Origin: Paucisalibacillus globulus
GTDB lineage: Bacteria; Bacillota; Bacilli; Bacillales; Amphibacillaceae
Assembly: GCF_900184735.1 (NCBI RefSeq)
Contig: NZ_LT855395.1
Span: 248,001-312,000 of the forward strand
Length of the DNA: 64,000 nt
Reading direction: 5' to 3'
Made by a program: the position numbers and the translations under genes. The notes below the pieces were generated by a model that was given only the letters and a program-made list of their open reading frames with translations, was not told the DNA's origin and did not search any database. Of this stretch, positions 1 through 64,000 are shown in pieces; the stretch's first letter is position 1, and each line of letters opens with the position of its first letter.

Positions 1-418
1 ATTCCCTACGCCCACTATCCCGAGCTGAAATAACACAGACCTCTGGACTAATTAAGGCACCAGCTGAGAATCCAGCAATTGGCTTTCCCATTAGATATGC
101 TCCCCGTACTGCTTCAGAAATAGGAGTGTCTACAATATTTTCTGCATATCTAATGGAATCCCCACCACATATAATAATCCCTTTGCTCTGGTTTATTTGT
201 TCAATAGCTTGTTCCACGGGTGTAGATGGAAGAGGGATGTAGGAAAAGTTGTGATGATGATTTTCTTCTAAAAGATCCGTATATCTAGGAATGATCGGTT
301 CTCCGCCATCTAAGAAAAGAATAGCAATGGTACCTCCTTTGCTTAACTCTACAAATTTTTTGGCAAACTTATTGGTAAAGGGTGATCCCCCACCAAAAAG
401 AAATATATACTTATCCAT
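1..418 (-). CDS. Peptidase S51 family protein (peptidase E/cyanophycinase-like), C-terminus outside window
   Basis: Partial gene: the frame is open to base 1, so about 139 N-terminal residues are seen. The start is ATG at 418, with a GGGGGG ribosome site 7 bases upstream. Visible motifs are FLFGGGSP near the N-terminus, a central ICGGDS, and the nucleophile elbow GFSAGAL near residue 115. The G-x-S-A-G elbow with an upstream CGGDS is typical of family S51, whose serine peptidases cleave aspartyl dipeptides or beta-aspartyl bonds in the cytoplasm. The Asp/Glu and His partners would lie beyond the window, so activity and exact substrate cannot be judged. The gene stands alone on this side, followed upstream by repeat element A. 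The family assignment is firm; the specific function is not. Confidence 0.8.
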   Translation of the reverse strand, partial: MDKYIFLFGGGSPFTNKFAKKFVELSKGGTIAILFLDGGEPIIPRYTDLLEENHHHNFSYIPLPSTPVEQAIEQINQSKGIIICGGDSIRYAENIVDTPISEAVRGAYLMGKPIAGFSAGALISPEVCVISARDSGRRE

Positions 419-493
419 CACAAGTCCCCCCTTTTATGATTCTCTAAAGTAATTTTTCTTTGCTTGTATCCGCAGAGTTTGTCACTATTTTTA

Positions 494-1060
494 ATAGAGA
501 CTGTGCGGTAAGTAAGTATTATGGATAGCGCAACTGACCTGCTACGGAAATACACTCCGCTTTTACTGCCAGCACAGGGGCGACATCTGCTCGAAAAGAC
601 CCTCGCAGTGTCTACCTTGCCGCGGGCGGCTGGTGAGCCTCCTCAGAGCTAAAGCTCCCCGCGGGTCTCACCGATGCCTATCCTCCCGCAGGAGTCTCCG
701 TGTATTTCCTTCGCTGAGATAGAGTTAACAAAAATGAAAGTACCACGTAAATCCAAGACATGATTCATATACTTACAATAATTAGAAAACTAAACTAGCG
801 CAAGTAGAATACGGAGACTCCTCGAAAATAAAGAGCAATTTTCTTCGTGCGATGATTATGCTGCCGAAGCCTTCCTTGGGACTGCGATTACTCGCCCCAC
901 CGAAAACCATTGTCCTGCGGGAATAGCACGTGTCCGAAGACCCCGCAGAGGTGAACTTTCCTCGAGGAGGCTGAGGCCGTGCCCGCGGAAAGCGGAGTAT
1001 TCTGCCGGAGCGGTAGCTCCAAGCTTCACTAAAGTTGTATGATTATCGCACAATCTTTAT
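494..1060. mobile_element. MITE-like two-armed repeat element, copy A
   Basis: Noncoding element of about 567 bp that fills the gap between the S51 peptidase and pta. Its ends are imperfect inverted repeats: ATAGAGACTGTGCGGTAA at 494 and its reverse-complement relative (ATAAAGATTGTGCGATAA) ending at 1060. Inside are two GC-rich arms facing each other. The left arm runs from the GGAAATACACTCCG motif (about 545) to the GTGTATTTCC motif (about 710), and these two ends can pair. The right arm (about 800-1015) is a diverged inverted relative ending in CTGCCGGAGCGGTAG. Related copies lie at 34.5, 46.8 and 60.9 kb. Relative to copy C, the left arm carries an extra module of about 60 bp (561-625). 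No transposase is encoded; the short open frame across 856-1053 is an artefact of the GC-rich arm. An ACTATTT heptamer lies near both ends (484-490, 1063-1069) but not flush, so a target duplication is unproven. Confidence 0.75.
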
Positions 1061-1187
1061 CTACTATTTGTTAGATTAAACTAACTGAAAAAACAACAAT
1101 CTTTTAGAAAATAGCTATTCCTTTAAATGTAGCTTAAAATACGTTCATGTCAATACATTCAAGCTCTAACAAGATTAAAACTGAAAC

Positions 1188-1223
1188 AAAAAAAGCTCGC
1201 AACAGATTCCTATCGCGAGCTTT
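1188..1223 (-). terminator. Intrinsic terminator of pta
   Basis: On the minus strand the stem AAAGCTCGCG / CGAGCTTT is followed by a run of T. It starts 9 bases after the pta stop. Confidence 0.85.
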
Positions 1224-1231
1224 CAACATTA

Positions 1232-2203
1232 TTAAAGCGCCTGTGCAGCTGTAATTAACGCCAAATTATAAACATCTTCTGCACTACATCCACGGGATAG
1301 ATCATTTACCGGTTTATTCAACCCTTGTAAAATTGGTCCTACCGCTTCAAATCCACCAAGTCGTTGTGCAATCTTATAGCCAATATTCCCTGCTTCTAAA
1401 CTTGGGAAGACAAATACATTCGCATCCCCTTTGATTACAGCATCTGGAGCTTTCTTTTCCGCCACACTTGGGACAAATGCAGCATCAAATTGGAATTCTC
1501 CATCAATCACTAAAGAAGGATCCTTTTCTTTCGCTAATTGCAATGCTTCGACAACTTTTTCTGTTTCCGGGGATTTCGCTGAACCTTTTGTTGAAAAGCT
1601 TAACATGGCAACTTTCGGGTCCACACCGAATAGTTTTGCCGTCACGGCGGATTCAACAGCGATTTCAGCTAGAGCCTCACTATCCGGAGCAATATTAATT
1701 GCACAATCCGCAAAAACATACTTCTCATCCTCGCGTACCATGATGAAAACACCGGATGTTCTCTTGACGCCCTCTTTCGTTTTAATAATTTGCAGTGCTG
1801 GGCGCACAGTATCAGCAGTAGAATGTGCTGCACCACTCACCAGACCATCCGCTTCATTCATATAAATTAGCATGGTGCCAAAGTAATTCTCATCTAGTAG
1901 CATTTTTCGAGCATCTTCTTCTGTTGCTTTCCCTTTTCGACGTTCGACAAATTGCTGTACCATCTCATCAAATTTCTCATAGCTATTAGGGTCCAGTACC
2001 GTAATTCCTTCCAGATCGACAGATAATTCATCCGCCTTCTTCTGAACTTGATCTGGGCTACCAATCAAGATTGGCTGAATAATTCCTTCTTTTCCTAATC
2101 TGCTAGCTGCTGTAATAATCCGCTCATCTAACCCCTCTGGGAATACAATCGATTTATTTTTACCACTAACTTGGGATTTAACTTCTTCAAATAAATTACT
2201 CAT
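1232..2203 (-). CDS. pta: Phosphate acetyltransferase
   Basis: Cytoplasmic enzyme (EC 2.3.1.8) that interconverts acetyl-CoA plus phosphate and acetyl phosphate plus CoA, the first step of overflow acetate formation with acetate kinase (not in window). The 323 residues match the short, single-domain Pta of Bacillus with no N-terminal regulatory domain. Family motifs seen are FPEGLDERIITAA near the start, GAAHSTADTVRPAL around 126-139, NIAPDSEALAEIA around 170, KGSAKSPETEKV around 206 and the C-terminal FPSLEAGNIGYKIAQRLGG. The ATG at 2203 is preceded by GGAGG with 7 bases of spacing. It is divergent from hemQ, the arrangement of pta and ywfI(hemQ) in B. subtilis. I looked for a CcpA cre in the shared upstream region and found only a mis-spaced candidate. 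Confidence 0.96.
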   Translation of the reverse strand: MSNLFEEVKSQVSGKNKSIVFPEGLDERIITAASRLGKEGIIQPILIGSPDQVQKKADELSVDLEGITVLDPNSYEKFDEMVQQFVERRKGKATEEDARKMLLDENYFGTMLIYMNEADGLVSGAAHSTADTVRPALQIIKTKEGVKRTSGVFIMVREDEKYVFADCAINIAPDSEALAEIAVESAVTAKLFGVDPKVAMLSFSTKGSAKSPETEKVVEALQLAKEKDPSLVIDGEFQFDAAFVPSVAEKKAPDAVIKGDANVFVFPSLEAGNIGYKIAQRLGGFEAVGPILQGLNKPVNDLSRGCSAEDVYNLALITAAQAL

Positions 2204-2481
2204 CTTCCAACCTCCATATATCGTATGTTCTTAATATGTATCAACTATATAAAAAGTTGCATATTACTTTTGGTCCAGAGTTCATGATAGTACAATTATT
2301 TGTCTATGTGAAACGATTGGCACCTTGATTAGTTATGACAATATCGTGACAACCATAGCAAAACCCCGTTACATTAGGGTTTCACCCAGTTTAACAAGAA
2401 GTCTCTATTCATGATTATGACTTTTAATTGTGATATAGTAAACTTATGGAAAACACTTTAACTTATTAAGGAGAGATACAT

Positions 2482-3231
2482 ATGGTAGAAGCTGTCGAAA
2501 CAATGGATGGTTGGTATAGCCTACATGATTTCCGTACAATAGATTGGAGTTACTGGAAGAACGCCACTAAAGAAGAACAACAAGAGGCCATTGCAAGCTT
2601 TCAAGCACTTGTAGATAAGTGGGACGCTGTTGAAGAAGCAAAGAACGGATCTCATGCGATGTACAAAATTGTAGGACAAAAAGCAGACTTAATGTTCATG
2701 TTCTTACGTCCAACCATGGAAGAATTAAATGACTTAGAAACGGAAATAAATAAATCAAAGTTTGCAGAATACTTAACTCCTGCACACTCTTATGTTTCTG
2801 TTGTGGAACTTTCTAAATATCGCCCTAGTAAGGATGGTATTGACCCTGAAACATTACCAGAGACACAAGCTCGTTTAAAACCAATCCTACCAAAATGGGA
2901 ACATGCTTGTTTCTATCCAATGGATCGTCGTCGTGTCGGTGATGAAAACTGGTACACATTAGAAAAAGATGTACGTGGTAAAATGCTTTATGAACATAGT
3001 AAAACCGGTCGTAAGTACGCTGGTAAGGTAAAACAAATTATCACAGGTTCCATCGGTCTTGATGACTGGGAATGGGGCGTAACACTATTTGCTCATGAGC
3101 CATTACAATTTAAGAAAATTGTCTATGAAATGCGCTTTGATGAAGTAAGCTCACGCTATGGTGAGTTTGGTGAATTCTTCGTAGGTAATCTACTGAAGAA
3201 AGAAGGTATTTTTGATTTAATGGAAGTTTAA
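2482..3231 (+). CDS. hemQ: Coproheme decarboxylase HemQ (chlorite dismutase-like fold)
   Basis: Last step of the coproporphyrin-dependent haem pathway of Gram-positives: oxidative decarboxylation of two propionates of coproheme with peroxide to give haem b in the cytoplasm. The 249 residues are the usual length. Residues matching those known for Firmicute HemQ are Tyr145 (in [10 protein letters not shown]), the site of the tyrosyl radical, and proximal His172 (in LYEHSKTGR). The arginine of true chlorite dismutases is not evident, which fits HemQ. Start ATG 2482 has AAGGAG 8 bases upstream. It stands as a single gene divergent from pta and ends in its own terminator. Confidence 0.95.
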
Positions 3232-3242
3232 CTCAGAATTTG

Positions 3243-3275
3243 GAGGCTTTCTGTTTCGACAGGAAGTCTTTTTTT
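3243..3275 (+). terminator. Intrinsic terminator of hemQ
   Basis: Stem AGGCTTTCTGT / ACAGGAAGTCT (two G-U type pairs) with a TTCG tetraloop, followed by seven T residues, 12 bases after the hemQ stop. Confidence 0.85.
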
Positions 3276-3537
3276 ATTGGGAATTTATCCTTTTCTTGTA
3301 GAATATTATCGTTCTTGTCTATTGCTGAAGAAATTTGGAAAAACGACAAAGCCTAAATTCAATCAGTGTTCAGATCAGAGTAGATATGTTCTAATAAACT
3401 AGTTCAATCCCATTACTATTAGTAACACTTTACCTTTTCAAAGATTATGTTAACCTCCTGGAAAAGCTTTTGAATAAGGCTATACAATGCCCTCCCTCAT
3501 CTAATCCAGATAACTTTTTCCTAATTATTTTCTCTAG
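3276..3537. other. Intergenic stretch with no recognised feature
   Basis: About 260 bases between the hemQ terminator and the cwlJ promoter. AT-rich, with stops in all frames at short spacing. I see no stable hairpin, repeat or RNA gene here. Confidence 0.5.
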
Positions 3538-3566
3538 TCATATCACTTTCCGCCCACTCATACATA
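3538..3566 (+). promoter_or_regulatory. Candidate SigE (mother-cell sporulation) promoter of cwlJ-gerQ
   Basis: TCATATC at 3538-3544 and CATACATA at 3559-3566 are separated by 14 bp. They resemble the SigE consensus (-35 KMATATT, -10 CATACANT). The implied start site is about 30 bases before the cwlJ ATG. It agrees with the known mother-cell expression of cwlJ and gerQ in B. subtilis; the match itself is by eye. Confidence 0.6.
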
Positions 3567-3603
3567 TAATCATAGTAGACCTTGGATGAAATGAGGTGTA
3601 CAC

Positions 3604-4026
3604 ATGGCAGTAATCAAACACAACACAAGTGACATTGACTTATTAGCACGTTTAATGAGAGCCGAAGCAGAAGGTGATGGAGTACAAGGAATGCTTTTGG
3701 TTGGCAATGTAGGTGTTAATCGTGTTCGTGGAGACTGCCTAGATTTTAAGGACATTCGAAATATTAACGATATGGTTTTTCAAAGTCCAGGTGGTTTCGA
3801 GGCAACAGTGAAAGGATATTTTTATCAACGGGCTAGAGAATCAGAAAGGCGGTTAGCTCGTCGAACCATTAATGGTGAAAGATTTCATCCCGCAACCAAT
3901 TCATTATGGTTTTTTAGACCGGAGGGTAGCTGTCCAGCTCAGTGGTATAACCAATGGAACAGTGGAAGATTCAAATCCCATTGTTTCTATGCCCCTACTC
4001 AGGCAGATTGTCCAACGGTATTTTAG
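3604..4026 (+). CDS. cwlJ: Cell wall hydrolase CwlJ (spore cortex-lytic enzyme)
   Basis: Spore-coat-located enzyme that degrades cortex peptidoglycan during germination, notably in response to Ca-dipicolinate. The 140 residues are the normal CwlJ length: a single SleB/CwlJ catalytic domain, with no signal peptide and no N-terminal binding domain. The conserved catalytic Glu21 is in LMRAEAEGDG; GNVGVNRV and the C-terminal SHCFYAPT follow the family. The ATG at 3604 has an AGGTG site close by. gerQ follows 27 bp downstream, and GerQ is known to be required for CwlJ to be placed in the coat, so the pair is a functional unit. Expression is probably from the SigE-type promoter just upstream. Confidence 0.95.
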   Translation: MAVIKHNTSDIDLLARLMRAEAEGDGVQGMLLVGNVGVNRVRGDCLDFKDIRNINDMVFQSPGGFEATVKGYFYQRARESERRLARRTINGERFHPATNSLWFFRPEGSCPAQWYNQWNSGRFKSHCFYAPTQADCPTVF

Positions 4027-4053
4027 ATTAAATATATTTAGGAGGGTTTTTAG

Positions 4054-4518
4054 ATGACTGACAACCAAGGAAAGTCACAACACAGTGCAAATTTTGGGCA
4101 ACAGCCTTATTATTATTTCCCGCAGGCATCCCCAGCTTTTTATCCAGTATATAACCAACGTACATTCCCACCACAACAACAAGGGCAAGGACAGCAGCAA
4201 CAACAATCTCCTTTTATTAATGTACCGGGAATGCTACCTGCAGAACAATCTTATATCGAAAACATTTTAAGATTAAACCGTGGTAAAGTAGCAACGGTTT
4301 ATATGACATTTGAAAATAATGCAGAATGGAATGCGAAGATTTTTAGAGGTGTTATTGAGGCAGCAGGCCGTGATCATATCATACTTAGTGATCCGCAAAC
4401 CGGAAAGCGTTACTTACTGTTAATGGTATATCTTGATTATGTGACGTTTGATGAAGAGCTAAACTATGAATACCCATTTGGTAGTAATGGACAAATGGCA
4501 ACCTATAATCCGCGCTAG
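4054..4518 (+). CDS. gerQ: Spore coat protein GerQ
   Basis: Inner-coat protein needed for CwlJ localisation, later cross-linked by transglutaminase in B. subtilis. 154 residues: an N-terminal half rich in Gln, Pro, Tyr and Asn (about residues 5-52, with repeated glutamines that suit cross-linking) and a conserved C-terminal domain from about residue 60 containing QSYIENILRLNRGKVATVY and HIILSDPQTGKRYLLLMVY. GGAGGG lies 8 bases before the ATG. It is co-directional with cwlJ and closed by a terminator at 4564. In B. subtilis gerQ is beside ywdK/ywdI, and homologues of both follow here on the other strand. Confidence 0.94.
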   Translation: MTDNQGKSQHSANFGQQPYYYFPQASPAFYPVYNQRTFPPQQQGQGQQQQQSPFINVPGMLPAEQSYIENILRLNRGKVATVYMTFENNAEWNAKIFRGVIEAAGRDHIILSDPQTGKRYLLLMVYLDYVTFDEELNYEYPFGSNGQMATYNPR

Positions 4519-4563
4519 TACACCGTGTGAAAATGGGAGATTTTCTTCTAGACAAAAAGCAAT

Positions 4564-4600
4564 AGGATGGTACTAAACAAGCTGTACCATCCTTTTTTAC
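4564..4600 (+). terminator. Intrinsic terminator of cwlJ-gerQ
   Basis: Perfect stem AGGATGGTAC / GTACCATCCT with a 10-base loop followed by TTTTTT. Confidence 0.9.
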
Positions 4601-4636
4601 ATAGAACTCAATTAAGAACGTAGTGAGGCGATATCC

Positions 4637-4888
4637 ATGCGACATCCATATGAAAAGTTTATTCGTGGTGAGCTGGTTGCCATTGGGCTAGCTCTACTTT
4701 TTGGTCTAATTGCATTAATTCAAGGGATATTCTTACTCATCATCCTTTGTCTGTACTGTATTGCAGTAAGTCTTGCCTTTGATGGATTAATTGGTATGAA
4801 TATGCGAAATCAAACACACGGAGTAAAGCAATTAGTAAGAGCACTTCTCCTCTTTCTATTTGCCACATTCTTATTGATCTTTTTATAA
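4637..4888 (+). CDS. Small hydrophobic membrane protein, unknown function
   Basis: 83 residues. A short basic N-terminus (MRHPYEKFIRGE) precedes two hydrophobic stretches at about 13-50, possibly a helical hairpin, and a third at about 66-83 ending at the C-terminus. A GAGGCG site precedes the ATG. The 3' end overlaps the 3' end of the DUF423 gene on the opposite strand by 6 bp. I do not recognise a family. Conserved placement between gerQ and ywdK would support it, since B. subtilis also has a membrane gene (ywdJ) in this interval, but similarity to YwdJ cannot be claimed from sight. Confidence 0.65.
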   Translation: MRHPYEKFIRGELVAIGLALLFGLIALIQGIFLLIILCLYCIAVSLAFDGLIGMNMRNQTHGVKQLVRALLLFLFATFLLIFL

Positions 4889-5251
4889 GAATTTCATTAC
4901 CGTGTATCCAAGTATTATCCACCCGATTAAGAATGCCAGCCCACCAATTGGTGTAATCATAGCAAATGTTTTAATACTCGTTGTGGAGTAGATATATAGA
5001 CTACCAGAAAAGATAATAATCCCAATAAGGAATAGCCATCCTGCTGCAGCAAGACTTCCTGATTGGAATTTCAATCCGATTAACCCTGTTACCAATAACG
5101 CAACGGTGTGAAACATCTGATACGTAACAGCTGTATCCCATGTACCAAGTGCCTTTTCAGACACTTTTCCTTCTAAACCATGTGTTCCAAAAGCTCCAAG
5201 GGCAACAGCTAAAAAGCCATTAATAGCTCCAAGTATTAAAAATATCTTCAT
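4883..5251 (-). CDS. DUF423 family membrane protein (YwdK-like)
   Basis: 122 residues with four predicted membrane segments. The N-terminus FLILGAINGFLAVALGAFGTHGLE and the later MITPIGGLAFLIGWIILGY are the hallmarks of the DUF423 family, known in B. subtilis as YwdK. The function of the family is unknown. It lies 18 bp after the YwdI-like gene and is probably cotranscribed with it; the ywdI-ywdK-gerQ neighbourhood is conserved. The ATG at 5251 has a GGGAGTG site about 10 bases upstream. Confidence 0.88.
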   Translation of the reverse strand: MKIFLILGAINGFLAVALGAFGTHGLEGKVSEKALGTWDTAVTYQMFHTVALLVTGLIGLKFQSGSLAAAGWLFLIGIIIFSGSLYIYSTTSIKTFAMITPIGGLAFLIGWIILGYTVMKFL

Positions 5252-5269
5252 CTTTCTTTACACTCCCTA

Positions 5270-5566
5270 TTAAAAATCAAATAATGAATCTCCATTTGCA
5301 TCATCTTCATCGAGCTCGATTGACTTTCTATATGTCGATTGTGGCTTCTGACTTGTTGTTTTCCCCAACATTGTTTTTAATTCCTCTTCACTTACTTCAG
5401 GTGACTCGACTGTAGTCATTACGCTTTTTTCCTCTGGTAAAAATAAATCACATAATAATCGTATATTTTCTATATGCTTCAGCATTTCGGCTTGATCTTG
5501 TTTTCGTTTCGCCTGCTCTAATTCGTGCATCATTTTTTGCAAGATTGTATTGTTTGCTACCGCCAC
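5270..5566 (-). CDS. YwdI-like protein (DUF5327)
   Basis: Small acidic, soluble protein of about 98 residues; function unknown. The N-terminal half is helical and charged (KMMHELEQAKRKQDQAEMLK) and the C-terminus ends SLFDF. An ATG exists at 5587, but AGGAGTG sits 6 bases before the GTG at 5566 (residue 8 of the longer frame), so 5566 is chosen as start. The assignment rests on size, composition and its place before ywdK and near gerQ as in B. subtilis. Confidence 0.72.
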   Translation of the reverse strand: MAVANNTILQKMMHELEQAKRKQDQAEMLKHIENIRLLCDLFLPEEKSVMTTVESPEVSEEELKTMLGKTTSQKPQSTYRKSIELDEDDANGDSLFDF

Positions 5567-5630
5567 GTCAGACACTCCTATCTTCATTAACCATACTTCT
5601 TTATCATACCGAAAAGTTAATATCTGAGCA

Positions 5631-5672
5631 AAAATAAAAAGCCTTGATTACTTCAAGACTTCCACTATCATC
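5631..5672 (-). terminator. Intrinsic terminator of the 43-residue gene
   Basis: On the minus strand AAGTCTTGA / TCAAGGCTT with a five-base loop, then TTTATTTTT. It stands between the small gene at 5700 and ywdI. Confidence 0.75.
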
Positions 5673-5699
5673 ATATAAGGGATTGGAACAATCCAACCA

Positions 5700-5831
5700 T
5701 TATGCAGGTTGTTGGTTATTCTCTTTTAAATAGCGATTAAAAACCCATTGCAAAAACTTAATTTCTTCACTAGTTAACTGCCGCTCTAATTTTTTTTCAA
5801 AGTCTTTATACATTTGCAAGTAGTTTATCAT
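5700..5831 (-). CDS. Small protein of 43 residues, unknown function
   Basis: Short frame with good gene signals: GGGGGAC ribosome site 9 bases before the ATG at 5831, and a matching intrinsic terminator after the TAA. The sequence begins MINYLQMYKDFEKK, is rich in charged and aromatic residues and contains TSEEIKFLQWVFNRY, consistent with two amphipathic helices. There is no signal peptide or membrane segment. It resembles the many small conserved cytoplasmic proteins of Bacillaceae, but I cannot name a family. Confidence 0.6.
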   Translation of the reverse strand: MINYLQMYKDFEKKLERQLTSEEIKFLQWVFNRYLKENNQQPA

Positions 5832-5982
5832 ACGCTATTTGTCCCCCAATCTATGTACTGTTACTCATATCATACAATTGTTTGAATATATGCGCAATAC
5901 AATTTTGTTAATTGGTTAGTTATAACTAATAAAAACGTTACTACTTGCATTTTAAGTATGATAATCAGTACTTTTGGCTCTC

Positions 5983-5998
5983 AAACAAATGTTTGTTT
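5983..5998. promoter_or_regulatory. Operator-like inverted repeat upstream of the YjiH-like gene
   Basis: Arms AAACAAA and TTTGTTT are separated by two bases, about 70 bp upstream of the -35 box of the promoter for the gene at 6166. Possible regulator site only; the rest of the 334-bp gap (5832-6165) holds the promoter and otherwise AT-rich sequence. Confidence 0.25.
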
Positions 5999-6069
5999 AT
6001 AAGGTATACTTGGCTTACTTATCGCTAGCGTTCTATTCTACAAATCTATTAGGTTAATAAAAATACATT

Positions 6070-6099
6070 TTGACAAATATATATGCGAATGATTATACT
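6070..6099 (+). promoter_or_regulatory. SigA-type promoter of the YjiH-like gene
   Basis: Perfect -35 TTGACA at 6070-6075 and -10 TATACT at 6094-6099, spacer 18 bp. It gives a leader of about 60 bases before the ATG at 6166. Confidence 0.75.
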
Positions 6100-6165
6100 A
6101 GTAAACGTGATAGAAAAAGCAAGAATACAACATACTAATAAGATAAAGATATAAGGTGGTTCATC

Positions 6166-7512
6166 ATGAAGAAAACCTACACATTGGGAGAAAATCTAAA
6201 ATTTATCATACCTTCTATTATTGGAATCTTACTATTTATTGTTCCAATTAAAACAGACGGTGGCTTTACAATCCCCATTGCAATATTAGCCAATTGGGTA
6301 CAAGACAAGTTAGCGGACCATTTATCATTTATCATGATGATTATTATTACCATTACCGCAGTTCTTACCGTCATTGCTCGAGTAATTGGCCGAGAAAAAA
6401 TGGGTAAGACACCATTCTTTCAAAACCTACTACATGTCAATTGGTTTTGGACCATTGCTAGAGTACTTGCAGCTGTTTTTGCCATTATGGTTTATTTTAG
6501 AATTGGACCAGAAGCAATACATGGAGAAAACACTGGTCAATTATTACTAGATAGTTTATTACATGTCTTATTTGCTGTATTTTTATTCGCGGGTATCTTC
6601 TTACCGCTATTAATGAACTTTGGATTAATGGAACTGTTTGGGACACTGACAACCAAACTAATGAGACCATTGTTTAAATTACCAGGTCGTTCCTCCATTG
6701 ATGCATTGGCATCTTGGATTGGTGACGGAACGATTGGAGTACTCTTAACAAGTAAGCAATATGAGGAAGGCTTTTATACGAAGCGAGAGGCTGCTGTAAT
6801 CGGAACAACCTTTTCCGTTGTTTCCATTACATTCTCCTTAGTTGTTATTGATCAGGTTGATCTAGGACATATGTTTCTTCCCTTTTATTTAACCGTCCTT
6901 GTAGCAGGTCTAATCGCCGCCTTAATCATGCCTAGAATCCCTCCTCTCTCCAGGAAGGCAGATACGTATATTAATGGGAAAGCTGATGGGGTTAACGAGG
7001 AAATTCCAGACGGATATAATTCATTTACCTATGGGTATGAAAAGGCTGTTAACCGAGCAAAGAAGGAATCTAGTTTTTATCAGTTCATTAAGGAAGGCTG
7101 TCAGAACGTCTTAGACATGTGGATGGGTGTAGCACCAGTCGTAATGGCACTTGGATTAGTTGCACTGATCATTGCGGAATATACACCAGTTTTCCAGTGG
7201 TTAGGAATGCCATTCATTCCGCTATTAGAACTGATGCAGGTACCATATGCAGAAGAAGCTTCACAAACCATATTAATCGGTTTTGCAGATATGTTTTTAC
7301 CTTCTGTTATTGGCGCTTCGATTGAGGCTGAGATTACTCGTTTCATTATCGCGGCACTTTCCGTTACACAATTAATCTATATGTCAGAGGTCGGTGGGCT
7401 TCTGCTTGGCTCAAAAGTTCCTGTTTCCTTTAAGGACCTTGCTGTCATTTTCCTTTTACGTACGTTGATCACATTACCTGTTATTGTGCTTATCGCGCAT
7501 ATGATTTTTTAA
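6166..7512 (+). CDS. YjiH family membrane protein (nucleoside-recognition/GATE domain)
   Basis: 448-residue integral membrane protein with roughly ten membrane segments. N-terminal features FIIPSIIGILLFIVPIKTD and the later FVGL-type gate region (around 170-200, LASWIGDGTIGVLLTSKQYEEGFYTKREA, here cited by position) are typical of YjiH-like proteins carrying the nucleoside-recognition domain also found in SpoIIIA-linked and transporter proteins. A cytoplasmic loop at about 262-305 separates the halves. The substrate is unknown; transporters of small metabolites are suspected for the family. AAGGTGG precedes the ATG. Single gene with its own SigA-type promoter and a strong bidirectional terminator. 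Confidence 0.8.
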   Translation: MKKTYTLGENLKFIIPSIIGILLFIVPIKTDGGFTIPIAILANWVQDKLADHLSFIMMIIITITAVLTVIARVIGREKMGKTPFFQNLLHVNWFWTIARVLAAVFAIMVYFRIGPEAIHGENTGQLLLDSLLHVLFAVFLFAGIFLPLLMNFGLMELFGTLTTKLMRPLFKLPGRSSIDALASWIGDGTIGVLLTSKQYEEGFYTKREAAVIGTTFSVVSITFSLVVIDQVDLGHMFLPFYLTVLVAGLIAALIMPRIPPLSRKADTYINGKADGVNEEIPDGYNSFTYGYEKAVNRAKKESSFYQFIKEGCQNVLDMWMGVAPVVMALGLVALIIAEYTPVFQWLGMPFIPLLELMQVPYAEEASQTILIGFADMFLPSVIGASIEAEITRFIIAALSVTQLIYMSEVGGLLLGSKVPVSFKDLAVIFLLRTLITLPVIVLIAHMIF

Positions 7513-7522
7513 TATTAAATGC

Positions 7523-7560
7523 AAAAAAACCAAACCTTGGCATAGGTTTGGTTTTTTCTT
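7523..7560. terminator. Bidirectional terminator between convergent genes
   Basis: AAAAAACCAAACC / GGTTTGGTTTTTT with a 7-base loop; T runs on both strands serve the YjiH-like gene (plus) and the acyltransferase (minus). Confidence 0.9.
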
Positions 7561-7623
7561 TATTTCTTCTAGAAAAAGGGGGGCTACTTATATATACGCA
7601 AAAAGTCGTGCAAAAGTTTCAAA

Positions 7624-8616
7624 TTACTCCGATGTTTTTAGTTTTTTTCTTAATAAACTGGTTCTACATTCGATTAGGGGCTGACTGAACGTAAGGACTG
7701 GTTTACTAGATAATAATAGAACAATAATAGCTGAAACTCCTGCTAGCCCAAGTACATCCAATACATTATTCACTTCAAATACATCATATGCACGGAAGTA
7801 CTGGATGATAAATCCATGCAATAAATAAACATATAACGTTCTTTCTCCTAATTTCGTCATGTTGAACCGCATTGTCGGTACCCACGCTAGCACACTAGCT
7901 GCCATGATGGTAGAAGTCAGATAAACAAGTAATCTGGCAATGCCACCAAACTCTTGCATACCTAAATCAAAATAGGATTTCGATGCTAACAGCCAACCCG
8001 TGTTAATCTCTGGTGCGATGTAAATAGCCACCGCAAAAAAAGCCATAACAACGAGAGAGGTTATCTTTACACTTTTCCGCTTCAGTAGCATAATATGCTC
8101 TTCTTTTAACCAAAATCCTAATAGGAAAAATGGGAAGAAGACAAATGTCCTGGATAAACTAAATGAGTGCCCTATTGCTGCTAAATATCCTACTGAAATC
8201 CCAAGCAAAACAGCTACCGATAAACTTGCATAGATTGGAAAACGTTTAAATAAAATCAACAACATATGCCAACAGAATAAACTGATTAAAAACCAAAGTG
8301 ACCAATGTGGATAAAAGATATCTGTTAGCCAATTTGATTTTCCGATAACGTAATAATACGAAGAATAGATTAATTGAAATACTACATATGGAATTAATAG
8401 CTTTTTAGCTAGTTTTGCAATATATCCTTTATCCCCAAATCCTTTCGCAAAGAATCCAGCTAAAAAGATGAATGCTGGCATATGAAACGTATAAATCCAC
8501 GTGTACAACGTATTCATACCAACAGATGCCTCAATAAAAGGCTGAATTAAATGCCCAAATACTACTAAGAAAATAAGTAGCACCTTAGCATTATCAAAAA
8601 ACGGGTTACGTTCCAT
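7624..8616 (-). CDS. Acyltransferase family 3 membrane protein (fucose 4-O-acetylase-like)
   Basis: About 330 residues with ten predicted membrane helices. The N-terminal NPFFDNAKVLLIFLVVFGHL, with its conserved His, is the signature of the acyltransferase-3 group that O-acetylates surface sugars or glycolipids; TFHMPAFIFLAGFFAKG is the second family motif. Acceptor unknown. Two starts are possible: ATG 8625 lies directly against AAAGGA, while ATG 8616 has 9 bases of spacing and is preferred. Single gene; phased array A lies upstream of it. Confidence 0.85.
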   Translation of the reverse strand: MERNPFFDNAKVLLIFLVVFGHLIQPFIEASVGMNTLYTWIYTFHMPAFIFLAGFFAKGFGDKGYIAKLAKKLLIPYVVFQLIYSSYYYVIGKSNWLTDIFYPHWSLWFLISLFCWHMLLILFKRFPIYASLSVAVLLGISVGYLAAIGHSFSLSRTFVFFPFFLLGFWLKEEHIMLLKRKSVKITSLVVMAFFAVAIYIAPEINTGWLLASKSYFDLGMQEFGGIARLLVYLTSTIMAASVLAWVPTMRFNMTKLGERTLYVYLLHGFIIQYFRAYDVFEVNNVLDVLGLAGVSAIIVLLLSSKPVLTFSQPLIECRTSLLRKKLKTSE

Positions 8617-8803
8617 GTTGCTCATTCCTTTACTGTAATTTTCTTTCGGGGTACTACCTTTCTACCCATATCAGTAAAGGAATACGCATTGTCCAATGCG
8701 ATTTATTGAGGTTGTAAAGGACATGTAAACGCAATGAAAGATTGATATTGGAATGTAATGGGTAAATTTGGTGGAATTGGGGAGTGGGTTGGTTTTTTGG
8801 GTT

Positions 8804-9440
8804 GGGCGCGTGGGTTGGCTTTTGGGTGGATGGTATTCTTGGACGGTCGCATGGTCTAGCATTTTGGGGTGATGTGTTCTCGGACGGGCTCATGGTCTAG
8901 CATTTTGGGGCGATGGTGTTCTCGGGCGGGCACATGGTCTGGCTTTTTGGGACGATGCTGCTCTTGGAAGGTCACATGGTCTAGACTTTTGGGGCGATGA
9001 TGCGCTCGGACGGGCACATGGTCTAGACTTTTGGGGCGATGATGCTCTTGGATGGTCACATGGTCTAGACTTTCGGGGCGATGATGCGCTCGGACGGGCA
9101 CATGGTCTAGACTTTCGGGGCGATGATGCTCTCGGACGGGTACATGGTCTAGACTTTCGGGGCGATGATGCTCTCGGACGGGTACATGGTCTGATCTTTT
9201 GGGGCGATGATGCTCTTGGATGGTCACATGGTCTAGACTTTCGGGGCGATGATGCTCTTGGAAGGTCACATGGTCTAGACTTTCGGGGCGATGATGCGCT
9301 CGGACGGGCACATGGTCTCACTTATAGGGCAGATGATGCGCTCAGACGGGCGCATCTTCTCTCTTCTCGGGCAGATGCTACCCTCAATCGGGCGCATCTT
9401 CTCTCTTCTCGGGCAGATGCCACGCCAAAACGGGCGCATG
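8804..9440 (+). repeat. Phased tandem array A: 21-bp register (42-bp higher-order unit)
   Basis: About 30 consecutive 21-bp registers. The first part is a 42-bp unit repeated 12 times (ATGGTCT anchors at 8851, 8892, 8934, 8976, 9018, 9060, 9102, 9144, 9186, 9228, 9270, 9312; one step is 41). Each unit holds two half-units, one beginning GGGCACAT or a variant and one beginning GGGGCGAT. The tail keeps the register but changes the bases between: GGGCAGAT or GGGCGCAT at 9306, 9327, 9348, 9369, 9390, 9411 and 9432, all exactly 21 apart. It lies in the intergenic gap between the acyltransferase and ku. Because 42 is divisible by 3, both strands show long but meaningless open frames (MRP/MCP repeats). 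Flanks are G/T-rich on the left and A/C-rich on the right. Confidence 0.92.
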
Positions 9441-9508
9441 CTCCCACTACACAAAATCACCCCTCACCCCAAACCAAAAACCCCCACCATACGTGAGGGT
9501 ATCCACCG

Positions 9509-10351
9509 CTATCCTTGTGCTGCTTTTTTCTTTGCGGGTGCTTTTCGTTTCTTTGGTTGAGTTGGTTTGGGTTTGTCCTTTTTGGCACGTTCCAATGATG
9601 CTTGTAAGGCTTCCATTAAATCGGTCACATTATCTGGTTTTGCTTTGTCTTTTGCAGTGGTAGTTTGATCTGCATTTTTCTTTTCTTCAATTAGATCTAA
9701 TAATGCGGTACGGTATTCATCTTTATATTTTTCTGGTTCGAATTCTGTTGTTAATTGGTCAATTAGCATTTTGGCCGTGTCTAATTCTTTTTTTGCTGTT
9801 TCTACATTTTCCGGTACATTGGGGACTTCATTCACGTCACGGACCTCATCTGGGTAATGAATTGTCTCTACAACAATGGTGTTTTTATAAACACGAATGA
9901 CAGCAAGCTGTTCTTTAGAACGAATCATCATTTTAGCGACTCCGATTTTACCGGTATCTTCTAAGGCAGCTCGAAGTAAGCCATATGCTTTACTTCCCCC
10001 TTCATTTGGGGATAAATAATAACTTTTTTCAAAGTATATCGGGTCAATGTCTTCTAATTTTACAAAATCAATGATTTCGACAGCTTTGTCTTCTTGCTCC
10101 TTTTTTAGTTCGGCAAGATCTTCTTCATCTAGAATGACGAATTTATTTTTGGCATATTCATAGCCCTTGACGATATCATCAGTCCCCACTTCTTTTTCGC
10201 AAATCGGGCATACTTTTTCATATTTTATCGGTGATTTACATTCTTTATGCAGTTGCCGCAGTGAAACATCCTTATTCTCTGTTGCTGCATGCATTTTTAC
10301 AGGGATATTCACTAGTCCAAAACTAATGGTCCCCTTCCACATGGTATGCAT
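9509..10351 (-). CDS. ku: Non-homologous end-joining protein Ku
   Basis: Homodimeric DNA-end-binding protein that recruits LigD to double-strand breaks; in Bacillus the pair protects spores. 280 residues: Ku core from MWKGTISFGLVNIPVKM to about residue 235, including a CPICEK segment near 50 in the position of bacterial Ku, and a Lys/Pro/Ala-rich C-terminal tail (last 25 residues) of the kind that contacts DNA. The frame can be read from 10372, but a GGGAGGTG site lies 5 bases before ATG 10351, inside that extension, which fixes the start. Divergent from ligD across about 107 bp, unlike the co-directional ykoV-ykoU order of B. subtilis. Confidence 0.94.
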   Translation of the reverse strand: MHTMWKGTISFGLVNIPVKMHAATENKDVSLRQLHKECKSPIKYEKVCPICEKEVGTDDIVKGYEYAKNKFVILDEEDLAELKKEQEDKAVEIIDFVKLEDIDPIYFEKSYYLSPNEGGSKAYGLLRAALEDTGKIGVAKMMIRSKEQLAVIRVYKNTIVVETIHYPDEVRDVNEVPNVPENVETAKKELDTAKMLIDQLTTEFEPEKYKDEYRTALLDLIEEKKNADQTTTAKDKAKPDNVTDLMEALQASLERAKKDKPKPTQPKKRKAPAKKKAAQG

Positions 10352-10458
10352 CACAACACCTCCCTTTTCCATAGTTTGTCGAACTCAAGCCTTTTTCATT
10401 CTCAACTGATTATTTTCTTCGCGTTTAACTCATCTTAATACGGAAGGGAGTTTTCCAG

Positions 10459-12267
10459 ATGGATGTGATGAAACCAATAGCGACAACTGATATACCAACA
10501 GATGGTGACTTTATATACGAGGTAAAATATGATGGCTTTCGTTGTGTACTCTATTGGGAGAAAAATGGTTCGGTTAGACTGATTAGTAAAAACAAGCATG
10601 ATTTAACCGCACAATTCCCTGAGATCGTTATGTTTTGCCAGGAATTAGAGGATAAAGTTAGCGATTTTATCCCTCTCCAATTAGATGGTGAATTAGTTAT
10701 TTTAAACAATGCCTACCAAGCGAATTTTTCTCGAATTCAAAAGCGTGGTCGTTTAAAAAATAGTGAATCGATAAAGAAAGCAGCACTAGAAAGACCAGCA
10801 AGTTTGCTAGCTTTTGACCTTTTGCAATTATCGGGTAAAGACTTAACTAAGAACCCTTTTGATAAAAGAAAAGAATCCCTTTCCGCTTTTTTCGACAAAG
10901 CAGAAATTCGTCGGGATATGTGGAATCGAATTGGATATGTCGAGTCTTTTCAAAACCCAAATGAATTATGGAAATTAATCTTTGACCATAAGGGCGAAGG
11001 AATGATTGCAAAGCGAAAAAAGAGTACTTACGGCACAGGAAAAAAGCATCGAGATTGGTACAAAATTAAAAATTGGCGGGTAATCCATGGATTCTTGACA
11101 GCTTATGACAGCAAAAATGATTATTTTGATGTTCAGGTTTTTGATAACAATGGATTACATTCTGTCGGAAAATGTAAGCACGGGATCGACGGAGAGGATT
11201 TTCAGACGGTTAAAACGTTATTTTTGAAAAATGGAGAGAAAAAGGGTGTAAACTACTATCTCCCACCAGCTGTTTGTGCGGAAATCCATACGCTAGATAT
11301 TTATCAAAATGAATTAAGAGAACCGGAATTTCGTCGCATTGCTCCTGAAATCAAAGCTGATGAATGCACGACGGAAAGGCTTCAACTGGATTTGGCCATG
11401 CTCCCTGATTCTATTGATTTTGCTAATACAGATAAATTATATTGGCCAGATGTGCCGTTCACCAAAGCAAATTTCTTAGCTTATATGCGGGAGATATCAC
11501 CATACATGTTACCTTTTTTAGAGAATCGAGCTCTTACAACGATTCGTTGTCCGGATGGTGTCGACGAGGAATCCTTTTATCAAAAGCACCTCCCCTCTTA
11601 TGCACCTGATTTTATAAAAGGGGTTGGAACAGGGGATGAAAAATTAATGGTCTGCGATTCTCTAGAATCATTAATGTGGTTCGCAAACCACGGGACACTC
11701 GAGTTCCATGTTCCATTTCAAGACACTAATAGCGACCAGCCTAAAGAAATCGTATTTGACCTCGATCCACCAGGTAGGGAAAAGTTCGAATGGGCGATTA
11801 AGGCAGGGTTACTTATAAAGCAGGTCCTAGATAATTTGAATGTCATTTCTTTTGTTAAGACCTCTGGAAATAAAGGGCTTCAAATACATATTCCCATACC
11901 AGAAGGAAGCATGACATATGAGGATACAGGTGTTTTCACCCAAGCCATTGCCTATACGATAGAGAACCAACACCCCGATTTATTTACTACGGAACGAATG
12001 AAGAATAAACGGAATGGAAGGCTATATATCGACTATGTACAGCATGGAAAGGATAAGACCTTAATTGCCCCTTATTCGAGTAGAAAAACACCAGACGGGA
12101 CGGTTGCTACTCCATTATATTGGGAGGAAGTGACTGAGGATTTAAGGCCAGAGATGTTTACAATTGAGAATGTAGTGGAGCGAGTACAATATTTGGGATG
12201 TCCTTTTCGTGATTACTTTCAGGTCGGGCGGGTGCAGAATCTGGATAGAGTATTGAAGTTGATATAA
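10459..12267 (+). CDS. ligD: ATP-dependent DNA ligase D (ligase plus polymerase domains)
   Basis: 602 residues with the Bacillus domain order: N-terminal ATP-dependent ligase (about 1-300) and C-terminal primase-polymerase domain (about 315-595); no phosphoesterase domain. Ligase motifs: adenylated Lys23 in EVKYDGFR, LDGELVI, EGMIAKRKKSTYGTG and WYKIKNW. Polymerase motifs: the metal-binding FDLDPPG around 434 and TSGNKGLQIHIPI around 470, followed by RLYIDYVQHGKDKT. It fills gaps and seals ends brought together by Ku. Start ATG 10459 has GGAAGGGAG upstream. A shared divergent promoter region with ku suggests joint control; I could not identify a convincing SigG box there. Confidence 0.95.
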   Translation: MDVMKPIATTDIPTDGDFIYEVKYDGFRCVLYWEKNGSVRLISKNKHDLTAQFPEIVMFCQELEDKVSDFIPLQLDGELVILNNAYQANFSRIQKRGRLKNSESIKKAALERPASLLAFDLLQLSGKDLTKNPFDKRKESLSAFFDKAEIRRDMWNRIGYVESFQNPNELWKLIFDHKGEGMIAKRKKSTYGTGKKHRDWYKIKNWRVIHGFLTAYDSKNDYFDVQVFDNNGLHSVGKCKHGIDGEDFQTVKTLFLKNGEKKGVNYYLPPAVCAEIHTLDIYQNELREPEFRRIAPEIKADECTTERLQLDLAMLPDSIDFANTDKLYWPDVPFTKANFLAYMREISPYMLPFLENRALTTIRCPDGVDEESFYQKHLPSYAPDFIKGVGTGDEKLMVCDSLESLMWFANHGTLEFHVPFQDTNSDQPKEIVFDLDPPGREKFEWAIKAGLLIKQVLDNLNVISFVKTSGNKGLQIHIPIPEGSMTYEDTGVFTQAIAYTIENQHPDLFTTERMKNKRNGRLYIDYVQHGKDKTLIAPYSSRKTPDGTVATPLYWEEVTEDLRPEMFTIENVVERVQYLGCPFRDYFQVGRVQNLDRVLKLI

Positions 12268-12297
12268 TAGTGCTTGCTATATCCATAAAAAGGAAGA

Positions 12298-12342
12298 ATG
12301 AGGCTGAGAAAAAGAGTTTAATTACCTACCAGCCTCTTTCTT
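12298..12342. terminator. Weak bidirectional terminator between ligD and the anti-sigma gene
   Basis: GAGGCTG / CAGCCTC with a long (about 23-base) loop, flanked by T-rich sequence on the plus strand and by a CATTCTTCCTTTTT tract on the minus strand. Confidence 0.5.
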
Positions 12343-12358
12343 TCATGATATTTAAAGA

Positions 12359-13591
12359 CTATTGACTCTTATTAATCATCTCAAAATAATGATTCATCGT
12401 AGTTCTTAGTTCATTAAATGAATTCTCAAGTGTTAAATCATCCAATTCACTTACTCTCATTTTCTCAAATACAACATCGGTAATTTCTACTATTTTTTCA
12501 AGCTTCTTTTGCTCATTTTTTGAATCAGTCAGTTCTAAAAAATGTTTAGCATAACCATTTGCAGTTGTAACGATATGTTGCTCATACGTATACTTATCTG
12601 TTGATTCCAATAGCTCTTTATTTTCACGATTTAAAAATATTACATATTGTGCAATGAACTCATCTACTGAATAAAATTCAGGTGCAGGTAGTACATTTGG
12701 GTTAGTTTTAGCTAATTCTTCTATTTCATCTTGACTCAAAACGATCCCCTTTTCCGTCTCAGGAACTTCCAAGCTAGCTACATTAGCTAATTCCGTCGCG
12801 GTATGGAAGTCGCTAATAAGATTTAACACATTGTTAAAAAGTTGATATGCTTCTTCTTTGTCACTATTTAATAATGCTTTGGATTCTTCTAAATAATTTA
12901 TTGTCTTATCAACCCATTCTTCAATTGAATTATAGTTATCAGAGTACTTTTTAACTTCATATAGATGCTCTAATTCAAGTTCAATGAATCCTAGTCGGTC
13001 CCACTGATAGGACTCTAAATCAATTTCTGCTTTAAGATTGGCTACGTGACCTAAAATTACCCCTAGGATTTGGTCTTCAGTTGGTTCTGATTGCCCAATC
13101 TCCGGGTCATACCCCACACCTATAAACTGCTTTGTAGGAACATGAAATTGATATCCGTTTTCATAATATAGAACATTTAATTCTTCCTTCACAATTCCTT
13201 CTGTAGGCAACTCATATCCCTGAAATATTTTGATAATAGCTGCATATTCTTCTATTAAATCCTTATTCTCTTGAATAAAATTAGATTCATTTTTAGTGCT
13301 AGAATCGCTCTCTGGTAATTTCACACTAGAACCTGGTTCATTATTTGTTGAAGGATTTTCTGGAGATTCTGCTGTTTCTCTATTATCGTTTGTAATATTT
13401 ACTAGTAGAATGAAGGCAATTAATATGGTAGTAACTACACCTAATAAAGTAGGCATTAGCCTGAAGTAAGAAGGGCTCTTCTTTTTCCTTGTATTACACT
13501 TTATGCTAAGTACTTTCCTTTGGCTTTCCGTTGTAAAGATTGGGTCTGACCCTATAATAGAATCGATACTATCCTTTACATTATTATGCAT
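12359..13591 (-). CDS. Putative membrane anti-sigma factor, unrecognised family
   Basis: 410 residues encoded directly after the ECF sigma gene (one base between its stop and this ATG), which is the standard place for a cognate anti-sigma factor. A short cytoplasmic N-terminus of about 40 residues contains the basic RKKKSPSYFR, then one membrane segment (about 44-66, LLGVVTTILIAFILLV), then a large outside part of about 345 residues: a Ser/Glu/Asn/Pro-rich linker and an acidic helical domain. No zinc (ZAS) motif is seen. The frame extends to 13630, but GGGAGGAAGG precedes ATG 13591. I do not recognise the external domain; it is not RsiV-like. The role is inferred from position and topology. 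Confidence 0.6.
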   Translation of the reverse strand: MHNNVKDSIDSIIGSDPIFTTESQRKVLSIKCNTRKKKSPSYFRLMPTLLGVVTTILIAFILLVNITNDNRETAESPENPSTNNEPGSSVKLPESDSSTKNESNFIQENKDLIEEYAAIIKIFQGYELPTEGIVKEELNVLYYENGYQFHVPTKQFIGVGYDPEIGQSEPTEDQILGVILGHVANLKAEIDLESYQWDRLGFIELELEHLYEVKKYSDNYNSIEEWVDKTINYLEESKALLNSDKEEAYQLFNNVLNLISDFHTATELANVASLEVPETEKGIVLSQDEIEELAKTNPNVLPAPEFYSVDEFIAQYVIFLNRENKELLESTDKYTYEQHIVTTANGYAKHFLELTDSKNEQKKLEKIVEITDVVFEKMRVSELDDLTLENSFNELRTTMNHYFEMINKSQ

Positions 13592-13592
13592 A

Positions 13593-14138
13593 TTAACCTT
13601 CCTCCCTTCTATAATCATGTAACCTTTCACCTATCTTTTTTCTTGCTCGAAATAGTCTTGTTTTAACTGTGTTCTGCGTAAGTTCTAATAAATGGGAAAT
13701 TTCTTCAATTGATTTTTCTTGATAATAAAACAATATAATTACTTCTCGAAATTTAACAGGTAAGCTTAGTATGACTATACCTAATTCTTGTTCCTTCTCT
13801 TTTTCGATAAGTTTCTTGTCAGGGGATAGCCCGCCATGGGGAATAGACTCTTCAATTCCTTCGCTCTTAAAAAAAAGGGTACGTATTGACCACCTTCGCA
13901 ATTCATCACGGCATCTATTAATCGTAATTCTATACAGCCATGTTTTTATCGCGGACTCTCCACGAAATTGATCAATCTTCTGAAAAACTTTTATAAAAAC
14001 GTCCTGAACAATTTCCTCTGCACGCCCTCTATCTTTAACATATGTAAAAGCAAGCCGAGCTAAAGCTTCACCATGTTCCTCCATGAGTTGCTCTATTAAT
14101 AATTCTGGATTATTTATTTTCGAGTTGTTATAAGACAA
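13593..14138 (-). CDS. RNA polymerase ECF sigma factor
   Basis: About 181 residues with sigma region 2 (residues 15-85, including ARLAFTYVKDRGRAEEIVQDVFIKVF and the promoter-melting FRGESAIKTWLYRI, cited as two segments) and region 4 (about 120-175, with LPVKFREVIILFYYQE and a helix-turn-helix SIEEISHLLELTQNTVKTRL). Two TTG starts are possible: 14153 and 14138. AGGGGGAG lies between them, so 14138 is preferred. The next gene is the putative anti-sigma factor. A well-formed ECF-type promoter lies 40 to 70 bases upstream, which suggests autoregulation. It is related to the SigM/SigV/SigX-like cell-envelope group, but the exact member cannot be named. Confidence 0.9.
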   Translation of the reverse strand: MSYNNSKINNPELLIEQLMEEHGEALARLAFTYVKDRGRAEEIVQDVFIKVFQKIDQFRGESAIKTWLYRITINRCRDELRRWSIRTLFFKSEGIEESIPHGGLSPDKKLIEKEKEQELGIVILSLPVKFREVIILFYYQEKSIEEISHLLELTQNTVKTRLFRARKKIGERLHDYRREEG

Positions 14139-14181
14139 GTTACTCCCCCTCAAATCCTGCCATGTATCCTATTACACTATT

Positions 14182-14209
14182 TAGACGCAGAAAAACAATT
14201 TTGGTTCCC
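14182..14209 (-). promoter_or_regulatory. Candidate ECF-type promoter of the sigma/anti-sigma operon
   Basis: On the minus strand GGGAAC (14209-14204), a 16-bp spacer and CGTCTA (14187-14182). B. subtilis ECF promoters share an AAC core at -35 and CGTMTA-like -10 with a 16 to 17-bp spacer. The spacer contains a T run, also usual. Consistent with self-activation. Confidence 0.65.
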
Positions 14210-14333
14210 ATAAAAACTTTAATTTAAACATTCACATTGAAACTTTTTCGGTTATTTCTTTGTTCCTTAAATGTTAACATAGAAGGAATAAAATGGAATC
14301 CATTCAACATTTACTAAATACTGGACATAAACA

Positions 14334-14373
14334 TAAAAAGTGCAGTCCAACTCAGGTTGCTAATTGGACTGCT
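14334..14373 (-). terminator. Second terminator-like hairpin downstream of tcyP
   Basis: GCAGTCCAA / TTGGACTGC with a 13-base loop, followed on the minus strand by ACTTTTT. It lies about 45 bases beyond the main tcyP terminator. The rest of the gap 14210-14333 shows nothing further. Confidence 0.55.
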
Positions 14374-14416
14374 ACTCTTAAATGTGATATTTTCAGTTTG
14401 AGCTCTTTAACAAACT

Positions 14417-14450
14417 AAAAACCGCTCCTATCTAGGAGCGGCCTTTTTTA
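14417..14450 (-). terminator. Intrinsic terminator of tcyP
   Basis: Minus-strand stem CCGCTCCTAG / CTAGGAGCGG-type hairpin with T run on both sides; immediately after the tcyP stop. Confidence 0.88.
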
Positions 14451-14452
14451 TA

Positions 14453-15847
14453 TTAAAGTGATTTAGCTTCTTCAATTGCCGTTTTATCATTGAAAACTTT
14501 TGTATTAAAGTTTCCTAAGATACGGGAAGTTAACGTACCAGATACCATAGATCCATTTACGTTAAGTGCTGTACGACCCATGTCGATGAATGCTTCGATA
14601 GAGATTAGTAAACCAGCTAAACCAACTGGTAATCCCATAGAAGATAGGACGATTAGTGCTGCAAATGTAGCACCACCACCAACACCAGCGATACCAAATG
14701 AACTAATTCCAATGATTAGAACTAATTGTACTAGGAATTCTAGTGAGAACGGATCAATACCAACAGATGGTGCGATCATTACTGCTAACATAGCTGGATA
14801 AATTCCGGCACATCCATTTTGCCCCATTGTTGCACCGAATGATGCTGACATATTGGCAACACCTTGTTCCACACCAAGTGCATTTTTTTGTGCTGAGATA
14901 TTTAAAGGTATCGTACCAGCACTTGAACGTGATGTGAATGCGAAGGTTAGTACAGGTAATACTTTCTTCAAATAGTTGATCGGATTCAAACCAAATACTC
15001 CGACTAATACTAAGTGAAGGATAAACATAACTCCTAATGCTACATAAGAAGCTAATACAAATTTACCAAGTTCTAAAATACCTGCAAAATCTGTACTTGC
15101 AATCATATTAGCCATTAACGCTAAAATACCGTATGGTGTTAAACGTAATACCAATGTTACGATTCGCATAACGACTGCGTAGATTGCATTAACTATTTTA
15201 GTGAACATTTCTGCTTGCTCAGGGTTCTTTCTTCTAACCCCAAGAACGGCTATCCCAACGAAAATGGAGAAGATAACCACCGCAATAACTGAAGTTGAAC
15301 GTTGACCAGTCATATCAAAGAAGATATTAGACGGGATAAAGTTCAAAATACGTTGTGGTGTAGATACTCCTTCTACTTGAGTTGAATAACGCTCCTCAAG
15401 TGATGCTGCACGGTCTTGTTCCGCTTGCCCTACCGTAATTTCTTCTGCATTTAAATCAAAGATTGCAGCTGCACCAACACCAATTAATGCTGCTACCATG
15501 GTCGTTGTGATTAAAATTCCGATAATCCAGCCAGCCATTTTTCCTAACTGTGCTGTTTTTTCAAGGTTTGTAATTGCTTGAATGATGGATACCATAACTA
15601 ACGGTACAACAATCATCATTAAGAAGTTGATGTAGCCTCGACCAACAATATTAAACCAATCTGTTGTCATCGCCACTATTTCAGAACCACTACCATAAAT
15701 CCACTGTAATGCAGCTCCAAGTAAAACCCCTAATCCTAAACCAGTAAATACTCGTTTAGAAAACGAAACATGTTTACGTTGCATGTAAACTAATAAACCA
15801 ATTAATGCTAATAAAATAACAATATTTAAAATGACCATTAAGTCCAT
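14453..15847 (-). CDS. tcyP: L-cystine transporter TcyP (dicarboxylate/amino acid:cation symporter family)
   Basis: 464-residue symporter that matches the 463-residue B. subtilis TcyP in length and start (YMQRKHVSFSKRVFTGLGLG near residue 23). Eight or more membrane helices. The re-entrant region TSRSSAGTIPLNI (about 315) carries the SSAGT motif of the DAACS family, and GQNGCAGIYPAMLAV follows. It imports cystine as a sulfur source with cations. The frame is open to 15886, but GGGGGA lies 6 bases before ATG 15847. No S-box is visible upstream, so it is not in the SAM regulon by that mechanism. Single gene with its own terminator. Confidence 0.85.
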   Translation of the reverse strand: MDLMVILNIVILLALIGLLVYMQRKHVSFSKRVFTGLGLGVLLGAALQWIYGSGSEIVAMTTDWFNIVGRGYINFLMMIVVPLVMVSIIQAITNLEKTAQLGKMAGWIIGILITTTMVAALIGVGAAAIFDLNAEEITVGQAEQDRAASLEERYSTQVEGVSTPQRILNFIPSNIFFDMTGQRSTSVIAVVIFSIFVGIAVLGVRRKNPEQAEMFTKIVNAIYAVVMRIVTLVLRLTPYGILALMANMIASTDFAGILELGKFVLASYVALGVMFILHLVLVGVFGLNPINYLKKVLPVLTFAFTSRSSAGTIPLNISAQKNALGVEQGVANMSASFGATMGQNGCAGIYPAMLAVMIAPSVGIDPFSLEFLVQLVLIIGISSFGIAGVGGGATFAALIVLSSMGLPVGLAGLLISIEAFIDMGRTALNVNGSMVSGTLTSRILGNFNTKVFNDKTAIEEAKSL

Positions 15848-16009
15848 GTTATTTCCCCCTGTATAGTTTTTTAATAAAGTATGCATCTTAAATAGGTATC
15901 GACACTATAAGTATATTAATCCGATAAAATTAGTATGCTTTAATAAGATACAACGGTTCATAACTTGTGTCAAGAGAATAATTTCGGCAATACTTACAAA
16001 AGGTAATTA

Positions 16010-16044
16010 AAAAGAGCACCCTGTTTTAATTAGAGTGCCCTTGA
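16010..16044 (-). terminator. Intrinsic terminator of the OsmC-like gene
   Basis: Minus-strand AAGGGCACTCT / AGGGTGCTCTT with T run, directly after the stop at 16052. Confidence 0.82.
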
Positions 16045-16051
16045 TACGGAA

Positions 16052-16492
16052 TTATATAATTTTCTCCTCTAGTGCCAGTTCTACATTCCCTTGGATGGCT
16101 CTAGAGATCATACAGTTCTTTTCTGCTTTTTGGACAAGTTTTCGTAATAAGGTATAGTCCTTTTCACTCGCATTATTTGTCAGTGCCACGGTAGGACGAT
16201 GAATAATTTTCTTATACGTAAAAACGCCATTAGTAACATCGACAATACCTTCTGATTCTAAAGACATTTCTTTTAATGGTAGATTTGCTCTTTCAATCAT
16301 AGCAGCGAGTGTAATGATGTAGCAGGTTGCCGCTGCTCCAAGAAGCATTTCATCTGGATTCGTTCCCACTCCAGGTCCTTCCATTTCAGGTGGTATGGAA
16401 ATTTTAGTTTTTAAATTTCCTGCTTCAATATAACCTTCACTGTTTCGACCACCTGGCCAGTCTGCTTTTAAATGAAAATGATGTTCTGCCAT
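16052..16492 (-). CDS. OsmC family peroxiredoxin (SACOL1771-like)
   Basis: 146 residues with the OsmC fold: an N-terminal HLKADWPGGRNSEGYI and PEMEGPGVGTNPDEML, then the two family cysteines Cys57 (GAAATCYIITLA) and Cys127 (AEKNCMISRAI). OsmC proteins reduce organic hydroperoxides with these two cysteines in the cytoplasm. AGAGGTGAG precedes the ATG. It is 41 bp downstream of the chromate transporter gene on the same strand, so the two may be cotranscribed, giving an oxidant/oxyanion stress unit; that link is inference. Confidence 0.88.
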   Translation of the reverse strand: MAEHHFHLKADWPGGRNSEGYIEAGNLKTKISIPPEMEGPGVGTNPDEMLLGAAATCYIITLAAMIERANLPLKEMSLESEGIVDVTNGVFTYKKIIHRPTVALTNNASEKDYTLLRKLVQKAEKNCMISRAIQGNVELALEEKII

Positions 16493-16532
16493 TCTAACTC
16501 ACCTCTAGTTACCATTCTAAGTTAATTCCATA

Positions 16533-17714
16533 TCAAATGAAAAGGTAATGCATAACCTCACCTAACACTACTCCGATGATTACGATTAACCATGCAGGGG
16601 TTTTCCAGAAATACATGAGTGCAAATAAGATAGCAGCTAATGAAAAGCTAGCGGCATTTGTAATAGAGCTTGTGAATACAGGATCATAGAATGCAGCAAG
16701 TAATAATCCTACTACTGCGGCGTTCACTCCAGTTAATATCCCTTGAAAGCTTTTGTATTTACGAAGTTCACTTAAAAATGGTAGTGCACCAACAATTAAT
16801 AAGAAAGATGGTAAGAACATGGCGATTGTTGCAATGACCCCGCCTAGCAAGCCACTGATCATGGTTCCCAAATAACTGGCAAAAGTAAATAAAGGTCCAG
16901 GTACTGCTTGTGCCATCCCATATCCTGCTAAAAACTCACTACTTGTCAGAAGACCATTTGGTACTACTTCTTGTTCTAATAGTGGTAAAACTACGTGTCC
17001 GCCACCAAACACGATGGAACCAACACGGAAGAATGTATCAAATATGCTAACGTATGGATTATTTACTACCTGAGCCATAATTGGTAAACCAATTAGTAAT
17101 ACTACTAATATGGATAAAGAAATTACACCTTGTGTCTTCGTTATGGATACGGAAAAAGTCTTCACCTTTGACTCTGCATCCTTTGAAAACATAAAGTAAC
17201 CTAAGATTGCAGCACCGATAATAACCGAGATTTGAACAATTGCGGATGGAAATAAGAGCAATATTAACATCGCGATCACCGCTATTGCTATTCTAGGCTT
17301 ATCTGGGGTTAATTTTTTCCCCATTCCGAGGACCGCATGGAGGACAACTGCAACGGCTACTATTTTCAAGCTAGTAATCCATGTCGCATCTCCAAGTGAG
17401 AAACTTTGAAAAGCTAGTGCAAATAAAATTAACACCAGTACAGACGGCATGGTGAAGCCAAGCCAAGAAACTACACCACCAAAGAAGCCGCCACGTAGCA
17501 TTCCTATTGCTATCCCTACCTGACTACTAGCGGGTCCGGGTAAGAATTGACATAGGGCAATAATATCGGCATAGGTTTTATCATCTAGCCATTTTCGCTT
17601 ATCAATATACTCATTTTTAAAGTATCCAAGATGAGCGACAGGACCTCCAAAAGAAGTAAGTCCAAGCTTTAAGGATGTTCCTAAAATCTCTAATAAGGAA
17701 TTCTTCTGTTTCAT
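16533..17714 (-). CDS. chrA: Chromate transporter (ChrA, long two-domain form)
   Basis: 393-residue membrane protein of the CHR family, with two homologous halves in one chain. The first half has the FGGPVAHLGYFKNEYI and LCQFLPGPASSQVGIAIG signatures; the second repeats them as FGGGHVVLPLLEQEVVP and GYGMAQAVPGPLFTFASYLG. About ten membrane segments. The family exports chromate driven by the membrane potential, though many members have untested substrates. The frame can be read from a TTG at 17726, but GGAGG falls 6 bases before ATG 17714. It is likely in a unit with the OsmC gene downstream. Confidence 0.92.
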   Translation of the reverse strand: MKQKNSLLEILGTSLKLGLTSFGGPVAHLGYFKNEYIDKRKWLDDKTYADIIALCQFLPGPASSQVGIAIGMLRGGFFGGVVSWLGFTMPSVLVLILFALAFQSFSLGDATWITSLKIVAVAVVLHAVLGMGKKLTPDKPRIAIAVIAMLILLLFPSAIVQISVIIGAAILGYFMFSKDAESKVKTFSVSITKTQGVISLSILVVLLIGLPIMAQVVNNPYVSIFDTFFRVGSIVFGGGHVVLPLLEQEVVPNGLLTSSEFLAGYGMAQAVPGPLFTFASYLGTMISGLLGGVIATIAMFLPSFLLIVGALPFLSELRKYKSFQGILTGVNAAVVGLLLAAFYDPVFTSSITNAASFSLAAILFALMYFWKTPAWLIVIIGVVLGEVMHYLFI

Positions 17715-17898
17715 ATGTACCTCCAAAAATAATTGCTTTTTCTAAGTTAACATATAATGCCGCAGATAGCTTTAAAATTTACACAAAATTTACAATAGGA
17801 AATCCACTAGTTGTAGGTTGAAACTTTTCGGCCAAATAATCCGTATAAATAACTATCAGTCCCAATCTTTAACAGAAAGTCTAAGAAGGAGATTAACC

Positions 17899-18864
17899 AT
17901 GAAAAATAATATCGAACAGTATGTTCAAGCCTATCAAGACTTGCAACACCATATGAAATGGAAAGTGACGGACAAACGAATATTAATGACGATTGCCTCT
18001 ATCTATGTCTTAAATCAAAAACCATTACAGGTAGAGCGGTTATTAGACTTAAGTGATACTATCAAACAAAAAGCAAGTCTATTTTCCTCTTTACGTTCAA
18101 ATACTAGGTTTACTACTGCTGCTATGTTAGATGTGAAGTTCGAAAATCCAGAGGCTAATATACAAAAGCTGATGGACATATATGACTTATTTCGAGAAGT
18201 TAAATTTGGAAGTGGAACGTTTACCTACATTGCAGCAAGCATACTATTAGCAAGCGATGCAGAAGAACCAATGGAAACGGTAAATAAAGCAAAGGTAATT
18301 TATGACGGGATGAAGAAAGAGCATGCATTTCTAACGTCCAGTAATGACTATCCATTAGCTACTCTTCTTGCCATTGAAGACCAACCGGACATTATCTATC
18401 ACATTGAACGTTTCTACGAAGAGTTAGCGAAGAATGGGTTCCGAAAGGGTAATGATTTACAATTCCTTAGTCATATCCTAGCACTTGGTACTGATGTAGA
18501 AACTAACGTACTAATTAACCGGGCCATGTATATTAAGGATTCCTTTCAGCATACACCATTTAAGGTAAAGTCCTTGTATTATCCAATCATTGGAATGCTT
18601 GCCTTACTCCCACAAAATGAGTATTCCATTGATCAAATTGTTTCTATGTATGAAGAACTGATACAACAAAAAGAGTTCAAATGGCAAAAGGACATGAACG
18701 TTATGATAGCAGCAAGTATTTTCGTGAATGAAAAGATAGGAAACTCACAACTCGCCGAAGCAAGTCTAAGTACTATTTTAGAAGCAATACTTCAAGCACA
18801 ACAAGCAGTCATGATTGCAACGATTGCTGCTGCAACTGCAAGCAGTTCAAATAATGGGAATTAA
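17899..18864 (+). CDS. DUF4003 family protein
   Basis: 321 residues, soluble and mostly helical; the family has no assigned function and occurs in Bacilli. Recognised by the pattern KQKASLFSSLRSNTRFTTAA around residue 63, KFGSGTFTYIAASILLASD around 110 and the C-terminal alanine-rich end QAVMIATIAAATASSSNNG. The frame can be read from 17818, but AAGGAG 7 bases before ATG 17899 fixes the start. Single gene, divergent from chrA. The alanine-rich tail may contact a membrane or partner; that is a guess. Confidence 0.8.
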   Translation: MKNNIEQYVQAYQDLQHHMKWKVTDKRILMTIASIYVLNQKPLQVERLLDLSDTIKQKASLFSSLRSNTRFTTAAMLDVKFENPEANIQKLMDIYDLFREVKFGSGTFTYIAASILLASDAEEPMETVNKAKVIYDGMKKEHAFLTSSNDYPLATLLAIEDQPDIIYHIERFYEELAKNGFRKGNDLQFLSHILALGTDVETNVLINRAMYIKDSFQHTPFKVKSLYYPIIGMLALLPQNEYSIDQIVSMYEELIQQKEFKWQKDMNVMIAASIFVNEKIGNSQLAEASLSTILEAILQAQQAVMIATIAAATASSSNNGN

Positions 18865-18876
18865 AATAATCATGCT

Positions 18877-18912
18877 GGGCCAAGAATGAACTTTACTATT
18901 CGTTCTTGGCCC
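18877..18912 (+). terminator. Hairpin downstream of the DUF4003 gene
   Basis: Strong stem GGGCCAAGAA / TTCTTGGCCC extended by further pairs, but without a clear T run on either strand; it may act as a barrier between convergent transcripts. Confidence 0.5.
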
Positions 18913-18931
18913 TACATATTGTCTTTAACAG

Positions 18932-19297
18932 CTATTTCCCCTCCAACAACATCTTCTTCAAAATTACTGCTTGGTTATTCACTTCATCCTTAGCACCATA
19001 TAGAAGTGTAATGCGACCTTTATTTTCAGCAACTAGATCCATTAATTGTTCCAGTGCTTCCTTTTGTTTTCCTTGACTGAGTTCCGCTTCATATCGGGTT
19101 TTAAACTCTTCAAAGTCACCTTGATCGTGATGATACCATTTTCTTAATTCATTTGTTGGTGCTACTTCTTTTAACCAGTAATCTAGCTTTGCTTTTTCTT
19201 TAGAAATCCCTCTTGGCCATAGACGGTCGACCAAAATACGAATCCCGTCTTCTTCACTGTATGGATCATATACCCGCTTACATTGAACGTTCTCCAT
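18932..19297 (-). CDS. DUF488 family protein (YeaO-like)
   Basis: 121 residues. The family signature is plain: VYDPYSEEDGIRILVDRLWPRG near the N-terminus (seen as two adjoining motifs), LDYWLKEVAPTNELRKWYHH in the middle and ITLLYGAKDEVNNQAVIL near the end. The function of DUF488 proteins is not established. AAGGAGG precedes the ATG. It lies about 50 bp downstream of the pgcA-terminator side and is convergent with the DUF4003 gene. Confidence 0.88.
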   Translation of the reverse strand: MENVQCKRVYDPYSEEDGIRILVDRLWPRGISKEKAKLDYWLKEVAPTNELRKWYHHDQGDFEEFKTRYEAELSQGKQKEALEQLMDLVAENKGRITLLYGAKDEVNNQAVILKKMLLEGK

Positions 19298-19314
19298 TAA
19301 GATTAACCTCCTTA

Positions 19315-19347
19315 TAAAAAAATCACCCTCTTCACGAGGGCGATTCT
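19315..19347 (-). terminator. Intrinsic terminator of pgcA
   Basis: Minus-strand AATCGCCCTC / GAGGGTGATT with a 5-base loop followed by seven T; it directly follows the pgcA stop and separates it from the DUF488 gene. Confidence 0.9.
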
Positions 19348-21081
19348 CTAGGCAATGATGTCATTCATTACAGAATTCATTTTTTCTTTAAGTGCTGCGA
19401 GTGTTGCTTCACTTTCTGATAGGCTAGTGCCACATGTACCATAGTAGCATTTAATTTTTGGTTCTGTTCCGGATGGTCTTAAGCAAACCCAGTTATTGTC
19501 TTCCAGTACGAATTTTAATACATTTTCTTCTGGAAGTTCAATTTTCTCTGTTTCTCCGGTCGCTACGATTTTTCTCTCACTAGTTACGTAATCCTCAACT
19601 AGTTCTACTTTATATCCAGCAATCTCTTCGAATGGGTTTTCACGAATGGTGTTCATAATTAGAGCAATCTTTTCAGAACCTTCCATTCCTTTCAAGGTTA
19701 AAGAAGACATTCCTTCACGGTAGTAGCCATGTTTTTGATAAAGTAATTCTAAAGCATCTAGCAAGGTTTTTCCTTGTTTTTTCCAATAATAAGCCATTTC
19801 ACTAGCCATCACTGCAGCCTGTACGGCATCCTTATCACGGGCAAAGCTACTAATTAAGTAACCATAGCTTTCCTCATATCCAAATAGGAATGCTTCGCCA
19901 GTCGAATCAAACTCATGGATTTTTTCAGCAATGTATTTAAATCCTGTTAGGGTGTTAATTGTTTTAACCCCATAAGAAGCCGCAATTGCTTGTCCTAACT
20001 CAGATGTAACAATTGTTTTTAATACTCGTGAATTCGATAATAGTACTTTATTGGTATGGGTTAAAATATAATCAATTAGTAGAGCACCAAGTTGATTTCC
20101 TGTTAATACAGTGTAATCACCTGCATTATTTTTCACTGCGACACCTAGTCTATCGGCATCGGGATCCGTTCCTAAGAGAATATCTGCATCTCTCTTTTTA
20201 CCAAGCTCGATTGCCATGGTGAAGGCTTGATGCTCTTCTGGATTCGGGGATTCCACAGTTGAGAACTCTGGATCAGGAATAGCTTGTTCTTTCACCACCG
20301 AAACTTGGCTAAAGTTTAGTTGTTTTAGCCCTTTGGTTAATAGGTCATGTGCTGTACCGTGTAATGGTGTGAAAACAATCTGCAAATCCTTGTCTTGTTT
20401 ATATTCCTCTTCATTTAACTTTGTGATTTGGCTTAATTTTTCTAAGTAAGCATGATCAACCTCTTCGCCAACCCAATGTAATAATTGCTTTTCTTCTAGT
20501 TCTTTTTGTTCCAGAACGGGAATTTCCAACTCATTCTCAATGTTACTGATTGCTTCAATAATTTTATTTGCCTCATCTGGAACCATTTGCCCGCCATCTT
20601 CGTTATATACTTTAAACCCATTATATTCTGGAGGGTTATGACTGGCAGTGATCATTGCTCCTCCTGCTGTGCCTAGATAACGAACAGCAAATGATAGTAC
20701 CGGTGTAGGCCTTAATGATTCAAACACATATGTCCTTATTCCAAAAGCCCCAAGTGTTTTAGCCGTTTCTACCGCAAACTCTCGTGACATATATCTTGAA
20801 TCGTATGCTACAACAACTCCACGGTCTTTCACATTAACTGCGTGTTTTAACAGATAAGTTGCTAATCCATATACTGCTTTTCTAATCGTATAGATATTCA
20901 TACGATTGGTACCCACTCCAAGTACACCGCGCATTCCACCGGTACCAAATGTTAATTCTTTATAAAAGGCATCTTCTAGTGCTTTATTATCAGATTGTAG
21001 TGTGTTTAATTCTTGTTTTAATTCAGAATCTAATCCCTCAAATGTATTCCATTTGTCATAGATTGACTTCCAATTAGCCAT
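19348..21081 (-). CDS. pgcA: Phospho-sugar mutase, alpha-phosphoglucomutase PgcA
   Basis: Interconverts glucose 6-phosphate and glucose 1-phosphate for UDP-glucose, glycolipid and teichoic acid synthesis. 577 residues, close to the 581 of B. subtilis PgcA. Order of motifs: the phosphoserine loop TASHNPPEYNGFK (around 140), the Mg-binding loop DPDADRLGV (around 300), the sugar-binding GYEESYGYL (around 400) and the phosphate-binding RPSGTEPKIKCYYG near the C-terminus. The frame can be read from 21135, but TTGGAGGAC 6 bases before ATG 21081 fixes the start. Single gene with its own terminator. Confidence 0.94.
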   Translation of the reverse strand: MANWKSIYDKWNTFEGLDSELKQELNTLQSDNKALEDAFYKELTFGTGGMRGVLGVGTNRMNIYTIRKAVYGLATYLLKHAVNVKDRGVVVAYDSRYMSREFAVETAKTLGAFGIRTYVFESLRPTPVLSFAVRYLGTAGGAMITASHNPPEYNGFKVYNEDGGQMVPDEANKIIEAISNIENELEIPVLEQKELEEKQLLHWVGEEVDHAYLEKLSQITKLNEEEYKQDKDLQIVFTPLHGTAHDLLTKGLKQLNFSQVSVVKEQAIPDPEFSTVESPNPEEHQAFTMAIELGKKRDADILLGTDPDADRLGVAVKNNAGDYTVLTGNQLGALLIDYILTHTNKVLLSNSRVLKTIVTSELGQAIAASYGVKTINTLTGFKYIAEKIHEFDSTGEAFLFGYEESYGYLISSFARDKDAVQAAVMASEMAYYWKKQGKTLLDALELLYQKHGYYREGMSSLTLKGMEGSEKIALIMNTIRENPFEEIAGYKVELVEDYVTSERKIVATGETEKIELPEENVLKFVLEDNNWVCLRPSGTEPKIKCYYGTCGTSLSESEATLAALKEKMNSVMNDIIA

Positions 21082-21267
21082 TATGTAGTCCTCCAACATG
21101 TGTTTATGTGCAAATTTTAACATAAAATATGACAATAATCTAATGGACTATGATATCCGTTTAATCTCTTGCTATTTGGGTAAGAATCTATATAGAGTAT
21201 TTTGTTTTTCACAAGTGCGAAATTGCGTAAAATAATATATGATAACCTTAATAAAGAAGAAAGTGTG

Positions 21268-22356
21268 ATGAACTTGTCGAATAAACGTTGGTTTCAAGTT
21301 TTAGTAGGGTTTATTTTAGTTTTTCTATTAATCTATTTAATCTACATAACTCGTTTTATTTTTGACCCATTATTTAAGTATGTTGGTGCGGTTGCTTTTC
21401 CATTTATTGCAGCTGGACTACTATTCTATCTAACTAAACCCATTCTCAAACTATTAATGAAATATAAAGTTCCAAAACTAGTCGCCATTCTACTTGTATT
21501 TATATTAATTATTGTGGTTGGCTATGTGTTTACCATTTTCGTTATCCCTATTGCTCAGGATCAATATACGAGGTTTATTAACAATATTCCAAGTATGATT
21601 AAAGGAGCAGAGGATGTAATCGATTATATCCAAGATAATCAAAAGATTATTCCGGATGAGGTTTATAACACGATCGATAATATTATGGCCAATCTACAGA
21701 CCTATTTTGAAGGGTTTATGACGTTCTTGCTAGGTTTTATTACACAAGTTATTGGTTTTGTATTCTCTTTAGTACTAGTGCCTTTCTTCTTGTTCTTTAT
21801 GTTCAAAGATGGGGATAAGTTCATCCCTTTTGTTACACAAATTTTCGAACCAAAGAAAGCTAGCAATCTACGTAATCTGTTACGCAAAATCGACCATACC
21901 TTATCTGCCTATATCCAAGGGCAACTACTCGTTAGTTTAAGTATTGGTATTATGCTGTTTATTGGTTACTTAATCATTGATTTAAATTATGCATTAGCCC
22001 TAGCCTTATTCGGAATGATGATGTGTATTGTACCATTTATTGGACCTTTTATTGCCGTTATTCCAGCAGTCATCGTTGGTGTATTCCAAGATCCAATGAA
22101 CGTCGTTTGGATCGCACTGATCATGATCATCGCACAACAAATCGAAGGAAACTTTATCTCACCGAATATTATGGGGCATGTACTACGAATCCACCCATTA
22201 ACCATTATTACCATCATTCTAGCTGCAGGAAGTATTGCAGGATTTATTGGAATTCTATTCGCCGTCCCATTCTACGCAGTGGTAAAAACTATCATTGTAC
22301 ATTTCTGGGAAACCTACCAAGATACGCGGAAGAATAAGGAAGATGCATTGATATAG
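21268..22356 (+). CDS. AI-2E family transporter (YdbI-like)
   Basis: 362-residue membrane protein with seven or eight helices: an N-terminal pair, a pair around 65-95, an amphipathic loop (about 100-165, FINNIPSMIKGAEDVIDYIQ), then the conserved C-terminal bundle with the AYIQGQLLVSLSIGIMLFIGY motif and QIEGNFISPNIMGHVLRIHP. Members include sodium/proton antiporters and peptide or signal exporters, so the substrate is open. The frame starts from a TTG at 21202, but the ATG at 21268 follows an AAGAAAG site and gives the usual family N-terminus. Ends in a strong terminator directly before phased array B. Confidence 0.85.
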   Translation: MNLSNKRWFQVLVGFILVFLLIYLIYITRFIFDPLFKYVGAVAFPFIAAGLLFYLTKPILKLLMKYKVPKLVAILLVFILIIVVGYVFTIFVIPIAQDQYTRFINNIPSMIKGAEDVIDYIQDNQKIIPDEVYNTIDNIMANLQTYFEGFMTFLLGFITQVIGFVFSLVLVPFFLFFMFKDGDKFIPFVTQIFEPKKASNLRNLLRKIDHTLSAYIQGQLLVSLSIGIMLFIGYLIIDLNYALALALFGMMMCIVPFIGPFIAVIPAVIVGVFQDPMNVVWIALIMIIAQQIEGNFISPNIMGHVLRIHPLTIITIILAAGSIAGFIGILFAVPFYAVVKTIIVHFWETYQDTRKNKEDALI

Positions 22357-22359
22357 TAT

Positions 22360-22389
22360 AGCAACAGCCTGGTGCTGTTGCTTTTTTTG
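22360..22389 (+). terminator. Intrinsic terminator of the AI-2E-type gene
   Basis: Perfect AGCAACAGC / GCTGTTGCT with a 5-base loop and seven T. Confidence 0.9.
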
Positions 22390-22415
22390 TTTGTGGAGGG
22401 ATGTTCGCGGGGATT

Positions 22416-22921
22416 GAGCATATGCTTCTTGGGCACGGGCGCGATGTTCGTGGGGATTGGGCACATCCTTCTCACATTTGGGAGCATGGTCGCGGGGATT
22501 GGGCACATCCTTCTTATACTTGGGAGCATGGCAGCGTGATTCGGGAACATCCTTCTTATACTTGGGAGCATGGTCGCGGGGATTGGGCACATCCTTCTTA
22601 TACTTGGGAGCATGGTCGCGGGGATTGGGCACATCCTTCTCATACTTGGGAGCATGTCCGCGAAGAACGGGCGCAGCCTCCTCATACTTGGGAGCATGGT
22701 CGCGAAGAACGGGCGCATCCTCCTCAGACTTGGGAGCATGTCCGCGGGAATCGGGCACATACTCCTCATACTTGGGAGCATGCACATGGGGATCGGGCAC
22801 ATACTCCTCATACTCGGGAGCATGGTCGCGAAGAACGGGCGCATCCTCCTCAAACTTGGAAGCATGTTCGCAGGAATTGGACACATGTTCTGCAGACTTG
22901 GGAGCAACTTCGCGGGATCGA
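22416..22921 (+). repeat. Phased tandem array B: 21-bp register
   Basis: About 24 registers. After one 22-bp step near the left end (22416, 22437, 22459), the motif GGGAGCAT alternates with GGGCACAT or GGGCGCAT at exactly 21-bp steps from 22459 through 22900 (22 consecutive positions without slip). The 13 bases after each motif change along the array in blocks. It starts about 27 bp after the terminator of the plus-strand transporter and ends before the stop of the minus-strand GNAT gene. The flanks are related inverted sequences (CTTTTTTTGTTTG on the left; its reverse complement form near 22930-22945 on the right). Long open frames in at least four frames here are artefacts of the 42-bp higher-order unit. 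Confidence 0.93.
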
Positions 22922-22986
22922 CCACACTCCAAACAAAAAAGAACATGCCACTCCCCTCAAAGGTTAGAGTTACATGTCCTTTCCCA

Positions 22987-23835
22987 TTACTCAAACAAAC
23001 AGTCAACCGAATCTCCAACTACATAGTAACCTATCTTTTTATATATACTATTGGAGGTTGGATTGGAGAGATCGGTATATAAACTACAAAATGTTGCTCC
23101 TTCATTTAGTAGTATCTGAGATAGAGCTGCAACAACGCTTGTTGCATAGCCTTTTCGCTTATGTTCATCAGGGGTAAATACTGCATTAACGGTAGCACCG
23201 TTTCTAGTTCTTCTGGAATTATTCGCCATGGAAACTAGTTCGCCCTCTGTTTCCCAAAAGTAGATAGATCCTTTTTGGATATAGGACCTTGCCATACTAT
23301 CTGCTTGTGTTTTCGCTATTTCCATATTTGCTTGTTCTCCAAAAAGTCGCAACCAGTCCCGAACTAGAGATACATGTTCCTCTTGGCCTTGAATAAGCTT
23401 CCCCTTTGGATCTGGTGTTACTTTTACTTCATCTAACTGATAGATTAATTGTTTCATATGTGTTTGTTCACTTTTACCGGTTAAATCTTTCCATAAGCCA
23501 ACAAATTCGTCTACTAACTCGGAGGAACCGATTACTCCTGGTACTGGGTATTTATGTTGAAATAGAAACTGTACTACAGCCTGTATCGCATGTTCATGTT
23601 GGTTATTTACTGTTGGTAGTATCCATTTGTTTGGAGGGGTTTGCATAAAAGCATATATAGGCTCTCCGTTTTCTTCCACTATCCCTAGTCGAATGCCATC
23701 AGTAAATACACCAATATTATTCTTTCCCCGCTCTAATAATCCTAGCATTAAATTATTATTAGTTTCTTGCTGGAGTAGTAAATCTTCTACTCTTTCAAGA
23801 TACCGTTTAATCGATGTTTCCAAGAATACCTTCAT
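22987..23835 (-). CDS. GNAT family N-acetyltransferase
   Basis: 282 residues: a less conserved N-terminal domain (1-150) and a C-terminal GNAT domain (about 160-280). The acetyl-CoA loop is EHKRKGYATSVVAAL, preceded by the strand GATVNAVFTP; the C-terminal LYTDLSNPTSNSIYKKIGY is the usual beta-bulge and helix. The acceptor is unknown. The frame can be read from 23871, but AAGGGGGAA lies 7 bases before ATG 23835. Convergent with the AI-2E-type gene across array B. Confidence 0.88.
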   Translation of the reverse strand: MKVFLETSIKRYLERVEDLLLQQETNNNLMLGLLERGKNNIGVFTDGIRLGIVEENGEPIYAFMQTPPNKWILPTVNNQHEHAIQAVVQFLFQHKYPVPGVIGSSELVDEFVGLWKDLTGKSEQTHMKQLIYQLDEVKVTPDPKGKLIQGQEEHVSLVRDWLRLFGEQANMEIAKTQADSMARSYIQKGSIYFWETEGELVSMANNSRRTRNGATVNAVFTPDEHKRKGYATSVVAALSQILLNEGATFCSLYTDLSNPTSNSIYKKIGYYVVGDSVDCLFE

Positions 23836-23962
23836 TGCAAATTCCCCCTTTATGTAGATGTCTAGCTCCAAGCGTCTTCCTATAATAATTGAATCTATTT
23901 TACACCAATCAGTTGTTTTGTAAAGGGGTTCCCGTTAAACTTAAGTAAGAGGAGTGATATTC

Positions 23963-24142
23963 ATGACAAAGAAGGAACTTGAAAATAAGCTTGATGAATT
24001 AAAATCAGATTATGTTCGTATACAAAGTGACTTAGATAAATTAGTTTATGTCAGGGGAAGAGCATCTTCAGCTGAGGAGCAGCTTATTCGCTTAGAAGGA
24101 GAAATTGCTGAGGTTCGTAAACAATTAAAAGAATTCGAATAA
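23963..24142 (+). CDS. Small coiled-coil protein (SE1832 family-like)
   Basis: 59 residues, highly charged, almost wholly coiled coil: MTKKELENKLDELKSDYVR and then EEQLIRLEGEIAEVRKQLKE with heptad leucines. This looks like the small conserved SE1832-type proteins of Firmicutes, whose role is unknown. GAGGAG lies 8 bases before ATG 23963; three upstream residues of the open frame lack a site. It has its own strong terminator, which supports a real gene. Confidence 0.7.
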   Translation: MTKKELENKLDELKSDYVRIQSDLDKLVYVRGRASSAEEQLIRLEGEIAEVRKQLKEFE

Positions 24143-24177
24143 GAGCGTACGACCATTACGGTTCGTACGCTCTTTCT
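24141..24177. terminator. Terminator of the small coiled-coil gene
   Basis: GAGCGTACGA / TCGTACGCTC with a 10-base loop; T-rich on the plus strand. A second hairpin, GTACAGGG / CCCTGTAC at 24184-24203, follows without a T run and may serve the antiporter gene on the minus strand. Confidence 0.82.
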
Positions 24178-24208
24178 TAATAAGTACAGGGCTCACCCTG
24201 TACGCTGC

Positions 24209-26047
24209 TTATTCTACTTCACCATTTCCTAATCTTGCTTGAATCTTAGCTTTTTCTTTATTTCTTGGCATTAAACTTACAATTGTATCGCCTGTGCTTG
24301 GTACCGTACGCATTTCCTCTGAATAATACTTAATTTGACCAGATGGCTTAATTAAGTATAGGAATACCGTTTCTTCGTCCTTCTCATCTAAATACTGACG
24401 ATACGTGTATTGATCGGTAATCGTTGTACGCCTGAAGACAAAGCCATTCTCAATCTTCTCTTTTAAATCTTCTAAGTTAACTTCCTTCTTGAAGAGGATT
24501 CTTCCGCCAACTTTAGAAACAATGTCTCCTGTCTTATAGACGGAATCAAAATGACTTACTTTAAAGACATTTGTACGGCCATATTCCGGCATAAATGTCG
24601 TACAAACTAGTGAATTATATGCTTTACTATCAGTTGCTGCTATCAAGTATTCATATGGAATAGTATCCAAATGATATTCTGTTTGCTCAGAAAGGATCTC
24701 CTCATGATAGAAAGGAACTCCCGCTTCTCTTGCAACTTTTAATCTTTCCCATGAACTATCCACGATTATTATTGGCACATTAGATTTAGCCAGTGACTTT
24801 GCCAGTTCAACCGTGAAGGTATTACTACCCACAATCAGTGTTCCTGGTCTACCTTCCATTGAAAGATTTAATTTCTTAGCAAGCCATCCAATAGAGAAAC
24901 CATGTGCTAATACCGTGAAGAACACAAGTCCAAAGGTTAAGGTTGTAAGAATATTAGCATCCTCATACCCTGCTTCTAATAAAATAGTTGCAAAGTAACT
25001 AGATACCGTAAGTGCAACAATACCTCTTGGCGCAATCCATCCTACTAACAATTTCTCATTAAATGTTAGTCCCGTTCCAAATGTTGAAAGGAAGATAGAT
25101 AGTGGACGAACAAGGAACATCATTAACAATACATACCCGATAATATTAGGGCTAAAGATTTCTAAAAGAGTTTCAATTTGTAATGATGCTGTCAGCATAA
25201 TAAAGATTGCAGAAATTAACAGAATAGAGATATTCTCTTTAAAGTGACGCATATCTGCTACGGAGGAAATGCCCATATTAGCAAGTGTGATCCCCATCGC
25301 GGTTACAGATAGTAGCCCTGTTTCATGCATAATTTCATCAGCTACAGTGAAACAGAAGATAACTACCGTAAACACTGCAGGAGATTTTAGAAATTCTGGG
25401 ATATGACCTCTTTCAAAGACGAAGCCAATACCCTTCCCACAAAACCAACCAAATATCGCAGCGAATATGGAAGCTGCAAAGAACATCATTAATGCTGTTC
25501 CATCTGGATCTGTAGCAGTTAGATAAGCTATGATTTCAAAAGCGAATACTGCTAGAAGTGCCCCAATTGGGTCAACAACAATTCCTTCCCATTTCAGTAT
25601 CTTTGCAGGTCTAGGCTTTAATTTTGACTGGCGAAGTAGTGGCATAATAACAGTCGGACCGGTCACAATAAATAATCCACCAATAACAAACGCTACTGGC
25701 CAAGACAAACCCGCAATATAATGTGCTGTTAATGAACCGAGAATCCATGCTATAAATGCACCCACTGTAGAAATTCTAAAAACGGGTTTACCTAAACCTC
25801 GAAGTTCTTTAAAACTTAAATTCAAACTACCTTCAAATAAAATAATTGCTACTGCAACAGAAATAATCGGACTATATAAACTGCCAAAATCTTCTTGTGG
25901 ATTGATAATTCCCAAGAATGGACCAATGACTAAACCAGTTACGGCCATGACAACAATAGCCGGCATACTATAACGCCATGCAACCCACTGTGATCCAATT
26001 CCAAGTAAGAAGATTAACATAATCTCAAGTAATAAAGAAGATACCAT
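24209..26047 (-). CDS. CPA1-type cation:proton antiporter with C-terminal RCK domain
   Basis: 612 residues. The N-terminal 390 form about 12 membrane helices of the sodium/proton exchanger fold: MPAIVVMAVTGLVIGPFLG, VVDPIGALLAVFAFE (the discontinuous helix region) and VGWIAPRGIVALTVSSYFA are the conserved segments. From about 400 a TrkA-N type Rossmann domain (GTLIVGSNTFTVELAKSLA, IIIVDSSWERLKVAREAGV) and from about 530 a TrkA-C like domain follow, so ligand or nucleotide gating is likely. Expected to exchange K+ or Na+ for H+ in pH or salt homeostasis; ion choice cannot be told from sequence. AGGGGGC precedes the ATG. Confidence 0.86.
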   Translation of the reverse strand: MVSSLLLEIMLIFLLGIGSQWVAWRYSMPAIVVMAVTGLVIGPFLGIINPQEDFGSLYSPIISVAVAIILFEGSLNLSFKELRGLGKPVFRISTVGAFIAWILGSLTAHYIAGLSWPVAFVIGGLFIVTGPTVIMPLLRQSKLKPRPAKILKWEGIVVDPIGALLAVFAFEIIAYLTATDPDGTALMMFFAASIFAAIFGWFCGKGIGFVFERGHIPEFLKSPAVFTVVIFCFTVADEIMHETGLLSVTAMGITLANMGISSVADMRHFKENISILLISAIFIMLTASLQIETLLEIFSPNIIGYVLLMMFLVRPLSIFLSTFGTGLTFNEKLLVGWIAPRGIVALTVSSYFATILLEAGYEDANILTTLTFGLVFFTVLAHGFSIGWLAKKLNLSMEGRPGTLIVGSNTFTVELAKSLAKSNVPIIIVDSSWERLKVAREAGVPFYHEEILSEQTEYHLDTIPYEYLIAATDSKAYNSLVCTTFMPEYGRTNVFKVSHFDSVYKTGDIVSKVGGRILFKKEVNLEDLKEKIENGFVFRRTTITDQYTYRQYLDEKDEETVFLYLIKPSGQIKYYSEEMRTVPSTGDTIVSLMPRNKEKAKIQARLGNGEVE

Positions 26048-26342
26048 TACATGCCCCCTATTATAAAATAAAATATATGGTCATTCTAATTGTCCATTTA
26101 AAAAAAGTAAACTAATTGCTCCTTAAAAATTAATACGTTTTATTAACAAAATGAACTTAGTGTTACTATTATCCTCTTTTTATGAATTATTTAATTATGT
26201 CGCAAAAGAGATTTTATACTTTTCATTTTTTATTACTAAATTGTTAGCTTTTCATATCAGGGATAGGGTATATTTGCTAATTTTATCAACTCGTTTCTCA
26301 CTAAAATATATGGTAGGATATACAGGTGAGAGGAGTAATGTC

Positions 26343-28487
26343 ATGATCCTAGAACAAGAAAAAGTATTAAAAACCTATTTTGGATATGAATCTTTCAGAC
26401 CGGGGCAAAAAGAAATTATCGAACGAGTTGTCAGAACAACCAACACATTAGCGGTCATGCCAACCGGTGGCGGTAAATCGATTTGCTATCAGGTACCTGG
26501 GTTGACTTTAGACGGAACCGCTATCATCATTTCCCCATTAATATCACTTATGAAAGACCAAGTAGACTCTCTCCTAGCTTTAGGAATTCCCGCAACTTTT
26601 ATTAACAGTTCCTTAACCAATGAAGAACAGGACAATCGTATGGCCGGAATTGCCGATGGACGATTCAAGTTCGTCTATGTTGCACCGGAACGATTTGAGT
26701 CTTACGGGTTTGTGAATGTGATCAAGCGAATTAAGATTTCGCTGGTTGCTTTTGATGAGGCACACTGTATTTCCCAATGGGGACATGATTTTCGCCCAAG
26801 CTATCGCTCCATTGTTCCGAACCTAAAACAGATTGGTAATATTCCAGTTTGCATGGCCCTTACAGCAACAGCTACAGAAGAAGTAATTTCAGATATTCAG
26901 GAATTACTACATATCGATCAACAAAATGTCATCAATACTGGCTTTGCCCGTGACAATCTTGCTTTTCATATTGTCAAAGGGAAAGACCGGACAAGCTATA
27001 TTCGCTCCTTTCTTGAAGAACACTCTGGTAAATCTGGTATTATCTACACCGCTACCCGTAAACAAGCAGATGCACTATTTGACCAGCTTGATAGTCGCGG
27101 TGTACAAGTAGCAAAATATCATGCTGGTATGTCTGAGCAAGCTCGTAAGCAAGCACAAGCTGCATTTATACATGATGAGAAACCAGTTATGATTGCGACA
27201 AATGCTTTTGGTATGGGAATTGATAAGTCAAACGTACGCTATGTGATTCATTATGCGATGCCAATGAATATCGAATCTTATTATCAAGAAGCAGGTAGAG
27301 CAGGACGAGATGGAGAAGCTAGTGACTGTATCCTATTGTTTTCCCCACAAGATATTCAGTTACAAAAGTTTCTCATTGAACAGTCCTTGATGGATGATGT
27401 TGCCAAGCAAAATGAATACCGGAAACTTCAATCCATGGTCAACTACTGCCATACACAAGGTTGCCTGAGTAGCTTTATTTTAGATTACTTTAAGGATAGT
27501 TCTCCATTCGAAAATTGTGGTAGATGTAGTAATTGTGTAGAGAAGGTCGAGAAAACAGATATTACAGAAGAAGCACAAATGATACTTTCCTGTGTCAAAC
27601 GGATGGGTGAACGATTTGGTGTCAGCATGACAGCGAAAGTGCTAAAAGGATCCAAAGATAAAAAACTTCTAGAATTCAGACTGAATACTCTATCAACCTA
27701 TGGGTTATTATCAGCTTACACTGAAAAAGAGATTACTGAGCGCATCCACTTTCTAGTTGCAGAGCAGATGTTAGGTACAGAGGAAGGAAAGTTTCCAACA
27801 CTTAAATTAAATCAGGCTTCTATCGATGTGTTGAAAGGGAAACGAAACGTTGAAATGTATACTGCTCCTATCCCAACAAGTGAAAACGATGACTACCATA
27901 AGGACTTATTTGAAGACTTACGCGCTAAAAGAAAACAAATGGCTGACGAACTTAATGTTCCTCCTTATGTGTTATTTTCAGATGCAACACTTAAAGAGCT
28001 TAGTAGGTATTTCCCCGTTACCAAGGAGGATATGCTTGAAGTTAAAGGAATTGGGGAGAAGAAATATGAGCAATATGGTGAAGTATTCTTAGAGGTAATT
28101 AAAAAGTGGCGAGACGAACATCCAGAAGCGAAAACTAGAGTGAAAATATCCGGTTCGACACCACCTCCAAAACCGAAGAAAAAGGAAGAAGAAGGACCTA
28201 GTCATCTAGTTAGCTATAAACTATTTCAAACAGGGAAGTCCATTAAGGACATTGCTGCCATACGTGAGATGACGACCATTACAGTTGAAAATCATTTGTT
28301 TAAAGCGTTTCAAGATGGATACCCCATTGCATGGAATATCTTCTTTAATGAAGCAGAAGAAGCCACTATCTTAGCTGCAAGAGAAGAAATAGATGAACCA
28401 AAACTTAAACCACTAAAGGAAGCATTGCCAGAGGGTTATGATTACTTGAAGATAAAAGCTGTATTGGTGAAAAACGGATTGATGTAG
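26343..28487 (+). CDS. recQ: ATP-dependent DNA helicase RecQ, long form with C-terminal HTH
   Basis: 714 residues. Helicase motifs: FRPGQKEII, Walker A MPTGGGKSICYQ, DEAHCISQWGHDFRPSY, ALTATAT, and QEAGRAGRDG. A zinc-binding part follows (cysteines in CHTQGC, NCGRCSNC, around 370-400), then the RQC winged helix, an HRDC domain (about 525-600, with DATLKELSRYFP and VKGIGEKKYEQYG), a basic Pro/Lys linker and a C-terminal helix-turn-helix domain (about 620-714, TGKSIKDIAAIREMTTITVE). It unwinds recombination and repair intermediates. The frame is open from 26151, but GAGAGGAG 7 bases before ATG 26343 and the family N-terminus fix the start. The C-terminal HTH resembles the YpbB-type module that accompanies RecQ in Firmicutes. 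Confidence 0.94.
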   Translation: MILEQEKVLKTYFGYESFRPGQKEIIERVVRTTNTLAVMPTGGGKSICYQVPGLTLDGTAIIISPLISLMKDQVDSLLALGIPATFINSSLTNEEQDNRMAGIADGRFKFVYVAPERFESYGFVNVIKRIKISLVAFDEAHCISQWGHDFRPSYRSIVPNLKQIGNIPVCMALTATATEEVISDIQELLHIDQQNVINTGFARDNLAFHIVKGKDRTSYIRSFLEEHSGKSGIIYTATRKQADALFDQLDSRGVQVAKYHAGMSEQARKQAQAAFIHDEKPVMIATNAFGMGIDKSNVRYVIHYAMPMNIESYYQEAGRAGRDGEASDCILLFSPQDIQLQKFLIEQSLMDDVAKQNEYRKLQSMVNYCHTQGCLSSFILDYFKDSSPFENCGRCSNCVEKVEKTDITEEAQMILSCVKRMGERFGVSMTAKVLKGSKDKKLLEFRLNTLSTYGLLSAYTEKEITERIHFLVAEQMLGTEEGKFPTLKLNQASIDVLKGKRNVEMYTAPIPTSENDDYHKDLFEDLRAKRKQMADELNVPPYVLFSDATLKELSRYFPVTKEDMLEVKGIGEKKYEQYGEVFLEVIKKWRDEHPEAKTRVKISGSTPPPKPKKKEEEGPSHLVSYKLFQTGKSIKDIAAIREMTTITVENHLFKAFQDGYPIAWNIFFNEAEEATILAAREEIDEPKLKPLKEALPEGYDYLKIKAVLVKNGLM

Positions 28488-28491
28488 TTCA

Positions 28492-28519
28492 TGGAGTGCA
28501 ATGGCACTCCCTTTTTTTC
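28492..28519 (+). terminator. Intrinsic terminator of recQ
   Basis: GGAGTGC / GCACTCC with a 4-base loop and seven T. Confidence 0.88.
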
Positions 28520-28582
28520 TTTCGACTTCTAATTATTTTCGTTTCTGTGTATAATAGATACCACCATTTAAAAGGGGGCTAT

Positions 28583-28912
28583 ATGTTGAAGAAATACTTT
28601 GCCCTAACGATACTTATTTCCGTCCTAACATACTCCTGTTTGGTTGGATTTCTGGATATGAAACTCGATAATCCATTAGTGATTCAAGAAACAGAAACAA
28701 TCAGTTCCTCTGTTCCAGGGGATCTCCATCCGGTTGATGGTGATGTAAAACAAAAGGGACACCACTTTAACTATGAACTTTTTGCAACACTAATATTAAT
28801 TGTTACCTTTTCCTTCAATTGTATTATTCAACTTTTCAAGAGACTTACCCTGCTTTTCCCAGTTTTCCATCAATCGAGTTATTTGATCACTTCTCCTTCG
28901 AATTTATTTTAA
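28583..28912 (+). CDS. Small membrane protein, unknown function
   Basis: 109 residues starting at ATG 28583, with AAAGGGGG 6 bases upstream; the longer frame from 28496 runs through the recQ terminator and is rejected. Topology: an N-terminal helix or signal anchor (about 5-24, FALTILISVLTYSCLVGFL), a polar outside part of about 45 residues with histidines, and a second helix (about 73-90, LFATLILIVTFSFNCIIQLF). I do not recognise a family. A 38-residue membrane peptide follows 27 bp downstream and both end in one terminator, so they form a small operon. Confidence 0.6.
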   Translation: MLKKYFALTILISVLTYSCLVGFLDMKLDNPLVIQETETISSSVPGDLHPVDGDVKQKGHHFNYELFATLILIVTFSFNCIIQLFKRLTLLFPVFHQSSYLITSPSNLF

Positions 28913-28939
28913 ATATAAATTTAAGGAGGAGGAATATAT

Positions 28940-29056
28940 ATGATGTGGGCTCGTTTTATTATGATGGGGTTCTTTTCTTTATCTGCCCTAATGTTGATTT
29001 CTTACCAAGGTATAGAAATATTCCAAGCTTATTTGGATTACTTTCGTAAAAACTAA
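28940..29056 (+). CDS. 38-residue single-helix membrane peptide
   Basis: Short frame with an excellent ribosome site (AAGGAGGAGG 7 bases before ATG 28940; a second ATG follows at once). The peptide begins MMWARFIMMGFFSLSALML, one hydrophobic helix, then a short amphipathic tail ending YFRKN. It closes a two-gene unit before the terminator at 29064. Size and topology are those of small membrane regulators or complex subunits; no function can be assigned. Confidence 0.62.
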   Translation: MMWARFIMMGFFSLSALMLISYQGIEIFQAYLDYFRKN

Positions 29057-29063
29057 TACATCA

Positions 29064-29100
29064 TTTTGGAGAAGTGTTTTGCACTTCTCCGTTTATTTTG
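29064..29100. terminator. Terminator between convergent genes
   Basis: GGAGAAGTG / CACTTCTCC with a 4-base loop; T-rich to the plus side, AAAATGATG to the other. It serves the small membrane operon and possibly the DUF421 gene. Confidence 0.82.
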
Positions 29101-29104
29101 TATC

Positions 29105-29809
29105 CTAATAAAACACAACGTTAACTTCTCCACTATCATCAACGGTTGCTAGTAATATATCACTCAATTCTGCATGTTCATATATACTCGCGATTTTATG
29201 TAGAAGCCAAGCATCGTCTTTTCCAATTTGCTCTAAAGCTTTATAATCAATCTTCTTTTCTTTAATGACTGTTATAGGAAGCTTAAAGGGCTTAACCATT
29301 TTTCCAAATGTAGCAGGTGTTAGTGTCTGGTGTTCAGATTTTAGAAAGATAGAGACGGTTCCACCTGGTTCCCATAGGGCAAGAGCGACCTTCTGAATGT
29401 CCTCTGTATTATTCTTCCTTAACTCTGCCATTAAAATATCAATTGAAATTCGGACTTTCTTTAAATTCTTATAGATAATCGACCCGTTTTCTATTAGGGG
29501 TAAAGGAGAAGGAATAAATAACTTTCTTATGCCCGGGAATCGAAGACTCAGCCCTATTCCGAGTAAGTACAGCACTAAAATAACAACCATCGTAATCATA
29601 GATCCTTCTAATCCAAGCCCTTCATCTGATAGGGGGTGGGCAATAATATTACCAATTAGTAATACAATAACAAAGTCCAGTAGGCCAACTTGTGATATTG
29701 TACGCTGACCCATGACCTTTACAACCACAACAAAAAATGTAAAGCCAACCAATGCTCTTAATGTCCATTGAACCCAAGTTAATGTCTCTTGAGAACTGAA
29801 GAAATCCAT
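29105..29809 (-). CDS. DUF421 family membrane protein (YetF/YdfS-like)
   Basis: About 234 residues: three N-terminal membrane helices (about 12-95, including VVVVKVMGQRTISQVGLLDFVIVL and the IGNI motif) and a cytoplasmic C-terminal alpha/beta domain with PLPLIENGSIIYKNLKKVRIS and IDILMAELRKNNTEDIQKV. These match the DUF421/YetF group; some relatives are linked to spore outgrowth or envelope maintenance, but no activity is established. The frame can be read from a GTG at 29821; AGGGTGG spaced 8 bases from ATG 29809 favours the latter. Confidence 0.84.
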   Translation of the reverse strand: MDFFSSQETLTWVQWTLRALVGFTFFVVVVKVMGQRTISQVGLLDFVIVLLIGNIIAHPLSDEGLGLEGSMITMVVILVLYLLGIGLSLRFPGIRKLFIPSPLPLIENGSIIYKNLKKVRISIDILMAELRKNNTEDIQKVALALWEPGGTVSIFLKSEHQTLTPATFGKMVKPFKLPITVIKEKKIDYKALEQIGKDDAWLLHKIASIYEHAELSDILLATVDDSGEVNVVFY

Positions 29810-29890
29810 CCAAACATCCACCCTAACTAGAGAATATACTCACTCTAGTTTGAACAGAATCAATAGATATTATTTTCTATTTCTTAATAT

Positions 29891-30673
29891 CTAATCTACC
29901 TTTATTTTCATAGCTCTTGTTGCAATAAACGTATTAATATAGTGATCTAGCATCCGACTTCCACCGAAGTTATCTTCGTAGAATCCTGTAATTACAAAAC
30001 CTGCATCAATTTGTCCTTGGATTTGATCTTCTAAACTATGCCCAAATTCTAATGCGCGCTTAGATTCCCTATATTGCTCCAGTTTCTCCTCTGTTAGGGT
30101 CTCTAAGTCAGAATACGGGATTTTATGTTTAACAATCAGATTCCCTTTATCCTCTTCTTCATCATCAAAAATATAGAGGAGTGGATTCGTAATTCCTGCA
30201 ATAAGGATGCCCTTATCTTTTAATACTCTAGAGGCCTCTTTCCAAACCGGTAGTACATTTTCAACAAATACATTTGATACAGGATGTACAATTAAATCAA
30301 ACGATTCATCCTCGAAAAAGTGAAGATCTGACATACTTCCTTGGATAGTTTGGAGTGTTAGTCCATCTCGTTTAGCCACATACTGGTCTTGTTCTAATTG
30401 TTTCAAAGACAGGTCTACAACCGTGACATCCGCGCCTGCAGCAGCTAGTACCGGACCTTGTTGGCCACCACCAGATGCTAAACAAAGTACTTTCAAGCCG
30501 CTTAAGATTTTAGGAAACCAATGTCTTGGAACCATTCTCCCTGCTGTCACTCCAATTCCAAAGTCCCCTGCCCTACTCTTTTCAATGGTTTCTGAACTTA
30601 CAGGTCTTGTGTAATTGCCCCCGTCTTCCACCTTTTTGTCCCATGCTATACTGTTTTGCTTTAATACATCCAT
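29891..30673 (-). CDS. Class I SAM-dependent methyltransferase
   Basis: 260 residues with the Rossmann-type methyltransferase core: motif I VLCLASGGGQQGPVLAAAG (about 63-81), motif II VTVVDLS with the ribose-binding Asp, and FDLIVHPVSNVFVENVLPVW around motif IV. Substrate unknown. Its ATG at 30673 lies inside the 3' end of the S41 peptidase gene (13-bp overlap) with GAGGAGA in front, so translation is probably coupled. The C-terminal GFYEDNFGG is as seen in small-molecule methyltransferases of Bacilli. Confidence 0.85.
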   Translation of the reverse strand: MDVLKQNSIAWDKKVEDGGNYTRPVSSETIEKSRAGDFGIGVTAGRMVPRHWFPKILSGLKVLCLASGGGQQGPVLAAAGADVTVVDLSLKQLEQDQYVAKRDGLTLQTIQGSMSDLHFFEDESFDLIVHPVSNVFVENVLPVWKEASRVLKDKGILIAGITNPLLYIFDDEEEDKGNLIVKHKIPYSDLETLTEEKLEQYRESKRALEFGHSLEDQIQGQIDAGFVITGFYEDNFGGSRMLDHYINTFIATRAMKIKVD

Positions 30674-32547
30674 GATTCATTCTCCTCTAATATATATTCC
30701 AGCGCTCTCGTTATATATTCGTCTTCTCCGTTCTGAATTCCTTCTAACGTTCTTTCCACTAGAATGTCTGGCTGAATCCCAACCATATGAGTTTGGGTTC
30801 GATCATTATTTAGAATTTCCATCCCTGTAAATACCCCAGTCAAATTACCCGGGATATCAAATACTTGGACATTACCGTCTGCCCCAGCAGTTGGTTGCCC
30901 AATTATAGTTGCTAATTGGTTATCTTTAATCTGTCCAAGTAAGAATTCTTGGTTACTCATGTTCCCTGCAAAGGTGAGAAATACTACTCTCCCTTTAAAT
31001 TTAGGATCCTTTGGTTGAAGCGAATATCTCGGTAGTTCATCAAATGTAACCTCTTTTTGATCCGGGTATATCGTTTTCATTACTCGTGCTATAGGGGATT
31101 GAACAGGTTTGTTAGTGAGTCTTGCAATAATTTCTTCCATATCTGCGGCTTTTTGTACATCCCATCTAAAATCTCTTAGGTCAAATATAACGCCCTTTGC
31201 ATTGAGAAGTGTTTCCATCTGATTTTCCAATTCATCGAAACGGAAAAAGTCGATATAGTAGATCTCATCCTCTATTTCTTTAAATGATTCTTCGTTGTTA
31301 CGATTAAACAAATCTAGTTGTGAAGAATTAATACTAGGTTTAACTGTTACTTCGAATATTCTCCCTTCTCGTTCTATTTGCAAATCAGCACGTTCTTCAT
31401 GGCGAATCATTTGGCCCAAGATAATATCTTTAAAATGAGGAGAACCTGGAATAATCTCTCTAAGCTCTTCTAAATAGTTAGTAGTGTCCTGATTATTAAT
31501 TGACAAAATAACATCACCTGGCAATAATTCCGATTCCTCACTTGCAACTGTAATAATTAGTTTATCTTCAACCATCTCCACCATAAATGGATACTTAGGA
31601 TCAAATAGATTAAAGGTGTCTAATGTATGAAAGGCGTGTCCATCCCCTGTCTTTTCAAAAAGTCGCATAACGGATCGTACATAATCATTTCTATTCCCAT
31701 TATCTCCAACATCTTTAAGTGCAGGTAATAATTGTTTCTCCCAATTTGAATCTGTTACATGAAAGTACGGATAGAAATGGTTTAGAGTATTCCAGGTTAT
31801 GATTATATCCGCATAGCGAACATCTTCGTTTTTGGAAGTCATATCAAGATTTATAAAGTTCTCTTTAAGATTCTTGAGTTTAGCTTTACTCTCCTCACTA
31901 CTTCCAACGGTTCCACTTTCATTCTTGTATAGAACCAGTGGTACGGATGTATATATGTTAGGACTTATCTTTTCGTTTATGGTTTCATTAATAGTTGGAA
32001 ATTCTTCAAACAAACGATTGTTTTCTACTTCGTACCCATTATCTTTTACTATGGCAATAGTACGTTGACTCTTGTAGAGACTTTCTCCACCCTCAATCGT
32101 ACCTAATCCGTAATGTTGCCAAGCAATTACTTCACTGCCATCCTTATATTCAGCAGGTTGCTCTGGGGTTTGATTATCCATATACAGTTGGATTGTCGGT
32201 GCAATTGGAACAAATAGCTCCTCTAATGTTTCTTTCAATTCTTCTTCACTTGCGGATTGTTTCACCTTACTAACTCCATATATAGCAAATTGATTCCATT
32301 CTCTTGTACTTAAACTTGCTACTTCATCACTTGGATGAAAATAACGAACATAACCATAAAGCTTCGCAAATGCTACGATATTGCTATATATCTGATCTTC
32401 TGTGATATCAACATTTACCTTCTCCCCCACTAACTCTTCTCTATCGGTTTGCGGCTGTACAACCTTGTTATAATAAAAAACAAAGCTAAGAATAAATCCC
32501 ATAATACCAACGGCAATGAAAATATATTTCTTATAATTTTTAAACAT
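30661..32547 (-). CDS. Membrane-anchored S41 family peptidase (tail-specific protease type)
   Basis: 628 residues. One N-terminal membrane anchor (about 9-27) puts the rest outside the cell. An N-terminal domain of unknown fold (about 45-230) is followed by a region typical of S41 proteins (ADIIITWNTLNHFYPYF, 245-265), a PDZ-like segment (about 325-400, PGDVILSINNQDT) and the C-terminal S41 catalytic domain (about 425-610). The expected nucleophile is in FLTFAGNMSNQE, a serine followed two residues later by Gln-Glu, in the place of the family's S-x-x-E; GVIFDLRDFRWD is the preceding strand. Likely function is extracytoplasmic proteolysis; substrate unknown. Overlaps the methyltransferase gene. 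Confidence 0.82.
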   Translation of the reverse strand: MFKNYKKYIFIAVGIMGFILSFVFYYNKVVQPQTDREELVGEKVNVDITEDQIYSNIVAFAKLYGYVRYFHPSDEVASLSTREWNQFAIYGVSKVKQSASEEELKETLEELFVPIAPTIQLYMDNQTPEQPAEYKDGSEVIAWQHYGLGTIEGGESLYKSQRTIAIVKDNGYEVENNRLFEEFPTINETINEKISPNIYTSVPLVLYKNESGTVGSSEESKAKLKNLKENFINLDMTSKNEDVRYADIIITWNTLNHFYPYFHVTDSNWEKQLLPALKDVGDNGNRNDYVRSVMRLFEKTGDGHAFHTLDTFNLFDPKYPFMVEMVEDKLIITVASEESELLPGDVILSINNQDTTNYLEELREIIPGSPHFKDIILGQMIRHEERADLQIEREGRIFEVTVKPSINSSQLDLFNRNNEESFKEIEDEIYYIDFFRFDELENQMETLLNAKGVIFDLRDFRWDVQKAADMEEIIARLTNKPVQSPIARVMKTIYPDQKEVTFDELPRYSLQPKDPKFKGRVVFLTFAGNMSNQEFLLGQIKDNQLATIIGQPTAGADGNVQVFDIPGNLTGVFTGMEILNNDRTQTHMVGIQPDILVERTLEGIQNGEDEYITRALEYILEENESWMY

Positions 32548-32642
32548 AATGAGTCTCCTCTAATCCCTAGTTGTTACAATTCCATACGTTTATTTCTAGA
32601 AATGGTTTCACTATTATTAGAAAACTCCGAAAACCCTCCACA

Positions 32643-32681
32643 TAAAAAAACCTGCTACACGTAACCGTGTAACAGGTTCTC
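32643..32681 (-). terminator. Intrinsic terminator of the aminopeptidase gene
   Basis: Minus-strand AACCTGTTACACGG / CGTGTAGCAGGTT followed by seven T. Confidence 0.9.
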
Positions 32682-32687
32682 TTTACG

Positions 32688-33932
32688 TTATTTATTTTTA
32701 ATATCTAATGCCCAAGTTCCATTACGGAATACAGCTTCTGTTGTACCATCAGCTTTTACACCATCAATATCTAATTGCTCTGATCCAAACATAAAGTCAA
32801 CATGTGTTAAGCTGTCATTTACTCCAGCTTTATCAAGCTCTTCATCACTCATTGCAGATCCACCTTTTACATTCGTTGGATATGCTTTTCCTAAAGCAAC
32901 ATGACAAGATGCATTTTCATCAAATAGCGTGTTATAGAAAAGTAAACCTGATTGTGATACAGGTGATTCATGTGGTACTAGTGCGATTTCACCTAGACGG
33001 CTAGCACCTTCATCTGTTTCTAGTAAATGTTTTAGGGTATCTTCTCCCTGTTCAGCTTTGAAATCAACTACTTTACCATCTTTAAACGTTAAAGTGAAGT
33101 TGTCGATTAAACTACCACCATAGTTCAATGGCTTCGTACTTGATACTGTACCATTTACACCATATTTATGTGGCATGGAGAATACTTCTTCTGTTGGCAT
33201 ATTCGGATTGAATGTGATTCCTTTTTCCGATACAGCGGAACCACCTTTCCAAATATGGCCTTCTGGAAGTTCCATTTCTAAATCTGTTCCAGGTGCTTTA
33301 AAGACTAACTTCTTATAATTCTTATCATTTAACACTTCGCGTGCCGTTTTTAATGTTTCATTATGCTCGTCCCATGCTTTGATTGGATCTTCTTGGTCAA
33401 CACGTACAATCTTAATGATTGCTTCCCAAAGGCTTGCAATTGCATCTTCACGAGACTTGTCAGGGAAGATTTTCTGTGCCCAATCACCAGTCGGGATGGA
33501 GATAATGGACCAAGTAATTTTATCATTCATCGTATACTTGCGGAAATTTGTCATTGCTTGTGCTGCAGCTTTATTTGCTTTAGCAACTTTTGTCGGATCG
33601 ATATCTTTTAAAAGATCTGGATTTGTTGAACGAATGGAAAGTACTGCAGCCCCGTCCTCAGCATACATATCGTGAAGCTTTACTCTCCACTCAGGAAATT
33701 CACCAATTACTTCATCAGGAGCATATTGATATTTCCAAAGAGTTAGATCATCGTCTCCCCAATTAATATGTACATCCTTTGCACCTAATTCGTATGCTTT
33801 TTTAGCAACGATTTTGGTGAAGTCAGCTCCCTCGATAGAGGAATTTATCATTAATGCTTGCCCTTTTTGCAAATTAACTCCTGTGCGAAGGGCTAATTCT
33901 GCATATTTCTCTTGAATTTGTTGAGATACCAT
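32688..33932 (-). CDS. ampS: Aminopeptidase, M29 (thermophilic AmpS/PepS) family
   Basis: 414 residues, near the 410 of B. subtilis AmpS. Cytoplasmic dinuclear metallopeptidase that removes N-terminal residues from short peptides. Metal ligands of the family are placed in MPTEEVFSMPHK (Glu, about 250), RLGEIALVPHESPVSQSG (Glu and His, about 320-330), NASCHVALG (His, about 350) and LTHVDFMFGSE (His and Asp, about 380). The frame is open to 34001, but TTGGAGG lies 8 bases before ATG 33932. Single gene with strong terminator; it may process peptides imported by systems such as the Opp transporter at 61-64 kb. Confidence 0.93.
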   Translation of the reverse strand: MVSQQIQEKYAELALRTGVNLQKGQALMINSSIEGADFTKIVAKKAYELGAKDVHINWGDDDLTLWKYQYAPDEVIGEFPEWRVKLHDMYAEDGAAVLSIRSTNPDLLKDIDPTKVAKANKAAAQAMTNFRKYTMNDKITWSIISIPTGDWAQKIFPDKSREDAIASLWEAIIKIVRVDQEDPIKAWDEHNETLKTAREVLNDKNYKKLVFKAPGTDLEMELPEGHIWKGGSAVSEKGITFNPNMPTEEVFSMPHKYGVNGTVSSTKPLNYGGSLIDNFTLTFKDGKVVDFKAEQGEDTLKHLLETDEGASRLGEIALVPHESPVSQSGLLFYNTLFDENASCHVALGKAYPTNVKGGSAMSDEELDKAGVNDSLTHVDFMFGSEQLDIDGVKADGTTEAVFRNGTWALDIKNK

Positions 33933-34134
33933 TAAAAAAACCTCCAAATAAAAAATTATTTCGCATATCGTTATTATTTCATAAATTCGCAAAATATCCA
34001 ACTACAAATATACGAGATTAGTCGATTTGTAATTATTGGTATTTTACACCGTTCCCTCTTTTATGATACAATTCTAGTAGTTACTTTTTGTAAGCTAATG
34101 AATTCTTTCGATTAGAAATGTGAGGTGGATTATC

Positions 34135-34467
34135 ATGAGTGAATTATGTCCACGTTTTGAAAAAGCTATGCAAATTATTAGTAAACGCTGGGTCGGATTA
34201 ATTCTTTTTGAATTACTAGATGGACCGAAGCGTTTTTCTGAGATGGAGTCCAATTTACCTGTCAGTGGCAGATTACTATCTGACCGCCTTAAAATGTTAG
34301 AAAAAGAAGGTATTGTTGACCGTAATATTTATTCTGAATTCCCGGTTCGTATTGAATATACCTTGTCTAAAAAAGGTGAGTCGTTACGTCCTGTTATTGA
34401 GGATATTCAGAGTTGGGCAAATGAATGGATCGGCTCGGATGAAGTCGATGATGTTGTAGAAAAGTAA
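34135..34467 (+). CDS. HxlR family winged-helix transcriptional regulator
   Basis: 110 residues: single winged-helix domain with ISKRWVGLILFELLDGPKRFSE, recognition helix around SGRLLSDRLKMLEKEGIV and wing YSEFPVRIEYTLSKKGESL. The N-terminus MSELCPRFEKAM has one cysteine (Cys5) in the place used by redox-sensing HxlR members such as YodB and CatR, so thiol or quinone sensing is possible. GAGGTGG lies 7 bases before ATG 34135; five upstream residues of the open frame are rejected. It is divergent from ampS across about 200 bp, which may hold its operator. Target genes unknown. Confidence 0.9.
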   Translation: MSELCPRFEKAMQIISKRWVGLILFELLDGPKRFSEMESNLPVSGRLLSDRLKMLEKEGIVDRNIYSEFPVRIEYTLSKKGESLRPVIEDIQSWANEWIGSDEVDDVVEK

Positions 34468-34498
34468 AGTTGAATTCTAACTGTTACTTTCACAACTA

Positions 34499-34904
34499 AT
34501 AGAAACTAAGTAGTAAATTAGCATTTTGGATAGAGCATCATGCCCGCTACGAAAATACACTCCGCTTTCCACGGGCACGGCCTCAGCCTCCTCGAGGGAA
34601 AGTCGCCTCTGCGGGGTCTTCGGACACGTGCTATTCCCGTAGGAGTCTCCGTGTATTTCCTTCACTAGTATAGAGTGTTTATAATTGGATATTAAGTTAT
34701 AAAATACACTTGTATAGAAACGAATACTAGCGTAGGCCGAATATGGAGACTCCTGCGGGAGGATAGGCATAGGTGAGACCCCTAAAGAAGAAAGCACGAG
34801 GAGGCTCACCAGCCGCCCGCGGAAAGCGGAATATTCTGCCGTAGCGGTATCCTACCACTACATTCTTCAATAAACTTTAGTAGTAATAACCGCATTGAAT
34901 CTAT
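34499..34904. mobile_element. MITE-like two-armed repeat element, copy B (inner cassettes swapped)
   Basis: About 406 bp between the HxlR gene and hutG. Ends: ATAGAAACTAAGTAGTAA at 34499 and an inverted relative ending GAATCTAT at 34904, weaker than in copy A. Outer arm ends keep the same orientation as copies A and C (left AATACACTCCG, right ATTCTGCCGTAGCGGTA). The cassettes inside the arms are exchanged: the CGGCCTCAGCCTCCTCGAGG-type cassette is in the left arm here and in the right arm of A and C; the GGCTGGTGAGCCTCCTC-type cassette is in the right arm. It lacks the 60-bp module. The short open frame 34477-34809 is an artefact. Confidence 0.75.
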
Positions 34905-34978
34905 CACTTGTCTGATTAACAACATTCACACAGATAACAACCCAGGAATCAGTAGCCAAGCATAGAGATCCATGCATG

Positions 34979-38834
<3,856 letters not shown>

Positions 38835-38842
<8 letters not shown>

Positions 38843-40361
38843 ATATATTCACCTCTCCTTTTCGGTTTTTAATGTCACTTTCATTTTCTTCTTTTAACCA
38901 TTGGGTTAGATTTTCTATGTCACGCGAGAAGATACGGTCCTTCGTGATGCTTGGAACAATTTTTCTAGCTTTTGTGTAATAATTGTTTGTTTCTGTGGAG
39001 AGTTTCTCCACTCCACGATATTCTACTGCTTGCATGGCACAGATTAATTCAATGGCAATGACGCGCCTTGTATTTTGCAACATAGCCAGTGCATGTCTTG
39101 CTGCAATGGTCCCCATACTGACATGATCCTCCTGGTTAGCAGATGATGGAATGGAGTCCACACTAGCTGGATGTGCCAATGTCTTATTCTCTGAAACCAG
39201 TGATGCTGCACTATATTGCATAATCATTGCCCCCGACTCCAAACCTGGATTCGGACTGAGAAATGCTGGCAAGTCATTTAATTGTGGGTTCACGAGCCGC
39301 TCAATTCTACGCTCGGCGATATTGGCAAGCTCTGCAATTCCTAACTTTAAGAAGTCCATCGTAAAAGCAATTGGTTGGCCGTGGAAATTCCCTCCTGAAA
39401 TCACCTTGTTATTATCGGAGAAGATTAATGGGTTATCGGTTACGGCGTTAATCTCTATCGTTAGTTTTTCCTTGGCATAATGTAATGGTTGCCAACATGC
39501 ACCGAGTACTTGTGGAATACATCGTAAGGAATAGGCATCCTGAACCCGTATTTCCCCTTGAGAAGTAGTGAGTCTACTATCATGTAGAATCTCTCGCATT
39601 CTCTCCGCGACATCTATTTGCTCCTGGTGCCCTCTTACATGGTGAAGGTCTCTGTCAAATGCATCAATAATCCCGTTGAGTCCTTCCATTGTCATTGCCG
39701 CTACCATTTCACTTTGATACAGTAATTTCTCCATTTCTAAATACGTCATTACACCAGTTGCTGTCATGGCTTGTGTCCCGTTAATTAACGCTAATCCTTC
39801 TTTAGCCTTCAAAGTCATGGGCTGTAAACCAGTTAATTGGAATGCTTCTTGTGTCACCATCCGCTTCCCTTGGTAAAATACTTCCCCTTCCCCAAGAAGA
39901 ACTAATGCTAAGTGTGAAAGTGGTGCCAAGTCACCACTAGCACCAAGTGATCCTTGCTGCGGGATAACCGGACATATCCTTGCATTCACAATAGAAATTA
40001 AGTGCTCCACAAGTGCCGGCCGAACTCCTGAATACCCTTGTGCCAAGGCATTGGCCCGAAGTAATACCATACATAAGCTAATCTTTTCATCAAAGGGTTC
40101 CCCAACCCCACAAGCATGGGAATAGATGAGATTAAGTTGTAACTCCTCTAAATTTTGCTCATTAATAATGACGTCACTAAACTTCCCAAATCCAGTATTA
40201 ATTCCATACATTACTCTTTTCTCTTGTAACATGGTTTCAACTGTACTGCGGTTTGCATCAATCTTTTGTCTTTGAATATCACATAGCATGACTTGTTCAC
40301 CATGGAATACCACGCGTTCCACATCATCCAGAGTCAGACTTCTTCCCGTTAATACAACCAT
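38835..40361 (-). CDS. hutH: Histidine ammonia-lyase
   Basis: First hut enzyme: eliminates ammonia from L-histidine to give trans-urocanate. 508 residues from ATG 40361, the same as B. subtilis HutH. The self-made MIO cofactor comes from Ala-Ser-Gly at about 141-143 in [23 protein letters not shown] and the active-site region [12 protein letters not shown] agree. A GTG at 40370 opens the frame earlier but lies inside the GAGGAG site that serves ATG 40361. First structural gene of the operon; no hutP lies between promoter and hutH, in contrast to B. subtilis. Expression passes a terminator in the leader. Confidence 0.97.
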
Positions 40362-40407
40362 TCTTTTCACTCCTCTGTTGCATCACTTTAATATGATAAA
40401 GCAGGCA

Positions 40408-40447
40408 AATAAAAAGGAGGCCTTGGTATTTAAACCAAGCCTCCGAT
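40408..40447 (-). promoter_or_regulatory. Leader terminator (attenuator) of the hut operon
   Basis: On the minus strand, between promoter and hutH: GGAGGC-TTGGT pairs with ACCAAGGCCTCC (one bulge), loop TTAAAT, followed by TTTTTATTT. It lies about 65 bases after the predicted transcription start and about 45 bases before the hutH ATG, so it would stop transcription before the operon unless opened. The B. subtilis hut operon is also controlled by a leader terminator opened by HutP with histidine. Here the triplet NAG repeats known for HutP are not evident. Confidence 0.75.
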
Positions 40448-40483
40448 ATAATTTTGATTAGATTGCGCGTGAATGAATTTCAT
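40430..40483 (-). CDS. Putative 17-residue leader peptide of the hut operon
   Basis: MKFIHAQSNQNYIGGLV, from ATG 40483 with GAGGTG 5 bases upstream. Its last codons form the 5' arm of the leader terminator and its TAA stop falls at the loop. One histidine codon (fifth). A ribosome that finishes this frame would cover the 5' arm and keep the terminator open. An overlapping alternative frame of 12 codons (40458-40496, also one His codon) exists, so the reading could be chance. No homologue is claimed. Confidence 0.4.
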   Translation of the reverse strand: MKFIHAQSNQNYIGGLV

Positions 40484-40518
40484 CCTTGCACCTCATTTTA
40501 AATTTTCCTACTATTCAT

Positions 40519-40547
40519 ATTGTAAGCGTTTTCTAAAGATGTTTCAA
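40519..40547 (-). promoter_or_regulatory. SigA promoter of the hut operon with overlapping cre site
   Basis: Minus strand: TTGAAA (40547-40542), 17-bp spacer, TACAAT (40524-40519). The spacer contains TAGAAAACGCTTACA (40535-40521), a CcpA operator with one mismatch to WTGNAANCGNWNNCW. CcpA bound there would block polymerase, matching the known catabolite repression of hut in Bacillus. Confidence 0.8.
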
Positions 40548-40589
40548 TAGGTAATTTTATGTGGGTTCTTCTATTCAATTGGGAAAAGG

Positions 40590-41122
40590 TGAGATGATGT
40601 ATGGATTTGCTCTATGGTTCATTTTGGCAAAGAATTCAGGTTGTAATGATGTAAGAAAGTGCATCATTCTTCTTTTCATCAGGAATTTCAGGCTGAAATG
40701 ATGTATAAGAGTGCTCCATTCTTCTCTTCATCAGGAATATCATATTGAAATGATGTATATGAGTGCTCCATTCTTCTCTTCATCAGGAATATCATATTGA
40801 AATGATGTATATGAGTGCTCCATTCTTCTCTTCATCAGCAAGTTCAGGCTGAAATGATGTATATGAGCACTCCATTCTTCTCTTCATCAGGAAGTTCGGG
40901 CTGAAATGATGTATATGAGCGCTCCATTCTTCTCTTCATCGGGATGTTCAGGCTGAAATGATGTATATGAGTGCTCCATTCTTCTCTTCATCAGGACTAT
41001 CAAATTGAAATGATGTATAAGAGTGCTCCATTCTTCTCTTCATCAGGAATATCATATTGAAATGATGTATATGAGCGCACCATTCTTCTCTTCATCAGGA
41101 AGTTCGGGCTGAAATGATGTAC
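40590..41122 (+). repeat. Tandem array with a strict 52-bp period
   Basis: Eleven unit starts at exactly 52-bp steps: TGAAATGATG (or a close variant) at 40590, 40642, 40694, 40746, 40798, 40850, 40902, 40954, 41006, 41058 and 41110. The first two units are strongly diverged, the rest 85 to 100 percent alike by eye, with alternate blocks AATATCATAT or AAGTTCRGGC before the anchor. The period is not divisible by 3 and no long frame is open. It lies upstream of the hut promoter and downstream of the symporter terminator, so outside both transcription units. Different in sequence from the 21-bp arrays. Confidence 0.93.
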
Positions 41123-41188
41123 AGAGTCTCCCCTTACCTCATTTGTTTACCCATTCTGAATTGAAACCACTTAATAAAGTGTTCAAAA

Positions 41189-41225
41189 GAAAAAAGCATC
41201 CGCCATAACCCCATACGGATGCTTT
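41189..41225 (-). terminator. Intrinsic terminator of the symporter gene
   Basis: Minus-strand AAAGCATCCGTA / GCGGATGCTTTTTT hairpin with T run just after the stop at 41230. Confidence 0.88.
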
Positions 41226-41229
41226 CCCC

Positions 41230-42651
41230 TTAATCATTACCCTTCACTTGACCCGTCTGCCAGAATTCAACTCCTGATGGGTCATCTAGGATTTCCCGGT
41301 TAAATACTGGATCTTTCCCTTCTTTACGTTGTTTTCGATAGTCGACTAACACTCGGTGGACTATTTTATATAACATCACAATTGCATATAGGTTAATTAA
41401 TGCCATAATCGCCATAGTCAAGTCTGCTAATGCCCATACAAAGTCAAAGCTTGCTAGGGCACCAAATGCCACCATTGCAAGTACGGCTAATCGGTAGAGG
41501 AATAACCAGGTCGGACTATTTTTTATATACCCAATATTACTCTCGCCGTAATAGTAGTTACCTAATATGGAGCTATATGCAAACAGGAAGATAGCAATTG
41601 CTATGAAAATTCCCGACCATTCTCCAACATGTTGTGTAAATGCATTTTGAGTTAATTGGATTCCGTCTAAATCACTACCCGCATAACCACCTGCTGTTAT
41701 AATGATAAACCCAGTAGCAGAACAAATTAATAATGTATCAAAGAACACTCCTAATGCTTGAATTAACCCTTGCTTAACTGGGTGAGTTACCTCAGCAGTT
41801 GCTGCGGCATTCGGTGCACTCCCCATACCAGCCTCGTTAGAGAATAACCCGCGTTTTATTCCCATTAATATAGCTGCCCCGAAGCCTCCACCTGCTACTT
41901 CTTTCAAACCAAACGCATTGGCAAATATGAGAGAAAACATTTCAGGCATTGCATCAAGATTAATAATGACGACATAGAACGCAATAAGTAAGTAGATAAT
42001 GGCCATTACCGGAACGATAACTTGGGACACATTGGCGATTGATTTAAGCCCACCAAATATAACAGCTGCCGTTAATACGATTAATACAATGGCCATTGTG
42101 GTGCCTGAAACAGCAAATTCACCTTCAAATGCGAGACTAATGGTATTAGACTGTACTGAATTAAATACTAGTCCATAAGTAAAGGTAATCGTGACCGCAA
42201 AGACAACACCAAGCCAACGTTTTTTAAGACCTCTTTCCATATAATAGGCTGGTCCACCCCGGTATTGGTTCTGGTCTGGCACTTTATATACTTGTGCCAA
42301 AGTGCTCTCTACAAAACCAGATGCCGCTCCTAAAAGTGCGATAACCCACATCCAAAAGATTGCACCAGGCCCTCCGACTGCCACAGCGGAAGCAACACCA
42401 GCTAAATTACCTGTACCTACCCTAGATGCAGCACTGATTGCGAAAGCCTGAAAAGATGATGTCCCTTTTTTACCCGATGCATCGATTGCTCGCTTATCAA
42501 AGATTACCCGCAACATTTCTTTGAAGTTAACAAATTGAACAAATCCAGTTCGGATGGTGAAGTACAAACCTAAACCAATCAGGACAATGATAAGTACATA
42601 AGACCACAGTATGTCATTGGCTTCACCAACTAATCCTTCTAAAAATTCCAT
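41230..42651 (-). CDS. Alanine/glycine:cation symporter (AGCS family, AlsT-like)
   Basis: About 473 residues and eleven membrane segments. Family motifs: GTGNLAGVASAVAVGGPGAIFWMW (N-terminal third, seen as adjoining blocks), GGPAYYMERGLKKRW, and KRGLFSNEAGMGSAPNAAATAEVTHP in the middle. Uses sodium or protons to import alanine, glycine or, in some members, glutamine. Two adjacent ATGs (42654, 42651) follow GGAG; 42651 has better spacing. It is upstream-distal to the hut operon but separated by a terminator and the 52-bp array, so not part of it. Confidence 0.9.
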   Translation of the reverse strand: MEFLEGLVGEANDILWSYVLIIVLIGLGLYFTIRTGFVQFVNFKEMLRVIFDKRAIDASGKKGTSSFQAFAISAASRVGTGNLAGVASAVAVGGPGAIFWMWVIALLGAASGFVESTLAQVYKVPDQNQYRGGPAYYMERGLKKRWLGVVFAVTITFTYGLVFNSVQSNTISLAFEGEFAVSGTTMAIVLIVLTAAVIFGGLKSIANVSQVIVPVMAIIYLLIAFYVVIINLDAMPEMFSLIFANAFGLKEVAGGGFGAAILMGIKRGLFSNEAGMGSAPNAAATAEVTHPVKQGLIQALGVFFDTLLICSATGFIIITAGGYAGSDLDGIQLTQNAFTQHVGEWSGIFIAIAIFLFAYSSILGNYYYGESNIGYIKNSPTWLFLYRLAVLAMVAFGALASFDFVWALADLTMAIMALINLYAIVMLYKIVHRVLVDYRKQRKEGKDPVFNREILDDPSGVEFWQTGQVKGND

Positions 42652-42718
42652 CATGTTTCTCCTTTCACATGGTAGCATTATATCCTACGATTTAGCATAA
42701 CCAATTACGAGAATTTCC

Positions 42719-42762
42719 CTCATAAAGAAAGAGAGAAACCAATTAAAATGGCTTCTCTCCAA
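42719..42762 (-). terminator. Terminator of the thioesterase gene
   Basis: GGAGAGAAGCCATT / AATTGGTTTCTCTC on the minus strand, followed by a T-rich tract. Confidence 0.7.
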
Positions 42763-42783
42763 TTTTTTATGATAAGGTAAACA

Positions 42784-43299
42784 TTACATATTCCACGGAT
42801 AAACGGTTCCGAACTTCGCAGCAAACTCTTTGGAATAATTTCTTCTTTCACTTCTTCGTTCTGCTCTTAATGCTGCTCCCTCATGTAAGTACTTTTCTGA
42901 TTCTGACTCCGGATAAACTTCCGGAACTGGTACTGGACGAAGATTCTCATCCACAGCTACGAAGGTAAGAAATGCAGTTGCCGCAACCTTTCGATCCCCT
43001 GTGAGAAGATCTTCTGCTACCGCTTTAACAAAAACCTCCATCGATGTATTCCGTGTCCAGGTGACAAATGCTTCGACACAAATCGAATTACCTTGTTTAA
43101 CAGGTTCTAAAAAGTCGACAGAATCTGTTGAGGCAGTAACGACTGCTTTGCGACAGTGTCTCACTGCTGCAATTGCTGCAACGTCATCGATATGTGCCAT
43201 CAAGATGCCACCAAAGAGTGTACCGTGGTAGTTTGTATCAGGTGGTAGTACGTGTGATGTTTTAACTGCTAATGAGCTTGAGCAGGGTCTCTTTTCCAT
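42784..43299 (-). CDS. Acyl-CoA thioesterase (hotdog fold, YkhA-like)
   Basis: 171 residues. Hotdog domain (about 10-125) with the acyl-CoA hydrolase pattern PPDTNYHGTLFGGILMAHID, the helix DDVAAIAAVRHCRKAVVTAS and VDFLEPVKQGNSICVEAFV; a basic C-terminal tail (GAALRAERRSERRNY) follows. Hydrolyses acyl-CoA to free acid and CoA in the cytoplasm; chain preference unknown. TGGAGTG lies 8 bases before the ATG. Thirty bp downstream of cls on the same strand, so possibly cotranscribed with it, both acting in lipid metabolism. Confidence 0.9.
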   Translation of the reverse strand: MEKRPCSSSLAVKTSHVLPPDTNYHGTLFGGILMAHIDDVAAIAAVRHCRKAVVTASTDSVDFLEPVKQGNSICVEAFVTWTRNTSMEVFVKAVAEDLLTGDRKVAATAFLTFVAVDENLRPVPVPEVYPESESEKYLHEGAALRAERRSERRNYSKEFAAKFGTVYPWNM

Positions 43300-43328
43300 G
43301 TTGTGTTCACTCCATTTTAATTCATTAC

Positions 43329-44765
43329 TTATAGTATAGGCGAAAGTAACCGAGATATTGATTCTTTAATACGTATTCCTATGGATCGTTTGTTATATAG
43401 CTTTTGTGTCATTTGAGTGGACTCTATGATATCGTGATTGAACGCACTAACTAATTGTGATGCTAGACTTCTATCATAAAGAAAGGCATTCACTTCAAAG
43501 TTTAAACGGAAGCTTCGAACGTCAATGTTTGCCGTTCCTACGGAGGCAATCTTACCATCCACCACAATAGTCTTAGAGTGTAAGAAACCTTTTTGATAAA
43601 TATACACTTCTGCACCGGCCTCGAGCATATCCCCACAATAGGAAAGGGTTGCCCAATAAACAAACGGGTGATCCGGCTTATTCGGAACCATTATTTTCAC
43701 ATCCACACCCGATAACGATGCAATTCGTATCGCGTCGCGTAAGCTTTCATCTGGAATAAAATATGGTGTTTGAATAAAGACATATTCTTTGGCTGAAAGA
43801 ATCATTTTGATGTATCCGTTTTTAATTTGTTCCCAATCTGAGTCAGGACCACTCGAAACAATTTGCACGCCCGCTTTTCCACTTGATTTAGAAGCATAAT
43901 AGCGTTCGTCATATAAAATATCATGGCGAGATGCTTGATTCCAATCAAGTATAAATCTCGTCTGCATGCTTTGAACAGCCGTTCCACTGATTCTAAGATG
44001 AGTATCACGCCAGTATCCGAACTTCTTACTCTTCCCAAGGTATTCATCGCCTATATTAAACCCACCAATATAGCCAACTTCACCATCAATTATCGCCAAT
44101 TTACGGTGGTTACGGTAATTAACCTTAAAATTAATTTTCGGGATAAATGAAGGGAAAAATGCAGCTAATTCCACACCTGATTTCCGGAGTTTCCTTAGAT
44201 ACTTTGGTCTTAAATACCGGGTTCCTAAAGCATCATATAAAACCCTAACTTCTACACCTTCTTGAGCCTTCTTGATCAGCACATCTGCAATACGTTGACC
44301 TAATTCGTCATTTCGAATGATATAGTAAAGCAAATGAATATGGTCTTTAGCTTTTTCCATATCATCTAATAATGACTGAAACTTAGCACTCCCATGCACG
44401 AAGATCTCTACATCATTATCTTGCGTAAAAATGGCATCATCATTACGTAAGTGTAAATAGTATAAGTCCTTATATTCCTCGAGTTGATTAAATATAAATT
44501 CATCATTTTCTATTGCCCTTAATTGTGATTGCACTATTTTCTTAACACCAAGTTTTGCCTTTGCATCCCAGGTAAAGATACGTTTTCCACTTAGCCTTCT
44601 GCCAAAAATGAGATATAGAAAGAATCCTGCGACCGGAACAAAAAGTAAGACCATTAACCATGCCCATGCTGCAGAAGCATCTTTACGTTCTAGGAACACA
44701 ATTGATAATCCTAAAGCGATGTTAAAAATTATAATGGCCATCAGTAAATAGGGTATAAATTCCAT
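43329..44765 (-). CDS. cls: Cardiolipin synthase
   Basis: Joins two phosphatidylglycerols into cardiolipin plus glycerol at the membrane. 478 residues: two N-terminal membrane helices (about 5-55, with a short hairpin) and two phospholipase D domains, with HKD motifs in NHRKLAIIDGEVGYIGGFN (about 210) and LHSKTIVVDGKIASVGTAN (about 390). The frame is open to 44801, but GAGGGGA spaced 7 bases before ATG 44765 fixes the start. Upstream neighbour is divergent. It may be in a unit with the thioesterase. Confidence 0.93.
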   Translation of the reverse strand: MEFIPYLLMAIIIFNIALGLSIVFLERKDASAAWAWLMVLLFVPVAGFFLYLIFGRRLSGKRIFTWDAKAKLGVKKIVQSQLRAIENDEFIFNQLEEYKDLYYLHLRNDDAIFTQDNDVEIFVHGSAKFQSLLDDMEKAKDHIHLLYYIIRNDELGQRIADVLIKKAQEGVEVRVLYDALGTRYLRPKYLRKLRKSGVELAAFFPSFIPKINFKVNYRNHRKLAIIDGEVGYIGGFNIGDEYLGKSKKFGYWRDTHLRISGTAVQSMQTRFILDWNQASRHDILYDERYYASKSSGKAGVQIVSSGPDSDWEQIKNGYIKMILSAKEYVFIQTPYFIPDESLRDAIRIASLSGVDVKIMVPNKPDHPFVYWATLSYCGDMLEAGAEVYIYQKGFLHSKTIVVDGKIASVGTANIDVRSFRLNFEVNAFLYDRSLASQLVSAFNHDIIESTQMTQKLYNKRSIGIRIKESISRLLSPIL

Positions 44766-44919
44766 TTGCATTCCCCTCTTGTTAAATTCATAGAAAAACA
44801 AAAATGACAGAAACTACCTTAGACTGGATATTCACTCTACAATAGCATACGTCTAGGATTTCCGATTATACTCGGATACAAGTTGCTATATAATACTATA
44901 ACAGAAGGGAACTGAAATC

Positions 44920-45471
44920 GTGAGTAAATTTGCATTTGTTATTGGCGGGACCGGTATGTTAGAGGGAGTTTGTCATTGGTTATCGAATGAAGGTTACGAT
45001 GTGCATGTTGTCCATCGGGATATTGATAAGTTTGAATCCATGCGTTCTCGGGGAAAACACCCAGATAAATTGCATTCTATTTCTGTAGACTATCATGATG
45101 ATCATGCGCTGCAATTGAGTTTCCGTAAAGTAATCAAGCAATATGGTAAATGCCCAGATCTAATTGTTAGTTGGATTCATAATTCTGCACCGAATGCATT
45201 ACCTATTATTCTAAAAGAAGTAGGACCAAGAAAACATCCTTGGAAGTTAATTCATGTACAGGGCAGCTCGTCTTTTTTTGTAAAAGAAAACACGACTGTA
45301 CCCGAATCTTGTGAGTACAGACGTGTATATTTAGGATTTTCTCTAGAAAAAGAACGTTCCAGATGGTTATCCCATGATGAAATTGCCAATGGCGTCATTA
45401 AAGTTATTAAACAAGACTTTAAAGAAACGGTTATCGGGACTCTTAAGCCTTGGAGTAAGCGTCTGAGTTAA
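44920..45471 (+). CDS. Short-chain dehydrogenase-like Rossmann protein
   Basis: 183 residues, start GTG 44920 with AGAAGGGA 9 bases upstream. The N-terminal FAFVIGGTGMLEGVCHWLSN is a nucleotide-binding beta-alpha-beta unit of SDR type, and VHVVHRD follows as the second strand. The canonical catalytic YxxxK is not evident; YRRVYLGF is the nearest, so enzymatic activity is uncertain. Shorter than classic SDR (about 250). Its 3' end overlaps the 3' end of the convergent methionine gamma-lyase gene by 29 bp, with no terminator between. Specific role unknown. Confidence 0.75.
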   Translation: MSKFAFVIGGTGMLEGVCHWLSNEGYDVHVVHRDIDKFESMRSRGKHPDKLHSISVDYHDDHALQLSFRKVIKQYGKCPDLIVSWIHNSAPNALPIILKEVGPRKHPWKLIHVQGSSSFFVKENTTVPESCEYRRVYLGFSLEKERSRWLSHDEIANGVIKVIKQDFKETVIGTLKPWSKRLS

Positions 45472-46657
45472 TAGTAATCTTATTCAGTGCTTGCTCCAAG
45501 TCTGCCCATATATCCTGCCATGCCTCAAGACCAACAGATAATCGAATTAATTGGTCTGTAATCCCCATATACTCTTGTGACTCTTCGGGAACTACCGCAT
45601 GGGTCATTGTTGCAGGATGCTCAATTAAGGTTTCTGCATCCCCTAATGAAACAGCAATCTTTAAAAATGATAAATCATTTAAAAACTTTTGTGCTTCCGC
45701 TTTTGTCCCTTTAATCTCAAATGAGATCACTCCCCCACCACGTCGCATTTGTTTCTTCATAATGTGGTAATCTGGGTGAGCGTCATCATTTGGATAATAA
45801 ACACTAGCTACATTCGGATGGTTTTTTAAACGTTTAAAAATTTCTTCCGCATTATCACAATGACGGTCAACTCGAACTGGTAAGGTTTTTAATCCCCTTA
45901 GCAAAAGCCAAGCATCAAACGGCGAAATGACACCGCCGATATCCTTTAGTGTAGACACCGCAACTTCATCCAGGAATTCCTTCTTGCCAACTGCAAGTCC
46001 CGCAATGACATCCCCGTGTCCCCCAATATATTTTGTTGCACTATGCACCACAACATCACAACCAAGATCGAGTGGGTTCTGTAAATATGGTGATGCAAAT
46101 GTATTGTCCACTACTACAGGAATTCCATATTCCTTAGCAACTTTAGCCACCATCTCCAAATCAATCAGTTTCATCGTTGGATTTATTGGTGTCTCCACAT
46201 AAATACAAGTCGTTTCCGCTTTTATTTTTGAATGTAATTCCTCCTCTGATACCATGGTGGAAAAATCAAAGGATATATTATATTTTTCTTTCATCATGCT
46301 TAAAAGGCCGAATGTACAACCATATAGTCCTGGTGAACATAGAATATGGTCATTTGCTTTGGTTAGCGCAATGAGGATTGCCGATACAGCAGCCATTCCT
46401 GAACCAAAGGCAAGTCCCCGTTCTCCGTTTTCTAATGCTGCTATTCTCTCTTCTAATACCGTAACAGTTGGATTTCCAAGTCGTGAGTAAATATATCCAT
46501 CTTCTTCTCCTGCAAAGCGTCGTTCACCTTGTTCGGCGGTGTTGAAGGTGTAAGTTGAGGTTTGAAACAATGGTGTGGTAAGGCTCCCTAACATGTCTTT
46601 TGAATCGTAGCCTTCGTGGATTACAGATGTTTCCATATGTTTATAGGTTCTTGCCAT
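45443..46657 (-). CDS. mgl: Methionine gamma-lyase (PLP-dependent)
   Basis: 404 residues of the Cys/Met metabolism PLP family. PLP-binding Lys209 in HSATKYIGGHGD; phosphate-binding Tyr/Arg in YIYSRLGNPT; GSGMAAVSA. The residue that sets methionine gamma-lyases apart, Cys in LYGCTF (Cys114; Cys116 in the Pseudomonas enzyme), is present, whereas gamma-synthases and cystathionine lyases usually have Gly, Thr or Pro. So the likely reaction is L-methionine to methanethiol, ammonia and 2-oxobutanoate. A perfect cre site upstream fits a catabolic role. Cystathionine gamma-lyase activity cannot be excluded. AAGGAGGAG precedes the ATG. Confidence 0.82.
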   Translation of the reverse strand: MARTYKHMETSVIHEGYDSKDMLGSLTTPLFQTSTYTFNTAEQGERRFAGEEDGYIYSRLGNPTVTVLEERIAALENGERGLAFGSGMAAVSAILIALTKANDHILCSPGLYGCTFGLLSMMKEKYNISFDFSTMVSEEELHSKIKAETTCIYVETPINPTMKLIDLEMVAKVAKEYGIPVVVDNTFASPYLQNPLDLGCDVVVHSATKYIGGHGDVIAGLAVGKKEFLDEVAVSTLKDIGGVISPFDAWLLLRGLKTLPVRVDRHCDNAEEIFKRLKNHPNVASVYYPNDDAHPDYHIMKKQMRRGGGVISFEIKGTKAEAQKFLNDLSFLKIAVSLGDAETLIEHPATMTHAVVPEESQEYMGITDQLIRLSVGLEAWQDIWADLEQALNKITINSDAYSKA

Positions 46658-46715
46658 TTATTTCTCCTCCTTGATTCTTTGTTTCTAGTATTATCATATG
46701 CTATTTTTCATTATA

Positions 46716-46730
46716 ATGAAAGCGTTTTCT
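46716..46730. promoter_or_regulatory. CcpA cre site upstream of methionine gamma-lyase
   Basis: ATGAAAGCGTTTTCT matches WTGNAANCGNWNNCW at every position. On the minus strand it overlaps a TATAAT (46716-46711 side), 59 bases before the start codon, so it would repress transcription of the lyase gene. Confidence 0.78.
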
Positions 46731-46810
46731 TTTTGTTATGTAAATCCTTTTTATTGCGTTTTTTGTTAAGTAGTTTTAGAATTGTTTTTATTTATGAATG
46801 ACAGTGTGAC

Positions 46811-47348
46811 ATAGAAATAGTGCGGTACTAAGGATTTCGGATAGCGCATCATACCCGCTACGGAAATACACTCCGCTTTCCGCGGGCGGCTGGTGAGCCT
46901 CCTCAGAGCTAAAGCTCTTGCGGGGTCTCACCGATGCCTATCCTCCCGCAGGAGTCTCCGTGTATTTCCTTCGCTAGTAAGAAGTAAGTGAATTAATATA
47001 TTGGCATCTAAGTATAAAAATACGCAATTTAACCTCTACCATTAATTAGATAACTAAACTAGCGCAGGCAGAATACGTAGACTCCTCGAAAATAGAGAAC
47101 AATTTTCTTCGTGCGATGATTATGCTGCCGAAGCCTTCCTTGTCCTGCGGGAATAGCACGTGTCCGAAGACCCCTAGAGAGGCGAACTTTCCTCGAGGAG
47201 GCTGAGGCCGGGCCCGCGGCAAGGTAGACACTGCGACGGTTCTTTCGAGCAGATGTCGCCCCTGTGCTGACAGTAAAAGCGGAGTATTCTGCCGGAGCGG
47301 TAGCATCAAGTCTCACCAGATGTTTTATTTTTACTACGCAATTTCTAT
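46811..47348. mobile_element. MITE-like two-armed repeat element, copy C
   Basis: About 538 bp between the methionine gamma-lyase gene and rarD. Ends ATAGAAATAGTGCGGTAC at 46811 and the inverted relative ATTTCTAT ending at 47348. The left arm (about 46858-46972) is nearly the same as that of copy A without its 60-bp module; the right arm (about 47060-47312) carries that module in inverted orientation at 47214-47279, between CCGCGG and AAAGCGG. Open frames across the right arm (47046-47316, minus) are artefacts with no ribosome site. No target duplication is evident. Confidence 0.77.
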
Positions 47349-47426
47349 CAACCGTGAAAGCAAAGCATTAATAATCAAGACAATTTTAATAAATAACAAA
47401 TAATCTACATACAAAGAAGGGTTAAT

Positions 47427-48338
47427 ATGGAGCGGAATACGGATCGTTTGGGGATTGTTTTTGCAGTTGGGGCTTATGTGCTTTGGGGATTTTTGCCGAT
47501 TTATTGGAAGTTTATTGATTATGTCCCAGCCGGTGAGATCCTGGCACACAGGATTTTATGGTCATTTGTTTTTATGGTGGCCATTGTATTAGTAGTCAGA
47601 AAGTGGCCTGGCTTTATTCACGAATGCAAACTAATCTTGAAGGATAAAAAGAAATTTATTAGTATCACGATGGCTTCCATTGTTATTAGTATCAACTGGC
47701 TTACTTATATTTGGGCAGTCAATAGTGATCATGTTCTACAGGCAAGCCTTGGTTACTATATTAATCCATTAGTTAGTATTATACTTGCAATTATCGTACT
47801 GAAAGAGAAACTAACGAAAAGCCAGACCGTGTCGGTTATTTTAGCGGGGATGGGTGTTCTTTATATGACGTTTAGTTATGGTGTTTTTCCATGGGTATCT
47901 CTCTTACTGGCTGTTACATTTGCATTATATGGCTTATTTAAGAAGGTTGTAGATATTCCTGCCATGTACGGACTAACCATTGAAACCATGATCATCACAC
48001 CAATTGCCTTACTTTATTTATTCTTCTTGCCTGAAAACACATTCTCATTTCAATCGATTGGGACCACTGAGAATATTATCTTAATGGGAGCTGGTGTCGT
48101 GACAGCCATTCCGCTTCTCTTATTTGCAAGTGGAGCAAAGCGAATTCCATTAGCAATGGTAGGATTCTTACAATACATTGCTCCAACTTTAATGTTATTA
48201 ATTGGTGTCTTTATTTACCATGAAACTTTCTCAACAGAACATCTTATTTCATTCGGGTTAATCTGGTTGGCTTTACTAATTTACTTAGGTTCCATTTACC
48301 GATTCCCCATTCGAAAATTGAAAAATGTCGAACAATAA
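47427..48338 (+). CDS. rarD: EamA family transporter RarD
   Basis: 303-residue drug/metabolite-superfamily transporter with ten membrane helices and two EamA repeats. RarD markers are GAYVLWGFLPIYWKFIDYVPAGEIL at the N-terminus (two adjoining motifs), HRILWSFVFM, SINWLTYIWAVNSDHVLQASLGYYINPL and IPLAMVGFLQYIAPTLMLLIGVF. Named after chloramphenicol sensitivity in other bacteria; the physiological substrate is unknown. GAAGGG lies 5 bases before the ATG. Single gene, followed by the S-box promoter without an obvious terminator. Confidence 0.9.
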   Translation: MERNTDRLGIVFAVGAYVLWGFLPIYWKFIDYVPAGEILAHRILWSFVFMVAIVLVVRKWPGFIHECKLILKDKKKFISITMASIVISINWLTYIWAVNSDHVLQASLGYYINPLVSIILAIIVLKEKLTKSQTVSVILAGMGVLYMTFSYGVFPWVSLLLAVTFALYGLFKKVVDIPAMYGLTIETMIITPIALLYLFFLPENTFSFQSIGTTENIILMGAGVVTAIPLLLFASGAKRIPLAMVGFLQYIAPTLMLLIGVFIYHETFSTEHLISFGLIWLALLIYLGSIYRFPIRKLKNVEQ

Positions 48339-48351
48339 ATTTAAATAACGG

Positions 48352-48380
48352 TTGACATTTCATTTTGGAACCGATAGTAT
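48352..48380 (+). promoter_or_regulatory. SigA-type promoter of the metY-metX-hom operon
   Basis: Perfect TTGACA at 48352-48357, 17-bp spacer, TAGTAT at 48375-48380; an overlapping TATAAT at 48378 would need a 20-bp spacer. The riboswitch begins about 25 bases later. Confidence 0.7.
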
Positions 48381-48407
48381 AATACTCAATAATTTAAATA
48401 TTTAAAT

Positions 48408-50330
<1,923 letters not shown>

Positions 50331-50351
50331 CAATTAATAGGAGGGCTAATT

Positions 50352-51398
50352 TTGATTAAAAACATGTATAAGGAAACGAACAAGATTGAAATTGGCCCGC
50401 TCCTATTAGAGAATGGAGAATCAATTCCTGTAGTTTCCATGCAGTATGAACGAGTTGGACCTGTAAACGCACCAATCATCTTAGTATGTCATGCGCTTAC
50501 CGGCAATCATTTAGCTGTTGGCAGCGAGGACCAACCAGGTTGGTGGAGTGGCCTTATTGGGAAGAATAAATCCATTGATACTACTGATTTTCAGATTATT
50601 ACATTCAATGTACTTGGTGGGTGTCATGGCTCAACAGGGCCTACTTCAATAAATCCAAAAACCAAAGAACCTTATCGGACTGACTTCCCTAACATATCTA
50701 TTCGTGACATCGTTCAGGCTCAGTTCCTGGCACTAAATCAAATGAATGTGAGCAAGCTATATGCCGTTATTGGTGGCTCACTTGGTGGAATGCAAGCATT
50801 AGAATGGGGCCTCATTTATCCTGATTTTGTCGAAAAGATGGTAGTACTTGCTGTTACCCCAACTCTTTCTGATTATGGAATTGCTTTTAATCACATTGCC
50901 GAACAAGCAATCACACGTGACCCTGCTTGGCAAAATGGTAATTACCCATCCCCTATTCCTCTTCAAGGATTAGAAATCGCTAGAATGATAGGTATGGTTA
51001 CGTATCGTAGTGCAGAGCTATTTACAGAACGATTTAATCGGACTAAAACGGATAATAAATTCTCAGTGAATTCCTATTTAGATTACCAGGGCAAAAAATT
51101 AGTAAAACGTTTTGACCCGAATAGCTATCTATATTTATTACAAGCGATGGATACACATGACATAGGTCGAAATCGCGGCGGATGGAAAGAAGCTTGTAAA
51201 AAGTATACTTGTCCCATACTAACGTTAAGTTTTGAACATGATCTAATCTATGAACCAAACGTAATCGCTGAATTTGCAGAATGTACTCCAAACAGTACGT
51301 ATCATCATGTCCAAACAAAATTTGGGCATGATGGCTTTTTAACGGAGTTTGAAAAATGGAGTTGGACGATTAATGAATTTCTAAATCATAAGGAGTGA
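50352..51398 (+). CDS. metX: Homoserine O-acetyltransferase (MetX)
   Basis: Forms the O-acyl homoserine used by MetY. 348 residues with the alpha/beta-hydrolase triad: Ser143 in GGSLGGMQALEWG, Asp297 in EHDLIYEPN and His326 in KFGHDGFL; HALTGNHLAVG is the oxyanion region. Start is TTG 50352 with AGGAGGG 6 bases upstream; an in-frame ATG four codons later has poorer spacing. It follows metY by 21 bp and precedes hom by 4 bp. Acetyl rather than succinyl use is assumed from the metY partner. Confidence 0.93.
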   Translation: MIKNMYKETNKIEIGPLLLENGESIPVVSMQYERVGPVNAPIILVCHALTGNHLAVGSEDQPGWWSGLIGKNKSIDTTDFQIITFNVLGGCHGSTGPTSINPKTKEPYRTDFPNISIRDIVQAQFLALNQMNVSKLYAVIGGSLGGMQALEWGLIYPDFVEKMVVLAVTPTLSDYGIAFNHIAEQAITRDPAWQNGNYPSPIPLQGLEIARMIGMVTYRSAELFTERFNRTKTDNKFSVNSYLDYQGKKLVKRFDPNSYLYLLQAMDTHDIGRNRGGWKEACKKYTCPILTLSFEHDLIYEPNVIAEFAECTPNSTYHHVQTKFGHDGFLTEFEKWSWTINEFLNHKE

Positions 51399-51402
51399 TG
51401 AT

Positions 51403-52410
51403 TTGAAGAAAAAAATCAAGATTGCATTACTTGGGTTTGGAACAGTTGGAAAAGGAATTTATTACAGTTTGAAGAATCATCCGAAACGAATTAGCAAGAC
51501 AATTGGTTTTGAGATTGAAGTTGTTTCTATCGTTGTAAAACACTTAGAAAAGCACCAGGATTTTGAAGATAATAAACTGATCACAACTGATTTCGAGACG
51601 GTTATTCAAAACCCTGAAATCGATATTGTATTAGAAGCAATTGTCGGCAAAGAACCTGCCTTCAGCTATTTATCCCAAAGTATCAAAGCCGGCAAACATA
51701 TCATTACAGCCAATAAAGAAATGTTTGCTCATCATGGCGAGGAGTTACTTGAACTCTCCCAGAAACACGATGTCAACATTGGCTTTGAGGCTACAACTGC
51801 TGGTGGAATACCCGTTATTAATACAATTGGAAAACTGTTTCAGTTTAATGAAATAAAAAAAATCACCGCAATATTAAATGGAACATCCAATTACATCTTG
51901 ACCCAAATGCGTGTACAGAAGCTTCCATTTAATATTGCACTGAAGCAAGCACAAGAGTTAGGCTATGCAGAAGCAGACCCTACGAATGATATCGAAGGTT
52001 ATGATTCGTTTTATAAGCTTATGATTCTAGGCCAACTAATCTATGGTAAACAACCGGATTGGAGTAGTGTTAATCGGGAAGGTATCGTGAATATAACAGC
52101 TAAGGAGATTGAGGATTATAATCTTGAAGACAAACGAATTAAACATATAGCATCATTAGAATTACAAGATAATACCCTCACAGCAAGTGTTAAGCCAGTT
52201 GTTATATCTTCAGAACATCCATTGTACTCTATCGAAGGGGTTGAAAATGCAGTTGTGATAGAAGGAGATGTTGTCGGGCAAATTACCCTTTCAGGTCCAG
52301 GAGCAGGAGCATTTCCCACAGCAAGCGCTATGTTAGAGGACTTATGCTTGATTCTCCAATCTGAACGAAGTACTACCTCATCCCCTATTTTGGCTAAGGC
52401 TATTTTGTAA
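51403..52410 (+). CDS. hom: Homoserine dehydrogenase, short form without ACT domain
   Basis: Reduces aspartate semialdehyde to homoserine. 335 residues: NAD(P)-binding GFGTVGKGIYYSL at the N-terminus, ITANKEMFAHHG with the catalytic-region Lys, ATTAGGIPVINT, LNGTSNYILTQM and AEADPTNDIEGYDSFYKL. It ends after the catalytic domain, about 95 residues short of Hom proteins with a C-terminal ACT domain, so threonine feedback is probably absent. Start TTG 51403 with AAGGAGTG 6 bases upstream. Being under the S-box, it looks like a methionine-dedicated paralogue; a second, threonine-linked hom elsewhere would be expected. Confidence 0.93.
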   Translation: MKKKIKIALLGFGTVGKGIYYSLKNHPKRISKTIGFEIEVVSIVVKHLEKHQDFEDNKLITTDFETVIQNPEIDIVLEAIVGKEPAFSYLSQSIKAGKHIITANKEMFAHHGEELLELSQKHDVNIGFEATTAGGIPVINTIGKLFQFNEIKKITAILNGTSNYILTQMRVQKLPFNIALKQAQELGYAEADPTNDIEGYDSFYKLMILGQLIYGKQPDWSSVNREGIVNITAKEIEDYNLEDKRIKHIASLELQDNTLTASVKPVVISSEHPLYSIEGVENAVVIEGDVVGQITLSGPGAGAFPTASAMLEDLCLILQSERSTTSSPILAKAIL

Positions 52411-52420
52411 GAGATTGTTT

Positions 52421-52442
52421 ATAGACTGGTGCCGGAGCGGTA
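52421..52442. repeat. Possible remnant of the MITE-like family
   Basis: ATAGACTG followed directly by GTGCCGGAGCGGTA joins a terminal-repeat-like start to the arm end GCCGGAGCGGTAG of copies A and C. Only 22 bp, so chance is possible. Confidence 0.35.
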
Positions 52443-52510
52443 ACGTTTCACAATCCCGCTTTATTGAATAGCAACATACTTTACACAATCAGCCTTTGTT
52501 GGTTAATCCC

Positions 52511-52540
52511 AAGCGCCTTTATGAGGCGTTTTTTTCTTTT
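52511..52540 (+). terminator. Intrinsic terminator of metY-metX-hom
   Basis: AAGCGCCT / AGGCGTT hairpin with a short loop and seven T. Confidence 0.82.
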
Positions 52541-52684
52541 ATATGACAAATTGTTAATCCACTTTTAAAACTCATCAAAATTGGGTATACATAATAAAAT
52601 CAGTAGATTTATGTTTTTACCACACATACATTATAGTAACGAGCGCAATTTAAAGATATAAACTACTCGCATAGGTGTGTTCAA

Positions 52685-53572
52685 ATGACAAAAAAGACAA
52701 TCATCATGACCTTCATTTCTATTTTTATCATTGTCTTAGGGATTGGAATATATAACTTTCAGCGCCAGGAAACCTCCCCCCTACATCCTGATTCAGAGAA
52801 CCATACAGTTATAGATGAATCTAGTGAACAAGACGAGACCTCAGAAACAAAAGATGAAACCAACGAAAAGCCTAGTACACCTGCAGCAGAATTATCAAAA
52901 GAATTTTCAATGGCTATTCAAAATACAATCAAATTCTTCTCTGGAAATAATACGAAAATTGTAGCGATTGGTGATTCATTAACGCAAGGTGTAGGGGATA
53001 GTACGGAGCAAGGTGGGTTTGTGGGGATTTTAGATAACCATATTAATCAGAACAAAAAGATAGCAACATTCGAAAACCTTGGAAAACGTGGTAATCAAAC
53101 CACTCACCTAATAAAACGTATAGAGGATCCAGATATTAAGAAGTCACTGAAAAATACAGATATTGTCCTGATTACTATTGGTGCCAATGATATCATGCAA
53201 GTAGCTAAAGAAAACTTCGCTGATATGACCTATGATATTTTTGCAGCAGAGAGAATAAATTATGAGGGGCGGCTTCATACAATTCTTTCCACTATAACTA
53301 ATCTAAATCCTGATGCTTCTATTTATCTAATTGGATTCTACAATCCATTCCAGCAATACTTTGAGCATATTAAAGAGCTCGATATGATTGTAGACGACTG
53401 GAATAATACAAGTAAACAGGTTGCCGACGTTTATGGAGCCACATTTATTCCTACAAAGGATTTATTTACGAATGAAGAAGCTAACTTATTTGCTGATGAT
53501 CATTTTCATCCAAATAAAAACGGATATCAATTAATTGCTGAAAGAATATTAGACTATTTAGTTGTAGATTGA
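52685..53572 (+). CDS. Membrane-anchored SGNH/GDSL hydrolase (YpmR-like)
   Basis: 295 residues: one N-terminal anchor (about 5-24, IIMTFISIFIIVLGIGIYNF), an acidic Ser/Thr/Glu linker to about 70, then the SGNH domain outside the cell. Blocks: GDSLTQGVGD (nucleophile Ser), NLGKRGNQT, ITIGANDIM and DDHFHPNKNGY (Asp and His). Esterase or lipase acting on envelope lipids or acyl groups is likely; substrate unknown. A YpmS-like gene follows 20 bp downstream, as ypmR-ypmS in B. subtilis. Confidence 0.85.
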   Translation: MTKKTIIMTFISIFIIVLGIGIYNFQRQETSPLHPDSENHTVIDESSEQDETSETKDETNEKPSTPAAELSKEFSMAIQNTIKFFSGNNTKIVAIGDSLTQGVGDSTEQGGFVGILDNHINQNKKIATFENLGKRGNQTTHLIKRIEDPDIKKSLKNTDIVLITIGANDIMQVAKENFADMTYDIFAAERINYEGRLHTILSTITNLNPDASIYLIGFYNPFQQYFEHIKELDMIVDDWNNTSKQVADVYGATFIPTKDLFTNEEANLFADDHFHPNKNGYQLIAERILDYLVVD

Positions 53573-53592
53573 AACAATAGAAGGTGAACAGG

Positions 53593-54228
53593 TTGGAAAA
53601 CAATAAAAAAAATAAGAATAAGTGGAAGAGATATTTTTATACGCTTCTCCTTTTAAACATATCCGTACTACTTATTATTGGGTTACTCATTTTTTGGCCT
53701 GTTAATCAGTCCGTAGTTCCTTTTTCAGAACATGATGCAACCCATGAGAGTTCTGAATTTATTATCAGAACGACAAAAAAGAATTTAAATGAGCTGATCA
53801 ATGCATATATGTATGAATATCTAAAGGACTCCAAGCACCAATATCGTGTTTCTTTAGAGGAGGATGTTCATTTAATAGGAGAATTACCAGTCTTTTCTAC
53901 TACCGTGCCAATCCAAGTTCATCTGGAACCCATTGTTCAAGACAACGGGGATGTCATCCTAAAACAGAAGTCAATATCATTGGGTTTAATGGAATTACCT
54001 AACAAAAAGATTATGGAGTATATGGATAAGTACTTACCAGTTCCAAAATGGGTTTCTATTAATCCAGAAGAAGAAGAGATTTATGTAGCCGTTACCCAGA
54101 TGGATATAAAAAGTAACTTCCGAGTAAGTGTGGAGCAAATGGATTTGGAAGCAAATAACTTAGCCTTTAAACTAAATGTACCATATGAGACTTTGGGTAT
54201 TGAGACATTATTAATGAAAGAACAATAA
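53593..54228 (+). CDS. YpmS family protein (DUF2140)
   Basis: About 211 residues. A basic N-terminus (NNKKNKNKWKRYFY), one membrane segment (about 17-38) and an outside beta-rich domain with HEIGELPVFSTTVPIQVHLEP-like strands (region 90-125) and the C-terminal FRVSVEQMDLEANNLAFKLNVPY typical of DUF2140. Function unknown; constant pairing with the SGNH hydrolase suggests the two work together at the outer membrane face. A GTG at 53584 and a TTG at 53593 both open the frame; GAAGGTG spaced 6 bases favours the TTG. Confidence 0.8.
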   Translation: MENNKKNKNKWKRYFYTLLLLNISVLLIIGLLIFWPVNQSVVPFSEHDATHESSEFIIRTTKKNLNELINAYMYEYLKDSKHQYRVSLEEDVHLIGELPVFSTTVPIQVHLEPIVQDNGDVILKQKSISLGLMELPNKKIMEYMDKYLPVPKWVSINPEEEEIYVAVTQMDIKSNFRVSVEQMDLEANNLAFKLNVPYETLGIETLLMKEQ

Positions 54229-54267
54229 AAGGGTCATACCGCCACTTAGGTGAGGTTGACCCTTTTT
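54227..54267 (+). terminator. Intrinsic terminator of the YpmR/YpmS-like operon
   Basis: AAAGGGTCA / TTGACCCTTTTT, with a smaller inner hairpin (CCGCCACTTAGGTG) in the loop. Confidence 0.82.
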
Positions 54268-54295
54268 CGATCGATAGATAAATATAATCTTCTTT

Positions 54296-54907
54296 CTATC
54301 TAACTACAAATTCCTTAAGCTTACGTGAAATAGAATAAATAAATGATTGCTTTGGTAATTCGAGCGTTTCCTCTCGCAACTTGTGCTTGGGATAATCTCC
54401 TAATCTACCTTGAAAGATTAATTGTAATTCTGAGTTTTCTCTGATGTCGGCAGGAGTTACGAAGTTAGTAGGTTTTGATAGTTTAAATGACTTTGTATCT
54501 TTCATAAGCGTAGCAACAAATTGAGAACAGAAGTAAGCATTCTTTCTATTAATCTCAACCTTAAGGGGTATTGCAACTAATCCAATAAAATTATATTTAT
54601 AATCTGAAGCATTTGTTTGAAATACACTTATATGATGTCGAATACTTTCATATTCCTGTTCTGTAATATTTAAGGCATAAACAGCACTCTTGGAGTCCCT
54701 TAGGAAATCGCCTCGAATATCTTCTCGAACAAATCCACCACTAAATGGATTTTTAGGATTAATTCTCCCGAAGCTATAAACCTCTTTCAATTCATGGTCA
54801 AATCCAATGGATACATGATTTAAAGGCTTATTTGTATATAAATTTATCATTCTTGAAAGGTATGTCCCTGTATCAGTAAAGATAAAGTAGATTGTCCTTC
54901 CTCTCAT
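54296..54907 (-). CDS. YiiX/NlpC-P60-like (permuted papain fold) cysteine hydrolase
   Basis: 203 residues. His31 in LNHVSIGFDHELKEVYSFGR and Cys127 in NAYFCSQFVATLM occur in the His-first, Cys-later order of permuted papain-like hydrolases (YiiX/YebB type), which cut amide bonds of peptides or lipids. No signal peptide is evident, so it may act in the cytoplasm. GGAGGGG precedes the ATG. Convergent with the YpmS gene and divergent from the ABC-F gene. The family is inferred from motif order; substrate unknown. Confidence 0.75.
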   Translation of the reverse strand: MRGRTIYFIFTDTGTYLSRMINLYTNKPLNHVSIGFDHELKEVYSFGRINPKNPFSGGFVREDIRGDFLRDSKSAVYALNITEQEYESIRHHISVFQTNASDYKYNFIGLVAIPLKVEINRKNAYFCSQFVATLMKDTKSFKLSKPTNFVTPADIRENSELQLIFQGRLGDYPKHKLREETLELPKQSFIYSISRKLKEFVVR

Positions 54908-55096
54908 GTCTTCCCCTCCACTCAGGCCTTATGCCGAGCATTTCTCTTTTTAAAACAAGTTCATAAACGGATATAACAAAACTTTACCGAAAAACTTACA
55001 ATTATACAAGACAATTTTGCAAAAATCTTTGTTAGAATCATCCAAATAGTCGTAAATCCAGTGTTTTACATTGACGAAACCCCTTAAATTTCGTAA

Positions 55097-56758
<1,662 letters not shown>

Positions 56759-56768
56759 GTTTTTAGGT

Positions 56769-56803
56769 GAACCCCCTGCTTTGGTTGCAGGGGGTTCTTT
56801 GTT
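56769..56803 (+). terminator. Intrinsic terminator of the ABC-F gene
   Basis: GAACCCCCTGC / GCAGGGGGTTC with a 6-base loop and a T-rich tail. Confidence 0.9.
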
Positions 56804-56840
56804 TGTCTTTTTGGTGGGGTGTTCTTTTTGGGTTTGGTTT

Positions 56841-57205
56841 GGGTGCATGTGCTGACTGCGTGGGTGCATTCTTTTCTGTTTTGGGCACATGTGATGGCTG
56901 CATGGGCGCATTCTTTTGCGATTTGGGCACATGCACTGGCTAAACGGGCGCATCCTTTACCATTTTGGGCACATGTACTGGCTAAACGGACGCATCCTTT
57001 CCTGATTTGGGCACATGCACTGACTTGGCGGGCGCATCCTTTCCTATTTTGGGCACATACACTGACTGCGCGGGCGCATCCTTTCCTATTTTGGGCACAT
57101 ACATTGAATAACCGGGCGCATCCTCTCCTATTTTGGGCACATACACTGACTGCGCGGGCGCATCCTTTCCTATTTTGGGCACATGCACTGACTACCAGGG
57201 CTCAT
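56841..57205 (+). repeat. Phased tandem array C: 21-bp register
   Basis: Eighteen GGGYRCAT-type motifs at exactly 21-bp steps from 56841 to 57198 with no slip (56841, 56862, 56883, 56904 and so on). GGGCACAT alternates with GGGCGCAT, giving a 42-bp higher-order unit. The 13-base segments after the motifs alternate between ACACTGACTGCGC-like and CCTTTCCTATTTT-like. It lies between the terminators of the convergent ABC-F and tdh genes. The left flank (56810-56840) is G/T-rich. Long frames through it on both strands are artefacts. Confidence 0.93.
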
Positions 57206-57233
57206 CCTCCAACCACAAATATACTTTTCCACA

Positions 57234-57270
57234 TAAAAAAAGACGCTCTCATCAAATTCGAGAGCGTCTG
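57234..57270 (-). terminator. Intrinsic terminator of kbl-tdh
   Basis: Minus-strand AGACGCTCTCGAA / TGAGAGCGTCT with seven T. Confidence 0.9.
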
Positions 57271-57274
57271 TATT

Positions 57275-58219
57275 CTATTTTAACTTCTCAGCAATCTTCT
57301 CCAGCATATCCTTTGTCATGCTATTGATATCATACTTTGCTTTAAATCCCCATTCCGCTTCTGCTGCGGAGGAGTCTATGCTGTCTGGCCAGCTATCTGC
57401 AATCTTTTGCCTTACTGGGTCGACATCGAATGATATTTGAAATCCTGGGATATGGTGTTGAATTGCTTTTGCAAAGTCCATTGGTTCTGCTGATATCGCA
57501 GAAATATTAAATGCGTTTCTGTGCACTAGTTTCTTAGGGTCTGCTTCCATTAGTTGAACTATTGCTTCTAGTGCATCTGGCATGTACATCATATCCATAT
57601 AAGTGCCTTCTGCAATATATGAAGTATACGCTTTTTGTTTGATTGCTTCATAATAGATTTCTACTGCATAATCCGTTGTCCCGCCGCCTGGAGGTGCTAC
57701 ATAGGAAATTAGTCCAGGGAAGCGCACGCCACGTGTATCTACTCCATAGCGTTCACAATAATAGTCGCAAAGTAATTCCCCTGCCACTTTGTTTACACCA
57801 TACATCGTTGTTGGACGTTGAAGTGTATCCTGTGGCGTTTGAGCTTTTGGTGTAGATGGTCCAAATGCTCCAATTGAACTTGGAGTAAAGAACTGTAAAT
57901 TAAGTTCTCTAGAGACTTCTAATGTGTTTATAAGTCCTCCCATATTGATGTCCCATGCTACTTTAGGCATTTTTTCGGCAGTGGCAGAAAGTAGTGCAGC
58001 TAAATGCATAATCGTATCGACTTGATGTTTTTTTGCAACTTCATATATTCGTTTGTCATCTGTCACATCTACTACTTCATAAGGTCCTTCAGCAAGTTCA
58101 CCCTCTGCTTCACGAATATCAGTCGCGATAATATTACTATGTCCGTAAACGTCTCTTAATTTCGTTATTAGCTCGGAACCGATTTGTCCGCGAGCACCAG
58201 TAACTAGTATTCTTTTCAT
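57275..58219 (-). CDS. tdh: L-threonine 3-dehydrogenase, epimerase-like SDR type
   Basis: Oxidises L-threonine to 2-amino-3-oxobutanoate with NAD. 314 residues of the extended SDR (UDP-glucose epimerase-like) class rather than the zinc-dependent class: [13 protein letters not shown] at the N-terminus, catalytic Ser114-Ser115 region [11 protein letters not shown], Tyr140 and Lys144 in MYGVNK, and [16 protein letters not shown], typical of this TDH group. It follows kbl by 23 bp; the two make glycine and acetyl-CoA from threonine. GAGGGGA precedes the ATG. Confidence 0.93.
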
Positions 58220-58242
58220 GGCTTTCCCCTCTTTTTAGATGA

Positions 58243-59433
58243 CTAGATTAATCCCATTTCCTTTCCAACCTTCTCATATGCGGCAATTGCTTGGTCTAGC
58301 ATTTCCTTTGTATGAGCAGCAGTAGGCATGTTACGAACACGACCTGTACCTTTTGGAACTGTTGGGAATACGATTGATTTAGCGTAGACACCTTCTTCGA
58401 ATAGACGTTTACTAAATTCTTGTGCAGCCTTTTCTTCACCGATAATACATGGTGTAATTGGTGTCTCGCTTTCCCCAATATTAAATCCTAATTCTTTCAA
58501 ACCAGCTTTTAGGTAATTGCCATTTTCCCATAATTTGTCATGTAATTCTGTGCTTTCCATTAGAATCTCCACGGCTTTTCTACTTGCAATAGCATCTGCA
58601 GGTGATACTGCAGTAGAGAATAAAAATGGACGTGAACGAACTTTTAGCCAATCAATTAGATTAGCTTTACCAGCCACATAACCACCAATTACGCCAATTG
58701 CTTTGGATAGTGTACCCATTTGAAAATCAACTTTATCTTGTAAACCAAAGTGTTTAACTGTTCCAGCACCTTTACCAAGTACACCAGAACCATGTGCATC
58801 ATCCACATAGGTAATTAAATCAAATTCCTCGGCTATTTCTACAATTTCAGGCAACTTAGCAACATCACCGTCCATAGAGAATACACCATCGGTAATCACC
58901 ATAATTTTATTGTATTGTCCTGACTCAACTGCTTCTTTTGCCTTTTGACGTAAATCATCCATATCGGAGTGTCCGAAACGAATAATTTTAGCTCTTGATA
59001 AACGACATCCGTCAATGATGGATGCATGGTTTAATTCATCGGAAAGGATAGCATCATTTTTATCCATAACTGCTGAGATTGCTGCCATATTACAGTTAAA
59101 TCCAGATTGGTACGAAATTACTGCTTCTGTTCCTTTGAACTCAGCTAATTTTTTTTCTAGTTCAATGTGTAAATCAAGTGTTCCATTAATAGTCCTTACT
59201 GCACCTGCACCAACCCCGTGTGAGTCAACTGCTTCTTTTGCAACGGCCTTTAAACGTTCGTCAGTTGCAAGTCCTAGGTAATTATTTGAAGAGAGATTGA
59301 CTACATTTTTTCCGCGAATATTAATGACTGGCCCATTTGCACCTTGAACCGGATCAATTTCATTATATAATCCATTTGCTTTTAAATCCTCAAGATTTTC
59401 ATTTAAAAACTTATCTAAAGTTTTACTACTCAT
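58243..59433 (-). CDS. kbl: Glycine C-acetyltransferase (2-amino-3-ketobutyrate CoA ligase)
   Basis: Cleaves 2-amino-3-oxobutanoate with CoA into glycine and acetyl-CoA. 396 residues of the alpha-oxoamine synthase family: PLP Lys244 in [54 protein letters not shown] and [14 protein letters not shown]. First gene of the kbl-tdh operon. Its unstable product is passed from Tdh, so co-expression matters. A perfect cre site lies 35 bases upstream of the ATG, indicating glucose repression. TTAGGAGGA precedes the ATG. Confidence 0.96.
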
Positions 59434-59467
59434 GATTGAATCCTCCTAAGTTTATAGAGTAACGATA

Positions 59468-59482
59468 ATGTAAGCGTTACCA
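59468..59482. promoter_or_regulatory. CcpA cre site upstream of kbl-tdh
   Basis: ATGTAAGCGTTACCA matches WTGNAANCGNWNNCW at every position and is nearly palindromic. Location just before the ribosome site suggests it overlaps or follows the promoter, so repression. Confidence 0.78.
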
Positions 59483-59668
59483 AGTTGTTCTCCATATTAA
59501 GTTTATCATAATCTATTTTAAATGTTTAGGCTAATAACTAGCTACTTTTTTTCATTTACACGGTATCTACAATAATTACCTTTTATTTTTTAAAAATTAT
59601 CATTGAATCTAGGTATTGCTTTCTATTATACTAGTTTCTAGGGCATATTTATATGGAGGAAGGCAGCT

Positions 59669-59806
59669 ATGAGAAAGCTATTAGTTGTGTTATTTATTAT
59701 GATTATTTTAGGTTTTGGGGTTGTGGGTGTTAATCAACAATTTAACGAACCGGAAGAGGTTATTAAACCTACTAATCCAAATACTATTAATATACATTCT
59801 TATTAA
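59669..59806 (+). CDS. 45-residue secreted or membrane peptide, unknown function
   Basis: MRKLLVVLFIMIILGFGVVG forms a signal anchor, followed by a polar tail of 25 residues rich in Asn, Pro and Glu. Strong GGAGGAAGG site 6 bases before the ATG and a perfect terminator just after the stop support a real gene. It lies between kbl and the LysM/3D gene, on the opposite strand from both. No family is recognised. Confidence 0.6.
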   Translation: MRKLLVVLFIMIILGFGVVGVNQQFNEPEEVIKPTNPNTINIHSY

Positions 59807-59814
59807 AATACTAT

Positions 59815-59856
59815 CAAAAAGAGGAAGCATTCATATGAATGCTTCCTCTTCATTTT
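59815..59856. terminator. Bidirectional terminator
   Basis: Perfect 14-bp palindrome arms GAGGAAGCATTCAT / ATGAATGCTTCCTC; A and T tracts on the two sides serve the small gene (plus) and the LysM/3D gene (minus). Confidence 0.9.
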
Positions 59857-59858
59857 GA

Positions 59859-60608
59859 TTATTCTACTATTGTTACCTTAACTTCTCTTACGCCCCAATT
59901 AAATGCTTCTTCTTTCGTCGGAACGTGAATGTCAATTCGATTTCCTTTGATTGCACTTCCGATATCTCCTGCAATTGCGTAACCATAACCTTCTACATAT
60001 ACCTTAGATCCTAGTGGAATTACATTTGGATCTACAGCAATTACTTTTGCATTTCGATCTTCATTTAAATTAATTCCTGTATAGGTAATTCCAGAACAGC
60101 CATCACATTCTGCTGTATATGCTGTGGCAACAACTGAAAGAGTTTTTCCTTCCGGTTCTTTTTCTTCTTTTTCCTGTTTAGTTTCTTTTGTCATGGTGCT
60201 TGATTTAACCTCTGTAGGTTGAATGGATTTAGCAGCAGCTACTACTTTATGTTCTTCTGCTTCCTGAATTAAAAGTTCTTGTCCAACTAAAATCAGATCA
60301 GATGTTAATTCATTCCATTCTTTAATCTCATCAATCGTTACACCATGTTCTTTCGAGATGCCATAAAGCGTATCTCCTTTTTCTACTAGATACTTTTTAT
60401 AGACAGCTAGTTTTTGTTTTGGATATATTATATTTGTTTCTAAGTCGTTAAGTTCAGTTAATGAGTCTACAGTTGTGTTATGGTCCATTGCGATTCCCCA
60501 TAGGGTTTCTCCTTTTAATACTTCATGTTCTAGCTCTTGTGCAAAGGCATTTGTAGTTGGAGCTAGTAGCATAATTCCTGTAGCTATTGTCGCTACCATC
60601 TTTTTCAT
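59859..60608 (-). CDS. LysM and 3D domain cell-wall protein (YocH-like)
   Basis: 249 residues. Signal peptide (about 1-24, cleavage after NAFA), two LysM peptidoglycan-binding repeats (about 27-70, HEVLKGETLWGIAMDHNTTV; and 72-115, YLVEKGDTLYGISKEHGVTI), a Lys/Glu-rich linker and a C-terminal 3D domain (about 160-249) with its three aspartates in VIAVDPNVIPLG, AIAGDIGSAI and NRIDIHVP. Secreted muralytic enzyme of the YocH type, likely a lytic transglycosylase-like protein. In B. subtilis yocH is activated by WalR, and a WalR-like box lies upstream here. AAGGAGGG precedes the ATG. Confidence 0.9.
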   Translation of the reverse strand: MKKMVATIATGIMLLAPTTNAFAQELEHEVLKGETLWGIAMDHNTTVDSLTELNDLETNIIYPKQKLAVYKKYLVEKGDTLYGISKEHGVTIDEIKEWNELTSDLILVGQELLIQEAEEHKVVAAAKSIQPTEVKSSTMTKETKQEKEEKEPEGKTLSVVATAYTAECDGCSGITYTGINLNEDRNAKVIAVDPNVIPLGSKVYVEGYGYAIAGDIGSAIKGNRIDIHVPTKEEAFNWGVREVKVTIVE

Positions 60609-60679
60609 AGTAGTCCCTCCTTAATTTCCGGACAAGCACTATCGTATCATAGTTTCATAGGCTGTACGGTTACAAGACT

Positions 60680-60696
60680 TTTATAAGTCTGTTACA
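60680..60696 (-). promoter_or_regulatory. Candidate WalR box upstream of the YocH-like gene
   Basis: Minus strand TGTAACAGACTTATAAA: TGTAAC, 5 bp, TATAAA, one mismatch to TGTWAH-N5-TGTWAH, about 75 bases before the ATG. By-eye match in an AT-rich region. Confidence 0.45.
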
Positions 60697-60863
60697 AGGA
60701 TTGCCAAAACTACTATGATTTATTACAAAATTAATAGATTTGAGACAAAAGTAGTATATTACTAGAAAATATTTCTATTTTATAGTTAATAGTCTTGAAA
60801 AAACAAATGGTTGTATTTAAAAAATATTGTTATTTTCGGGTAGATTAATCTGACAAACAGTAT

Positions 60864-60996
60864 ATAGAGACTGTGCGATAATTACTGATATAATTCCACT
60901 CGAGGAGGCTGAGGCTGGGCCCGCGGAAAGCGTAGTGTATTTCCGCAGCGGATATGTTGCTCAGACCAAAATCCTTAGGTATCGTTCAGTTTCTAT
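60864..60996. mobile_element. MITE-like element, copy E (internally deleted)
   Basis: 133 bp between the LysM/3D gene and the peptide-binding protein gene. Ends: ATAGAGACTGTGCGATAA at 60864 and the inverted GTATCGTTCAGTTTCTAT ending at 60996. Inside only half an arm remains: CTCGAGGAGGCTGAGGC, then GGGCCCGCGGAAAGCG and GTGTATTTCCGCAGCGG. It shows that the ends define a unit even when the inside is lost. The rest of the 460-bp gap holds the WalR-like box and the terminator at 61025. Confidence 0.72.
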
Positions 60997-61024
60997 AAAT
61001 AGCAAGAATCTTTTGCTGAATACA

Positions 61025-61062
61025 AAAAACGAAGAAGCGACTAGGCTTCTCCGTTTTTTTTT
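61025..61062 (-). terminator. Intrinsic terminator of the oppA-like gene
   Basis: Minus-strand AACGGAGAAGC / GCTTCTTCGTT with six T. Confidence 0.87.
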
Positions 61063-61069
61063 AAAATTA

Positions 61070-62953
61070 TTACTCGTGCTTGAATGGCTCTTCTTGAGTT
61101 ACTGCTAACTCATGACGACCCATTGTGCTACCGTAATCGATTGCGTAGTTAAGTACTCGGTTGTTTACAGGGATTAATACAGCACGGTAAAGTGTAGGGA
61201 ATACTGGGATATCCTCTACCATTAATTCTTGCCATTCTTTGTAGACTTCTTGACGGTAAGCTACATCAAATGCTTCTGGTGAGTTACCAGCAGCAAGTAA
61301 TTCGCTACTCTTCTCACTTTCATATCTTGGGAAGTTGAACATTTGGTCTGGACCGTATAATCCATAAGGGTTTACGTCAGTTCCTGTTGACCAAGCACCT
61401 TGATAGATATCAATGTTCGGATCATCTTCACCATTTTGACCTACACGATCATAGAACGCGTTAAACTCTAGTAAACGACCATCGATAAGCTCAACTTTTA
61501 AGCCTACAGCTGCCCATGATTGGATGTAGTATTGAGCTAGAGGCTCTGCCACATCTCCACCTGACATAGAAGCGAAGTTGATTACTAACTCTTCACCGTT
61601 TTTATCTTCACGGATTCCATCACCATCAACATCTACGTATCCAGCTTCGTCAAGAAGCTTCTTAGCTTCATCTGGATTGTATGTTGGTGCTTCTACATCT
61701 GCATTATGATAATCTTTGAACGGTGGAATGATTAGTGAATTTGCTTGCCAACGAAGTCCATTATAGAACTTCTCACCTACAGCATTGTTATCCACTGCAT
61801 ACCACATAGCACGACGAAGATTTACGTCAGCCATTTTCTTGTCTGGATCCATTACAACTTTCTTAGCTTCTGCATCCCAATGTCCAAGTTTAAATCCGAT
61901 GTAAGTATATGCAAGGTCAGTAATTCCTAACCATTCCACGTTACTCATATCCGCATTATCAACGAACTGATCAACAGGGAAGCTGTCAACCATATCTACT
62001 TCACCAGTTTGTAATGCTTGAACAACAGTTGAAGGAGATACTACTTTTAATACAACTTCATCTAGGTTAGGCTCTCCACGCCAGTAGTCTGCGAATTTTT
62101 CGTATACTACAGACTCACCAGGAGTGATACTCTTAACTTTAAATGGTCCCATACCAATTGGGTTTTTACGAACTGCATCAGATTCTTGCATTTCTGCTAC
62201 AGGAATATCTTTGAAGATATGTTTAGGCATTGCGTAAGACCATACACCACCAGTTAATAGTGATGGTTGAGACTCTTTATACGTAATCTTAAGTGTCTTT
62301 TCATCTACAATTTCAATACCAGAGATTGTATCTGCTTCACCAGCATTGTATTCTTCCATACCTACAATGTTAGAGAAATCAGGGCCGTAACGAACTCCAG
62401 TGTAATCTGGGTGTCCAATTACTTCAAATGAGAATGCCCAGTCTTCTGCTTTAACTGGCTCTCCATCATGCCAATTTACATTGTCTTTAATTTTGAATGT
62501 AAATGTTACACCATTTGGATATTCATCAGTTTCGTAAGGCTCTGTAGTAAATTCTGCAGGACCTTCGTTTGTGAATGTGAAGTTTCCATCAGTGTATAGC
62601 ATTGACTCATCAAACCAAGCAATTACTTCTGCATCAGGAGCACCTGAATAGAAGTTATAGTTTAATGTACCTTCAAACACTGTGTCAGAAACTAGACCGA
62701 AAGTAAGCGATCCACCTTCGATTGCTTCACCTTCGTTAGTCTTTGATGTAGCAAAATCGTCGATTGAGTAAAGGCCGTCATCTTCAACAGGCTCTTCCTC
62801 ATCTTCTTTTTCATCATCTTTTGGATCCTCTGTTTCAGTCTTCGGATCGTCTTTCTTCTGGTCATCATCACCAGCTGTGTTGTTGCCACATGCAGCTAAT
62901 ACTAGTAACATTGCAAGCATTAGCGCAAATAGCCACTTTAAACTCTTGCTCAT
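61070..62953 (-). CDS. Oligopeptide ABC transporter substrate-binding lipoprotein (OppA/AppA-like)
   Basis: 627 residues. Lipoprotein signal (LVLAAC, lipidated Cys22), then a very acidic linker of about 45 residues (Asp, Glu, Lys) and the family 5 solute-binding domain from about 60. Markers: GVTFTFKIKDNVNWHDGEPV (about 145), AKAEDWAFSFEVI-type segment, KITYKESQPSLLTGGVW, and NLRRAMWYAVDNNAVGEKFY. It binds peptides outside the membrane and hands them to the Opp permeases. The frame is open to 63022, but AAAGGGAGGG 8 bases before ATG 62953 fixes the start. It follows the OppC-like permease gene by about 190 bp; an RNA hairpin (TGTCGA/TCGACA, 62991-63007) without T run lies between them. Confidence 0.93.
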   Translation of the reverse strand: MSKSLKWLFALMLAMLLVLAACGNNTAGDDDQKKDDPKTETEDPKDDEKEDEEEPVEDDGLYSIDDFATSKTNEGEAIEGGSLTFGLVSDTVFEGTLNYNFYSGAPDAEVIAWFDESMLYTDGNFTFTNEGPAEFTTEPYETDEYPNGVTFTFKIKDNVNWHDGEPVKAEDWAFSFEVIGHPDYTGVRYGPDFSNIVGMEEYNAGEADTISGIEIVDEKTLKITYKESQPSLLTGGVWSYAMPKHIFKDIPVAEMQESDAVRKNPIGMGPFKVKSITPGESVVYEKFADYWRGEPNLDEVVLKVVSPSTVVQALQTGEVDMVDSFPVDQFVDNADMSNVEWLGITDLAYTYIGFKLGHWDAEAKKVVMDPDKKMADVNLRRAMWYAVDNNAVGEKFYNGLRWQANSLIIPPFKDYHNADVEAPTYNPDEAKKLLDEAGYVDVDGDGIREDKNGEELVINFASMSGGDVAEPLAQYYIQSWAAVGLKVELIDGRLLEFNAFYDRVGQNGEDDPNIDIYQGAWSTGTDVNPYGLYGPDQMFNFPRYESEKSSELLAAGNSPEAFDVAYRQEVYKEWQELMVEDIPVFPTLYRAVLIPVNNRVLNYAIDYGSTMGRHELAVTQEEPFKHE

Positions 62954-63146
62954 GCTAAATACCCTCCCTTTTTTATAAACCCTTTTGTTTTGTCGATTTT
63001 CTCGACATTTTATACTCAACATTAATACCGTGAAGTACTAATGTAGGTAACAATTAATTATGATAGACTATTCTTCCAAGCCTCACCTCCCTAAAATCCT
63101 ATGCTTCACACTGCTGAATTATTTAGAAAGCCTTGACTTCTTTCTA

Positions 63147-64000
63147 TTATCCTCTTCTTTGTCTAGCGTCGACGGCACGTCTAAGTGCAGTACCTACGTT
63201 ATTAACAGCTAGCATTAAAAGAAGAATCATGAGAGATGCAGGTACCCAAATCCACCATCTAAATTCTAGAGTTTGTGGGTTTCTAGCATAACTTAGTAGT
63301 GTACCTAAACTAGGTGTACTTTCTGGAAATCCAAATCCTAAGAATGAAAGTCCTGATTCTAAGCCTATGTTTCCTGCTAGATTTATAGTCATGTTAACAA
63401 TAATGATTGAACTTACGTTAGGTAGTAAATGTTTAAATACAACTTTAAAATTAGATGTTCCAAGCGTTCTTGCAGCCTGGATATAGTCCAATTCTTTTTC
63501 GGCAAGCGCTTTTGATCTCACTAGTCTAGCTATTCCCATCCAGAGAAATGCGGTCATAATGAGTGAGAAAGTCCAAACACTATATTTTGGTACAATGGCT
63601 ACGAAAGCAATAACAATCATCGTGAATGGTAAGATTAGGAAGAAGTCTAGGATACGCATCATAATATTATCGATATGACCACCAAAGTATCCAGATACTA
63701 ATCCATAAATGATTCCAATAATCCCAGTCATGAGTGTAACTAGTATTGCAATCGATAATGAATTTCGTGTCCCAATAATCAACTGACCAAACACATCACG
63801 TCCACCATAATCTGTACCTAGAATAAATTCTTCTCCTGGTGGTTCGTAGATAGAGAATAAGTCAACTTTTACTATTTCCTCTTGATCTAGAAATATTGCC
63901 GTCCCATATACAAAAGCCGTAACTCCTATAAGGAATATTAAGGAAATTAATGCTAATTTATCTTTAATTAATTCTCGCCAAACTACACTAAATCCTGAAG
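63147..64000 (-). CDS. Oligopeptide ABC transporter permease (OppC/AppC-like), N-terminus outside window
   Basis: At least 284 codons; the frame is open through base 64000, so the N-terminus is missing. The GTG at 63794 is an internal valine, not the start: upstream in frame come SVVWRELIKDKLALISL, a first membrane helix and EPPGEEFILGTDYGGRDVFG, the standard OppC N-terminal region. The binding-protein-dependent permease domain follows with five more helices and the coupling loop LDYIQAARTLGTSNFKVVFKHLLPN (around 63430-63500). The C-terminus ends RRAVDARQRRG. Membrane channel half of a peptide importer with the OppA-like protein downstream; OppB and ATPases are expected upstream. Confidence 0.93.
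   Translation of the reverse strand, partial: SGFSVVWRELIKDKLALISLIFLIGVTAFVYGTAIFLDQEEIVKVDLFSIYEPPGEEFILGTDYGGRDVFGQLIIGTRNSLSIAILVTLMTGIIGIIYGLVSGYFGGHIDNIMMRILDFFLILPFTMIVIAFVAIVPKYSVWTFSLIMTAFLWMGIARLVRSKALAEKELDYIQAARTLGTSNFKVVFKHLLPNVSSIIIVNMTINLAGNIGLESGLSFLGFGFPESTPSLGTLLSYARNPQTLEFRWWIWVPASLMILLLMLAVNNVGTALRRAVDARQRRG

Follow-up and report, generated by a model that had tools for sequence, protein, structure and literature searches.

What are the short-motif tandem arrays that occupy three gaps between genes in the 64,000 nucleotides of Paucisalibacillus globulus DNA analyzed here (the window): products of duplication alone, or elements whose motif and spacing are kept by selection? 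All three arrays are present as given in a preliminary description, with a shared motif on the plus strand at a 21-bp step, and the unslipped runs reported for arrays B and C are confirmed at 22 and 18 unit positions, each in one phase. The claim that the step is strict holds for B and C; phase slips occur in some arrays, and some relatives use 20 bp. The features are as follows (type 1 is one of two motif classes defined below).

8800 to 9445 (approximate; scored segment 8886-9439), plus strand: array A, type 1, 42-bp dimer GGGGCGATGATGCTCTCGGAC / GGGCACATGGTCTAGACTTTC
9440 to 9489, plus strand: C+A-rich trailer of array A, 0.10 G+T over 50 bases
22360 to 22382, plus strand: terminator-like hairpin of the gene left of array B, from a hairpin search
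22400 (approximate) to 22917, plus strand: array B, type 1, dimer GGGAGCATGGTCGCGGGGATT / GGGCACATCCTTCTTATACTT, 22 unit positions in one phase
56769 to 56797, plus strand: terminator-like hairpin of the gene left of array C, from a hairpin search
56798 to 56837, plus strand: G+T-rich leader of array C, 0.94 G+T in the last 50 bases before the scored array
56838 to 57208, plus strand: array C, type 1, dimer GGGCACATGCACTGACTACGC / GGGCGCATCCTTTCCTATTTT, 18 unit positions in one phase
57209 to 57236, plus strand: C+A-rich trailer of array C, 0.26 G+T in the first 50 bases after the scored array
57241 to 57269, minus strand: terminator-like hairpin of the gene right of array C, from a hairpin search

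Arrays B and C each lie between convergent genes, as called by a simple codon-usage script written for this analysis. The hairpin search found two in gap C against 0.6 expected from shuffles and one in gap B against 0.8, and by eye several other arrays adjoin terminators. Array A has a degenerate, TG-rich left end starting at about 8720; in the 27 unit positions of its scored segment GGGGCGAT alternates with GGGCACAT, so that many units are not exact GGGNRCAT. For all three arrays the best period in Tandem Repeats Finder is 42 bp, made of two 21-bp half units (87, 81 and 82% matches), and duplication of a 42-bp dimer is thus part of the picture. Composition also changes from end to end: over 29 arrays, mean G+T is 0.72 in the 50 bases before and 0.31 in the 50 bases after. 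This change is its own reverse complement and therefore carries no polarity, and simple binding sites give no explanation for it. Pairing of the two ends into a long hairpin was rejected, as most arrays have few left-right pairs and folding gave no consistent z-score.

The total of three arrays is superseded by a wider count, which puts at least 33 in gaps between genes in the stretches of the genome read. The flanking genes differ from locus to locus. The motifs fall into two classes that share the 21-bp pitch: type 1, GGGCRCATG, and type 2, GGTCACAAG. Three successive GGGNRCAT at 21 bp match 181 times in the 3.92-Mb genome and the backwards pattern never, which argues that the array motif is not due to chance. 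A more tolerant scan at pitches of 19, 20, 22 and 23 bp, covering the window and 18 stretches of the genome, returned two 2-unit matches and no array. With the motif reversed as a control, the 21-bp scan matched four times (in the window, L152, L153 and L155), in each case within arrays, where repeated units cross-match.

Such arrays could be neutral minisatellites, descended from a common seed and enlarged by slippage and unequal exchange, their orientation reflecting replication-dependent slippage and their conservation ancestry. The 42-bp dimers of the window, with 81-87% matches, are what this predicts, as are spacers 0.51 identical within P. globulus arrays, copy numbers that vary greatly among species, and the occurrence of other tandem families, of 52 and 51 bp, that are likewise intergenic. 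Neutral decay would, however, remove motif and pitch alike, and the comparison with Paucisalibacillus sp. EB02 (genome G007) speaks against that. Here orthologous gaps were picked through their flanking genes and not by motif, with three duplicate loci and gaps below 80 or above 5000 bases set aside. A short 21-bp array in the same orientation lies in 23 of the 30 gaps (19 under a stricter threshold), and both the opposite orientation and the reversed-motif control gave zero. Motif pairs number 75 at a distance of 21, 57 at 42 and 40 at 63, whereas other distances average 4.8; the corresponding values at 21 in genome G001 are 58 against 4.9. Between units of the same G007 array, spacers are 0.38 identical and columns G1, G2, C6 and A7 0.73, a value biased upwards because units were picked by motif, and beyond motif and pitch the units have little in common.

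The motif class also persists between the two genomes. With duplicates removed and L151:5289 counted as type 2, all 17 distinct type 1 loci that hold an array in G007 are type 1 there (5 of 128 positions type-2-like), and of seven type 2 loci four are type 2 and three are called type 1 (26 of 64 positions type-2-like). A search of related genomes had been proposed in the preliminary description, and these gaps uphold its view that motif and spacing are kept while the intervening bases change. Recent duplication alone is accordingly insufficient, given the largely unrelated spacers in G007, even though the P. globulus arrays are still amplified as 42-bp dimers. Across species, the arrays keep their motif, pitch, locus and strand but not their spacers; as the former outlast the latter, selection is likely, and we conclude that motif and pitch are very probably under selection. 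Divergence between units is not equal in motif and spacer, short-array units in G007, Allobacillus and the genus g121 are mostly alike only in motif and pitch, and the two classes keep their strand in the P. globulus genome, all of which makes a neutral origin unlikely.

That strand is the replication strand. By local GC skew with the arrays masked, P. globulus type 1 arrays are lagging-sense in 23 cases and leading-sense in none, while type 2 arrays are leading-sense in 10 and lagging-sense in none. Mapping by flanking orthologs onto the complete genome G023 (dnaA at 0.853 Mb) agrees for 16 of 16 type 1 and 10 of 10 type 2 arrays, with places and strands entered by hand and two of the 26 anchors, at 52-53% identity, possibly paralogs. 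The 26 come from 32 compared: L149:9546, L154, L157 and L158 had no match among the matches listed, L149:18121 had only a 52% paralog-like one, and L160:7705 is of ambiguous class and would be lagging. A cruder classing of 37 P. globulus entries disagrees with the strand rule twice, since it assigns the slipped array L151:5289 (leading side) to type 1 and the four-unit L160:7705 (lagging side) to type 2. Outside the P. globulus genome the rule is weaker. In G001 the 21-bp classes divide into five lagging and four leading for type 1 and two leading and one lagging for type 2; exceptions number one of three in G003 and one of four in G010; and in G007, 3 of the 19 calls are leading-side type 1 arrays, all at P. 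globulus type 2 loci.

Neighboring genes do not set this orientation. Relative to them, type 1 arrays are parallel to both in 3 cases, antisense to both in 11, between convergent genes in 7 and between divergent genes in 2, and they are lagging-sense in all four arrangements. An origin of the two classes in compositional skew is rejected by argument: the GGG of type 1 falls on the strand poor in G. An element acting on RNA or insulating transcription (a terminator back-stop, an RNA repeat or a sponge) would account for the arrays that follow terminators, and of 29 arrays, 7 fold better than shuffles by at least 3 sd when the array strand is taken and 3 when the opposite strand is (12 shuffles each). 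The remaining arrays stay under 3 sd, however, and their strand tracks replication rather than the neighboring genes. No consistent open frame runs through them, and at gathering thresholds Rfam has no match on the window arrays, its single match in the window being a SAM riboswitch elsewhere. We regard a role of this kind as highly improbable.

A replication-strand polarity without exception in the local-skew test of P. globulus, and an 8-mer that starts with GGG as KOPS does, suggest instead sequences that guide a DNA translocase or the fork in one direction, which would be a special case of the explanation favored below. KOPS and SRS, the sites that FtsK and SpoIIIE recognize through their gamma domain, are likewise short polar motifs biased to one replication strand, but in the excerpt of PMC5357621 they are dispersed, unphased, mostly on the leading strand and of other sequence. 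The sites described here are clustered in phased arrays in gaps, with type 1 lagging-sense in 23 of 23, the strand opposite to KOPS, and type 2 leading-sense. All 26 mapped arrays lie within 1.4 Mb of dnaA and none nearer the terminus, a distribution in which mapping bias is possible, whereas KOPS rise towards dif (same excerpt). Such guide sequences are very unlikely.

Among the described families tested, none fits the arrays. Clustered regularly interspaced repeats (CRISPR) have repeats of about 23-47 bp that are almost identical, are separated by unique spacers and lie next to cas genes; here we find an 8-bp degenerate motif with 13-bp, partly repeated spacers at dozens of loci. REP/BIME elements share the many intergenic copies, but are palindromic units in alternating orientation, whereas the units of an array are direct and in one orientation. 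Some arrays do contain palindromic units such as GGAGCATGCTCC, which cause weak cross-scores on the opposite strand. Plasmid iterons and centromere repeats, which Rep or ParR binds cooperatively, are also head-to-tail direct repeats of similar length (about 18-22 bp), yet they occupy one locus beside a rep or par gene and not dozens of chromosomal loci. REP elements are linked to RAYT transposases, and the arrays could by analogy be a selfish satellite, copied by a motif-recognizing enzyme with strand-preferring insertion at forks and then inherited vertically. Their strand preference, their spread to dozens of gaps and the way motif and pitch (21 to 20 bp) have changed without a change of locus would fit such an element; the loci common to species (23 of 30 gaps in G007) do not, and array C, the one searched, has no match in plasmids or phages. 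We consider this origin a poor candidate.

Regulators of the LytTR family bind 9-bp direct repeats 12 bp apart, in a minority 11 or 13 (excerpt of PMC6193735), a pitch of 20-22 bp that includes the roughly 21 bp of the arrays. In that excerpt, however, they are two repeats just upstream of a promoter, with another consensus, as opposed to rows of 3-38. A consensus promoter scan of the window arrays, with 0.9 sites expected from shuffles in each, found none in gaps B and C and one near A, outside the array. STAR elements of staphylococci also resemble the arrays in part: as far as the excerpt of PMC3532100 goes, they too are intergenic direct repeats with a conserved short motif, a variable spacer and an expanding and contracting copy number. 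Their 14-bp GC-rich motif and 40-44 bp spacer differ from the consensus and the pitch of 21 or 20 bp found here, and according to the same excerpt their loci are not conserved between species and their spacers are conserved within lineages, where the arrays have loci and orientation common to species and largely unrelated spacers. Neither "orientation" nor "leading strand" appears in the text of that paper. Among the matches listed from the open-access PMC literature, none describes such arrays.

We propose that each array would be a head-to-tail row of sites for a sequence-specific DNA-binding protein, with one protomer per two helical turns (21 bp, or 20 bp in some relatives), so that all protomers could sit on one DNA face and touch. 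This geometry is plausible, as 21 bp corresponds to two turns and some relatives use 20 bp. The rows would stand in gaps between transcription units, B, C and others by terminators, and because orientation and class follow the replication strand, a bound row would be polar relative to the fork. Their most likely service would be to organize the chromosome or mark replication polarity. That the reader is a DNA-binding protein is probable, and cooperative binding and a use of the polarity are inferred with it; a role in chromosome polarity is put forward tentatively, and to the explanation as a whole, phased protein-bound rows with replication polarity, we give an even chance. It is possible, rather than probable, that the arrays form a new class of chromosomal element with a two-motif replication-strand code, one-face phasing and a putative polymerizing binder, in which loci and strand stay while motif and pitch change in concert (21 to 20 bp), much as the satellites of eukaryotic centromeres turn over along with the proteins that bind them. 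If so, some Bacillus-like bacteria would mark their chromosome by polar, helically phased landing strips, stable in position and strand but fast-evolving in sequence. This would be a fork-polarity code in addition to KOPS, parS and Ter, and would give a simple bacterial example of coevolution between a satellite and its binding protein. The arrays are short and numerous, which makes this reading directly testable.

Such turnover is suggested by a variant with a 20-bp pitch and a changed core, GC.GATRT, in orthologous gaps of two further species, G001 (7 of 27) and G009 (7 of 21), where the reversed-motif control gave one in each. At type 1 loci these arrays keep the orientation (six in each genome), and at a type 2 locus (one in each) they are flipped, again lagging-sense if fork direction is the same; by local skew, nine of nine 20-bp arrays in G001 are lagging-sense. 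Across the 11 genomes of the genus, 21-bp arrays are present in G000, G001, G003, G005, G007 and G010. Genome G002, of another species, has an array in none of 23 orthologous gaps, G004 has no match to the array model, and O. caprae carries a different, homogeneous GGGAACATCGGACAC array. Several species of the genus thus have no array or a different one, and the array is dispensable.

Relatives also occur in Allobacillus, with units alike in little but motif and pitch. Model R1 was built from arrays of G000, G001, G003, G005, G007, G010 and Allobacillus, where matches are expected by construction, and so only those in G006, G026, G100 and G108 are new. Searches with a model scored a limited number of top candidates in each genome (28 in one search, 11 in two others), and the numbers of matches are lower bounds. 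Short relatives, GGGCACAATT...GTTA at 21 bp, are found in other families of the order. In the genus g121, 14 of 15, including orthologs and neighbors that are not independent, have positive 3-kb skew in the array orientation, as for type 2; elsewhere one of three does. The g121 units share little except motif and pitch, and compared unit by unit (one of four groups being paralogous within one genome) motif columns changed in 23 of 245 cases and spacer columns in 52 of 279 (P = 0.0026). Motif columns are not slower than flanking sequence (55 of 586), and these rates give only modest direct support for motif constraint.

Broader matches in Bacteroidetes, Treponema, Geomonas and others, among the matches listed, are by eye mostly homogeneous 21-bp tandem repeats; they were not counted. 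Coding was rejected as well: some open frame spans 23 of 37 arrays against 3.5 in shuffles, but the frame differs (8, 3, 9, 4, 2 and 14 open arrays per frame), as follows from repetition of a stop-free unit. Spurious open frames spanning an array can be long, for example 22255-22932 on the minus strand of the window, and annotation should beware of them.

Re-reading of the window confirmed the presence and places of the three arrays named in the preliminary description, and with them the unbroken 21-bp step of arrays B and C, where 22 and 18 unit positions, respectively, follow one another with zero slips.

Array A, about 8800–9445, plus strand, type 1: six terminator-like hairpins in its surroundings (1.4 expected), some within the array
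Array B, about 22400–22917, plus strand, type 1: starts shortly after one terminator-like hairpin (0.8 expected)
Array C, 56838–57208, plus strand, type 1: flanked by two terminator-like hairpins facing inward (0.6 expected)

The genome-wide search for the motif at 21-bp steps, which the same description had proposed, places these arrays in a much larger set: three successive copies of GGGNRCAT at 21 bp match 181 times in the 3.92 Mb (23 contigs) of the P. globulus genome, and the pattern read backwards matches nowhere in it. Twenty-nine arrays were analysed from the window (contig C12:248001–312000) and 18 other stretches surrounding matches, with more arrays coming from four further stretches; at a fixed threshold, the stretches read hold 33 arrays, with up to 38 units. 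Array density appears to be higher in C12:145–305 kb than elsewhere (18 arrays in the read parts of about 160 kb), an enrichment owed in part to the larger share of this region that was read; the genes near these arrays include what we take from sequence to be murA, atpC, glyA and prfA.

Across 532 distinct, motif-anchored units from 27 arrays, conservation is concentrated at G1 (0.87), G2 (0.93), G3 (0.77), C4 (0.56), A/G5 (0.81), C6 (0.77), A7 (0.87), T8 (0.80), T11 (0.80) and T20 (0.62), and positions 13–19 are almost unconstrained. The motifs fall into two classes, type 1 (GGGCRCATG) and type 2 (GGTCACAAG). By our own gene calls the 29 arrays are intergenic, three of them overlapping a low-scoring open frame. 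The arrays have in common neither an RNA fold nor an Rfam match nor a reading frame. Long open frames do occur within the window's arrays (22255–22932, minus strand; 22401–22967, plus; 8856–9311, minus), and gene finders may call proteins there. G+T content is 0.72 in the 50 bases preceding the 29 arrays and 0.31 in the 50 bases following; the composition change in array-free gaps, gauged differently, by skew over the 60 bases at either end, is weaker (for example, GC skew from +0.19 to -0.09 between convergent genes, 18 gaps).

In P. globulus the orientation of the arrays follows the replication strand. Judged by local GC skew with the arrays masked, the motif is lagging-sense in 23 of 23 type 1 arrays and leading-sense in 10 of 10 type 2 arrays of P. 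globulus; under a cruder classing, two of 37 entries disagree, one a slipped array and the other an array of four units. A skew-independent mapping of 26 arrays through flanking orthologs onto a complete relative genome, with dnaA at 853 kb and the terminus assumed opposite, agrees throughout (type 1, 16/16; type 2, 10/10); the mapped arrays lie at most 1.4 Mb from dnaA and none closer to the terminus, a distribution in which mapping bias is possible. Type 1 arrays are antisense to both neighbouring genes in 11 cases, lie between convergent genes in seven, parallel to both in three and between divergent genes in two, and are lagging-sense in all four contexts; the neighbouring genes therefore do not set the strand. 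By local skew, exceptions to the rule number 3/19 in Paucisalibacillus sp. EB02, every one at a P. globulus type 2 locus, 1/3 in Ornithinibacillus halotolerans and 1/4 in O. massiliensis, and in the relative G001 type 1 is lagging-sense five times and leading-sense four, and type 2 leading-sense twice and lagging-sense once.

Orthologous gaps, found through flanking proteins in four species, show what is retained. In strain EB02, 23 of 30 gaps hold a short array at 21-bp steps, oriented as in P. globulus, none holds one facing the other way, and the reversed-motif control scores zero; the strain's arrays are mostly shorter than those of P. globulus, and its motif-pair distances peak sharply at 21, 42 and 63 bp. 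At 17 distinct type 1 loci its array is type 1 in every case, and at seven type 2 loci four are type 2 and three, with mixed units, were called type 1. Spacers within its arrays are only 0.38 identical, which upholds the earlier claim that motif and period are held while the intervening sequence changes. In G001, 8/27 gaps hold a 21-bp array that is likewise oriented as in P. globulus (opposite 0, control 1) and 7/27 a 20-bp array with the core GC.GATRT (control 1); the 20-bp form recurs in 7/21 gaps of a third relative, G009 (control 1), where none of the 21 gaps has a 21-bp array. In each of these two species six 20-bp arrays keep the orientation and one, at a type 2 locus, is flipped; given the same fork direction, the flipped arrays would fit the lagging-sense rule, and by skew the 20-bp arrays of G001, the one genome so assessed, are lagging-sense in 9/9 cases. 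Neither form was found in the 23 gaps of the fourth species (control 1, at a lower threshold). Taken with the EB02 spacers and classes, these counts indicate that the arrays keep their locus, orientation and pitch, and for the most part their class, as their spacers diverge.

Run against 159 genomes of the family, a sequence model built from the arrays finds them in at least seven of the 11 genus members and in at least three others; at the level of the order, at least 11 of 397 genomes, P. globulus included, have them. Since six of the seven genus genomes contributed sequences to the model, only the seventh (G006, one match) and the matches in other genera are new. At least three contigs of Allobacillus halotolerans bear GGGNRCATAT arrays with a 21-bp step and diverged spacers. 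Related motifs also form arrays in O. caprae and Virgibacillus litoralis, but these are homogeneous and resemble plain tandem repeats. In a genus of another family (g121), short 21-bp arrays of the form GGGCACAATT...GTTA are in part orthologous between species, and a model of this kind also matches one P. globulus type 2 array. Local skew is positive along the array in 14/15 g121 loci, which are non-independent, versus 1/3 in other genera, and a second, adjacent 21-bp array follows in seven of the 18 skew-tested loci of this kind.

L222, L228, L233, L242 and L231, L234 (g121): second 21-bp arrays, motif GTCCGATATA or TCCCATAAA, directly adjoining GGGCACAATT arrays

Column changes in aligned g121 arrays (motif 23/245, spacer 52/279, flank 55/586) support constraint on the motif above that on the spacers, but not above that on the flanks.

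A two-turn pitch of 20 or 21 bp and a polar motif kept without its spacer have, we infer, the look of sites for a DNA-binding protein arranged head-to-tail; a putative protein would bind head-to-tail at successive units, two helical turns apart. The replication-strand code suggests a role linked to chromosome polarity. LytTR sites share this pitch range (PMC6193735). STAR elements (PMC3532100) are nearest in kind, but the arrays differ from them in pitch, locus conservation and spacers. The view that no described family has this form holds for the families compared, since the arrays lack at least one tested defining feature of each, and among the matches listed in the open-access literature we found no description of such arrays.

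Other repeats were seen alongside. Intergenic tandem arrays with a 52-bp period (about five helical turns), occur also with multiples of 103–104 and 155–156 bp; a core AAATGATGT...CATTCTTC is common to those of the window and L156 and to some in G001. A 51-bp family in G001, CTATTAGACTAAGTTTACGG... / AAAGGACAGAGTTA (L207:5650–5977, also L200 and L202), occupies a gap orthologous to that of a P. globulus array.

Window 40635–41121; L156:383–1098; L161:16946–17387; L166:1409–2024 (O. halotolerans): arrays of 52-bp period
L168:12241–12846 (O. massiliensis): 21-bp array of an entirely different motif, TTCTCGCGCGACTTC, with a C+A-rich end
L179:7500–8500 (the complete relative genome used for mapping): GGGAACATC repeat array of irregular pitch, about 18–22 bp
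Window 48408–48525: SAM riboswitch (Rfam RF00162)
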